64,000 nt of DNA from Agelas oroides (lineage: Eukaryota; Porifera; Demospongiae; Agelasida; Agelasidae). The notes beneath the pieces are model-generated. The model had not been told where the DNA came from, did no database searches, and was given only the letters and a program-made list of their open reading frames with translations. Within the stretch, counting starts at the first letter, position 1, and the number at the start of each line of letters is the position of its first letter. Made by a program: the position numbers and the translations under genes. Positions 1 to 64,000 of this stretch are shown in pieces. The DNA is taken from assembly GCA_949130485.1 (NCBI GenBank), contig OX422198.1, positions 3,057,262-3,121,261 of the forward strand. The letters are read 5' to 3'.

Positions 1-3000
1 TGGAGGTCCTGTGAAGCTGGTGCAAACCTGTTTTTGTGCGGAAAACACCCTATAACGCCGTTTTTACCGCCCAGGTTGGCTGTGAAGCACGTGCAGGCTT
101 GTTAAAGTGCCAATAAAGATTGAGAAAGCAGTTTTCTCCTTTGTGGAGGTCCTGTGAAGCTGGTTCAAACCTGTTTATGTGTGAGAAGCACCCTACAACC
201 CCGTTTTCACCGATGAGGAGGGGCTGTGAACCACCTGCAGGCTTGTGGAAGTGCCAATAAAGATGTAGAAACAGTTTTCACCACTGAAGAGATCCTGTGC
301 AGCTGGTGCAAACCTATTTATATGCGGGAAACACCCTACAACGCCGTTTTAACCGCCGAGGAGGTACTTTGAAGGACATGCAGGCCTGTTTAAGCGACAG
401 TAAAGATAGAGGAAGCAGTTTTCTCCTCTGTGGAGGTCGTGTGAAGCTGGTGCAAACCTGTTTATGTGCTGGAAATACCCTACAACGCCGTTTTCACCGC
501 CGAGGAGGTGCTGTGAAGCATGTGCAAGCCTGTTTAAGTGCTACAAAAGATCAGTTTTCTCCAATGGGGAAGTCCTGTGAGGCTGGTACAAGCCTGTTCA
601 TATGTGCGAAGCACCGTACATCGCCGTTTTCACCTCCGAGGAGGCGTTGTGAAGCACGTGCATGCCTGTTTAAGTTCCACAAAAGATATAGAAAGCAGTT
701 TTCACCGCTCTGAAGATTCTGTGAAGCTGGTGCAATCCAGTTTAAGTGTGGGAAACACCATACAACGCCGTTTTCACCGCCGAAAGGTGGCTGTGAAGCA
801 CGTGCCAGACTGTTTAAGAGCCAGAAAAGATGGAGAAAGCAGTTTTCTCCATTGTGGAGGTCCTGAGTAGCTGGCGCAAGCTTGTTTATGTGTGGGAAGC
901 ACACAACAACGCCGTTTTCACCTTCGAGGACGGGCTGTGAAGCTCGTACAAACTTGTTTATGTGTGGGAAACAACCTCAAAAGCCGTTTTAAACGCGTAG
1001 GAGGTGCTCTGAAGCACGTGCAGGCCTGTTTAAGTGCCAGAAAAGATGGAGAAAGCAGTTTTCTCCATTGTGGAGTTCCTGTGAACCTGGTGCAAACCTG
1101 TTTAGGTGCGGGAAACACCCTATAACGCCGTTTTCACCATCGAGGAGGTGCTGTGAAGCACCTACTGGCCTGTTTAAGTTCCGGAAAGGATGGAGAAAGC
1201 AGTTTTCTCCACTGTGGAGGTCTTGTGAAGCTGGTGGAAACCTGTTTATGTGCGGGAAATACCCTATAACGCCGTTTTAAATGCGGAGGAGGTGCTGTGA
1301 AGCACGTGCAGGCCTTTTTAAGTGCCAGTAAAGATGGAGAAAGCAGTTTTCTCCATTGTGGAGGTCCTGTGAAGCTGGAGCAAACCTGTTTATGTGTGGG
1401 AAGCACCCTACAACGCCGTTTTCACCGATGAGGAGGGGCTGTGAAACTCGTAGACACCTGTTTATGTGCGGGAAACATCCTAAAAAGCCGTTTTAAACGC
1501 GGAGGAGCTGTGAAGCACGTGCAGGCCTGTTTAAGTGCCAGAAAAGATGGAGAAAGCAGTTTTCTCCACTGTGGAGGTCCTGTGAAGCTGGTGCAAGCCC
1601 GTTTATGTGTGGGAAGCACCCTACAACGCCGTTTTCCCCATCGAGGAGGTGCAGTGAAGCTCGTACAAACCTGTTCATGTGCGTACAACCTCGCAAAAAG
1701 CCGTTTTAAATGCGGAGGAGGTGCTGTGAAGCACGTGCAGGCCTTTTTAAGTGCCAGTAAAGATGGAGAAAGCAGTTTTCTCCATTGTGGAGGTCCTGTG
1801 AAGCTGGAGCAAACCTGTTTATGTGTGGGAAGCACCCTACAACGCCGTTTTCACCGATGAGGAGGGACTGTGAAACTCGTAGACACCTGTTTATGTGCGG
1901 GAAACATCCTAAAAAGCCGTTTTAAACGCGGAGGAGCTGTGAAGCACGTGCAGGCCTGTTTAAGTGCCAGAAAAGATGGAGAAAGCAGTTTTCTCCACTG
2001 TGGAGGTCCTGTGAAGCTGGTGCAAGCCCGTTTATGTGTGGGAAGCATCCTACAACGCCGTTTTCACCGTCGAGGAGGGGCTGTGAAGCTCGTACAAACC
2101 TGTTTATGTGCGGAAAACATCGTAAAAAGCCGTTTTATACGGGGAGGAGGTGCTTTGAAACACGTGCAAGCCTGTTTACGTGCCAGCAAAGATGGAGAAA
2201 GCAGTTTTCTCCATTGTGGAGGTCCTGTGAAGCTGGTGCAAATCCGTTCATGTGCGGAAAACACACTGTAACGCCGTTTTCACCGATGAGGAGGGGCTGT
2301 GAAGCTCGTACACACCTGTTTATGTGCGGAAAACATCTTAAAAAGCCGTTTTATAAGGGGAAGAAATTGCTGTGAAGCACGTGCAGGCCTTTTTAAGTGC
2401 CAGAAAAGATGGAGAAAGCAGTTGTTTTCACAACTGTGGAGGTCCTGTGAAGCTGGTGCAAACCTGTTTATGTGTGGGAAACACCCTACAACGCCGTTTT
2501 CACCGCCGGGGAGGTGCAGTAAAGCAAGTGCAGGCCTGTTTAAGTGCTAGAAAAGATCCGTTTTCTCCAATGGGGAAGTCCTGTGAAGCTTGTACAAGCC
2601 TGTTTGTATGTGCAAAGCACCGTACATCGCCGTTTTCACCTCCGAGGTGGTGTTGTGAAGCACGTACAGGCCTGTTTAAGTTCCAGAAAAGATGTAGAAA
2701 GCAGTTTTCACCACTGTGGAAGTCCTGTGAAGCTGGTACAAGCTTTTTGATGTGTGGGAAACACCATACAACGCCGTTTTAACCGCTGAGGAGGTGCTTT
2801 GAAGCACATGCAGGCCTGTTTAAGTGCCAGCAAATATCGAGGAAGCTGTTTTCTCCTCTCTGGAGGTCCTGTGAAGCTGTTGTACACCTGTTTATGAGCG
2901 GGAAACATCCTACAACGCCGTTTTCACCGCCGAGGAGGTGCTTTGAAGCATGTGCAGGCCTGTTTAAGTGCTAGAAAAGATCAGTTTTGTCCAATTGAGA

Positions 3001-5800
3001 AGTCCTGTGAAGCTGGTACAAGCCTGTTTATATGTGCGAAGCACTGTACATCGCCGTTTTCACCTCCGAGGAGGTGTTGTGAAGCACGTGCAGGCCTGTT
3101 TAAGTTCCAGAAAAAATGTAGAAAGCAGTTTTCACCGCTGTGAAGGTCCTGTGGAGCTGGTGCAAGCCTGTTTATGTGTGGGAAGCACCATACAACGCCG
3201 TTTTCACCGCCGAAGAGGGGCTGTGAAGCACGTGCAGGCCTGTGAAAGTGCCAGTAAAGATCGAGGAAGCAGTTTTCTCCACTGTGGAGGTCCTGTGAAG
3301 CTGGTGCAAACCTGTTTATGTGTGGGAAACACCCTACAACGCCGTTTTCACCGCCGAGAAGGTGCTGTAAAGCAAGTGCAGGCCTGTTTAAGTGCTAGAA
3401 AAGATCCGTTTTCTCCAATGGGGAAGTCCTGTGAAGCTGGTACAAGCCTGTTTGTATGTGCGAAGCACCGTACATCGCCGTTTTCACCTCCGAGGTGGTG
3501 TTGTGAAGCACGTGCAGGCCTGTTTAAGTTCCAGAAAAGTTGTAGAAAGCAGTTTTCACCACTGTGGAAGTCCTGTGAAGCTGGTACAAGCTTTTTGATG
3601 TGTGGAAAACACCATACAACGCCGTTTTCACGGCCGAAGAGGGGCTGTGAAGCACGTGCAGGCCTGTTTAAGTGCCAGAAAAAATGGAGAAAGCAGTTTT
3701 CTCCACTGTGGAGGTCCTGTGCAGCTGGTGCAAACCTGTTTATATGCGGGAAACACCATACAACGCCGTTTTAACCGCTGAGGAGGTGCTTTGAAGCACA
3801 TGCAGGCCTGTTTAAGTGCCAGCAAATATCGAGGAAGCTGTTTTCTCCTCTCTGGAGGTCCTGTGAAGCTGTTTTACACCTGTTTATGTGCGGGAAACAT
3901 CCTACAACGCCGTTTTCACCGCCGAGGAGGTGCTGTGAAGCATGTGCAGGCCTGTTTAAGTGCTAGAAAAGATAAGTTTTGTCCAATTGAGAAGTCCTGT
4001 GAAGCTGGTACAAGCCTGTTTATATATGTGCGAAGCACTGTACATCGCCGTTTTCACCTCCGAGGAGGTGTTATGAAGCACGTGCAGTCCTGTTTAAGTT
4101 CCAGATAAAATGTAGAAAGCCGTTTTCACCGCTGTGGAAGTCCTGTGAAGCTGGTACAAGCTTTTTGATGTGTGGGAAACACCATACAACGCCGTTTTCA
4201 CGGCCGAAGAGGGGCTGTGAAGCACGTGCAGGCCTGTTTAAGTGCCAGAAAAACGGAGAAAGCAGTTTTCTCCACTGTGGAGGTCCTGTGCAGCTGGTGC
4301 AAACCTGTTTATATGCGGGAAACACCCTACAACGCCGTTTTGATCGCTGAGGAGGTGCTTTGAAGCACATGCATGCAGGCCTGTTTAAGTGCCAGCAAAT
4401 ATCGAGGAAGCTGTTTTCTCCTCTCTGGAGGTCCTGTGAAGCTGTTGTACACCTGTTTATGTGCGGGAAGCATCCTACAACGCCGTTTTCACAGCCGAGG
4501 AGGTGCTGTGAAGCATGTGCAGGCCTGTTTAAGTGCTAGAAAAGATCAGTTTTGTCCAATTGAGAAGTCCTGTGAAGCTGGTACAAGCCTGTTTATATGT
4601 GCGAAGCACTGTACATCGCCGTTTTCACCTCCGAGGAGGTGTTGTGAAGCACGTGCAGGCCTGTTTAAGTTCCAGAAAAAATGTAGAAAGCAGTTTTCAC
4701 CGCTGTGGAGGTCCTGTGGAGCTGGTGCAAGCCTGTTTATGTGTGGGAAGCACCATACAACGCCGTTTTCACCGCCGAAGAGGGGCTGTGAAGCACGTGC
4801 AGGCCTGTGAAAGTGCCAGTAAAGATCGAGGAAGCAATTTTCTCCTCTGTGGAGGTCCTGTGAAGCTGGTGCAAACCTGTTTATGTGTGGGAAACACCCT
4901 ACAACGCCGTTTTCACCGCCGGGAAGGTGCTGTAAAGCAAGTGCAGGCCTGTTTAAGTGCTAGAAAAGATCCGTTTTCTCCAATGGGGAAGTCCTGTGAA
5001 GCTGGTACAAGCCTGTTTGTATGTGCGAAGCACCGTACATCGCCGTTTTCACCTCCGAGGTGGTGTTGTGAAGCACGTGCAGGCCTGTTTAAGTTCCAGA
5101 AAAGTTGTAGAAAGCAGTTTTCACCACTGTGGAAGTCCTGTGAAGCTGGTACAAGCTTTTTGATGTGTGGAAAACACCATACAACGCCGTTTTCACGGCC
5201 GAAGAGGGGCTGGGAAGCACGTGCAGGCCTGTTTAAGTGCCAGAAAAAATGGAGAAAGCAGTTTTCTCCACTGTGGAGGTCCTGTGCAGCTGGTGCAAAC
5301 CTGTTTATATGTGGGAAACACCCTACAACGCCGTTTTAACCGCTGAGGAGGTGCTTTGAAGCACATGCAGGCCTGTTTAAGTGCCAGCAAATATCGAGGA
5401 AGCTGTTTTCTCCTCTCTGGAGGTCCTCTGAAGCTGTTGTACACCTGTTTATGTGCGGGAAACATCCTACAACGCCGTTTTCACCGCCGAGGAGGTGCTT
5501 TGAAGCATGTGCAGGCCTGTTTAAGTGCTAGAAAAGATCAGTTTTGTCCAATTGAGAAGTCCTGTGAAGCTGGTACAAGCCTGTTTATATGTGCGAAGCA
5601 CTGTACATCGCCGTTTTCACCTCCGAGGAGGTGTTGTGAAGCACGTGCAGGCCTGTTTAAGTTCCAGAAAAAATGTAGAAAGCAGTTTTCACCGCTGTGG
5701 AAGTCCTGTGGAGCTGGTGCAAGCCTGTTTATGTGTGGGAAACACCATACAACGCCCTTTTCACCGCCGAAGAGTGGCTGTGAAGCACGTGCATGCCTGT
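1..5800 (+). repeat. Satellite array segment, subfamily A, forward orientation
   Basis: Tandem 72-bp monomers starting GTGAAGC, mostly alternating A (GTGAAGCTGGTGCAAACC...) and B (GTGAAGCACGTGCAGGCC...) to give a 144-bp dimer. At about 1360-2280 there is a three-monomer variant A-A'-B, where A' reads GTGAAGCTCGTACAAACC and ends in TTTTAAACGCGGAGG; this block repeats at 429-bp offset. From about 2806 a long higher-order block of roughly 11 dimers (1565 bp) is repeated at 4373 and cut short by the insert at 5801. Open frames of up to 268 codons (2968-3774, 4533-5339) are by-products of the repeat length; they occur in several frames at once and are broken by indels. Confidence 0.93.
2806..5800 (+). 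repeat. Two copies of a ~1565-bp higher-order repeat
   Basis: Diagnostic variants (AGCAAATATCGAGGAAGCTG, then TTTTGTCCAATTGAGAAG) recur at about 2806, 3791, 4373 and 5356, with alternating spacings near 985 and 582 bp. This gives a composite block of about 1565 bp (roughly 11 dimers less a few deletions). The two copies are almost identical by eye over their 268-codon shadow frames. The second copy is interrupted at 5801. This is the expected pattern of recent unequal exchange within a satellite. Confidence 0.8.
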
Positions 5801-6448
5801 CTCTGAACGCGGTGACCATATATATATGGTCACATTAAATTTCCCGTCGTCGCGGCGACCATATATATATGCTCACGATAAGTTCGTGTGCTTTCCGCGC
5901 ACAAAGCTAAGAAGCTTAACGAGATTTGAGAGTAGGCCCTCCATGATAAGTGCTAATGAAGCTAGGCCACACCTTTGGACTGACATCATCGTCTGGAAAA
6001 ACAGGAAGAGGCGGTACTTATTCGCGGGTGATCATCAATGAGCTGAGGGCTGCTAAACACGAAGCTTTTTCTTGCCCTCAGGGAGAAAGCGTTCTCCATA
6101 TTTCACTTCAGGTAGGAGTAATAGCTTCAAATAACTTGTAAATCGACTGATTTTGTCGGGGCTGTGGGTATCGGTTGAGAAAATCGGCACCGTTTCCAAC
6201 CGCTCGAAGCGACGATGCATAGTCAGCACAAAATGGCTTCAAACAAGTAGAAATAGCTTACTAGGCACATTTAGATAAACTAGTCCAGCCTATTTACACC
6301 CTATCTACACAAATCAAGCCGTTGGTGCAGCCAAAGACTTTATTAGCACGCTTGTCACTTCGACCGTTCGAGTTGATAACGGTGATAATGAAACAACTTC
6401 CGCGTTAATAAACTGTCATGAATAAAATTACTTCCGCGTTCAAAGGGG
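5801..6448. mobile_element. AT-rich insertion in the satellite, possible non-autonomous DNA element
   Basis: The satellite stops after GCATGCCTGT and resumes at TAAGTGCC, so the 648 bp between is foreign. The ends carry a short inverted motif (TGAACGCGG near the left end, CCGCGTTCA near the right end), and the right side has a second copy (CTTCCGCGTTAA). The left part holds a perfect 20-bp palindrome and a near-copy of it. No target-site duplication is visible and one T of the target appears lost, so a transposon origin is only likely, not shown. No protein domain was recognised; the open frame at 5793-6041 starts in satellite and has no recognisable similarity. Confidence 0.5.
5813..5832. 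repeat. Perfect 20-bp AT-rich palindrome
   Basis: TGACCATATATATATGGTCA is a perfect inverted repeat. A degenerate relative (GCGACCATATATATATGC) follows at about 5857. It lies at the left end of the insert, so it may be a subterminal structure of that element. Confidence 0.85.
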
Positions 6449-8649
6449 TAAGTGCCAGAAAAGATGGAGAATGCAGTTTTCTCCACTGTGGAGGTCCTGT
6501 GAAGCTGGTGCAAACCTGTTTATGTGCGGGAAACACACTATAGCGCCGTTTTCACCGCCGAGCATGTTCTGTAAAACACGTGCAGACCTGTTTAAGTGCC
6601 AGAAAAGATGGAGAAAGCACTTTTCTCCACTGTGGAGGTCCTGTGAAGCTGGTGCAAACCTGTTTATGTGCGGGAAACACACTATAACGCCGTTTTCACC
6701 GCCGAGGAGGTGCTGTAAAACACGTGCAGACCTGTTTAAGTGCCTGAAAAGATGGATAGAGCAGTTTTCTCCACCGTGGAAGTCCTGTGAAGCTGGTGCA
6801 AGCTTGTTTATGTGTGGGAAGCACCCTACAACGTCGTTTTTACTGTCGAGGAGGGGCTGTGAAGCACGTACAAACATGTTTATGTGCGGAAAACAACCTC
6901 AAAAGCCGTTTTAAACGCAGAGGAGGTGCTGTGAAGCACATGCAGGCCTGTTTAAGTGCCACAAAAGATGGAGAAAGCAGTTTTCGCCACTGTGGAGTTC
7001 CTGTGAAGCTGGTGCAATCCTGTTTATGTACGGGACACACCCTATAACGCCGTTTTCACCGCCGAGGAGGTGCTGTGAAGCACGTGCTGGCCTGTTTAAG
7101 TGCCAGAAAAGATGGAGAAACAGTTTTCACCACTGAGGAGGTCCTGTGCAGCTGGTGCAAACCTGTTTATATGTGGGAAACATCCTACAACGCTGTTTTA
7201 ACCGCCGAGGAGGTGCTTTGAAGCACATGCAGGCCTGTTTAAGTTCCAGTAAAGATCGAGGAAGCAGTTTTCTCCTCTGTGGAGGTGGTGCAAATCTGTT
7301 TATGTGCGGGAAACACCCTACAACGCCGTTTTTAACCGCCAAGGTGGTGCTTTGAAGCACTTGCAGGCCTGTTTAAGTTCCAGTAAAGATCGAGTAAGCA
7401 GTTTTCTCCACTGTGGAGGTCCTGTGAAGTTGGTTCAAACCTGTTTATGTGCGGGAAACACCCTACAGGAGGTGCTGTGAAGCATATGCAGGTCTGTTTG
7501 TGTTAGAAAAGATCAATTTTCTCCAATGGGGAAGTCCTGTGAAGTTGGTAAAGCCTGTTTATATGTGCGAAGCACCGTACATCGCCGTTATCACCACCGA
7601 GGAGGTGTTGTGAAGCACATGCAGGCCTGTTTACGTGCCAGAAATGATGTAGAAAGCAGTTTTCACCACTCTGGAGGTCCTGTGAAGCTGGTGCAAGCTT
7701 TTTATGTGCGGGAAACACCATACAACGCCGTTTTCACCGCCGAGGAGGTGCTTTCAAGCACATGCAGGCCTGTTTAAGTGCCAGTAAAGATCGAGGAAGC
7801 AGTTTTCTCCTCTGTGGAGGTCCTGTGAAGCTGGTGCAAACCTGTTTATGTGCAGTGAACGCCCTACAACGCCGTTTTCACCGCCGAGGTGCAGTGAAGC
7901 ATGTGCAGGCCTGTTTAAGTGCTAGAAAAGACCCAATGGGTAAGTCCTGTGAAGCTGGTGCTAACCTATTTAGGTGTTGGAACCACCGCCATTTTCACCG
8001 ATGAGGAGGGCTGTGAAGCTCATACAAACCGGTTTATGTCCGGTAAACATTCTTAAAATCCGTTTTAAACGCAGAGGAGGTGCTGTGAAGCACTTGCAGG
8101 CCTGTTTAAGTACCAGAAAAGATGGAGAAAGCAGTTTTCTCCATTATGGAGGTCCTGTGAAGCTGGTGCAAAGCTGTTTAGGTGTGTGAAGCATCCTACA
8201 ACGCCGTTTTCACCGTCGAGGATGGGCTGTGAAGCTCGTAAAAACCTGTTTATGTGCGGGAAACAACCTCAAAAGACGTTTTAAACGCGGAGGAGATGCT
8301 GTCAAGCACGTGCAGGTCTGTTTAAGTGCCAGAAAAGATTGAGAAAGCAGTTTTCTCCCCTATGGAGGTCCTGTGAAGCTGGTGCAAACCTGTTTATGTG
8401 CGGGAAACACCCTACAACGCCGTTTTCACCTCCGAGGTGCTGTGAAGCATGTGCAGGCCTGTTTAACTTCCAGAAAAGATGGAGAAAGCAGTTTTCATCA
8501 CTGTGGAGGTCCTGTGAAGCTGGTACAAACCTGTTTAGGTATTGGAAGCACCGCCATTTTCACCGATGAGTAGGGCTGTGAAACTCGTACAAACAGGTTT
8601 ATGTTCGGCAAACATCCTTAAAAGCCGTTTTAAACGCGGAGAAGGTGCT

Positions 8650-8721
8650 GTGAAGCACGTGCAGGCCTGTTTAAGTGCCAGAAAAGATGGAGAAAGCAGT
8701 TTTCTCCATTGTGGAGGTCCT
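8650..8721 (+). repeat. Type example of satellite monomer B (72 bp)
   Basis: Exactly 72 bp, starting GTGAAGCACGTGCAGGCCTG and ending GTGGAGGTCCT. It contains the 8-bp palindrome GCACGTGC, the palindrome AGGCCT and the dyad ATGGAGAAAGCAGTTTTCTC followed by CAT. Against monomer A, about 51 of 72 positions agree, with the closest match in the first 35 bases. Confidence 0.9.
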
Positions 8722-8793
8722 GTGAAGCTGGTGCAAACCTGTTTATGTGTAGGAAACACCCTACAACGCCGTTTTCACCGCCGAGGAGGTGCT
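8722..8793 (+). repeat. Type example of satellite monomer A (72 bp)
   Basis: Exactly 72 bp, starting GTGAAGCTGGTGCAAACCTG and ending GAGGAGGTGCT. Near its 3' end is CACCGCCGAGGAGGTG, one mismatch from a perfect dyad; other copies in the array have the perfect form CACCTCCGAGGAGGTG. Confidence 0.9.
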
Positions 8794-8929
8794 GTGAAGC
8801 ATGTGCAGGCCTGTTTAAGTTCCAGAAAAGATGGAGAAAGCAGTTTTCATCACTGTGGAGGTCCTGTGAAGCTGGTACAAACCTGTTTAGGTGTGGGAAG
8901 CACCGCCATTTTCACCGATGAGTAGGGCT

Positions 8930-9001
8930 GTGAAGCTCGTACAAACCGGTTTATGTTCGGCAAACATCCTTAAAAGCCGTTTTAAACGCGGAGGAGGTGC
9001 T
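8930..9001 (+). repeat. Type example of satellite monomer A' (72 bp)
   Basis: Exactly 72 bp, starting GTGAAGCTCGTACAAACC and ending GCGGAGGAGGTGCT. It is a variant of A that follows A directly, giving A-A'-B trimers. The segment CCGTTTTAAACGCGG distinguishes it from A. Confidence 0.85.
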
Positions 9002-10260
9002 GTGAAGCACGTGCAGGCCTGTTTAAGTGCCAGAAAAGATGGAGAAAGCAGTTTTCTCCATTGTGGAGGTCCTGTGAAGTTGGTGCAAACCTGTTTATGT
9101 GTGGGAAACACCCTACAACGCCGTTTTCACCGCCGAGGAGGTGCTGTGAAGCATGCGCAGGCTTAGTAAAGCTCAGTTTTCTCCAATGGGAAAGTCCTGA
9201 GAAGCTTGAAGCTAGTACAAGCCTGTTTATATGTGCGAAGCACTGTACATCGCCGTTTTAACCACCGAGGAGGTGTTGTGAAACACGTGCAGGCCTGTTT
9301 AAGCTCCAGAAAAGATGTAGAAAGCAGTTTTCACCGCTGTGGAGGTGGTGCAAGCCTGTTTATATGCGGGAAACACCCTACAACGCAGTTTTTACCGCCG
9401 AGGAGGTGCTGTGAAGCATGTGCAGGCCAGTTTAAGTGCTAGAAAACATCCGTTTTCTCCAATGGGGAAGTCCTGAGAAGCTGGTACAAGCCTGTTTATA
9501 TGTGCGAAGCACCGTACATCGCCGTTTTCACCCCCGAGGAGGTGTTGTGAAGCACGTGTAGGCCTGTTTAAGTGCAAGAAAATATGTAGAAAGCAGTTTT
9601 CTCCACTGTGGAAGTCCTGTGAAGCTGGAGCAAGCTTGTTTATGTGTGGGAAGCACCCTACAACGCCGTTTTCACCGTCGAGGAAGGGCTGTGAAGCTCG
9701 TACAATCCTGTTTATGTGCGGGAAACAACCTCAAAGGCCGTTTTAAACGCGGAGGAGGTACTGTGAAGCACGTGCGGCCTGTTTAAGTTCCAGTAAAGAT
9801 CGAGGAAGCAGTTTTCTCCTCTTTGGAGGTCCTGTGAAGCTGGTGCAAACCTGTTATGTGTGGGAAACACCCTACAACGCCGTTTTCACCGCCGAGGAAG
9901 TGCTGTGAAGCATGTGCAGGCCCGTTTAAGTGCTAGAAAAGATCAGTTTTCTCCAATGGGGAAGTCCTGTGAGGCTGGTACAAGCCTGTTTATATGTGCG
10001 AAGCACCGTACATCGCCGTTTTCACCTTCGAGGAGGTACTGTGAAGCACGTGCAGGCCTGTTTAAGTTCCAGAAAAGATGTAGAAAGCAGTTTTCACCGC
10101 TGTGTGGAGGTCCTATGGAGTTAGTGCAAGCCTGTTTATCTGCGGGAAACACCCTACAACGCCGTTTAACTGCCGAGGAGGTGCTTTGAAGCACATGCAG
10201 GCCTATTTAAGAGCCAGTAAAGATCGAGGAAGCAGTTTTCTCCACTGTGGAGGTCCTGTG

Positions 10261-10836
10261 AAGCTGGAGCAAGCCTGTTTATGTGTGGGAAGCACCATAC
10301 AACGCCGTTCTCACCGCCGAAGAGGGGCTGTGGAGCACGTTCAGGCCTGTGGAAGTGCCAATAAAGATGGAGAAATAGTTTTCACTACTGAGGTGGTCCT
10401 TGTGTAGCTGGTGCAAACCTGTTTATATGCCGGAAACACCCTACAACGCCGTTTTAACCGTCGAGGAGGTGGTTTGAAGCACGTGCAGGACTGTTTAAGG
10501 GCCAGTAAAGATCGATGAAGCAATTTTCTCCACTGTGGAGGTCCTGTGAAGCTGGAGCAAGCCTGTTTATGTGTGGTAAGCACCATACAACGCCATTCTC
10601 ACCGCCGAAGAGGGGCTGTGGAGCACGTTCAGGCCTGTGGAAGTGCCAATAAAGATGGAGAAATAGTTTTCACTACTGAGGTGGTCCTTGTGTAGCTGGT
10701 GCAAACCTGTTTATATGCCGGAAACACCCTACAACGCCGTTTTAACCGTCGAGGAGGTGGTTTGAAGCACGTGCAGGACTGTTTAAGGGCCAGTAAAGAT
10801 CGATGAAGCAATTTTCTCCTCTGTGGAGGTCCTGTG
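10261..10836 (+). repeat. Near-identical 288-bp tandem duplication
   Basis: 10261-10548 and 10549-10836 are each exactly four monomers. By eye they differ at only a few positions (for example GGGAAGC/GGTAAGC and CCGTTCTC/CCATTCTC). This is a very recent unequal-exchange product, or possibly an assembly duplication. Confidence 0.85.
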
Positions 10837-12365
10837 AAGCTGGTGCAAACCTGTTTATGTGCGGGAAACACATTCTACAGCGCCGTTTTTACCGCCGAGG
10901 AGGTGCTGTAAAGCACGTGCAGGCCTGTTTAAATGCCAGAAAAGATGGAGAAATGTGTTTTCTCCACTGTGGAGGTCCTGTGAAGCTCGTGGACACCTGT
11001 TTATGCGCGGGAAACACGCTATTTTCACCACCGAGGAGGGGCTGTGAAACACGTGCAGGCCTGTTTAAGTGCCAGAAAAGATGGAGAAAGCAGTTCTCTC
11101 AACTGTGGAGGTGCTGTGAAGCTGGTGCAAACCTGTTTATGTGCGGGAAACACACTATAATGCCGTTTTCACCGCCGAAGATGTGCTGTGAAACACGTGC
11201 AAGCCTGTTTAAGTTTCAGAAAAGATGTAGAAAGCAGGTTTTACCGCTGCGAAGGTCCTGTGGAGCTGGTGCAAGCCTGTTTATGTGTGGGAAACACCAT
11301 ACAACGCCGTTTTCACCGCCGAGGTGCTGTAAAACACGTGCAGACCTGTTTAAGTGCCAGAAAAGATGGAGAAAGCAGTTTTCTCCACTGTGGAAGTCCT
11401 GTGAAGCTGGAGCAAGCTTGTTTATGTGTGGGAAGCACCCTACAACGCCGTTTTCACCGTCGAGGAGGGGCTCCGAAGCTCGTACAAACCTGTTTGTGTG
11501 CGGGAAACAACCTCAAAAGCCGTTTTAAACGCGAAGCAGGTGCTGTGAAACACATGCAGGCCTGTTTAAGTTCCAGAAAAGAGAGTGAAAACAGTTTTCT
11601 CCCCTGTGGAGGTGCTGTGAAGCTGGTGCAAACCTGTTTATGTGCGGGAAACACCCTACAACGCAGTTTTCACCGCCGAGGAGGTGCTGTGAAGCATGTG
11701 CAGGCCTGTTTAAGTGCTAGAAAAGATCAGTTTTCTCCAATGGGGTAGTCCTGTAAAGCTGTTACAAGCCTGTTTATATGTGCGAAGCACCGTACATCGC
11801 CGTTTTCACCTCCAAGGAGGTGTTGTGAAGCACGTGCAGGCCAGTTTAAGTTCCAGAAAAGATGTAGAAAGCAGTTTTCGCCAGGTCCTGTGGAGCTGGT
11901 GCAAGCCTGTTTATATGCGGGAAACACCCTACAACGCTGTTTTAACCGCCGAGGAGGTGCTTTGAAGCACATGCAGGCCTGTTTAAGAGCCAGTAAAGAT
12001 CGAGGAAGCAGTTTTCTCCTCTCTGGAGGTCCTGTGAAGCTGGTGTAAACCTGTTTATGTGCGGGAAACACCCTATAAAGGATTCACTTTGTTCACCGAC
12101 TCTGAGGACAGAAGGCACATGATTACCACGTGACAGAATATGCTGATGGCGCATTCGCGCGCCGAACTGAACTTATGCTGGCAATGGCAGTGTACAGGCT
12201 ACGCATGCCAGTATGTAGGGTTTGGCTTTGCAGAATGAAGTCTTCATGCAAGCTAAAACAAATAGAAATCGCAGCCAATATAGACGAAAAGTACTAGACT
12301 CTCTGATAAAGTCAAATATACACTAGATTCACTGAAATAAAATCATGCAAAATTTTAGATGCATA

Positions 12366-12390
12366 GGGTAGGTGCAGGTATTATGAGACA
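12366..12390 (+). repeat. Left terminal inverted repeat of the pogo element
   Basis: Begins GGGTAGGTGCAGGTATTATG directly after target TA 12364-12365. It pairs with 15110-15134 with three mismatches. A second GGTATTATGAGACA follows 18 bp downstream. Confidence 0.88.
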
Positions 12391-12799
12391 GTGCGGTATT
12401 ATGAGACACTTTCTCAGATCAGGGTAAAACTTCGCAAACAAACACTTGCTATGAAGACAAAGCGGCATCGACATAATAATGCCCGTAAGGCCGAGATCTA
12501 TCCTAATTATCCGTTTAGTGAAAAAATATTAAAATCAAGATTTGAATTTAGGCCTAACTTGCACTGAAGATCAGCTTTTGGAATCACCGCACCTAGCGTT
12601 AGATACTAGGTAAGTTGCTTTAAATCACAAAACAACTCTGTGCTTGGTTCTGTATGTATGCATGTACTTGCTAATGAGTGGGCTTTATGCTTATCCTATT
12701 TAAAGAGCAGGCCTAGGCCTATACAAAGCTAATTAAGACCACGTGTTAAAGTGAATCGTATACGTTATGAATACACTCCTTGGTCTATTTTAACTAGCT

Positions 12800-14824
12800 A
12801 TGTCCAAGCCTAAACTGGTCCAAAAGCGAAAGTTGTGGTCAGATCAATCTATGGCCAGGGCTGTGGACAGTGTCACTGTAGATGGGAAAGTTTTGAGGGA
12901 ATCAGCAAGGTTATATGGTGTACCCATAGAGACTCTTCGATGATGGGTCATTGGGAGTGTTGAAATGGACTGTAAGCCAGGACCCGCTACCATCTTTTCC
13001 AAGGAAGAGGAAGACAAAATCTGCGAGTATTTGGTTACAATGGCTGACATTGGATATGGTCTTACAAGAGAAATGGTGATGCGCCTAGCATATATTCTTG
13101 CTAAAAGATTGCATAAAGAACATAACTTCAAAGATGAAAAAGCTGGTCGCTGGTGGTTTGATGGTTTTAGAAGCCGTCACCCTAAACTTACCATCCATAG
13201 TCCACAACCATTGTCTTACTGCAGAGCCCTTTGTTCCAATAGTGACATACTATCCACTTTTTTGGGAAAACTTGGTGAAGTATATGGAAAGTTGAACCTC
13301 CTAACAAAGCCCATGCAGATTTTCAACTGCAATGAAACCTGTGTAAGTGTTGTCCACAAACCCGGCAAGGTGCTCGTACAACTAGGCAGACGAAATGTTC
13401 ACTCAATTACATCAGCTGAAAAACGCATACGATTCTATCCTGTGTGTCGGCTACGGGTTATGTTTTGCCACCTATGATGATTTATCCTCGCAAACGTGCT
13501 GTTCCTGATAAGCTAAAGGTTGGGGCTGTTGCTAACACTATGTTTTGCAACAGTGAAAGTGGGTGGATAAATGCAGACCTGTATTTGGAATGGTTAGATT
13601 TATTTATTCGGAACATTCTTCCAACCAGACCAGTATTGCTAATACAAGACGGGCATAGCTGTCATATTTCTATTGATTTAATCGAAAAAGCCCGTGAAAG
13701 TGACATTCACTTACTTTGTCTGCCTGCTCATACTACACACATATTACAACCATTGGATGTTGGCGTTTTTAAATCCTTTAAGAGCCACTTCTCCAATGCT
13801 TGTACTACATTCCTCACAAAAAAATCCTGGGCAAGTTATCACAACTGATATTTTAGCATCACTTGTGGCAGATGCATGGCCTCATTCTCACACTCCCCTC
13901 AACATCATGAGTGGTTTCAAGAAATGCAGGATATATCCATTCAATCCTAGTGCAGTGGAGGACAGACAAACTGATCCATCTAAAGCATTTCGGTCCCAGA
14001 AACCAGAAGATAAACCTCAACCTGTCGGTGAACAACCTTCAGATCCTGGCAGTCCTCTTTTTACATCTGAGCAAGAAGCCCTGTTCAAAAGAAGATTTGA
14101 AGAAGGATACGATCTTAATGATCCTGCTTACATGGCATGGCTGAAGATAAATCATCCTGAAGTGGCTCTTAGTATAACTGGTTCTGACGAGTTGTCTTTG
14201 TCATCAGAAAAGAGCATCCCTTCTTCATCGACTACTGCTTCTGTTGGTGTTAGCTCATCTGATGTACTAAGTGAAGTGCTCACTCTTCCTCCTCCTAAAC
14301 CACCTAAAACGAAGCGAAAAACAGCAGTGAATAGTAAGGCAGTCTGCATTACTGATGAAGAAGTTTTACAAGAGATGAAAATCAAGGAAGTGAAGAAGCA
14401 TGAGGCAGAACAGGAAATTACTACAAGGAAATTGGAGAGGGAGAAGAGGCAAGAAAGAGAGCTGATGAAGGCAAAGAAAGAAGAGCAAAAGAAGCAGAAA
14501 GCAAGGGAAAGAGAAGAAAAGGAGAGAGGAAGAGTGCAGAAAAGGAGAAAGAAAGTAGCTACTTCAAGCAGAAAACCAAAGAAAACTGTTGATGTACTTG
14601 CAAACCTATCATTAGCTGATGACGAGAACACTGACCTTCATAATGATATGCCTGATTCAGATAGTGATGATGCTGTGTGTCCCAAGTGCGGTTTGACATA
14701 TGGTGACGATTATGATGGCTTTTGAATATGTTGCGATGGTTGTGATGCTTGGTTTAATATTGAATGTACATATGTGTCAAGACACAATATTCCGGAGAGT
14801 TATTTTTGTGAGAAATGTATGTGA
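12800..14824 (+). pseudogene. Pogo/Tigger (CENP-B-like) DDE transposase with PHD-type tail, disrupted
   Basis: Transposase of the pogo family, which cuts and pastes its own element at TA sites; about 674 codons with the start at ATG 12800. In order: a pipsqueak-type helix-turn-helix (residues ~18-50, AVDSVTVDGKVLRESARLYG); a CENP-B-type DNA-binding domain (~60-125, ending GRWWFDGFRSRHPKL); a DDE domain with Asp at 13648 (IQDGHSCH) and Asp at 13756 (QPLDVGVF), spacing DD35D; a Lys/Glu-rich coiled-coil stretch (~14370-14570); and a cysteine-rich PHD-like end (CPKCG...CCDGCDAWFN). Breaks: TGA at 12941; a frameshift in the A-run 13419-13423; a second frameshift in the A-run 13818-13824; TGA at 14723, where the family usually has Trp. 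The first catalytic Asp is Asn (codon 13331-13333, FNCNET), and the PHD histidine position (WFH) is Asn. It cannot be active as read. The two homopolymer shifts could be sequencing errors; the stops and substitutions are less easily explained so. Confidence 0.9.
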
Positions 14825-15109
14825 AGGTGTTTTAGTTGTAGTTGTTACCTAGTTGTAACATGTGTGGAGATGTTTTGGGATTCTTGTGTAGTTGTACTAA
14901 TGTTTTTTTTAAACTGTCTCATAATACCTACTTTGTCTCATAATTGCATCATTGACAGCAACCCAGTTTTTTGGGTCTCACTGCACATGAAATAGTGATG
15001 TAGGTTAACCAATTACTGTATTGTACAAAGGGATGGCTTATTATAATGTATGCAAAATCTTAGGTGTATTCTTCCTGTGGTTTGTGAATTTCAAGCGAAA
15101 AGAGTTAAG

Positions 15110-15134
15110 TGTCTCATATTACCAGCACGTACCC
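15110..15134 (-). repeat. Right terminal inverted repeat of the pogo element
   Basis: Read on the minus strand it begins GGGTACGTGCTGGTAATATG, followed outward by TA 15135-15136. Two internal copies of TGTCTCATAAT at 14915 and 14934 show that the right end carries three binding-site-like repeats. Confidence 0.88.
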
Positions 15135-15136
15135 TA

Positions 15137-16055
15137 TTATCTACATGTAGCTGAAGATGAGAACAGTGACACACGCGAAGTGCTACTGTGTCTGCAAATT
15201 TTGTAGAGATCTGTGACAGTCTCGGAAACTTGGATCTTTGTGTTTTGCATCTAAAGAGAACAATGGGAATAGTAAACAGTAAACATCACATTAATTCATT
15301 AGAATGAAATTCCTAGCATTCAGCAATGACATAATACGCACAGCCACACTGGCCCATGGTAATCATGTGACATTGACAATGTACTGGACGATATTCCAAG
15401 GGCAACAACCATGAATACAAGCTACAACTAGTGTTCTATGGATGAAGCCGATGTGGGAACATGGATTTTTCAACAAAACTGAAGCCGCCTGGCTAGTCAA
15501 AATTGCTTCTCATGAACAACCGACCATTAAACTAGCAATGTACAGGTCTAGCCTGTCAGATGCCTTCAGCACAGTTGAAAACTGAATGCACTCATCCTGA
15601 CTTCATTCATAGAACCACTCTTGTTTGTAGCACTAATTCACAATTCTTGCCCTTGGAATGTTATCACAGCACATTAATTGCCACTATGATGTGACGTCAT
15701 GTCTCCCTCCTGTTCACAGATAAGGGTCTGGTGACTTGATGAGCATTGGTGTGTTAAGTGCGGCCAATAAGACAGATGGCTGTAAATCACTCAGCTACTT
15801 AATTTTGTTGTCTACCAGTCTTGTGCCCAAATCCAACCAACAGAGAAAGGGTCTTGTGACAAAAGCCAGAATCCTTGTGCTGAAGCTGTGCAATTTTAGA
15901 TGAAGGATAAATAAATGCTTTGTGTTGAAGTACTTTTACTTGCTCCTGCATTATATTTAGTCTCACAAGCCAGACCTACTTCCGCAAAAAGGGAAGCGTC
16001 TGGTGAAATGTGTATACAAGCTGTGTCCCGTTGAATCGGTGAACGAAGTGAATCC
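15137..16055. other. Non-coding right part of the outer TIR element
   Basis: No protein domain was recognised in any frame. Near the end is an imperfect hairpin (15970-16003, CCAGAC...GTCTGG with an inner CTTCC/GGAAG pairing), then the right TIR at 16036-16055. The corresponding left part, 12100-12363, also holds nothing recognisable. Confidence 0.6.
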
Positions 16056-19000
16056 CACCCTACAACGCCGTTTTCACCGCCGAGGAGGTGCTGTGAAGCA
16101 TGTGCAGGCCAGTTTAAGTGCTAGAAGAGTTCAGTTTTCTCCAATGGGGAAGTCCTAGGAAGCTGGTACAAGCCTGTTTATATGTGCGAAGCACCGTACA
16201 TCGCCGTTTTCACCTCCGAGGAGGTGTTGTGAAGCACGTGCAGGCCTGTTTAAGTTCCAGAAAAAATGTAGAAAGAAGTTTTCACCACTGTGGAGGTCCT
16301 GTGAAGCTGGTGCAAGCCTGTTTATGTGTGGGAAACACCATACAACGCCGTTTTCACCGCCGAAGAGGGGCTGTGAAGCACGTTCAGGCCTGTTTAAGAG
16401 CCAGAAAAGATGGAGAAAGCAGTTTTCTCCACTGTGGAGGTCCTGTGAAGCTTGTGCAAACCTGTTTATGTGCGGGAAACACCCTATAACGCGGTTTTCA
16501 CCGCCGAGGAGGTGCTGTGAAGCACGTGCAGTCCGGTTTAAGTGCCAGAAAAGATGGAGAACGTAGCTTTCTCCACTGAGGAGGTCCTCTGCAGCTGGTT
16601 CAAACATGTTTATATGCGGGAAACACCCTACAACGCCGTTATCACCGCCGAGGAGGTGGTTTGAAGCATGTGCAGGCCTGTTTAAGTGCCAGTAAAGATC
16701 GAGGAAGCAGTTTTCTCCTCTGTGGAGGTCCTGTGAAGCTGGAGCAAGCCTGCTTATGTGTGGGAAGCACCATACAACGCCGTTCTCACCGCCGAAGAGG
16801 GGCTGTGGAGCACGTGCAGGCCTGTGTAAGTGCCAATAAAGATAGAGAAACAGTTTTCACCACTGAGGAGGTACTGTGCAGCTGGTGCAAACCTGTTTAT
16901 GTGCGGGAAACACCCTACAACGCCGTTTTAACCGCCGAGGAGGTGCTTTGAAGCACGTGCATGACTGTTCAAGAGCCAGTAAAGATCGAGGAAGCAGTTT
17001 TCTCCTCTGTGGACGACTTGTGAAGCTGGTGCAAACCTGTTTATGTGCGGGAAACACATTCTACAGCACCGTTTTCACCGCCGAGGAGGTGCTGTAAAGC
17101 ACGTGCAGGCCTGTTTAAATGCCAGAAAAGATGTAGAAAGCAGGTTTCACCACTGCGGAGGTCCTGTGGGGCTGGTGCAAGCCTGTTTATGTGTGGGAAA
17201 CACCATACAACGCCCTTTTCACCGCCGAAGAGTGGCTGTGAAGCACGTGCAGGCCTGTTTAAGTGCCTAAAAAGATGGAGAAATCTGTTTTCTCCACTGT
17301 GGCGGTCCTGTGAAGATCGTAGAAACCTGTTTATGTGCGGGAAACACCCTATAACGCCGTTTTCTCCGCCGCGGAGGGACTGTTAAACGCGTGCAGGCCT
17401 GTTTCAGTGCAAGAAAATTTGGAGAAAGCAGTTTTCTCCACTGTGGAGGTCCTGTGAAGCTGGTGCAAACCTGTTTATGTGCGGCAAACACATTCTACAG
17501 CGCCGTTTTTACCGCCGAGGAGGTGCTGTAAAGCACGAGCAGGCCTATTCAAGTGTCAGAAAAGATGGAAAAATCTGTTTTCTCCACTTTGGAGGTCCTG
17601 TGAAGCTCGTAAAAACCTACTTATGTGCAGGAAACACATTCTACAACGCCGTTTTCACCGCCGACGAGGTGCTGTGAAGCACGTGCAAGCCTGTTTAAGT
17701 GCCAGAAAAGATGGTGAAAGCAGTTTTCTCCGCTGTGGAAGTCCTATGAAGCTGGAGCAAGCCTCTTTATGTGTGAGAAGCACCTTAAAACGCCGTTTTC
17801 ACCGTCGAGGAGGGGCTGTGATGCTCGAACAAACCAGTTTATGCGCGGTAAACATCGTAAAAAGCTGTTTTAAACGCAGAGGAGGTGCTGTGAACCACGT
17901 GCAGGGCTGTTAAGTGCCAGAAAGATGCAGAAAGCAGTTTTCTCCATTGTGGAGGTCCTGTGAACCTTGTGCAGAACTGTTTATGTGTGGGAAGCACCCT
18001 ACAACGCCGTTTTCACCGACGAGGAGGGGCTGTGAAGCTCGTACAAACCTGTTTATGTGCGGAAAACTTTCTAAAAAGCCGTTTTGAACGCGGAGGAGGT
18101 GCTGTGAAGCATGTGCAGGCCTGTTTAAGTGTCAGAACAGATGGAGAAACCAGTTTTCTCCACTGTGGAGGTGCTGTGACGCTGGTGCAAACCTGTTAAT
18201 GTGCTGGAAACACCCTAAAACGCCGTTCTCACCGCCAAGGATGTGCTGTGAAGCACGTTCAGACTTGTTTAAGTGCAAGAAAAGATGGAGAAAGCAGTTT
18301 TCACAACTGTGGAGGTCCTGTGAAGCTGGTGCAAGCCTGTTTATGTATGGGAAGCACCATACATCGCCGTTTTAACCGCCAAAGAGGGGCTGTAAAGCAC
18401 TTGCAGGCCTGTGGAAGTGCCAATAAAGATGGAGAAACAGTTTTCACCACTGAGGAAGTCCTGTGCAGCTCGTGCAAACCTGTTTATGTGCGGGAAACAC
18501 CCTACAACGCAGTTTTCACCGCCAAGGAGGTGCTGTGAATCATGTGCAGGCCTGTTTAAGTGCTAGAAAAGATCAGTTTTCTCCAATGGGGTAGTCCTGT
18601 AAAGCTGGTACAAGCCTGTTTATATGTGCGAAGCACCGTACATCGCCGTTTTCACCTCCAAGGAGGTGTTGTGAAGATGTAGAAAGCAGTTTTCACCAGG
18701 TCCTGTAGAGCTGGTGCAAGCCTGTTTATATGCGGGAAACACCGCTGTTTTAACCACCGAGGTGGTGCTTTGAAGCACATGCAGGCCTGTTTAAGTGCCA
18801 GAAAGGATGGAGAAAGCAGTTTTCACCAATGTGGAAGTCCTGTGAAGCTGGTACAAGCCTGTTTATGTGTGGGAAGCACCCTACAACGCCGTTTTCACCG
18901 CCGAGGTGGTGCTGTGAAGCACGTGCAGTGCTGTTTAAGTGCCAGAAAAGGTGGAGAAAGCAGTTTTCTCCATTGTGGAGGTGCTGTGAAGCGGGTGCAA

Positions 19001-22000
19001 ACCTGTTTATATGCGGGATACACCCTACAACGCCGTTTTAAGGTCCGAGGAGGTGCTTTGAAGCACGTGCAGGCCTGTTTATGTGGCAGTTAAGATCGAG
19101 GAAGCAGTTTTCTCCTCTGTGGAGGTGATGTGAAGCTGGTGCAAACTTGTTTATGTGCGGGAAACACCCTATAACGCCGTTTTAACCGCCCGTGAGGTGC
19201 TGTGAAGCACTTGCAGGCCTGTTTAAGTGGCAGTAAAGACCGAGAAAGCAGTTTTCACTACTGTGGAAGTCCTGTGACTCTGGTACAAGCCTGCTTATGT
19301 GTTGGAAGCACCGTACAATGCCGTTTTCACCGCCGAGGAGGTGCTGTGAAGAACCTGCAGGCCTCTTTACGTGCCTGAAAAGATGGAGAAAGCAGTTCTT
19401 ACCACAGTGTAAGTCCTGCGAAGCGGGTGCAAGCCTCTTTATGTGTGGGAAGCACCATACAACGCTGTTTTCACCGCCGAAGAGGGGCTACGTGCAGGCC
19501 TGTGGAAGTGCAAATAAAGGTGGAGAAACAGCTTTCACCACTGAGGAGGTCCTGTGCAGCTGGTGTAAACCTGTTTATATGCGGGAAACACCCTATACAA
19601 TGTCGTTTTAACCACCGAGGGGGTGCTTTGATGCACGTGCAGGCCTGATTAAGTGCCAGTAAAGATCGAGAACGCAGTTTTCTCCACTGTGGAGACCCTG
19701 TGAAGCTGGTACATACCTGTCTATGTGGGGGAAATACACTACACCACCGTTTTCACCGCCGAGGAGGTGCTGTGAAGCATGTGCAGGCCTGTTTAAGTGC
19801 CAGAAGAGATGGAGAAAGCTCTTTTCAACACTATGGAGGTCCTGTGCAGCTGGTGCTAACCTGTTTATGTGCGGGAATCGCCCTACAACGCCGTTTTAAC
19901 CGCCGAGGAGGTGTTGTGAAGCGCGTACAGGCTTGTTTAAGTGCCAGAAAAGATGTAGAAAGCAGGTTTCACCACTTTGGAAGTCCTGTGAATCTGGTAC
20001 AAGCCTGTTTATGTGTGGAAAGCACCCTACAACGCCCTTTTCACCGCCGAGGAGGTGCTGTGAAGCACGTGCAGGCCTGCTTAAGTGCCAGAAAAGATGG
20101 AAAAAGCAGTTTTCTCCATTGTGGTGTTCCTGTGAAGCTGGTGCAAGCCAGTTTATGTGCGGGAAACACCCTATAACGCCGTTTTCACCGCCGAGGAGGT
20201 GCTGTGAAGCAAGTGCTGGCCTGTTTAAGTACCAGAAAAGTTGGAGAAAGCAGTTTTCTCCACTGTGTATGTCCTGTGAAGCTAGTGCAAACCTGTTTAT
20301 GTGTGGGAAGCACCCTACAACGCCGTTTTCACAGTTGAGGAGGGGCAGTGAAGCTCGTACAAACCTGTTTATGTGCGGGAAACACGGCGAAGGTCCTCAG
20401 AAGCACGTGCAGGCCTGTTTAAGTGCAAGAAAAGATGGAGAAAGAAGATTTCTCCATTGTGGAAGTCCTGTGAAGCTGGTGCAAACCTGTTTATGTGCGG
20501 GAAACACCCTATAACGCCGTTTTCACCTCCGAGGTGGGCTGTGAAGCACGTGCAGGCATATTTAAATGCTAGAAAAGATCAGTTTTGTCCAATGGGGATG
20601 TCCTGTGAAGCTGGTACAAGCCTGTTTATATGTGCGAAGCACAGTACATCACCGTTTTCACCTCCGAGGAAGTGTTGTGAAGCACGTGCAGGCCTGTTAA
20701 GTTCCAGAAAAGATGTAGAAAGCAGTTTTCACCACTGTGGAGGTCCTGTGAAGCTGGTGCAAGCCTGTTTATGTGTGGGAAGCACCATACAACGCCGTTT
20801 TCAGCGCCGAAGAAGGGCTGTGAATCACGTGCATGCCTGTGGAAGTGCCGATAAAGATGGAGAAACAGTTTTCACCACTGAGCAGGTCCTGTGCTGCTGG
20901 TGCAAACCTGTTTATGTGCGGGAAACACCCTACAACGCCGTTTTAACCGCCGAGGAGGTGCTGTGAAGCACGTGCAGGCCTTTTTAAGTGCTAGAAAAGA
21001 TGGAGAAAGGAGTTTTCTCCACTGTGGTAGTCCTGTGAAGCTGGAGCAAGCCTGTTTATGTGTGGGAAGCACCCTACAACGCCGTCGAGGAGGGGCTGTG
21101 AAGCTCGTACCAACCTGTTTATGTGCGGGAAACATCCTAAAAACCCGTTTTAAACGCGGAGGAGGTGCTGTGAAGCACGTGCAGGCCTTTATAAAGCTCC
21201 AGAAAAGATGGAGAAAGCTGTTTTCTCCATTGTGGAGTTCCTGTGAAGCTGGTGCAAACCTGTTTATATGCGGGAAACATCCTATGACGCCGTTTTCACC
21301 TACGGGGAGGTGCTGTAAGACACGTGCAGGTCTGTTTAAGTGCCATGCAGTAAAGATAGAGAAAGCAGTTTTCTCCACTGTGGAGGTCCTGTGAAGCTGT
21401 TGCAAGCCTGTTTATGTACGGGAAACACCCTATAACGCCGTTTTCACCGCCGAGGTGGGCTGTGAAGCACGTGCAGGCCTGTTTAAGTGCCAGAAAAAAT
21501 GGCGAAAGCAGTTTTCACAAGTGTGGAGGTCCTGTGAAGCTGGAGGAAACCTGTTTATATGCTGGAAACACACTACAACGCCGTTTTAGCCGACGAGGAG
21601 GTGCTTTGGAGCACATGCAGGCCTGTTAAAGTGCCAGTAAAGATCGAGGGAGCAGTTTTCTCCTCTGTGAAGGTCCTGTGAAGCTGGTGCAAATCTGTTT
21701 ATGTGCGGTAAACACCCTATAACGCCGTTTTCACGGCCGAGGAGGTGCTTTGAAGCACATGCAGGCCTGTTTAAGTACCAGTGAAGATCGAGTAAGCAGT
21801 TTTCTCCTCTGTGGCGGTGTTGTGAAGCTGGTGAAAACCCGTTTATGTGTGGGAAGCACCCAACAACGCCGCTTTCACCGCCGAGGTGGTGCTGTGAAGC
21901 ACATGCAGGCCTGTTTAAGTGCCAGAACAGATGGAGAAAGCAGTTTTCTCCACTCCTGTTAATCTGGATCAAGGCTGTTTATGTGTGGGAAGCACGCTAC

Positions 22001-24630
22001 AACGCAGTTTTTACAGTCGAGGAGGGGTTGTGAAGCTCGTACAAACCTGTTTATATGCGTGAATCATCCTAAAAAGCCGTTTTAAACGCGGAGGCCGTGC
22101 TGTGAAGCACGTGCAGGCCTGTTTAAGCGCCAGAAAAGATGGAGAAAGGAGTTTTCTCCACTGTGGAGGTCCTGTGAAGCTGGTGCAAACCTGTTTATAT
22201 GCGAGAAACACCCTATAACGCTTTTTTCACCTACGGGGAGGTGCTGTGAAACACGTGCAGGCCTGTTTAAGCGCCAGAAAAGATGGAGAAAGGAGTTTTC
22301 TCCACTGTGGAGGTCCTTTGAACCTGGTGCAAATCTGTTTATGTGCGGTAAACACCCTATAACGCCGTTTTCACGGCCGAGGAGGTGCTTTGAAGCACAT
22401 GCAGGCCTGTTTAAGTGACAGTGAAGATCGATGTAGCAGTTTTCTCCTCTGTGGAGGTGCTGTGAAGCTGGTGCAAACCCGTTTATGTGTGGGAAGCACC
22501 CAACAACGCCGTTTTCACTGCCGAGGTGGTGCTGTGAAGCACATGCAGGCCTGCTTAAGTGCCAGAAGAGATGGGAAAGCAGTTTTCTCCACTGTGGAAG
22601 TCCTGTTAATCTGGATCAAGGCTGTTTATGTGTGTGAAGCACGCTACAACGCAGTTTTTACAGTCGAGGAGGGGCTGTGAAGCTCGTACAAACCTGTTTA
22701 TGTGCGGGAAACATCCTACAATGCCGTTTTAACTTCCGAGGAGGTGCTGTGAAGCACGTGGAGGCCTGTTCAAGAGTCAGCAAAGACTGAGAAAGCAGTT
22801 TTCACTAATGTGGAAGTCTGTTTATTTGTGGGAATCTCCATACATCGCCGTTTTCACCAACGAGGAGGTGCTGTAAAGCACGTGCAGCCCTGTTTAAGTG
22901 CCAGTAAACATCGAGGAAGCTGTTCTCTCCTCTGTACAGGTCCTGTGAAGCTGTTTATTTGCCGGAAACACCCTACAACGCCGTTTTAACCGCCGGAGAG
23001 GTGCTGTGAAGCACGTGCAGGCCTTTCTAAGTGCTAGAAAAGATGGAGAAAGGAGTCTTCTCCACTGTGGAAGTCCTGTGAAGCTGGAGCAAGCCTGTTT
23101 ATGTGTGGGAAGCACCCTACAACGCCGTCGAGGAGGGGCTGTGAAGCTCGTACCAACCTGTTTATGTGCGGGAAACATCCTAAAAAGCCGTTTTAAACGC
23201 GGAGGAGGTGCTGTGAAACACGTGCAGGCCTTTATAAGCTCCAGAAAAGATGGAGAAAGCTGTTTTCTCCATTGTGGAATTCCTGTGAAGCTGGTGCAAA
23301 CCTGTTTATATGCGGGAAACATCCTATGACGCCGTTTTCACCTACGGGGAGGTGCTGTGAGACACGTACAGGCCTGTTTAAGTGCCATGCAGAAAAGATG
23401 GAGAAAGCAGTTTTCTCCACTGTGGAGGTCCTGTGAAGCTGTTGCAAGCCTGTTTATGTACGGGAATCACCCTATATCGCCGTTTTCACCGCCGAGGTGG
23501 CCTGTGAAGCACGTGCAGGCCAGTTTAAGTGCCATTAAAAATTGAGAAAGCAGTTTTCACCACTGTGGAGGTCCTCTGCAGATGGTGCAAACCTGTTTAT
23601 GTGCGGGAAGCACCCTGCAACGACGTTTTAACCGCCAATGAGCTGTTGTGAAACACATGCAGGCCTGTTTAAGTGCCAGAAGAGATGGAGAAAGCAGTTT
23701 TCTCCACTGTGGAAGTCCTGTTAATCTGGATCAAGGCTGTTTATGTGTGGGAAGCACGCTACAACGCAGTTATTACAGTCGAGGAGGGGCTGTGAAGCTC
23801 GTACAAACCTGTTTATGTGCGTGAAGCATCCTAAAAAGCCGTTTTAAACACGGATGCCGTGCTGTGAAGCACGTGCAGGCCTGTTTAAGTGCCAGAAATG
23901 ATGGAGAAAGCAGTTTTCTCCACTGTGGAGGTCCTGTGAAGCTGGTGCAAACCTGTTTATATGCAGGAAACACCCTATAACGCTTTTTTCACCTACGGGG
24001 AGGTGCTGTGAAACACGTGCAGGCCTGTTTAAGCGCCAGAAAAGATGGAGAAAGGAGTTTTCTCCACTGTGGAGGTGGTGCAAGCCTGTTTATGTGTGGG
24101 AAACACGCCGTTTTCACCGCCGAGGTGGGCTGTGAAGCACGTGCAGGCCAGTTTAAGTGCCAATAAAAATTGAGAAAGCAGTTTTCACCACTGTGGAGGT
24201 CCTCTGCAGATGGTGCAAACCTGTTTATGTGCGGGAAGCACCCTACAACGACGTTTTAACCGCCAAGGAGCTGTTGTGAAACACATGCAGGCCTGTTTAA
24301 GTGCCAGAAGAGATGGAGAAAGCAGTTTTCTCCACTGTGGAAGTCCTGTTAATCTGGGTCAAGGCTGTTTATGTGTGGGAAGCACACTACAACGCAGTTA
24401 TTACAGTTGAGGAGGGGCTGTGGAGCTCGTACAAACCTGTTTATGTGCGTGAAGCATCCTAAAAAGTCGTTTTAAACGCGGATGCCGTGTTGTGAAGCAC
24501 GTGCAGGCCTGTTTAAGTGCCAGAAAAGATGGAGAAAGCAGTTTTCTCCACCGTGGAGGTCCTCTGCAGATGGTCCAAAATTGTTTATGACCGGGAAACA
24601 CCATACAACGACGTTTTAACCGCCGAGGAG
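16056..24630 (+). repeat. Satellite array segment, subfamily A, forward orientation
   Basis: Starts inside an A monomer at CACCCTACAACGCC. A-B dimers and A-A'-B trimers are more diverged than in the first segment. A block around 20963-21405 reappears at about 23006-23447 (offset ~2042 bp); both copies share a 9-bp loss between GCCG and TCGAGG in one monomer. Another block near 21750 recurs near 22390. No gene was seen. Confidence 0.92.
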
Positions 24631-25091
24631 GGCGTCTTTTTTTTTTTGGACGTACTTTCCACTTAGTCTCTGGGCAGCAATGCATCTGCGCATGAGCCGT
24701 GCCACACCCTCTGTGTACTTAGACCTTTGTGAAGGGCATGTTGAACAAGGTCGAGCGAAACGACTGCCAAGAAGACTGTAGATGGCAAGAGAGCGATTCC
24801 TCAGGTGATTTTTAACAACAAAGAACTTCAAACTATAACTACAATGTGCTTTCAGTGAACTGTGAGCAAGACTGGAAAGTATGTGGCCACTGTTTAATTT
24901 CTAAATTCTATTGTCTCCTCTAGAAATAATTTGCCAAAGACAATCATGATAGTGCGTCATATAGTCTATTCTAGCCGGTAAGACATTCCTGCAACCTGGA
25001 AACTCTCAGGGAATGTTGTCCCAAGAATGGGCAGCAATTAGAACTATCTTGTGTTCACCTGATGGGTGACAGAAAGCCCCAGAGATTCACA
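24631..25091 (+). repeat. Left inverted arm of the foldback element
   Basis: Pairs with 26485-26936. Landmarks shared in inverse include GCAATGCATCTGCGCATG near the outer end and CCTGATGGGT near the inner end (about 25058 against 26511). Confidence 0.8.
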
Positions 25092-26154
25092 CTGATTGAG
25101 ATTTCATACTGTGTGGTGTTGAAGCAGTAGTTTTAGAGAGTCTGGAAACAAGACTATTGAAGCAGTGAGACTGAATGTTTTGCCTGGTTGATGAATGTAA
25201 AAACAACTTCCAAGGATGTCAGTGATGATTGTTACATTTGTAGGTGTATGGGAACAAGGCTAGGTGTACCTAATGATTAAGGCCATACCATTTATGTTGC
25301 TCCGACATGACTAACCCAAATATTAGCAGACGGTACTCAAAAGTGATTGCCTACAGCGAGTGCATGAATCTGCAAGTTGACTTCGTTTAGAGTGGCGTCA
25401 TCTTTTGCGTGGACAATTACAAGCACACTCACCAAAATAGGGCCTGAAAATCAAACAAAAGGCCGAGATTCTCCACTTTAGATGGACTCTTTTGTAGAGC
25501 TGTTTGTGTATGTTTCGCAGCAAAACTGTCGCCAATATCATGATCATGGGACTGTTATCATTTTTAAGCTTACCTATACTGACTCTCTTTGAAAAGTCAT
25601 CTGGCCCGAACAACAAAAATTAGATTGGTATGGCGTAAGACAACCTTCTTCAATGGTTACTCTTTCCCAAGCTGCCTTTCCATGCATGGGCTATAAAACT
25701 GGACAGTGGGAAGGCCTTCATGTCAACAAGGATTTTATGTAACACACAATTATAGCTGGAACACCACACTTTTAATGAAACAGTAACAAGAAGAAAGTAA
25801 TCATATAACACAGTTGTCATTTACACTAGAATTTTTATAATGATGTCTTGTGCCACAGTTGGAGCATATAGTTCAAGGGTTCAGTTTCTTCATCATCTAG
25901 TTTAGTGCCTCCACAATGGCTCATAATCACAAATTACTCATTAGTCCATGGTGTCATGAGTTAAAGTTCCATGTCATTGAAGAGTATGGTATTTCGATTC
26001 TTGCTTAAAAAATTGTTCTGCTTATACTCATTTTAGCTTTGATTCCCTACAAAGTCACTGTTTCAATGTCTGCCACCATGCAAGTCTTACTGCTTCAACC
26101 TTGCATATTAAACTTGAGCTCAATAGACAGTTAAGTATGGATCTCTGAATCTTT

Positions 26155-26345
26155 CCCTGAGAGTTTCTAAGTAGCTGGAATGTCGTTCCTCGATATATGG
26201 TGCACCATCATTGACCCTGGCAAATTATGACTTATACAGAGATAACAGAAATTGAACGGCGACAGATACTTTCCAGTCTTGTTCACAGTTCACTGATAGT
26301 GCATTGTAGTTATAATTTGAAGTTTTTGATGTTAAATGTCATCGG
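26155..26345 (+). repeat. Internal diverged copy of the foldback arm
   Basis: In direct orientation with 26561-26775; both contain GATACTTTCCAGTCTTG, CACAGTTCACTGA and ATTGTAGTTATA. The element has therefore duplicated part of its own arm internally. Confidence 0.75.
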
Positions 26346-26484
26346 AAGGATAGATAGCATCCTTCCAATTATTGCTGTCTTCTTGGCTCTACCACTGCTC
26401 GATCATGTGGACTCGACATGACAGACTCTCACACCATTCCCAGCCACAACACAGTACAGAATAGCTGTTCAATAGATGGCTCAT

Positions 26485-26936
26485 TGTGAATCTCTAGGTC
26501 TCTGCTGTTACCCATCAGGTAAATGCAAGATAGTTCTAATTGCTGCCCATTCTTGGGACAACATTCCCTGAGAGTTTCCAGGTTACAGGAATGTCTTACT
26601 GGCTAGAATAGACTATATGACGCACTATCATAATTGTCTTTGGCAAATTATTTCTAGAGGAGACAACAGAATTTAGAAATTAAACAGTGGCCAGATACTT
26701 TCCAGTCTTGCTCACAGTTCACTGAAAGCACATTGTAGTTATAGTTTGAAGTTCTTTGTTGTTAAAAATCACCTGAGGAATCGCTCTCTTGCCATCTGCA
26801 GTCTTCTTGGCAGTCGGTTTCGCTCGATCTTACGCCCTTCACAAAGGTCTAAGTACACAGAGGGTGTGGCACGGCGCATGCGCAGATGCATTGCTGTCTA
26901 GAGACCAAGTCGAAAGTAAGTCCAAAAAAATACGCC
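26485..26936 (-). repeat. Right inverted arm of the foldback element
   Basis: Inverse of 24631-25091, ending ATACGCC next to the CGAGGAG duplication. Confidence 0.8.
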
Positions 26937-28815
26937 CGAGGAGGTGTTGTGAAGCACGTGCAGGCCTGTTTAAGTACCAGAAAAGATGGAGAAAGCAACT
27001 GTGGAGGTCCTGTGAAGCTGGTGCAAGCCTGTTTGTGTGGGAAGCACCCTACAACGCAGTTTTCACCGTGCACGTGCAAGCCTGTTTAAGTGCCAGAAAA
27101 GATGGCAAAATCAGTTTTCTCCACTGTGGAGGTCCTGTGAAGCTGGTGCAAACATGTTTATGTGCGGGAAACACCCTATAACGCCTTTTTCACCTACGGG
27201 GAGGTGTTGTGAAGCACATGCAGGCCAACTGTGGAGGTGCTGTGAAGCTGGAGGAAACCTGTTTATGTGCGGGAAACACACTATAACGCCGTTTTCACCG
27301 CCAAGGTTAGCCTGTGAAGAACGTGCAGGCCTGTTTAAGTACCAATAAAGATTGAGAAAGCAGTTTTCACCACTGAGGAGGTCCTGTGCAGCTGGTGCAA
27401 ACCTGCTTATGTATGGGAAGCTCCATACAACGCCGTTTTCAGCGCCAAACAGGGGCTGTGAATCACGTGCATGCCTGTGGAAGTGCCGATAAAGATGGAG
27501 AAACAGTTTTCACCACTGATGATGTCCTGTGCAGTTGGTGCAAACCTGTTTATATGCGAGAAACACCCTACAACGCCGTTTTAACCACCGAGAAGGTCAT
27601 TTGAAGCACGTGCAGGCCTGTTTAAGTGCCAGTAAAGATCGAGGAAGCTGTTCTCTCCTCTGTGGAGTACCTGTCAACCTGGTGCAAACCTGTTTATGTG
27701 CGGGAAACACCATACAACGCCGTTTTAACCGCCGGATAGGTGCTGTGAAACACGTGCAGTCCTTTTTAAGTACCAGAAAAGATGGAGAAAGGAGTTTTCT
27801 CCACTGTGGAAGCCCTGTGAAGCTGGAGCAAGCCTGTTTATGTGTGGGAAGCACCCTACAACGCGGTTTTTACCGTCGAGGAGGGGCTGTGATGCTCGTA
27901 CCAACCTGTTTATGTGCGGCAAACATCCTAAATACCCGTTTTAAACGCGGAGGAGGTGCTGTGAAGCACGTACAGGCCTCTCAAAGTTTCAGAAAACGTG
28001 GAGAAAGCAGTTTTCTCCAGCTGGTGCAAACCTGTTTATATGCGGGAAACACACTATAAAGCCTTTTTCACCTACGGGGAGGTGCTGTGAAGCACGTCCA
28101 GGCCTGTTTAAGCGCCCGAAAAGATGGAGAAAGCAGTTTTCTCCACTGTGGAGGTCCTCTGCAGATGGTGCAAACCTGTTCATGTGTGGGAAACACCCTA
28201 CAACAACGTTTTAACCGACAAGGAGGTGTTGTGAAGCACATGCAGACCTGTTTAAGTGCCAGAAAAGATGGAGAAAGCAGTTTTCTCCACTGGGGAAGTC
28301 CTGTGAAGCTGGAGTAAGGTTGTTTATGTGTGGGAAGCACCCTACAACGCGTCGAGGAGGGGCTGTGAAGCTCGTACAAACCTGTTTATGAGCGGGAAAC
28401 ATCCTAAAAAGCCGTTTTAAACGCGGAGGTGGTGCTGTGAAGCATTTTCAGGCCTGTACAAGTGCCAGAAAAGATGGAAAAGGCTGTTTTCTCCATTGTA
28501 AAGTTCCTGTCACACCTGTTAATGTGCAGGAAACGCCCTATAACACCGTTTTCACTGCCGAGGATGTGCTGTGAAGCATGTGCATGCCTGCTCAAGTGAC
28601 ATAAAAGGTGGAGAAAGCAGTTTTCTCAACTGTGGAGGTCCTGTGAAGCTGGTGCAAAGCTGTTTATGTGCGGGAAACACCCAATAACTCCGTTTTCACC
28701 GCCGAGGTTGGCTATGAAGCGCGTGCAGGCCTGTTTAAGTGCCAATAAAGATTGAGAAAGCAGTTTTCAACACCGTGGAGGACCTCAGAGTATGGTGCAA
28801 CCCTGTTTATATGCG
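26937..28815 (+). repeat. Satellite array segment, subfamily A, forward orientation, up to the inversion point
   Basis: Resumes at CGAGGAGGTG of a monomer and runs as A-B and A-A'-B units with many small deletions to 28815. This is the last forward-oriented satellite in the window. Confidence 0.9.
28813..28815. other. Orientation switch point of the satellite array
   Basis: Left of here an A monomer reads ...CCTGTTTATATGCG. Right of here the sequence reads GCGTTGTAGGGTGCTTCC, which is minus-strand A. The shared bases GCG are the only overlap, and the two breakpoints lie about 17 bp apart within the same monomer type. Sequences close to the junction can fold back with a loop of only a dozen or so bases. 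It looks like a microhomology-mediated inversion or a template switch. Confidence 0.85.
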
Positions 28816-31800
28816 TTGTAGGGTGCTTCCCACACAAACAGGTTTACTCCAGCTTCACATTACTTCCACAGTGGAGAAAACTGCTTTCTCCATGTTTTAT
28901 GTCACTTGAACAGGCCTGCACGTGTTTTACAGCACCTCCTCGGCGGTGAAAACGCCGTTGTAGGGTGTTTCCCGCACATAAGCAGGTTTGCACCAGCTTC
29001 ACAGGACTTCCACAGTGGAGAAAAGTACTTTGTCCATCTCTTCTGGCACTTAAACAGCCCTGCACATGCTTCACAACACCTCCTCGGCGGTGAAAACGGC
29101 GTTTTACGGTCCCGCATAGAAACAGGTTTGCGCACCATCTTCACAGGACCCCCACAGAGGAGAAAACTGCTTCCTCGATTTTTACTGGCACTTAAACGCT
29201 TCAAAGCACCACCTCGGCGGTTAAAACGGCGTTGTTAGATGTTTCCCGCATATAAACAGGTTTTCACCAGCTGCACAGGACCTCCTCAGTGATGAAAACT
29301 GTTTCTCCATCCTTTATGGCATTTAAACAGGCCTGCACATGCTTCATAGCCCCTCCTCGGCGGTGAAAACGGCGTTGTAGGGTGTTTCCCGCACATGAAC
29401 AGGTTTGCACCAGCTTCACAGGACCTCCAGAGAGGAGAAAACTGCTTTCTCCATTTATACTGGCACTTAAACAGGCCTGCACGTGCTTTACAACACCTCC
29501 TCGGAGATGAAAACGCACACGTAAACAGGCTTGTACCAGCTTCAGAGGACTTCTACATTGGAGAAAACGGCTTTCTCCATCTTTTCTGGCACTTAACGTG
29601 GCCTGCACATGCTTCACCGCACCTCCTCGGCCGTGAAAACTGCGTTACAGGGTGTTTACCGCACATAAACAGGTTTGCACCATCTGCAGAGGACCTCCAC
29701 AGTGGTGAAAACTGCTTTCTGAATCTTTTCTGGCACTTAAACAGGCCTGCACGTGCTTCACAACACCTCCTCGGCGGTTAAAACGGCGCTGTAGGGTGTT
29801 TCCCGCACATAAACAGGTTTGCACCATCTGGAGCGGACCTCCACAGTGGTGAAAACTGCTTTCTCAATGTTTATTGGTACTTAAACAGGCTGCACGTGCT
29901 TCGCAGCCCACCTCGGCGGTGAAAACGGCGTTATAGGGTGTTTCCCCCACATAAACAGGTTTACACCAGCTTCACAGCCGACGGTGAAAACGACGTTGTA
30001 GGGTGCCTCCCACACATAAACAAGCTTGCTCCAGCTTCACAGGACCTCCACAATGGAGAAAACTGATTTCTCCATCTTTTCTGGCACTTAATGTAGCCTG
30101 CACATGCTTCAGAGCGTGAAAACCACGTTGTAGGTTGTTTCCCGCACATAAACAGGTTTGTACCATCTTCACAGGACCTCCACAGTGGAGAAAACAGCTT
30201 TCTCCATCTTTTCTTGTACTTAAACAGGCTTGCACGTGCTTCACAACACCTCCTCAGAGGCATTGTACGGTGGTTCGCACACATAAATAGGCTTGTACCA
30301 GCTTCACAGGACTTCCACATTGGAGAAAACTGCTTTCTCCATCTTTTCTGGCACTTAACGTGGCCTGTACATGCTTCACAGCACCTCCTCGGCCGTGAAA
30401 ACCGCGTTATAGGGTGTTTCCCGCACATAAACAGGCCTGCACGTGCTTCACAACACCTCCTCGGAGGTAAAAACGGCGATTTACGGTGCTTCGCACATAT
30501 AAACAGGCTTGTACCAGCTTCAGAGGACTTCCACATTGGAGAAAACTCCTTTCTCCATCTTTTCTGCCACATAGCGTAGCATGCACATGCTTCACAGCAC
30601 CTCCTCGGCCGTGAAAACCGCGTTGTAGGGTGTTTTCCGCACATAAACAGGTTTGCACCATCTTCACATGACCTCCACAGTGGAGGAAACTGATTTCTCC
30701 ATCTTTTCTAGTACTTAAACAGGCCTACCCGTGCTTCACACCTCCTCCTCGGCGGTGAAAACGGCGTTGTAGGGTGCTTCCCACACATAAACAGGTTTGC
30801 ACCAGCTTCACAGGACTTCCACATTGGTGAAAACTGCTTTCTCCATCTTTTCTGGTACTGAAACAGGTCTGCACGTGCTTCACAACACCTCGGAGGAGAA
30901 AATGGCATTGTACGGTGCTTCGCGCACATAAACAGGCTTGTACCAGCTTCACAGGACATCAACATTAGAGCAAACTGCTTTCTCCATCTTTTCTGGCACT
31001 TCACGTGGCCTGCACTTTCTTCACAGCACCTCCTCGGCCGTGAAAACCGCGTTGTAGGGTGTTTCCCGCACATAAACAGGTTTGCACCATCTTCACAGGA
31101 CCTCCACAGTAGAGAAAACTGCAATCTTCATCTTTTCTGGTACTTAAACAGGCCTGCACGTGCTTCACACCTCCTCCTCGGCGGTGAAAACGGTGTTGTA
31201 GGGTGCTTCCCACACATAACCAGACTTGTACCAGCTTCACAGGACTTCCAGTGATGAAAACTGCTTTCTCCATCTTTTCTGGCACTTAGAGAGGCCTACA
31301 CCTTCATCACAGCACCTCGGCGGCGTAAACGGCGTTGTAGGGTGCTTCGCACACATAAACAGGCTTGCACCAGCTTCACAGGACCTTCACAGCGGTGAAA
31401 ACTGCTTTCTGGATCTTTTCTGGCATTTAAACAGGTCTGCACGTGCTTCACACCACCTCCTCGGCGGTTGAAACGGCCTTGTAGGGTGCTTCCCGCGCAT
31501 AAAGAAGCTGGCACCAGCTTCACAGGACTTCCACAGTGGAGAAAACTACTTTCTCCATCTTTTCTTGCACTTTGAGAGGCCTGCACCTTCATCACAACAC
31601 CTTCTCGGCGGCGAAAACGGCGCTTCCCACACATAAACAGGCTTGCACCAGCTTCACAGGACTTTCACAGTGGTGAAAACTGCTTTCTCCGTCTTTTCTG
31701 GTACTGAAACAGGCCTCCACGTGTTTCGCAACACCTCCTCGGAGGAGAAAACGGCATTGTACGGTGCTTCGCACACATAAACAGGCTTGTACCAGCCTCA

Positions 31801-32188
31801 CAGGACATCCACATTGGAGAAAACTGCTTTCTCCATCTTTTCTGGCACTTAAACGTGGCCTGCACATGCTTCACATCAACTCCTCGGCCGTGAAAACGGC
31901 GTTGTAGGGTGTTTCTTGCACATAAACAGGTTTGCACCAGCTTCGCAGGACCTCCACAGAGGAGAAAACTGCTTCCTCCATCTTTACTAGCACTTAAAAA
32001 GGCCTGCACGTGCTTCAAAGCACCTACTCGGCGGTTAAAACGGCATTGTAGGGTGTTTCCCGCATACAAACGGGTTTGAACCAGCTGCACAGGACCTCCA
32101 CAGTGGTGGAAACTGCTTTGTCAATCTTTATTGGCACTTCCACAGGCCTGCACGTGCCTCACAGCCCCTCTTCGGTGGTGAAAACGGT
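28816..32188 (-). repeat. Satellite array segment, subfamily A, reverse orientation
   Basis: The same 72/144-bp units as upstream but on the minus strand: GGCACTTAAACAGGCCTGCA, CGTGCTTCACAGCACCTCC, GGCGGTGAAAACGGCG. It ends at a shortened unit near 32188 (AAAACGGTGCTTCACAGC), after which subfamily B begins. Open frames here, such as 29961-30644 on the minus strand, are repeat by-products. Confidence 0.92.
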
Positions 32189-35100
32189 GCTTCACAGCAC
32201 CTCCTCGGCGGTTAAAACGACGTTATCAAGTCTTACCCCAACATAAACAGGCTTGCACGAGCCTCATAGGACCAACACAGTAGAGAAATATGCTTTCTCG
32301 ATCTTCCCTGGAACTTAAATAGGCCTACACCTCCTTCACAGCATCTCCTCGGAGGATCAAAACCGCTTTACAAGGATTTCTCGCATACAAACATGCTTGC
32401 ACTAAGCTCTCACGGCCTCCACAGCAGTGAAAACTGCTTTCTCGTTCATCTGTGGAACTTAAACAGGCCTCCACGTGCTTCACAGAACCTCAATGACGTT
32501 ATAACGTCGTTATCAGGTCGTTGTCGCACATAAACAGGTCTCAACGAGCCTCATAGGGCTATCACAGCCGTGAAATCTGCTCTCTCGATCTTCTCTGGCA
32601 GATAAACAGGCCTACACGTGCTTCACAGCTCCTTCTCGGTGGATAAAACGGCGTGACCAGGTCTTTCCCCCACATAAACAGGCTTGCACAAGCTTCACAA
32701 GACTTCCATAGTAGTGAAAACTGCTTTCTCGATCTTCCCTGACACTTAAACAGGCCTACGCGCGCTTCACAGCATCTCCTCGGAAGGTAAAACGGAGTTA
32801 CCAAGTCTTTCAAACACATACGAAGGCTTGCACAATCCGCACAAGACCTCTACAGTGGTGAAAACTGCTTTCTCGATCTTCCCTAACACTTAAACAGGCC
32901 TGCACCTGCTTCACAGCACCCCCTCGGTGGTTAAAACGGCTTTGTCCGGTTATTTCCTCACATAAAGAGGCTTGCACGAGCTTCACAGGACCTCTACAGC
33001 GGTGAAAACTGCTTTCTCGATCTTCCATGGCACTTAAACAGACCTGCATCTGCTTCACATCACCTCCTCGGATGATAAAATGGCGTTGTCAGGTCGTTCC
33101 GGCATGTAAACGGTCTTGTAAAAACCTCATATGACTTCCGCTGTGGTGAAAACTGCTTTATCGATCTTCGCTAGCACTTAAACAGGCCAGCACCTGCTTC
33201 ACAGCATCACCTTGGTGCTTAAAACGACTTTGTCAGGTAGTTTCCTCACATAAACAGGCTTGCACGAGCCTCACAGGACCTCCACTGTGGTGAAAACTTC
33301 ATTCTCAGTCCTCCCTGGCACTTAAAATGGCCTGCACGTGCTTCACAGCACCACCTCGGCGGTGAAAACGGCGTTATCAGGTCTTTCCCGGACATAAACA
33401 TGCTTGCACGAGCCTCATGGGACCACTAGAGTGTAGAAAAATGCTTTCTCGATCTTCACTGGCACTTAAACTCGCTAGCACCTGCTTAACAGCACCTCTT
33501 CGGTGGTTGAAACGGCTTTATCAGGTAATTTCCTCACATAAACAGGCTTGCACGAGCTTCACAGGACCTCGACAGCGGTGAAAACTTCTTTCTCAGTCTT
33601 CCCTGGCACTGAAACAGGCCAGCACGTGCTTCACACCACTTCCTCGGTGGTTAAAACCGCTTTACAAGGATTTCCCGCACACAAACATGCTCGCACTAAG
33701 CTCTCACGGCCTCCACTGCGGTTAAAACTGTTTTCTCGATCATCTCTGGAACTTAAACAGGCCTCTACGTTCTTCACAGCACATCCTAGGAGGTTAAAAC
33801 GGAGCCATCAGGTTGTTCCCGCATATAAACAGGCTTGCGCCAAACTCACAGGGCCTTCAGAGCGGTAAAATCTGCTCTCTCGATCTTCCCTGGCACATAA
33901 ACAGGCCTACACGTGCTTCACTGCTCCTTCTTGGTGGATAAAACGGCGTTACCAGGTCTTTCCCCAACATACACAGGCTTGCACAAGCCTCACAGGACTT
34001 CCATAGTAGTGAAAACTGCTTTCTGGATCCTCCCTCGCACTTAAACAGGCCTACGCGCACTTCACAGAACTTCTACGGAGTGTAAAAAGGAGTTATTAGG
34101 TCATTCCCTCACATATGCAGGCTTGCACGAGCCGCACAGGACCTCCACAGTGGTGAAAAACGCTTTCTCGATCTTCCCTGGCACTTAAACAGGCCTACAC
34201 GTGCTTCCCAGCATTTCATCGGAGGTTAAAACCGCTTTGCAACGATTTCTCGCACACAAACAAGCTTGCTCTAAACTCTCACGGCCTCGATAGCGGTGAA
34301 TACTGCTTTTTCGATCATTTCTGGAACTTAAACAGGCCACCACGTCCTTCACAGCACCTCCTTGGAGGTTAAAACGGCGTAGTCAGGTCGTTCCCGCATA
34401 TAAACAGACTTGCACCAACCTCACAGGGCCTTCACAACGGTGAAATCTGCTCTCCCGATCTTCTCTGGCGCATAAACAGGCCTACACGTGCTTCACAGCT
34501 CCTTCTTGGTGGATAAAACGGCGTGACCAGGTCTTTCCCCCACATAAACAGGCTTGCACAAGGTTCACAGGACTTCCATAGTAGTGAAAACTGCTTTCTG
34601 GATCTTCCCTCGCACTTAAACAGGCCTACACATACTTCTCAGCACCTCCACGGAGTGCAAAAAGGAGTTATCAGCTCTTTCCCACACATAAGCAGGCTTG
34701 CACGAGCCGCACAGGACCTTCACGGTGGTGAAAACTGCTTTCTCGATCTTCCCTAGCACTTAAACAGGCTTCACACCACCTCCTCGGTGGTTAAAACGGC
34801 TCTATGTGGTAATTTCCTCACATAAATAGGCTTGCACGAGCCATACAGGACCTCGACAGCGGTGAAGACTTCTTTCTCATGTCTTCCCTGGCACTTTAAC
34901 AGGCCTGCACTTGCCTCACAGCATCTCCTCGGAGGTTGAAACCGCTTTACAAGTATTTCCACAGACATGCTTGCACTAACCTCTCACGTACTCCACAGCG
35001 ATGAAAACTGCTTTCTCGATCAACTCTGGAAATTAAAGAGGCCTCCACGTGCTTCGCAGCACCTCCTAGGAGGTTAAAACGGCGTTATCAGGTCGTTCAC

Positions 35101-36198
35101 GCACATAAACAGGCTTGAACGAGCCTCATAGCGCTTTCACAGCTGTGAAATCTGCCCTATCGATCTTCTCTGGCAGATAAACAGGCCTACACGTGCTTCA
35201 CAGCTCCTTCTCGGTGGATAAAACGGCGTGACCAGGTCTTTCCCCCACATAAACAGGCTTGCACAAGCCTCACAGGACTTCCATAGTAGTGAAAACTGCT
35301 TTCTCGATCTTCCCTGGCACTTAAACAGGCCTACATGCGCTTCACAGCATCTCCTCGGAAGGTAAAACGGAGTTACCAAGTCTTTCAAACACATAATAAG
35401 GCTTGCACAATCCGCACAGGACCTCCACAGTGGTGAAAACTGTTTTCTCGATCTTCCCTAGCACTTAAACAGGCCTGCACCTGCTTCACTGCACCCAGTC
35501 GGTGGTTAAAACGGATTTGTCCGGTAATTTCCCCACATAAACAGGCTTGGACGAGCCTAACAGGACCTCAACAGCGGTGAAAACTTCTTTCTTGGTTTTC
35601 CCTGGCACTTAAACAGGCCTGCACCTACTTCACAGAACCTCCTCCGTGATTAAAACGCCCTTTTCAAGTTATTTCCTCACATAAACAGGCTCGTACGAGC
35701 TTCACAGGACCTCGACAGCGGTGAACACTTCTTTCTCGATCTTCCCTGGCACTTAAACAGGCTTACACGTGCTTCACAGCATCTCCTCGGAGGTTAAAAC
35801 CGCTTTACAAGGATTTCCGCACACAAACATGCTTGCACTAAGTTCTCACGGCCTCCACAGCGGTGAAAACTGCTTTCTCGATCATCTCTGGAACTTAAAC
35901 AGGCCTCCACGTGCTTCACAGCACCCCTTAGGAGGTTTAAACGGCGTTATCAGGTCCTTCCCGCATACAAACAGGCTTGCACAACCTCACAGGGCCTTCA
36001 CAGCGGTGAAATCTGCTCTCTCGATCTTCTCTGGCACATAAACAGGGCTACACGTGCTTCACAGCTCCTTGTCGGTGGATAAAACGGCGTGACCAGGTCT
36101 GTCCCCCACATAAACACGCTTGCCTAAGCCTCACAGGAGTTCCATACTGATGAAAACTGCTTTCTTGATCATTCCTGGCACTTAAACAGGCCTACACG
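32189..36198 (-). repeat. Satellite array segment, subfamily B, reverse orientation
   Basis: The same 144-bp framework, but with consistent differences from subfamily A: GGTTAAAACGGCGTTATCAG instead of GGTGAAAACGGCGTTGTAGG, GCACGAGCCTCACAGG instead of GCACCAGCTTCACAGG, and CTCGATCTTCCCTGG instead of CTCCATCTTTTCTGG. Several dimer types recur in rough order. One is marked by CGCTTTACAAGGATTT and GCACTAAGCTCTCACGGCC (32364, 33658, 34236, 34946, 35802). The segment ends at the TA of the palindromic insertion. Confidence 0.92.
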
Positions 36199-36200
36199 TA

Positions 36201-36724
36201 GAGTAATTTAGCAATCATTGGACGACAGGTATATTCGGACACTCAAACGCTGAGGGAAAACTGCGTAAACATTCGGCGATACCACAAGACTGTAGCTGAG
36301 GTACGTGGTACCTGGTGTACCAAAAATGACGCCCGCGCATCGTTTCCTGTTGGCGCTAGAAGCGATAAAATGGCCGTCCGAAAAATATCAATATTCGGAA
36401 AAGTGTATGTATTTTCAGACACTGTTGTTTGTGCCTTCTCTGAAGCTGCTTTTGGAGAGATTTTAGCATCGAAACGATGCCCCAAGACCTCCCCAATTCG
36501 CAATATATTTTAGTAGCGGTAGCTGCTTTGAACACTCAGGGGCGCAGCTGAACATGGACCAGTCCGATTCGATCGACATCGGACGGTGAAATTTGTCATT
36601 TCTTGCTGTGTTGTCTCGAAACAAGTTGAAGTCTCCACCATATTAGCATCAGTAGAATCTACAGGCCCTTGGCTACATGTTGGTATTTGTCCGGTGTTTG
36701 TGCGTTGAGTAGTTCTCGAGATAT
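36201..36724 (+). repeat. Left arm of the long palindrome
   Basis: 524 bp, ends in AGTTCTCGAGATAT, and pairs with 36809-37332. The spacer 36725-36808 is not symmetrical. Confidence 0.9.
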
Positions 36725-36808
36725 TGCACGATATCGTTTGAACTCACCTGTTTATGCTGCACATAAATCAACCAGCGTAGTTTATGGAAAGAAACATGAA
36801 ATATATTT

Positions 36809-37332
36809 ATATCTCGAGAACTACTCAACGCACAAACACCGGACAAATACCAACATGTAGCCAAGGGCCTGTAGATTCTACTGATGCTAATATGGTGGAG
36901 ACTTCAACTTGTTTGGAGACAACACAGCAAGAAATGACAAATTTCACCGTCCGATGTCGATCGAATCGGACTGGTCCATGTTCAGCTGCGCCCCTGAGTG
37001 TTCAAAGCAGCTACCGCTACTAAAATATATTGCGAATTGGGGAGGTCTTGGGGCATCGTATCGATGCTAAAATCTCTCCAAAAGCAGCTTCAGAGAAGGC
37101 ACAAACAACAGTGTCTGAAAATACATACACTTTTCCGAATATTGATGTTTTTCGGACGGCCATTTTATCGCTTCTAGCGCCTACAGGAAACGATGTGCGG
37201 GCGTCAATTTTGGTACACAAGGTACCACGTACCTCAGCTACAGTCTTGTGGTATCGCCGAATGTTTACGCATTTTTCCCTCAGCTTTTGAGTGTCCGAAT
37301 ATACCTGTCATCCGATGATTGCTAACTTACTC
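36809..37332 (-). repeat. Right arm of the long palindrome
   Basis: 524 bp, begins ATATCTCGAGAACT, and is the inverse of the left arm. The equal arm lengths mean no net indel since formation. Confidence 0.9.
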
Positions 37333-39932
37333 TATTTCACAGCACCGCCTCGGAGGGTAAAACGGAGTTATCAGGTCTTTCCCACATATAAGCAGGCTTA
37401 CACGAGCCGCACAAGACCTTCACGGTGGTGAAAACTGCTTTCTTGATCTTCCCTAGCACTTAAACAGGCCTGCATCTGCTTCACAGCACCTCCTCGGTGG
37501 TTAAAACGGCTTTGTCAGGTAATTTCCTCACATAAATAGGCTTGCACGAGCCTCACAGGGCTTCGATAGTGGTGAAAACTTCATTCTCAGTCTTCCCAGG
37601 AACTTAAACCGGCCCCCTGTACGTGCTTCACAGCACCTCCTAGGTGGTTAAAACGGCATTATCAGGTCGTCTGCGCATATAAACAGGATTGCACCAACCT
37701 CACAGGGCCTTCACAGCGGTGAAATCTGCTCTCTCGATCTTCCCTGGCACTTAAACAGGCCTACACGTACTCCACAGCACTTCATCGGATGGTAAAACGG
37801 AGTTATCAGGTCTTTCCCACACATAACCAGGCTTGCACGAGCCGCACCGGACCTCCACAGCGGTGAAAACTACTTTCTCGATCTTCCCTAGCACATAAAA
37901 ACGCCTATACCTGCTTCACTGCTCTTCCTCGGTGGTTAAAACGGCTTTGTCAGGTAATTTCCTCACATAAACAGGCTTGCACGAGCCTCATAGGACCACC
38001 ACAGTGGAGAAAAATGCTTTCTCGATCTTCCCTGGCACTTAAACAGGCCTACACGTGCTTCACATCATCTCCTCGGAGGTTAAAACCGCTTTACTAGGAT
38101 TTTCCAAACACAAACATGCTTGCACTAAGCTCTTACGGCCTCCACAGCGATGAAAACTGCTTTTTTGATCATATCTGGACTTTAAACAGGCCTCCACGTG
38201 CTTCACAGCACCTCCTAGGAGGTTAAAACGGAGTTATAGGGTCGTTATGGCACATAAACTGGCTTCCATGAGCCTCATAGGACCTGCACAGTGGAGAAAA
38301 AAGCATTCTCGATTTCCCCTGGCACTTAAACAGGCCTACACGTGCTTCACAGCACCCCCTAGGAGGGTAAAACGGAGTTATCAGGTCTTTCCAACACATA
38401 AGCAGGCTTGCACGAGCCGCAACGGACTTCCACAGTGGTGAGAACTGCTCACTCGATCTTCCCTTGCACTTAAACAGGCCTGCACCTGCTTCACCTCACC
38501 TCCTCAGTGGTTGAAACGGCTTTGTCACGTAATTTCCTTACATAAACATGTTTGCTCGAGCCTGACAGGACCTCGACAGCGGTGAAAACTTGTTTCTCAG
38601 TCTTCCCTGGCACTTAAACAGGCCTGCACGTGCTTCAAAGCACCTCCTCGGCGGTTAAAACGGCGTTATCAGGTTTTACCCCCACATAAACAGGCTTCCA
38701 CGAGCCTCATAGGACCAACACAGTGGAGAAATATACTTTCTCGACCTTCCCTGGCACTTAAACAGGCCTACACGTGCTTCACAGCATCTCCTCGGAGGTT
38801 AAAACCGCTTTACAAGGATTTCCCGCACACAAACATGCTTCCACTGAGTTCTCACGGCCTCCACAGCGGTGAAAACTGCTCTCTCGTTCATCTGTGGAAC
38901 TTAAACAGGCCTCCACGTGCTTCATAGCACCTCCTAGGAGGTTAAAACGGCGTTATCAGGTCGTTCACACACATAAAAAGGCTTGAACGAGCCTCATAGG
39001 GCTTTCACAGCGGTGAAATCTGCCCTATCGATCTTCTCTGGCAGATAAACAGGCCGACACGTGCTTCACAGCTCCTTCTCGGTGGATAAAACGGCGTGAC
39101 CAGGTCTTTCCCCCACATAAACAGGCTTGCACAAGCTTCACAGAACGTCCATAGTAGTGAAAACTGCTTTCTCGATCCTCCCTGGCACTTAAACAGGCCT
39201 ACACGCGCTTCACAGCATCTCCTTGGAGGGTAAAACGGAGTTATCAAGTCTTTCCAACGCATAGGAAGGCTTGCACAAACCGCACAGGACCTCCACAGTG
39301 GTCAAAACTATTTTCTCGATCTTGCCTAGCTCTTAAACAGGCCTGCACCTGCTTCACTGCACCCCGTCGGTGGTTAAAACGGCTTTGTCCGGTAATTTCC
39401 CCACATAAACAGGCTTGGACGAGCCTAACAGGACTTCAACAGCGGTGAAAACTTCTTTCTTGGTTTTCCCTGGCACTTAAACAGGCCTGCACCTACTTCA
39501 CAGAACCTCCTCCGTGGTTAAAACGGCTTTTTCAAGTTATTTCCTCACATAAACAGGCTTGTACGAGCCTCACAGGACCTCGACAGCGGTGAACACTTCT
39601 TTCTCGATCTTCCCTGGCACTTAAACAGGCTTACACATGCTTCACAGCGTCTCCTCGGAGGTTAAAACCGCTTTACAAGGATTTCCGCACACAAACATGC
39701 TTACACTAAGTTCTCACGGCCTCCACAGCGGTGAAAACTGCTTTCTCGATCATCTTTGGAACTTAAACAGACCTCCACGTGCTTCACAGCACCTCCTAGG
39801 AGGTTAAAACGTCGTTATCAGGTCCTTCCCGCATACAAACAGGCTTGCACCAACCTCACAGGACCTTCACAGCGGTGAAATCTGCTCTCTCGATCTTCTC
39901 TGGCGCATAAACAGGCCTACACGTGCTTCACA
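37333..39932 (-). repeat. Satellite array segment, subfamily B, reverse orientation
   Basis: Continues directly from the target TA. Its units correspond to those following 40488, as part of a segmental duplication. The ACAAGGATTT-type dimer occurs at about 38085, 38808 and 39670. The last eight bases, GCTTCACA, are the left target duplication of the next element. Confidence 0.92.
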
Positions 39933-40344
39933 CAGGCGTGCACAGCAGTAGAGGGTTGGGGGGGCGAAGATTGCGCAAAATTTATGACGTGCGGCGCCAC
40001 CACTCAGAGTAGAAGCTGAACGTCCACTTGACGAAGGGACTGAGTGGGTTGTTGGTTGTTCGTCGTGGATTTCTAGGCTGTTGCTCCTTCAACTGAATCA
40101 ATGAACTCCTGGGCTGCTGCTCCTTCGACTGGATGAGTGGACTTCTCTCTATCTTGAGTTACAAAGAATGTCTGATCTACGTACCTTGCTTGCTAGCTGT
40201 GGCCGTGTAGATAAGTTACGTGACCATAGCATGGCGTCCGCCGTCGACCGCCGGGCGACCAGGCCAGACGCCCCACCCCTCAGCTCCCCGGGCGGTTTGG
40301 TGGGGCGTACGCTCCCCCTCCGCCCCCCCGCAGTACCGCCAATG
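39933..40344. mobile_element. 412-bp hAT-like MITE
   Basis: Flanked by identical 8-bp GCTTCACA (39925-39932 and 40345-40352), the duplication size of hAT elements. The left end starts CAGGCGTGCACAGCAG and soon runs into GGGTTGGGGGGGCGAAG. The right end, read inward, starts CATTGGCGGTACTGCGGGGG; both start CA and have a G-run, a weak, degenerate inverted repeat. The interior has a GC-rich right third and two similar CTCCTTC-ACTG stretches (about 40086 and 40131). No transposase is present; the small open frames at 40149-40400 have no recognised domain. Confidence 0.75.
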
Positions 40345-43300
40345 GCTTCACAGCTCCTTCCCGGTGGATAAAACGGCGTGACCAGGTCTTTCCCCCACAT
40401 ATACAGGCTTGCCCAAGCCTCACAAGACTTCCATACTAGTGAAAACTGCTTTGTTGATCATTCCTGGCACTTAAACTGGCCTACACGTATTTCACAGCAC
40501 CGCCTCGGAGGGTAAAACGGAGTTATCAGGTCTTTACCACGCATAAGCAGGCTTGCACGAGCCGCACAGCACCTTCACGGTGGAGATAAATGCATTTTTG
40601 ATTTTCCCTGGCACTTAAACAGGCCTACACGTGCTTCACAGCACCTCCTCGGAGGGTAAAACGGAGTTATCAGGTATTTCCCACACATAAGCAGGCTTGC
40701 ACGAGCCGCAACGGACCTCCACAGTGGTGAAAAGTGGTCTCTCGCTCTTCCCTAGAACTTAAACAGGCCTGCACCTGCTTCACAGCACCTCCTCAGTGGT
40801 TAAAACGGCTTTGTCAGGTAATATCCTTACATAAACCGGCTTGTACGAGCCTCACAGGACCTCGACAGCGGTGAAAACTTCTTTGTTAGTCTTCCCTGGC
40901 ACTTAAACAGTCCTGCAACCTGCTTCACAGAACCTCCTCCGTGGTTAAAACCGCATTTTCAGGTTATTTCCTCACATAAAGAGGCTTGCACAAGCCTCAC
41001 AGGACCTCGACATCGGTGACCACTTCTTTCTAAGTCTTCCCTGGCACTTAAACAGGCCTGCACGTGATTCACAGCACTAACTCGGAGGTTAAAACCGCTT
41101 TACAAGGATTTCCCGCACACAAACATGCTGGCAGTAAGCTCTCACGGCCTCCACAGCGGTGAAAACTCCTTTCTTGATCATCTGTTGAACTTAAACAGGC
41201 CTCCACGTGCTTCACAGCACCTCCAATGTGGTTAAAACGGCGTTATCATGTCGTTCCTGCATATAAACAGGCTTGCACCAACCTCACAGGGCCTTCACAG
41301 CCGTGAAATCTGCTCTTTCGATCCTCTCTGGCACATAAACAGGCCAACACGTGCTTCACAGCTCCTTCTCGGTGGATAAAACGGCGTGACCAGGTCTTTC
41401 CCCTACATAAACAGGCTTGCACGAGCCTCACAGGACTTCCATAGCAGTGAAAACTGCTTTCTCGATCTTCCCTGGTACTTAAGCAGGCCTAAACATGCTT
41501 TACAACACGTCCTTGGAGGTTGAAACTGCTCCATCAGGATTTCACACACATAAACTGGCTCGTACAAACCTCACACGGACTCCACTGCGGTGAAAACTGC
41601 TTTCTCGATCTTCCCAACAGGCCTGCTCGTGCTTCATAACACCTCCTCGGAGGATAAAACGGCGTTATAAGGACTTTACCGAACATAAACTGTCATTCAC
41701 GAGCCCCACAGGACCACCACAGTGGTGAAAACAGCTTTCTCGATCTTCCATGGCACTTAAACAGGCCTGCATCCTCTTCACAGCACCTCCTCGGTGATTA
41801 AAACGGCTTTGTCAGGTAATTTCCTGATATAAATAGGCTTGCATGAGCCTCACAGGGCCTCGACAGTGGTGAAAACTTCATTCTCAGTCTTCCCTGGCAC
41901 TTAAACCGGCCCGCACGTGCTTCACAGCACCTCCTAGGAGGTTAAAACGGCGTTTTCAGGTCGTCCCCGCATATAAACAGGCTTGCACCAACCTCACTGG
42001 GCCTTCACAGCGGTGAAATCTCCTCTCTCCATCTTCTCTGGCGCATAAACAGGCCTACACGTGCTTCACAGCTCCTTCTCGGTGAATAAAATGGCGTGAC
42101 CAGGTCTTTCTCCCACATAAACAGTCTTGCAAAAGCCTCACAGGACTTCCATAGTTCTCGATCTTCCCTTGCACTTAAACAGGCCTACACATCCTTCATA
42201 GCATCTCCTCGGAGGTTAAAACCGCTTTACAAGGATTTTCCAAACACAAACATGCTTGCACTAAGCTCTCAAAGCGATGAAAACTGCTTTCTCGATCATC
42301 TCTGGACATTTAAACAGGCCTCCACGTGCTTCAGAACACCTCCTAGGAGGTTAAAACGGCGTTATAAGGTCGTTTCCACAGATAAACTGTCTTGCACGAG
42401 CCTCATAGGACCAGCACAGTGGAGAAAAATGCAATCTCGATATTCCTGGGTACTTAAACAGGCCTACACGTGCTTCACAGCACCTCCTCGGAGGGTAAAA
42501 AGGAGTTATCAGGTCTTTCCCACACATAAGCAGGCTTGCACGAGCCGCAGCGGACCTCCAAAGTGGTGAAAAGTGCTCTCTCGATCTTCCCTAGAACTTA
42601 AACAGGCCTGTACCTGCTTCACAGCACCTCCTCAGTGGTTAAAACGGCTTTGTCTGGTAATTTCCTCACATAAACATGCTTGCATGAGCCTTACAGGAAC
42701 TCGACAGCGGTGAAAACTTGTTTCTCAGTCTTCCCTGGCACCTGCACGTGCTTCACAGCACCTCCTAGGTGGATAAAACGGCGTTATCAGGTCTTACCCC
42801 ACATAAACAGGCTTGCACGAGCCTCATAGGACTACCACAGTGGATAAATATGCTCTCTCGATCTTCCCTGGCACTTAAACAGGCCTACACGTGCTTCACA
42901 GCATCTCCTCAGAGGTTAAAACCGCTTTAAAGGATTTCCCGTACCCAAACATGATTGCACTAAGCTCTCACGGCCTCCACAGCGGTGAAAACTGCTTTCT
43001 CGTTCATCTGTGGAACTTAAACAGGCCTCCACGTGCTTCGCAGCGCCTCCTTAAAGGTTAAAACGGCGTTATCAGGTCGTTCCCGCATATAAACAGTCTT
43101 GCACCAACCTCAAAGGGCCTTCACAGCGGTGAAATATGCTCTTTCGATCTTCTCTTGCACATAAACAGGCCTACATGTGCTTCACAGCTCCTTCTCGGTG
43201 GATAAAACGGCGTGACCCGGTCTTTCCCCGACATAAACAGGCTTGCACAAGCCTGACCGGACTTCCATAGTAGTGAAAACTGCTTTATCGATCTTCCCTG

Positions 43301-45058
43301 GCACTTAAACAGGCCTACACGTACTTCACTGCACCAGGGTAAAAAGGAGTTATCAGGTCTTTCCCACACATAAGCAGGCTTGCACGAGCCGCACAGGACC
43401 TCCACAGTGGTGAAAACTGTTTTCTCAATTTTTCATTGCGCTTAAACAGACCTGCATCTGCTTCACATCACCTCTTCGGAGGATGAAACGGCGTTGTCAG
43501 GTCGTTCCGGCACATAAACTGTCTTGCACCAAACTAACAGGACTTCAACAGTGGTGTAAACTGCTTTCTCGATCTTCCCTAGCACTTAAACAGGCCTGTA
43601 CCTGCTTCATAGCACCTCCTCGGGAGTTAAAACGGCTTTGTCAGGTAATTTCCTCACATAATAAGGCTTGGACGAGCCTCACAGGACCTCGACAACGGTG
43701 AAAACTTCTTTCTCAGTCTTCCCTGGCACTTAAACAGTCCTGCACGTGCTTCACAGCACCTCCTAGGAGGTTAAAACGGCGTTATCAGGTGTTTCCTGCA
43801 CATAAACAGGCTTGCACAAGCCTCATAGGACCACCACAGTGGAGAGAAACGCTTTCTCGATCTTCCTTGTCACTTAAACAGGCCTACACGCGCTTCTCAG
43901 CATCTCATCGGAGGTTAAAACCGCTTTACAAGGATTTCCTGCACACGAACATGCTTGCACTAAGCTCTCACGGCCTCCACAGCGGTGAATACTGTTTTCT
44001 CGATCATTTCTGGAACTTAAAAAGGCCTCCACGTGCTTCACAGCACCTCCTATGAGGATAAAACGGCGTTATCAGGTCGATCCCGCACATAAACAGGCTT
44101 GAACGAGCCTCATAGGGCTTTCACAGCGGTCAAATCTGCTCTCTAGATCTTCTCTGGCACATAAACAGGCCTACACGTGCTTCACAGCTCATTCTCGGTG
44201 GATAAAACGGCGTGATCAGGTCTTTCCCCCTCATAAACAGGCTGCACAAGCCTCACAGGACTTCCATAGTAGTGAAAACTGCTTTTTCAATCTTCCCTGG
44301 CACTTAAACAGGCCTACACGCGCTTCACAGCATCTCCTCGGAAGGTAAAACGGAGTAACCAAGTCTTTCAAACACATAAGAAGGCTTGCACAATCCGCAC
44401 AGGACCTCCACAGTGGTGAAAACTGCTTTCTCGATCTTCCCTAGCACTTAAACAGGCCTGCACCTGCTTCACAGCACCCCCTGGGTTGTTAAAACGGATT
44501 TGTCCGGTAATTTCCTCACATAAACAGGCTTGCACGAGCCTCACAGGACCACGACAGCGGTGAAAACTTCTTTCTTAGCCTTCCCTGGCACTTAAACAGG
44601 CATGCACGTGATTCATAGCACCTCCTCGGAGGTTAAAGCCACTTTATAAGGATTTCCCGCACACAAACATGTTGGCACTAAGCTCTCACGGCCTCCACAG
44701 CGGTGAAAACTGCTTTCTCGACCATCTCTTGAACTTAAACAGGCCTCCACGTGCTTCACAGCTCCTTCTCGGTGAATAAAACGGCGTGACCAGCTCTTTC
44801 CTTACATAAAATGGCTTGCACAAGCCTCACAGGACTTCCATCGTCGTGAAAACTGCTTTATCGATCTTCCCTTGCACTTAAACAGGCCTACACGTACTTC
44901 ACTGCACCAGGGTAAGAAGGAGTTATCAGGTCTTTCCCACACATAGGCAGGCTTGCACGAGCCGCACAAGACCTCCACAGTGGTGAAAACTGCTTTCTCG
45001 ATCTTCCATGGCACTTAAACAGGCCTACATGCGCTTCACAGCATCTCCTCGGAAGTTA
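40345..45058 (-). repeat. Satellite array segment, subfamily B, reverse orientation
   Basis: Subfamily B dimers in recurring types, with the ACAAGGATTT type at about 41098, 42227, 42926, 43924 and 44648. A shared deletion giving GCACCAGGGTAA occurs at about 43332 and again at about 44907, 1575 bp apart (about 11 dimers), which marks another higher-order duplication. Confidence 0.92.
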
Positions 45059-45157
45059 AGGGATTCTAGGGGAAGGTTCATCTGTGCACAGTGTGTCCTG
45101 AGTCCTCTGGTGCTCTGAAAGGGGTGCTGTGTATAATGAAGTGTTCTTCCTTTCATT
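45059..45157. other. Short non-satellite patch replacing satellite sequence
   Basis: About 100 bp (GGGATTCTAGGGGAAGG... to ...TTCTTCCTTTCATT) that does not align to the monomer, between CTCGGAAGTTAA and GCCTGCACCTGC. No target duplication and no inverted ends are seen, and part of the unit is missing, so it looks like a replacement or repair filler. Confidence 0.5.
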
Positions 45158-48100
45158 GCCTGCACCTGCTCCACAGCACCAACACGGTGGGTAAAACGGC
45201 TGTGTCAGATAATTTCTTCAGGCTAGCATAAGCCTCACAGGACTTCGAGAGTAGTGAAAACTGCTTTATCGAACTTCCCTAGCACGTAAACAAGTCAACA
45301 CCTGCTTCACAACAACTCCTTGGTGGTTTAAACAACTTTGTAAGGTAATTTCATTTCTTAAACAGGCTTGCACGAGCCTCACAGGACCTTGTAAATGGTA
45401 AACACTTCCTTCCAAGTCTTCCTTCGCACTTAAACAGGCCTCCACGTGCTTCACAGCACCTCCTAGGATGTTAAAACGGAGTTATCAGGTCTTTCCCATA
45501 CATAAGCAGGCTTGCACGAGCCGCACAGGACCTCCACAGTGGTGAAAACTGCTTTCTCGATCTTCCATGGCACTTAAACAGACCTGCATCTGCTTCACAT
45601 CACCTCCTCGGAGGATAAAACGGCGTTATCAGGTATTTCCTGCACATAAACGGGCTTGCACGAGCCTCACAGGACCACCACAACGGAGAAAAACGCTTTC
45701 TCGATCTTCCCTGGCACTTAAACAGGCCTCCACGTGGTTTAAAGCACCTCCTAGAGGATTAAAAAGGCGTAGTCAAGTCGTTCCCGCATATAAACAGGCT
45801 TGCAACAACCTCAAAGGGCCTTCACAGCAGTGAAATTTGCTCTATCGATCTTCTCTGGCACATAAACAAGCCTACACCTGCTTCACAGCACCTCCTCAGA
45901 AGGTAAAACGGAGTTATCAGGTCTTTCCGACACATAAGCAGGCTTGCACGAGCCGCATGGGACCTCCACAGTTGTGCAAACTGTTTTTTCGACCTTCCAT
46001 GTCACTGAAACAGGCCTGCACCTGATTCACAGCACTTCCTCAGTGGTTTAAACGGCTTTGTCAGGTAATTTCCTCACATAAACATGCTTGTACGAGCCTC
46101 ACAGGACCTCTACAGTGGTGAAAACTTCATTCTCAGTCTTCCCTGGCACTTAAACACGCACCTTCTCGAAGGTTAAAACTGCGTTATCAGGTATTTCCAG
46201 CACAAAAAACAGGCTTGCACGAGTCTCATAGGACCACCACAGTGGAGAAAAATGCTTTGTCGATCTTCCCTGGCACTTAAACAGGGCTACATGTGCTTCA
46301 CAGCATCTCCTCGGAGGTTAAAACCGCTTTGCAAGGATTTCCCGCAAACGTGCTTGCACTAAGCTCTCACGGCCTCCACAGCGGTGAAAACTGCTTTCTC
46401 GATCATCTCTGAAACTTAAACAGGCCTCTACGTGCTTCACAGCACCTCCTAGGAGGTTAAAACGGCATTATCAGGTCGTTCCCGCATATAAACAGGCTTG
46501 CACCAACTTCACAGGTCTTTCACAGCGGTGAAATCTGCTCGCTCGATCTTCTATGGCATATAAACAGGCCTACGCGTGCTTCACAGCTCCTTGTCGGTTG
46601 ATAAAACGGCGTGGCAGGTCTTTACCCCACATAAACAGGCTTGCACAAGCCTCACAGGACTTCCATAGTAGTGAGAACTGCTTTCTCGATCTTCCCTGGC
46701 ACTTAAACAGGCCTACACGTGCTTCACAGCACCTCCTCGGAGGGTAAAAGGGTGGTATCAGGTCTTTCCCACACATAAGCAGGCTTGCACTAGCCGCATA
46801 GGACCTCCACAGTGGTGAAAACTGCTTTCTCGATATTCCATGACACTTAAACAGGCCTGCATCTGCTTCACATCACCTCCTCGGAGGATAAAATGGCTTT
46901 GTCAGGTCTTTCTGGCACATAAACGGGCTTGCACCAACCTTACAGGACTTCCACTGTGGTGAAAACTGATTTCTTGATCTTCGCTTGCACTTGCTTCAAA
47001 GCACTTCCTCAGTGGTTAAAATGGCTTTGTCAGGCTATTTCCCCATATAAACAGGCTTGCACGAGAGTCACAGGACCACGACAGTGGTGAAAACTTCCTT
47101 CTCAGTCTTCCCTGGCACTTAAACAGGCCTGCACGTGCTTCACAGAACCTCCTCGGAGGATAAAACTGCGTTACCAGGTATTTTACGTACAAAATACAGG
47201 GTTGCACGAGCCTCATAGGACCACCACAGTGAAGAAAAATGCTTTCTCGATCTTCCCTGTCACTTAAACAGACCTCCACGTGCTTCACAGCACCTCCTAT
47301 GAGGTTAAAACGGCGTTATCAGGTCGTTCCCGCATATAAACAGGCTTGTACCAACCTCACAGGGCCTTCACAGCCGTAAAATCTGCTCTCTTGATCTTCT
47401 CTGGCACATAAACAGGCCTACACGTGCTTCACAGCTCCTTGTCGGTGGATAAAACGGCGTGACCAGGTCTTTCCCCGACATAAACAGGCTTGCACAAGCC
47501 TCACAGGACTTTCATAGTAGTGAAAACTGCTTTCTCGATCTTCCATGGCACATAAACAGGCCTACACGTGCTTCATAGCACCTCCTCGGAGGGTAAAAAG
47601 GAGTTATCAGGTCTTTCCCGAACATAAGCAGGCTTAATATATCACCAACCTTACAGGACTTCCACAGTGGTGAAAACAGCTTTATCGATCTTCCCTTGCA
47701 CTTAAACAGGCCTACGCTTGCTTCAAAGCACTTCCTCAGTTGTTAAAACGGTTTTGTCAGGTAATTTCCTCACATAAACAGGCTTGCACGAGCCTCACAG
47801 GACCTCGACAGTGGTGAAAACTTCCTTCTCAGTCTTCCCTGGCACTTAAACAGGCCTGCACGTGCTTCACAGCATCTCCTCGGCGGTTAAAACCGCTTTA
47901 CAAGGATTTCCCAAACACAAGCGTGCTTGCACTAAGCTCTCACGGTCTCCACAGCGGTGAAAACTGCTTTCTCGATCATCTCTGGAACTTAAACAGGCCT
48001 CCACGTGCTTCACAGCACCTCCTAGGAGGTTAAAACGGAGTTATCAGGTCTTTCCCACACATAAGCAGGCTTGCACGAGCCGCACAGGACTTCCAAAGTG

Positions 48101-50738
48101 GTGAAAACTGCTTTCTCGATCTTCCCTTGCAGTGAAACAGGCCTGCATCTGCTTCACAGCACTTCCTCAGTTGTTAAAATGGGTTTGTCAGGTAATTTCC
48201 TCTCATAAACAGGCTTGCACGAGCCTAATGCACAGGACCTCGACAGTGGTGAAAATTTCCTTCTTAGTCTTCCCTGGCACTTAAACAGGCCTGCACGTGC
48301 TTCACAGAACCTCCTCGGAGGTTAAAACTGCGTTACCAGGTTTTCCCGCACATAAACAGACTTGCACGAACCTCATAGGACCACCACGGTGGAGTAAACT
48401 GCTTTCTCGATCATCTCTGGAACTTAAACAGGCCTCCACGTGCTTCACAGCACCTCCTAGGAGGTTAAAACGGAGTTATCAGATCTTTCCCACACATAAG
48501 CAGGCTTAATATTTCACGAGCTGCACAGGACCTCCACAGTGGTGAAAACTGCTTTCTCGATCTTCCATTGCACTTAAACAGGCCTGCACCTGCTTCACAT
48601 CACCTCGGAGGATGAAACGGCTTTTTCTGGTCTTTCCGGCACATAAACAGGCCTGCACCAACCTCAAAAGACTTCCACAGTGGTGAAAACTGCTTTCTCG
48701 ATCTTCAATAGCAGTGTAACAGGCCTGCACCTGCTCACAGCACTTCCTCAGTTGTTAAAACGGCTTTGTCAGGTAATTTCCTTACATAAATAGGCTTGCA
48801 CGAGACTCACAGGACCTCGACAGTGGTGAAAACTTCCTTCTCAGTCTTCCCTGGCACTTAAACAGGCCTGCACGTGCTTCACAGAACCTCCTAGGAGGTT
48901 AAAATTGGGTTATCAGGTATTTCCCGCACAAAAAAACAAACTAGCACGAGCCTCATAGGACCACCACAGTGGAGAAAAATGCTTTCTCGATCTTCCGTGG
49001 CACTTAAACAGGTCTACACGTGCTTCACAGAATCTCCTCGGAGGTTAAAACCGCTTTACAAGGATTTCTCGCACATAAACATGTTTGCACTAAGTTCTCA
49101 CGGCCTCCACAGCGGTGAAAACTGCTTTCTCGATCATCTCTAAAACTTAAACAGGCCCCCACGTGCTTCACAGCACCTCCTATGAGGTTAAAACGGCGTT
49201 ATCAGGTCGTTCCCGCATATAAACATGCTTGCACCAACCGCACAGGGCCTTCACAGCCGTGAAATCTGCTCTCTCGATCTTCTCTGGCACATAAATAGGC
49301 CTACACGTGCTTCACAGCTCCTTGTCGGTGGATAAAACGGCGTGACCAGGTCTTTCTCACAATGAACAGGCTTGCACAAGCCTCACAGGATTTTCATAGT
49401 AGTGAAAACTGCTTTCTCGATCTTCCCTGGCGCATAAACAGGCCTACACGTGCTTCATAGCACCTCCTCGGAAGGTAAAATGGAGATATCAGGTCTTTCC
49501 CACACATAAGCAGGCTTAATATTTCACAAGCCGCACAGGACCTCCGCGTGGTGAAAACTGCTTTGTCGATCTTCCATGGCACTTAAACAGGCCTGCATCT
49601 GTTTCACATCACCTCCTTGGAGGATAAAACGGCTTTATCAGGTCTTTCCGGCACATAAACGGGCTTGCACCAACCTTACAGGACTTCCACAGTGATGAAA
49701 ACTGCTTTATCGATCTTCCCTTGCACTTAAACAGGCCTGCAGTTGCTTCAAAGCACTTCCTCAGTGGTTAAAACTGCTTTGTCAGGTAATTTCCTGACAT
49801 GAACAGGCTTACATGAGCCTCACAGGACCTCGACAGTGGGGAAATCTTCCTCCTCAGTCTTACCTGGCACTTAAACAGGCCTGCGCGTGCTTCAAAGCAC
49901 CTCCTCGGAGTTTAAAACGGCGTTATCTGGTATTTCCCGCACCTAAACAGGCTTGCATGAGCCTCATAGGACGACCACAGTGATGAAAAATGCTTTCTCG
50001 ATCTTCTCTGGAACTTAAACAGGCCTCCACGTGCTTCACAGCACCTCCTAGGAAGTTAAAACGGCGTTATCATGTCCTTCCCGCATATAAACAGGCTTGC
50101 ACCAACCTCTCAGGGCCTTCACAGCGGTTAAATCTGCTCTTTAGATCTTCTCTGGCACATAAACAGGCCTACACGTGCTTCACAGCTCCTTCTCGGTGGA
50201 TAAAACGCCGTTATCAGGTCTTTCCTGCACATAAACAGACTTGCACGAGCTTCATAGGACCTCCACGGTGGAGAAAAATGCTTTCTCGACCTTCCCTCGC
50301 ACTTAAACAGGCCTACACGTGCTTCAGAGCATCTCCTCGGAGGTTAAAACCGCTTTACAAGGATTTCCCAAACACAAACATGCTTGCACTAAGCTCTCAC
50401 GGCCTCCACAGCGGTGAAAACTGCTTTCTCGATCATCTCTGGAACTTAAACAGGCCTCCACGTGCTTCACAGCACCTCCTAGGAGGTTAAAACGGGGTTA
50501 TCAGGTCTTTCCCACATATAAGCAGGGTTGCACGAGTCACACAGGACCTCGACGGTGGTGAAAACTGCTTTCTCGATCTTCCATGGCACTTAAACCGGCC
50601 TGCACCTGCTTCACATCACCTCCTCGGAAGATAAAACGACTTTGTCTGGTCTTTCCGGCACATAAACGGGCTTGCACCAGGACCTCGACAGTGGTGAAAA
50701 CTTCCTTTTCAGTCTTCCCTGACACTTAAAGAGGCCTT
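45158..50738 (-). repeat. Satellite array segment, subfamily B, reverse orientation
   Basis: Continuous subfamily B dimers. A diagnostic variant GCAGGCTTAATAT (in place of GCAGGCTTGCACG) occurs at about 47631, 48501 and 49511, spaced by about 6 and 7 dimers. The ACAAGGATTT type occurs at about 46328, 47892, 49055 and 50353. The last satellite bases include AGGCCT, which is repeated after the next insertion. Confidence 0.92.
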
Positions 50739-51052
50739 TCACTGGAATTTTGGTGCTGGAAAAGTTGGTAAGACTGTCCTACCTTGAAAATTTTGGTCCT
50801 CCCTTAGTATGGCATTGTTTATTGCTAACAAGTTAGTTAACAATTTAAGTATATTATCTGTACGAAGTGAGCATTACCATGATAAAATATATATATACAG
50901 GAATAAACATAAACAAGTTGAGCAGTTTCTTATCTTACGACTTATATACATCGTTTGCCGTACCATGTAGTGTTGCTAGAAACTTACTGCTGTACATGGT
51001 ACATTGATGCAGGACTCTGTGTGGCACCACCTCTTACAGGGCCGTAGGAGCA

Positions 51053-51072
51053 GGTCCGGCGGCCGCCGGACC
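51053..51072. repeat. Perfect 20-bp GC-rich palindrome
   Basis: GGTCCGGCGGCCGCCGGACC, fully self-complementary. Its GGTCCGGCGG half recurs near the right end of the same element (GGTCCGCC at 51539 and CCGCCGGACC at 51591), suggesting a motif the element repeats. Confidence 0.9.
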
Positions 51073-51512
51073 AATGTTCGGCCAACCATGGATATTATGG
51101 ACTCGTTTACGGGTCTATAATATACCTTGGCCAATCAACCAGCGCAGAAATGCCGTATAAGTTTTGCCGGGCGTTTTGTCCAATTCTTGTTCCAACATTA
51201 CCGTACTAGGGACCCCGGCTTGGGGATAAAATTTCCCTAGGAAATATCAGCGCTGTGATAAAATTTTTTGATATCTGCCTTCTCTCAATACGCTCACGGT
51301 ACGATGGCGAAATACGAGGCTTTTGACATGTTTTGACGGTAGTCGTATAGGCCTAGGCTAGCCTATGACAACAAAACATGTCTATACACTCGCTATTACA
51401 ATGCAGGTTAGTTACAGCTATCCGCCATGGTGTAGTAGTCTAGCTCTATTAAGCGCACAAGACAGCAGCAAGCGAACTCGCTTGTGGTGCAGGTCGGACC
51501 GTTATTTTCACG

Positions 51513-51578
51513 GGGGGAACAAAATTTTCAGGCAAAAATGGTCCGCCTGGACCGATATTCCGGAAATTTTGTTCCCCC
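51513..51578. repeat. Inverted repeat with perfect 15-bp arms
   Basis: GGGGGAACAAAATTT (51513-51527) and AAATTTTGTTCCCCC (51564-51578) enclose a smaller inverted repeat, GGTCC-GCCT-GGACC (51539-51552). Together they could form a nested hairpin just inside the right end of the element. Confidence 0.9.
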
Positions 51579-51613
51579 GGACCAATTTTTCCGCCGGACC
51601 AAAATTTCCGTGA

Positions 51614-54600
51614 CAGGCCTCCACGTGCTTCACAGCACCTCCTAGGAGGTTAAAACAGCGTTATCAGGTCGTTCACGCATATAAACAGGCTTGCACCAAC
51701 CTCACAGGGCCTTCACAGCCGTGAAATCTGCTCTCTCGATCTTCTCTGGCACATAAACAGGCCTATACGTGCTTCACAGCTCCTTGACGGTGGATAAAAC
51801 GGCGTGACCAGGTCTTTCCCACAATGAACAGGCTTGCACTAGCCTCACAGGACTTCCATAGTAGTGAAAACTGCTTTCTGAATCTTCCCTGGCACTTAAA
51901 CAGTCCTCCACATGCTTCACAGTACCTCCTCGGAGGGTTTTTCCCACGCATAAGCACGCTTGCACGAGCAACACAGCACCTCCACAGATGTGAAAACTGC
52001 TTTCTCGATCTTCCATGGCACTTAAACAGGCTTACAAGTGCTTCACAGCATCTCCTCGGAGGTTAAAACGGCTTTATCAGGTAATTTCCTCACATAAACA
52101 GGCTTACACGATCCACACAGGACCTCGACAGCGGTGAAGACTTCTTTCTGAGTCTTCCCTGGCACTTAAACAGGCCTACTCTTGCTTCACAGCATCTCCT
52201 CGGAGGTTAAAACCGCTTTACAAAGATTTCCGGCACACAAACGTGCTCACTAAACTCTCACGGCCTCCACAGCGGTGAAAACTGCTTTCTCAATCAACTC
52301 TGGAACTTAAAGAGGCCTCCACGAGCTTCGCAGTACCTCCTAGGATGTTAAAACAGCGTTATCAGGTCGTTCCCGAATATAAACAGGCTTGCACCAACCT
52401 CACAGGGCCTTCACTGCCGTGAAATCTGCCCTCTCGATCCTCTCTGGCATATAAACAGGCCTACACGTGCTTCACAGCTCCTTGTCGGTAAAACGGCGTG
52501 ACCAGGTCTTTCCCCCACATAAACAGGCTTGCACTAGCCTCACAGGACTTCCATAGTAGTGAAAACTGCTTTCTCGATCTTCCCTGGCACATAAACAGGC
52601 CTACACGTGCTTCATAGCTCCTCTTCGGAAGGTAAAAAGGAGTTATCAGGTCTTTCCCAAACATAAGCAGGCTTAATAATTCAACAACCTTACAGGACTT
52701 CCACAGTGGTGAAAACTGCTTTATCAAACTTCCCTTGCACTTAAATAGGCCTACACTTGCTTCAAAGCATTTCCTCAGCGGTTAAAATGGCTTTTTCAGG
52801 TAATTTCCTCACATAAACAGGCTTGTACTAGCCTCACAGGACTTCCATAGAAGTGAAAACTGCTTTCTCGATCTTCCCTAGCACTGAAACAGGCCTACAC
52901 GTGCCTCACAGCAACTTGTAGGAGGTAAAAACGGACCTATCAGGACTTTCCCACACATAAGCAGGCTTGCACGAGCTCCACAGGACCTCCACAGTGGTGA
53001 AAACTGCTTTCTCGATCTTCCATGGCACTTAAACAGGCCTGCACCTGCTTCACATCACCTCCTCGGAGGATAAAATGGCTTTGTCTAGTTTTTCTGGCAC
53101 ATAAACTGGCTTCCACCAACCTCAAAGGACTTCCACAGGGGTGAAAACTGCTTTCTCAATCTTCCCTAGCAGTGAAACAGGCCTGCACCTGCTTCACAGC
53201 ACTTCCTCAGTTGTTAAAACGGCTTTGTCAAGTAATTTCCTCATAAACAGGCTTGCACGAGCGTCACAGGACCTCGACAGTGGTGAAAACTTCCTTCTCA
53301 GTCTTCCCTGGCACTTAAACAGGCCTGCACGTGCTTCACAGAACCTCCTCCGAGGTTAAAACTGCGTTATCATGTCTTTCCTGCACACAAACAGGCTTGC
53401 ACGAGCCTCATAGGAACACCACAGATGAGAAAAATGCTTTCTCGATCTTCCCTGGCAGTTAAACAGGCCTACACGTGCTTCACAGCACCTCCTCGAAGGG
53501 TAAAAAGGAGTTATCAGGTCTTTCCCACACATAAGCATGCTTGCACGAGCCGCACAGGAGCTCCACAGTGGTGAAAACTGCTTTTTCGATCTTCCATGGT
53601 ACTCCTGCATCTGCTTCACATCACCTCCTCGCAGGATAAAACGGCTTTGTCAGGTCTTTCCGGCACATAAACTGTCTTGCACCAACCTCACAGGACTTCC
53701 ATGCAGAGTGGTGAAAACTGCTTTCTCGATCTTCCCTAGCACTTAAACAGGCCAGCACCTGCTTCATAGCACCTCCGCAGTTGTTAAAACGGCTTTGTCA
53801 GGTAATTTCCTCACATAAATAGGCTTGCACCAGCCTCACAGGACCTCGACAGTGGTAAAACCTTCCTTCTCAGTCTTCCCTGGCACTTAAACAGGCCTGG
53901 ACGTGCTTCACAGCACCTCCTAAGCGGTTAAAACGGCGTTATCAGGTCGTTCCCGCATATAAAAACGCTTCCACCAACCTCACAGGGCCTTCACAGTCGT
54001 GAAATCTGCTCTCTCGATCTTCTCTGGCACATAAACAGGCCTATACGTGCTTCACAGCTCCTTGTCGGTAGATAAAACGGCGTGACCCGGTCTTTCCCCC
54101 ACATAAACAGGCTTGCACAAGCCTCACAGGACTTCCATAGTAGTGAATACTTCTTTCTCGATCTTCTCTGGCACATAAACAGGCCTACACGTGCTTCACA
54201 GCTTCTTCTCGGTGGATAAAATGCCGTTATCAGGTCTTTCCCGCACATAAACAGACTTGCACGAGTATCATAGGACCACCACGGTGGAGGAGAATGCTTT
54301 CTCGATCTTCCCTGGCACTTAAACCGGCCTCAACGTGCTTCACAGCGTCTCCTCAGAGGTTAAAACCGCTTTACAAGGATTTCCCGCACACAAGCATGCA
54401 TGCACTAAGGTCTCACGGCCACCACAGCGGTGAAAAACTGCTTTCTCGATCATCTCTGGAACTTAAACAGGACTCCTCGTGCCTCACAGCAACTCGTAGG
54501 AGGTAAAAACGGACCTATCAGGTCTTTCCCACACATAAGCAGGCTTGCACGAGCCCCACAGACCTCCACAGTGGTGAAAACTGCTTTCTCAATCTTCCAT

Positions 54601-57600
54601 GGCACTTAAACAGGCTTGCACCTGCTTCACAGCACTTCCTCAGCTGTTAAAACGGCATTGTCAGGTAATATCCTCACATAAACAGGCTTGCATGAGCCTC
54701 ACAGGACCTCGACAGCGGTGAAAACTTCCTTCTCTGTCATCCCTGGCACTTAAACAGGCCTGCACGTGCTTCACAGCACCTCCTCGGCCGTGAAAACGGC
54801 GTTATCTGGTCTTTCCTGCACATAAACAGGCTTTCACGAAACTCATAGGACTACCACTGTGGAGATGAATGCTTTGTCGATCTTCCCTGGCAATTAAACA
54901 GGCCTACACGTGCTTCAAAGCATCTCCTCGGTGGTTAAAACCGCTTTACAAGGATTACCCGCACACAAGCGTGCTTGCACTAAGCTCTCACGGCCTCCAC
55001 AGCGGTTAAAACTGCTTTCTCGATCATCTCTGGAACTTAAACAGGCCTCCACGTGCTTCAGAGCACCTCCTAGGAGGTTAAAACGGCGTTATGAGGTCCT
55101 TCCCGCATATAAACAGGCTTGCATCAACCTTACAGGGCCTTCACAGCGGTTAAATCTGCTCTCTCGATCTTCTCTGGCACATAAACAGGCCTACACATGC
55201 TTCACAGCTCCTTCTCGGTGGATAAAACGACGTGACCAGGTCTTTCCCCCAACATAAACAGGCTTGCACGAGCAGCACAGGACCTCCACAGTTGTGAAAA
55301 CTGCTTTCTCGATCTCCCATGGCAATTAAACAGGACTGCACCTGCTTCACAGCACTTCCTCAGTGGTAAAAACAGCTTTGACAGGTAATTTCCTCACATA
55401 AACGGGCTTCCACGAGCCTCACAGGACCTCGACAGTGATGAAAGTTTCCTTCTCAGTCTTCCTTTGCACTTTAGAGGTGAAAAATGCTTTCTCGATCTTC
55501 CCTGGCACTTAAACAGGCCTACACGTGCTTCACAGCATCTCCTCGGAGTTTAAAACCGCTTTACAAGGATTACCCGCACACAAATATTGCTTGCACTAAG
55601 CTCTCACGGCCTCCACAGCGGTTAAAACTGCTTTCTCGATCATCTCTGGAACTTAAACAGGCCTCCACGTGCTTCACAGCACCTCCTAGGAGGTTAAAAC
55701 GGCGTTATCAGGTCCTTCCCGAATATAAACAGGCTTGCACCAACCTTACAGGGCCTTTACAGCGGTTACATCTGCTCTCTCGATCTTCTCTGGCACATAA
55801 ACAGGGCTACACGTGCTTCACAGCTCCTTCTCGGTGGATAAAACGGCGTGACCAGGTCTTTCCCCCACATAAACAGGCTTGCACAAGCCTCACAGGACTT
55901 CCATAGTAGTGAAAACAGCTTTCTCGCTCTCCCTGGCACTTAAACACTTCCTCGGAGGGTAAAACGGAAGTATCAGGTCTTTCCCACACATAAGCAGGCT
56001 TGCACGAGCAGCACAGGACCTCCACAGTTGTGTAAACTGCTTTCTCGATCTTCCATGGCAATTAAACAGGACTGCATCTGCTTCACAGCACTTCCTCAGC
56101 GGTAAAAACAGCTTTGACAGGAAATTTCCTCACATAAACAGGCTTGCACGAGCCTCACAGGACCTCGACAGTGATGAAAGTTTCCTTCTCAGTGTTCCTT
56201 GGCACTTTAGAGGTGAAAAACGCTTTCTCGATCTTCCCTGGCACTTAAACAGGCCTACACGTGCTTCACAGCATCTCCTCGGAGGTTAAAACCGCTTTAG
56301 AAGGATTTCACGCACACAAATATTGCTTGCACTAAGCTCTCACGGCCTCCACAGCGGTGAAAACTGCTTTCTCGATCATTTCTGGAACTTAATCAGGCCT
56401 GTACACGTGCTTCACAGCACCTTCTTGGAGGGTAAAAGGGAGTTATCAGGTCTTTCCCACACATCAGCAGGCTTGCACGAGCCGCACAGGACCTCCACAG
56501 TGGTGAAAACTGCTTTCTCGATCTTCCATGGCACTTAAACAGGCCTGCACCTGCTTCACAGCACCCCCTCGGTGGTTAAACGGCTTTGTCAGGTAATTTC
56601 CTCACATAAACAGGCTTGCACGAGCCTCACAGGACCTCGACAGCGGTGAAAATTTCTTTCCCAGTCTTCGCTGGTACTTAAACAGGCCTGCACGTGCTTC
56701 ACAGCATCACCTCAGCGGTTAAAACGGCGTTATCAGGTCTTTCCTGCACATAGACAGGCTTGCACGAGCCTCATAGGAGAAGCACAGTGGAGAAAATGCT
56801 TTCTCGATCTTCCCTGTCACTTAAACGCGCTTCACGTCGTCTCCTCGGAGGTTAAAACCGCTTTACAAGGATTTCCCAAACACAAACATGCTTGCACTAA
56901 GCTTTCACGGCCTCCACAGCGGTGAAAACTGCTTTCTCGATCATCTTTGGAACTTAAACAGGCTTCCACGTGCTTCACAGCACCTCCTAGGGGGGTTAAA
57001 CCGAGTTATCAGGTCTTTCCCACACATATATATATAAGCAGGATTGCACGAGCAGCACAGTACCTCCACAGTGGTGAAAACTGCTTTCTCGATCTTCCAT
57101 GGCACTTAAACAGGCCTGCACCTGCTTCACATCACCTCCTCGGAGGATAAAACAGCTTTGTCTGGTCTTTCCGGCATATAAACCGGCTTGCACCAACCTC
57201 AAAGGACTTCCACAGTGGTGAAAACTGCTTTCTCAATCTTTCCTAGCAGTGAAACAGGCCTGCACCTGCTTCACAGCACTTCCTCAGTTGTTAAAACGGC
57301 TTTGTCAGGTAATTTCCTCACTTAAATAGGCTAGCACGAGCCTCACAGGACCTCGACAGTGGTGAAAACTTCCTTCTCAGTCTTCCCTGGCACTTAAACA
57401 GGCCTGCACGTGCTTCACAGAACCTCCTCCGAGGTTAAAACTGCGTTATCAGGTCTTTCCCGCATATAAACTGACTTGCACGAACCGCATAGGAACACCG
57501 CACAAGAACTCCACAGTGGTGAAAACTGCTTTTTCGATCTTCCATGGAACTCCTGCATCTGCTTCACAGCATCTCCTAGGAGGTTAAAACGGCTTTGTCA

Positions 57601-58818
57601 GGTCTTTCTTGCATATAAACGGGCTTGCACCAACCTCACAGGACTTCAACAGTGGTGAAAACTGCTTTCTCGATCTTCCCTAGCAGTGAAACAGGACTGC
57701 ACCTGCTTTACAGCACTTCCTCAGTTGTTAAAACGGCTTTGTCAGGTAATTTCCTCACTTAAATAGGCTAGCACGAGCCTCACAGGACCTCGACAGTGGT
57801 GAAAACTTCCTTCTCAGTCTTCCCTGGCACTTAAACAGGCCTGCACGTGCTTCACAGAACCTCCTCCGAGGTTAAAACTGCGTTATCAGGTCTTTCCCGC
57901 ATATAAACTGACTTGCACGAACCGCATAGGAACACCACGGAGGAGAAGAATGCTTTCTCGATCTTCCCTGGCACTTAAACAGGCCTACACGTGCTTCACA
58001 GCATCTTCTCGGAGGTTAAAACCGCTTTATAAGGATTTCCCGCACGCAAACATTCCTGCACTAGGCCTCTACAGCGGTGCAAACTGCTATCTCGATCATC
58101 TTTGGAACTTAAACAGGCCTACGTGCTTCACAGCACCTCCTAGGAGGTTAAAACTGCTTTGTCAGGTCTTTCTGGCACATAAACGGGGTTGCACCAACCT
58201 CACAGGACTTCAACAGCGGTGAAAAGTGGTTTCTTAAAACGGATTTGTCAGGTAGTTTCCTCACATAAACAGGCCTGCACGTGCTTCACAGCACCTCCTC
58301 GGCCGTGAAAACGGCGTTATCTGGTCTTTCCTGCACATAAACAGGCTTGCACGAGCCTCATAGGAGTACCACGGTGGAGATTAATGCTTTGTCGATCTTC
58401 CCTGGCAATTAAACAGGCCTACACGTGCTTCAAAGCATCTCCTCGGTGGTTAAAACCGCTTTACAAGGATTACCCGCACACAAGCGTGCTTGCACTAAGC
58501 TCTCACGGCCTCCACAGCGGTTAAAACTGCTTTCTCGATCATCTCTGGAACTTAAACAGGCCTCCACGTGCTTCACAGCACCTCCTAGGAGGTTAAAACG
58601 GCGTTATCAGGTCCTTCCCGCATATAAACAGGCTTGCACCAACCTTACAGGGCCTTCACAGCGGTTAAATCTACTCTCTCCATCTTCTCTGGCACATACA
58701 CAGGGCTACACGTGCTTCACAGCTCCTTCTCGGTGGATAAAACGGCGTGACCAGGTCTTTCCCCCACATAAACAGGCTTGCACAAGCCTCACAGGACTTC
58801 CATAGTAATGAAAACTGC
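51614..58818 (-). repeat. Satellite array segment, subfamily B, reverse orientation
   Basis: Subfamily B dimers. The block near 54910-55257 recurs near 58425-58805 (offset ~3515 bp) and, in shorter form, near 55550-55900. A variant CACTTTAGAGGTGAAAAA occurs at about 55468 and 56203. A 437-bp tandem repeat with the marker CTCACTTAAATAGGCTAGCA lies at about 57317 and 57754. The segment ends abruptly at AAAACTGC. Confidence 0.92.
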
Positions 58819-59014
58819 AAAGAGGTGTGTGTGTAAATCACGACTTTTGACACAATCTTGTCAACTTCAGACGGTAAGGAACAACACACCAGGCAAACTC
58901 AGCGACTTTCTCGGATCTTGACAGGCATATTATGTCATTCAAAATACGTACAGCTACCAGAATGGGTACAACCATGTCATTAAGTTCTCAAACCTCGTTC
59001 AAAAAAAAATTCGC
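58819..59014. other. Unique spacer at the subfamily B / subfamily A boundary
   Basis: 196 bp that do not match the satellite: a short GTGTGTGTG run, then unremarkable sequence, ending with a run of nine A before TTCGCC. Subfamily B lies on the left and subfamily A on the right. No inverted ends or target duplication were seen. Confidence 0.65.
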
Positions 59015-62000
59015 CCTCGACGGTGAAAACAGTGTTGAAGGGTGCTTCCCACAAATAAACAGGCTTGCTCCAGCTTCACAGGACTTCCACAGTGGAGGAA
59101 ACTGCTTTTTCCATCTTTTCTGGCATTTAAACATGCCTGTACGTGCTTCACACCTTCTCATCGATGGTGAAACTGTGTTATAGGATGTTTCTCGCGCAAA
59201 AACAGGTTTGCACCATCTTCACAGGACCTCCATAGTGGAGAAACCTGCTTTCTCCATCTTTTCTAGCACTTAAACAGGCCTGCACGTCCTTCACAGCACC
59301 TCCGCGTTTAAAACAACCTTTTAGGGTGTTTCCCGCACATAAAGAGGCCTGCAAGTGCTTCACAGCACTTCCTCCGCGTTTAAAACGATTTATTAGGATG
59401 GTTTCCGCACGTAAACAGCTTTGTACGAGTTTCACAGCCCCTCCTCGACGGTGAAAACGGCGTTGAAGGGTGCTTCCCACACATAAACAGGCTTGCACCA
59501 GCTTCAAAGGACTTCCACAGTGGTAAAAACTGCTTTCTCCATCTTTTCTGGCACTTAGAGAGCAGCGGTGAAAACGGCATTGCAGGGTACTTCCCACACA
59601 TAAACTGCAGGACTTCCACAGTGGTGAAAACTGCTTTCTCCATCTTTTCTGGCACTTAAAGAGGCCTACACGTTCATCACAGCACCTCCTCGGCTGTGAA
59701 AACGGCGTTGTACGGTGCTTCCCACACATAAACAGGCTTACACCAGCTTCACAGGACTTCCACAGTGCTTTCTCCATCTTTTCTGGCACTTAAAGGGGCT
59801 TGCACGTGCTTCACAACAACTCCTCGGCGGGGAAAACCGCGTTGTAGGGTACTTCCAACACAAAAACAGGTATGCACCAGCTTCACAGGTCCTCCACAGT
59901 GGAGAAAACTGCTTTCCCCATTTTTCTGGCACATAGACAAGCCTGCACGGGCATCTCCTCCGCGTTTAAAACGTTTTTTTTAGGATGATTTCCGCACGTA
60001 AACAGGTTAGTACAAGCTTCACAGCCCCTCCTCGACGGTGAAAACGGCGTTGAAGGGTGCTTCACACACATAAACAGGCTTGCTCCAGCTTCACAGGATT
60101 TCCACAGTGGAGGAAATTGCTTTCTCCATCTTTCCTGGCACTTAAACAGCACCTCCTCCGCGTTTAAAACGGCTTTTTAGGGTGTTTCCCGCACATAAAC
60201 AGGTATTCACCAGCTTCACAGGACCTCCACAGTGGAGAAAACTGCTTTACCCATCGTTTCTGGCACTTAGACAGGCCTGCACGGGCTTCACAGCACCTCC
60301 TCCGCGTTTAAAAATGTTTTTTAAGATGTTTTCCGCACATAAACAGGTTGGTACGAGCTTCACAGCCACTCCCCGACGATGAATACGGCGTTGAAAGGAG
60401 CTTCCCACACATAAACAGTCTTGCTCCAGCTTCACAAGGCTTACACAGTGGAGAAAACTGCTTTCCCCATCTTTTTTTGTACTTAAACAGGCCTGCACGC
60501 GCATCACCTCCTCCGCGTTTAAAACGGTCTTTCAGGATGTTTTCAGCGCATAAACAGGTTGGTACGAGCTTCACAGCCACTCCCCGACGGTGAATACGGC
60601 GTTGAAAGGTGCTTCCCACACATAAACAGGCTTGCTCCAGCTTCACAAGGCTTACACAGTGGAGAAAACTGCTTTCCCCATCGTTTTTGGCACTTAAACA
60701 GGCCTGCACGCGCATCACCTCCGCGTTTAAAACGGTCTTTCAGGATGTTTTCATCGCATAAACTGGTTGGAACGAGCTTCACAGCCACTCCCCGACGGTG
60801 AATACGGCGTTGAAGGGTGCTTCCCACACATACACAGGCTTGCACCAGCTTCACAGGACTTCCAGAGCGGTGAAAACTGCTTTCTCCATCTTTTCTAGCA
60901 CTTAAAGAGGCCTGCACGTTCATCACAGCACCTCCTCAGCGGTGAAAACGGCGTTTCACGCACATAAACAGGTATCCACCAGCTTCACAAGACCTCCACA
61001 GACGAGAAAACTGCTTCCCCGATCTTCACTGGCACTTAAACTGGACTGCACGTGCTTCACAGCACCCCCTCCGCATTTAAACGGCTTTTTAGGGTGTTTA
61101 CCGCACATAAACAGGTTTGCAACAGCTTCACAGGGATTCCACAGTGAAGGAAACTCCTTTCTCCATCTTTCCTGGCACTTAAACAAGCCTGCACGTGCTT
61201 CACAGCAACTCCTCGGCAGTGAAAACGGCGTTGTAGGGTGCTTCCCACACATAAACTGGCATCACTTCCACAGTGGTGAAAACTGCTTTCTCCATCTTTT
61301 CTGGCACTTAAAGAGGCCTGTACGTTCATCACAGCACCTCCTCGGCGGTGAAAACGGCGTTGTACTGTGCTTCCCACACATAAACAGGCTTGCACCAGCT
61401 TCACAGGACTTCCACAGTGGTGAAAACCGCTTTCTCAGACTTTTCTGGCACTTACAGAGGCCTGCACGTTCATCACAGCACTTCCTCTTCCTGCACATAA
61501 ACAGCCAGCTTCACAGGACCTCCACAGACGAGAAAACTGCTGCCCTGATCTTCACTGGCACTTAAACAGCACTACACGTGCTTCACAGCACCTCCTCAAT
61601 GGTGAAAACTGTGCTATAGGATGTTTTTCGCACATAAATAGGTTTGCACCTGCTTCACAGGACCTCCACAGTGGAGAAAACTGCTTTCTCCATCTTTTCT
61701 AGCACTTAAACAGGCCTGCACGTGCTTCCCAGCACCTCCTCCGCGTTTAAAGGCTTTTAGGGTGTTTCCCGCACATAAACAGGTATGCACCAGCTTCACA
61801 TGACCTCCACAGTGTAGAGAACTGCTTTCCCCATCTTTTCTGGTACTTAGGCAGGCCTGCACGTGCTTCACAGCACCTCCTCCGAGTTTAAAACGGTTAT
61901 TTAGGATGTTTTCCGCACATAAACAGGTTGGTACGAGCTTCACTGCCACTCCCCGACGGTGAATACGGCGTTGAAGGGTGCTTCCCACACATAAACAGGC

Positions 62001-64000
62001 TTGCCCCAGCTTCACAGGACTTCCACAGTGGAGAAAACTGCTTTCTCCATCTTTTCTGGCACTTAAACAGACCTGAACGTGCTTCACAGCACCTCCTCGG
62101 CGGTGAAAACGGCGTTGTAGGGGACTTCCCGCACAAAAACAGGTTTGGACCAGCTTCACAGCATCTCCACAATGGAGAGAACTGCTTTCTCCTTCCTTTC
62201 TAGCACTTAAACAGGCCTGCACTTGCTTTACAGCAACTGTTTAAAATGGATATTTAGGGTGTTTTCCGCACTTAAAGAGGCTTGCACGTGCTTCACAGTA
62301 GCTCCTCGTCGGTGAAAACGGCGTTATATGGGTGTTTCCCGCACCAAAACAGGTTTGCACCAGCTTCACAGGACTTCCACAATGGAGAAAACTGCTTTCT
62401 CCATCCTTTCTGGCACTTAGCCAGGCCCGCACGTGCTTCCCAGCACCTCGTTTAAAACGGATCTTTAGGATGTTTTCCACACATAAACAGGCTTCACAGC
62501 CCCTCCTCGATGGTGTAAACGGCGTTGTAGGGTGCTTCCTACACACAAACAGGCTTGTTGCATCTAGGATTTCCACAGTGGAGAAAACTGCTTTCTCCAC
62601 CTTTTCCGGTGCTTAAACAGGCCTTCACGTTCTACACAGCACTCCTTGGCGGTTTAAACAGCTTTGTAGTGTGTTTCTCGCACATAAACAGGTTTGCACC
62701 ATCTGCAGAGGAGGTGAAAACAGCTTTCTCAATCTGTACTGGTACGTAAACAGGCCTGCACCTGCTTCACAGCACCTCCTTGGCGGTTTAAACGGCGTTG
62801 TAGGGTGCTTCCCGCACATAAACAGGTTTGCGCCATCTGCAGAGGACCTCCACAGTGGTGAAAACTGCTTTCACAATCTTTACTGGCACTTAAACAGGCC
62901 TTCACGTGCTTCACAGCCTACCTCGGTGGTGAAAACGACGTTGTACGGTGCTTCCCGCATAGAAACAGGTTTGCACCAGCTGCATAGGACCTCCTCAGTG
63001 GTGAAAACTGTTTCTCCACCTTTATTGGCACTTCCACAGTCCTGCACGTGCTTCACAGTCCCACTCTGGCGGTGAAAACGGTGTTGTATGGTGCTTCCCA
63101 CACATAAACAGGCTTAAACCAACCTCACAGGATCTCCACAGTTGTGAAAACAGCTTTCTCCATCTTTTCTGGCACTTAAACAGGACTGCACGTGCTTCAC
63201 AACACCACCTCGGCAGTGTTATAGGGTGTGTACCGCACATAAACAGGTGTGCAACAGCCCTCCACAGTGGAGAAAACTGATTTCTCCGTCTTTGCTGGCA
63301 CTTAAACAGGTCTGAACGTGCTTCGCAGCACCTCCTCGGTGGTGAAAACGGTGCTTCCCACACATAAACAGGCTTTCACCAGCTTCACAGGACTTCCACA
63401 GTGGTAAAAACTGCTTTCTCCAACATTTCTGGCACTTAAAGAGGCCTGCATGTTCTTCACAGCACCTCCTTGGAGGTGAAAACGGCGTTATACCGTGCTT
63501 CCCTCATAGAAACAGTTTTGCACCAGCTGCACAGGACTTCCTCAGTGGATAAAACTGTTTCTCCATCTTTATTGGCACTTCCACAGGTCTTCACGTGCTT
63601 CACAGCCCCTCTTCGGCGGTGAAAACGGCGTTGTATCGTGCTTCCCACACATAAACAGGCTTACACCAACGTCACAAGATCTCCACAGTTGTGAAAACTG
63701 CTTTCTCCATCATTTCTGGCACTTAAACAGGACTGCACGCGATTCAGAGCACCACCTCGGCTGTGAAAACGGCGTTATAGGGTGTGTTTCGCAACAGCCT
63801 TCCACAGTGGAGAAAACTGATTTGTCCATCTTTTCTGGCACTTAAACAGGTCTGAACGTGCTTCACAGCACCTCCTCGGCGGTGAAAACGGTGCTTCCCA
63901 CACATAAACAGGCTTTCACCAGCTTCACAGGATTTCCACAGTTGTGAAAACTGCTTTCTCCAACATTTCTGGCACTTAAAGAGGCCTGCATGTTCTTCAC
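59015..64000 (-). repeat. Satellite array segment, subfamily A, reverse orientation, to the window end
   Basis: Returns to subfamily A diagnostic bases (GGTGAAAACGGCGTTG, CTCCATCTTTTCTGG, ACCAGCTTCACAGG) on the minus strand, with A-A'-B trimers around 59280-62280 marked by CCGCGTTTAAAACGG. A local duplication is seen at about 60300-60530 against 60510-60740. The array continues past the window edge. Confidence 0.92.

What the first reader, a model, noticed from the sequence alone, without database searches (positions are those of the whole stretch)
1..64000. A ~54-kb satellite of 72-bp monomers in an A+B 144-bp dimer
Exact 72-bp units can be read off (8650-8721, 8722-8793, 8794-8865). A and B agree at about 51 of 72 positions, so an ancestral 72-bp monomer duplicated, diverged, and the dimer then amplified, as in alphoid-type higher-order satellites. 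Some 750 monomers are present once insertions are subtracted. I do not recognise the family.
Basis: seen in the sequence. Interest (0 to 1): 0.7.

Follow-up and report, generated by a model that had tools for sequence, protein, structure and literature searches.

The report
Candidate centromere repeat, probably freshwater sponge
The window lies inside one of the repeat blocks that were found once each on at least 21 of 23 chromosomes of an animal that looks like a freshwater sponge, so it is probably centromere DNA, built of a 72-letter unit in two alternating versions, and in many of these blocks the units point inward from both arms.

Summary
A profile finds 776 copies of a 72-bp unit over 53,092 of 64,000 bases; A and B alternate in 449 of 463 neighbour pairs and their consensuses agree at 51 of 72 positions.

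The window lies at 3.06-3.12 Mb of contig C16 (7.67 Mb) in a 259-Mb, 141-contig genome. The array spans at least 3.048-3.316 Mb. The family forms one internal block on 21 of the 23 largest contigs; C7 and C10 gave no listed match. Contig number and sizes fit freshwater sponges; the species was not confirmed by sequence. Best reading: a centromeric or closely pericentromeric satellite, with no description found in my searches.

New: nine blocks, mapped in 10-kb bins, switch strand once, all in the same sense (units run 5' to 3' inward); none does the opposite; 15 of 18 blocks with both strands lean that way (post hoc, sampled points). The window's own block is a mosaic. Monomers carry a 10.29-bp WW/SS antiphase. 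No CENP-B box, coding constraint or hairpin excess was found.

The parts
1..28815 (+). Satellite array, dimer subfamily D1, units on the + strand (broken by inserts); continues left of the window to a reverse-strand stretch that ends 2,417 bases before window base 1
   Evidence: nhmmer hits and strand runs
28716..28931 (.). Strand switch from + to - units (junction near 28,813); units run 5' to 3' toward it from both sides
28812..32186 (-). Satellite array, subfamily D1, reverse strand
32187..58818 (-). Satellite array, subfamily D2, reverse strand (broken by inserts)
59015..64000 (-). Satellite array, subfamily D1 again; continues about 1,370 bases past the window end, then + units
8650..8865 (+). 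The three 72-bp example units B, A, B of the finding
12080..16055 (+). DNA transposon inserted in the array: 23-bp terminal inverted repeats (91% complementary), Tc5-type HTH at 12,965 ff. and DDE_1 at 13,444 ff.
24641..26930 (.). Insert with long terminal inverted repeats (arms of 97 and 315 nt, 94% and 97% complementary)
36199..37334 (.). Fold-back insert: 526-nt arms, 98% complementary, 84 nt apart
50738..51612 (.). Non-satellite insert with a 24-nt inverted repeat (88%) at its ends
5806..6448 (.). Non-satellite insert
39932..40351 (.). Non-satellite insert
58819..59014 (.). Non-satellite stretch at the D2/D1 border

Best explanation
This is part of the centromeric, or closely pericentromeric, satellite of an animal with 23 chromosome-scale contigs, most likely a freshwater sponge. 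Shown: one 72-bp family forms a single internal block on at least 21 of the 23 largest contigs; in the window it is an A+B dimer; copies from one sampled stretch resemble each other more than copies from other chromosomes; most blocks in which both strands were seen have units pointing inward. Inferred: the block is where centromeric chromatin and kinetochore form. The unit equals seven helical turns of 10.29 bp with AT-rich and GC-rich steps in antiphase, so each copy would present the same face to a histone core and the array would favour regularly wrapped nucleosomes. Within each arm of a block, unequal exchange would amplify local variants, first the dimer and then larger segments, while older stretches collect transposons and are pushed outward.
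For: One block per contig: of complete match lists, 80 of 80, 72 of 72, 36 of 36 and 11 of 11 lie in one interval per contig; the listed part (165 in all) agrees;'s first 100 of 4,666, 97 lie in the C1 block and 3 at two stray loci. Searches found or extended blocks on C2, C8, C17 and C6. Position 0.30-0.82 of contig length on the 19 contigs whose length was shown. Samples placed at known matches on 11 other contigs are 34-98% satellite. Nearest relative (closer than 500 bp excluded) lies on the same chromosome in 79% (A) and 76% (B) of monomers against 16% and 10% after label shuffling. No profile match at E 0.1 in the 91 kb left of the C16 block, but a distant relative of the same length 36 kb outside it, as an older layer would be. 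Of 10 long ORFs that I chose from that flank, 5 match reverse transcriptase and 1 a DDE transposase. No profile hit in three contig-end samples. WW/SS antiphase at 10.29 bp, p = 0.002 by column shuffling.
Against: No chromatin, FISH or Hi-C data, so the kinetochore site is not shown. C7 and C10 gave no listed match. Of 50 evenly placed or outlying samples, 27 held no satellite hit: several lay beyond the blocks, but blocks such as C13 (under 70 kb) are small or broken. Like copies in the window are only about 80% alike and interrupted, which fits pericentromere or a decayed array as well as an active core. Chromosome specificity is partial: B units of C16 are no closer to distant C16 units than to the C18 sample (0.49), and except for C16 the test compares single 3-6 kb stretches. 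The helical signal is weaker if any harmonic is allowed (p = 0.028) and in the other blocks (p = 0.009, any harmonic 0.11), which are the same family and not independent. No CENP-B box. The species was not confirmed by sequence.
Confidence: 0.78

Rival explanations
1. Pericentromeric heterochromatin only: the satellite flanks a kinetochore site made of another sequence (for example a more homogeneous array or a transposon-rich island inside the block), and serves silencing and cohesion rather than kinetochore assembly.
For: Moderate identity (about 0.80 between like monomers), inserts and transposon pieces in the flank are typical of pericentromere; other parts of the blocks are more homogeneous, e.g. 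13.5 kb duplicated at 97.6% on C16 and 72-bp units at 86-88% on C3. About 40 kb of the 173 kb of C16 block in hand is not satellite.
Against: TRF on the 264 kb of C16 in hand shows no other tandem array of 300 bp or more inside the block; the 9 other rows all lie in the left flank and the longest is 1.1 kb. Centres of the other blocks were not read through.
Confidence: 0.3
2. A non-centromeric heterochromatic satellite (knob-like, B- or sex-chromosome-linked, subtelomeric) that happens to form one block per chromosome.
For: No direct link to centromere function. Two short stray copies (about 2.4 and 3.4 units) lie 8.6 and 2.8 Mb from the C1 block.
Against: At least 21 of 23 large contigs carry it, once each and internally; the three contig ends sampled (of 46) have no profile hit, one of them partly N.
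Confidence: 0.08
3. A giant tandem-repeat coding region (24 codons per unit); long open frames run through many units.
For: 57 ORFs of 110 aa or more in the window, four of them in the transposon; three of six frames of the dimer consensus are open.
Against: Column variability does not differ by codon position (p = 0.44 for A, 0.32 for B), and open consensus frames alone give long ORFs. Two array ORFs scanned gave no Pfam match.
Confidence: 0.01
4. The inward polarity is a by-product of history: one palindromic array spread to all chromosomes by exchange between centromeres, or inversions and chromosome fusions left arms of opposite sense; it has no function now.
For: The window's block is a six-run mosaic, and C15, C16 and C22 lean the other way; in the window D1 copies on the two strands are as alike as on one, so inversions inside blocks occur.
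Against: Nine single-switch blocks all share one sense; on C1 the arms carry different variants (in the first 100 of 314 matches, 31 + hits read CCAGG, then one CCAAC, then 68 read CCAAG of which 67 are -), so the arms have evolved apart yet keep their sense.
Confidence: 0.5

Closest known systems
Primate alpha satellite (alphoid; recalled)
   Same: Tandem array of diverged A and B monomers, local variants, larger duplicated segments, one region per chromosome.
   Different: 72-bp unit against about 171 bp; no CENP-B box in the window; unrelated host; blocks of at most about 350 kb by the matches seen in this assembly.
AB-dimer higher-order centromere repeats in general (Melters et al. 2013, PMC4053949, passages read)
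   Same: The paper illustrates AB dimers (Sorghum) and reports clear higher-order structure in 76 of 171 species with Sanger data.
   Different: Its main text does not mention sponge, Amphimedon or Porifera.
Maize CentC (PMC3053214, passages read)
   Same: Centromeric repeat with a roughly 10-bp AA/TT periodicity to which CENH3 nucleosomes conform.
   Different: 156-bp unit; there shown by CENH3 ChIP, here only a sequence property.
Inverted-repeat centromeres (fission yeast, some Candida; recalled)
   Same: Two arms of opposite orientation around a centre.
   Different: Here the arms are satellite arrays; on C1, where it was looked at, they carry different variants and are not matched inverted copies.

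Membership tests
Centromeric satellite (functional class) | Tandem family present once per chromosome at an internal site | tested here: met
   21 of 23 largest contigs, one interval each; C7 and C10 without listed match
Centromeric satellite (functional class) | Bound by CENP-A/CENP-C nucleosomes | not testable with these tools
   No chromatin data
Centromeric satellite (functional class) | Lies at the primary constriction | not testable with these tools
   Needs FISH or Hi-C
Alpha satellite | About 171-bp monomer | tested here: not met
   72-bp monomer
Alpha satellite | CENP-B box in one monomer type | tested here: not met
   Window: 0 matches to the core, 0.16 expected; 0 to a full box with up to 3 mismatches, 0.56 expected; box recalled; other blocks not searched
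Alpha satellite | A/B dimer and higher-order repeats | tested here: met
   449 of 463 neighbour pairs alternate; local 208-, 352- and 424-bp repeats, duplications of 7-17 kb on C16
Tandem-repeat protein gene | Selection by codon position | tested here: not met
   p = 0.44 and 0.32
Freshwater sponge (Spongillida) genome | 23 chromosomes, chromosome 1 much the largest, 219-326 Mb | tested here: met
   C1 32.68, C2 26.17, C3 19.41 ... C23 6.76 Mb; 19 shown lengths plus four bounded by size order give 98.8-99.1% of 259.3 Mb against PMC12141999 Table 2, PMC7385117 and the abstract of PMC12616128
Freshwater sponge (Spongillida) genome | Mitochondrial or rRNA sequence of Spongillida | not tested
   The PF00115 request did not complete 12 times (first, last)

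The most novel reading that the evidence does not exclude
The 72-bp unit is directional in function, and centromeres of this animal are built as two convergent half-arrays: on each arm units point 5' to 3' toward the centre, and the strand switch marks the core. A polar property of the unit (a one-way replication-fork block, directional transcription or directional loading of a protein) keeps the sense fixed on most chromosomes while the arms' variants turn over independently.
Probability: 0.2. Interest if true: 0.8.

Novelty: new member of a known kind. Interest (0 to 1): 0.5.

Why it matters
If the animal is a sponge, this would be a candidate centromere sequence for one of the earliest-branching animal lineages, with an assembled block on at least 21 of 23 chromosomes. 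The listings of my ten paper searches showed no description of a sponge centromere satellite; in the three freshwater sponge genome papers whose matching passages I saw, a centromere is named once (PMC7385117) and satellites only in one reference title (PMC12616128). The shared inward polarity, if it holds in complete maps, is a feature that models of centromere array growth would have to explain, and it can be tested with existing assemblies.

Tried and rejected
Rfam scan of the window: 0 matches. CENP-B box: none. Hairpin or dyad excess: mean DNA-fold z -0.45 in 55 satellite stretches against -0.73 in 56 flank stretches, p = 0.73. Coding: rejected. Origin from a transposon: not supported by the two stray copies on C1. 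One has no inverted repeats around it; the other is flanked by a weak 19-nt pair (79%), which I take for chance, and has a 27-nt pair further off; near the first is a 149-bp stretch that also occurs in the window. The window inserts tested (7 of 8 gaps) have no second copy in the 264 kb scanned. Spongilla lacustris assembly odSpoLacu1.1 as the source: rejected, lengths differ (31.14, 17.78, 11.34 Mb for chromosomes 1, 3, 5); another assembly of that species is not excluded. Eunapius fragilis: disfavoured on total length, 218.9 Mb. Mended: my notes put D2 at 36-59 kb, one search gives 32.2-58.8 kb; a claim that no other tandem family lies in the C16 stretch was tested only; the chromosome-specificity claim was narrowed. 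The position and strand lists were typed by hand from the listings and thinned, so they are a map of sampled points.
Full report
What is in the window. The periodicity is real: lags 144 and 72 have the highest autocorrelation of 1-1999, 0.486 and 0.467, TRF finds arrays across the window, and an iterated profile has 776 hits over 53,092 bases. Near-full-length hits number 590, 342 of them exactly 72 bp. They fall into two types, A (289) and B (301), that alternate: of 463 adjacent pairs, 215 are A-B, 234 B-A, 14 A-A and none B-B. Mean identity is 0.61 to the next unit and about 0.80 at two, four or six units. Consensus A and B agree at 51 of 72 positions.

Units are on the + strand to 28,815 and on the - strand from 28,812, apart from two short stray hits. 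Two dimer subfamilies are present: D2 fills 32.2-58.8 kb on the - strand, and D1 the rest, on both strands; D1 units are about as alike across strands (0.81 A, 0.83 B) as within a strand (0.80-0.85). Inserts include a Tc5/pogo-type DNA transposon with 23-bp terminal repeats at 12,080-16,055, an element with long inverted ends at 24,641-26,930 and a fold-back element at 36,199-37,334.

Where it lies. The window is C16:3,057,262-3,121,261 of a 259.3-Mb assembly in 141 contigs; C16 is 7.67 Mb long. The array begins at 3,048,455, with no profile match at E 0.1 in the preceding 91 kb, and matches continue to at least 3,315,807. I hold C16 only to 3,221,261; there 132 of 173 kb of the block is satellite. 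Within it are recent large duplications, 13.5 kb at 97.6% and 16.9 kb at 92.5%. Of 10 long ORFs that I chose from the 25 listed in the left flank, 5 match reverse transcriptase, 1 a transposase and 4 nothing.

An older layer. About 36 kb outside the left edge, near 3,012,729-3,013,840, TRF finds another tandem repeat with periods 72, 144 and 426 at 62-80%. The profile does not recognise it, but its 72-bp consensus aligns over its whole length with the B consensus; 0.2% of 1,000 shuffles of the consensus score as high. I read it as a diverged older layer of the same satellite, in the way that old alpha-satellite layers lie outside young ones (recalled). It is one array on one chromosome.

Genome-wide distribution. 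An exact 24-base core occurs 4,666 times and its reversed control never. Rarer variants of the core, listed in full, fall in one interval per contig: 80 of 80, 72 of 72, 36 of 36, 11 of 11; the 18 agree. Searches added C8 and C17 and widened C2, C3, C6, C22 and C23. Together 21 of the 23 largest contigs carry a block; C7 and C10 gave no listed match, and a negative here is weak because listings are capped. The only matches seen outside blocks are two fragments of about 2.4 and 3.4 units on C1. Samples taken at known matches on 11 other contigs are 34-98% satellite. A and B both occur in the samples of C1, C5, C9, C12, C18 and C20; those of C13, C14, C23 and C2 hold no full A monomer; 22 of 48 in C3 are hybrids with an A-like start and B-like remainder. 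Nearest relatives lie on the same chromosome far more often than after label shuffling (0.79 and 0.76 against 0.16 and 0.10; 90 of 590 window monomers and all 365 others). Since all contigs but C16 were sampled in one short stretch, that shows local likeness. On C16, units more than 20 kb away beat the samples of most other contigs, but not C18 for B units (0.49), and 41-45% of units are beaten by none; so specificity is partial, and C16, C18, C5 and C20 look like one group.

Which animal. Lengths shown for 19 contigs, with C7, C10, C19 and C21 bounded by size order, add up to 256.2-256.8 of 259.3 Mb, so 23 contigs are the chromosomes. Freshwater sponges have 23 chromosomes, the first much the largest (Ephydatia muelleri, PMC7385117, passages read; Spongilla lacustris, 31.14 to 6.79 Mb, PMC12141999, passages read). 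The size series here (32.68, 26.17, 19.41, 12.57, 11.68 ... 6.76 Mb) is close to that of S. lacustris but is not the published assembly. The species was not confirmed by sequence because the gene search did not complete.

Polarity of the blocks. Strands of listed matches, joined with 400-base and 160-base samples, give a coarse map in 10-kb bins by majority. Of the 50 samples, 23 held satellite: 16 of 20, 5 or more points on C9 and C17 among 7 of 20, and 2 of 10 where hits were called; counting L051's short 41-base hit among the 16. Nine blocks (C1, C4, C5, C6, C8, C11, C19, C20, C21) are + on the left and - on the right in all their bins; none is the reverse. C1 has a few minority units inside bins. 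C12 fits in 20 of 22 bins. Of 18 blocks with both strands, 15 have the mean of their - bins to the right of their + bins (sign test p = 0.0075, Wilcoxon p = 0.0007); by best single split 13 fit the inward sense better, 3 the outward (C16, C22, C23) and 2 tie (C15, C17). C2 and C18 show one strand only and C13 has one bin. Turning a contig round does not change this sense, so it is not an effect of contig orientation, and random joins in the assembly would blur it rather than make it (inference). On C1 the arms carry different variants, so they are not a fresh inverted copy. The pattern was noticed after the data were seen and some blocks rest on few points (C4 on six bins, one of them +). The window's own block is a mosaic of six runs; its switch at 28,813 is of the inward kind.

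A helical signature. In the 590 monomers the seventh harmonic of 72 bp (10.29 bp) is the strongest for AT-rich minus GC-rich dinucleotides, the two being 167 degrees apart (p = 0.002 for this harmonic, 0.028 for any; AT-rich alone 0.0035 and 0.0415, GC-rich alone 0.0125 and 0.22). It ranks first in 7 of 11 other samples and second in 4; pooled p = 0.009, any harmonic 0.11. A comparable 10-bp property governs CENH3 nucleosome placement on maize CentC (PMC3053214, passages read).

Negative results. No CENP-B box, no hairpin excess, no coding constraint, no Rfam family.

Reading. The best-supported account is a centromeric or closely pericentromeric satellite, amplified in stages (monomer, dimer, larger segments). 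Location once per chromosome is shown for 21 of 23; centromere function is inferred. As a kind it is familiar; the host lineage and the common inward polarity are what make it worth following. Literature: ten searches (listings with starts of abstracts) and passages of PMC12141999, PMC12616128, PMC10232365, PMC7385117, PMC4053949, PMC3053214 and PMC5844345 showed no description of this family.

Noticed in passing
Genome blocks on C1, C4, C5, C6, C8, C11, C19, C20, C21 (coordinates): Satellite units point inward from both arms with one strand switch per block at 10-kb resolution; no block shows the opposite single switch.
   Followed up: partly
C16:3,012,729-3,013,840, in loci L010 (5,468 ff.), about 44 kb left of the window: A second tandem repeat with periods 72 and 144, not recognised by the profile but alignable with the B consensus; probably an older layer of the satellite.
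   Followed up: partly
window 36199-37334: Fold-back element with 526-nt arms, 98% complementary, sitting inside the array.
   Followed up: no
window 12080-16055: Tc5/pogo-type transposon (HTH_Tnp_Tc5 and DDE_1 in separate frames), a relative of the transposase family from which CENP-B is thought to derive (recalled), inserted in the candidate centromere array.
   Followed up: partly
C1 26.84-26.89 Mb and 26.93-27.04 Mb: Match spacing suggests higher-order repeats of about 14 kb in the left arm, and of about 1.5 kb and 20-30 kb in the right arm.
   Followed up: no
L030 1644-1749 and 5945-6000 (C3): A second short tandem repeat, 24 bp GGATGGGGCATTTATGGCTTAAAT, inside the C3 block.
   Followed up: no
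PMC12141999, chromosome 7 at 3.21 Mb: The Spongilla lacustris paper notes a collapsed repeat joining the arms of chromosome 7; it may be the counterpart of these blocks.
   Followed up: no
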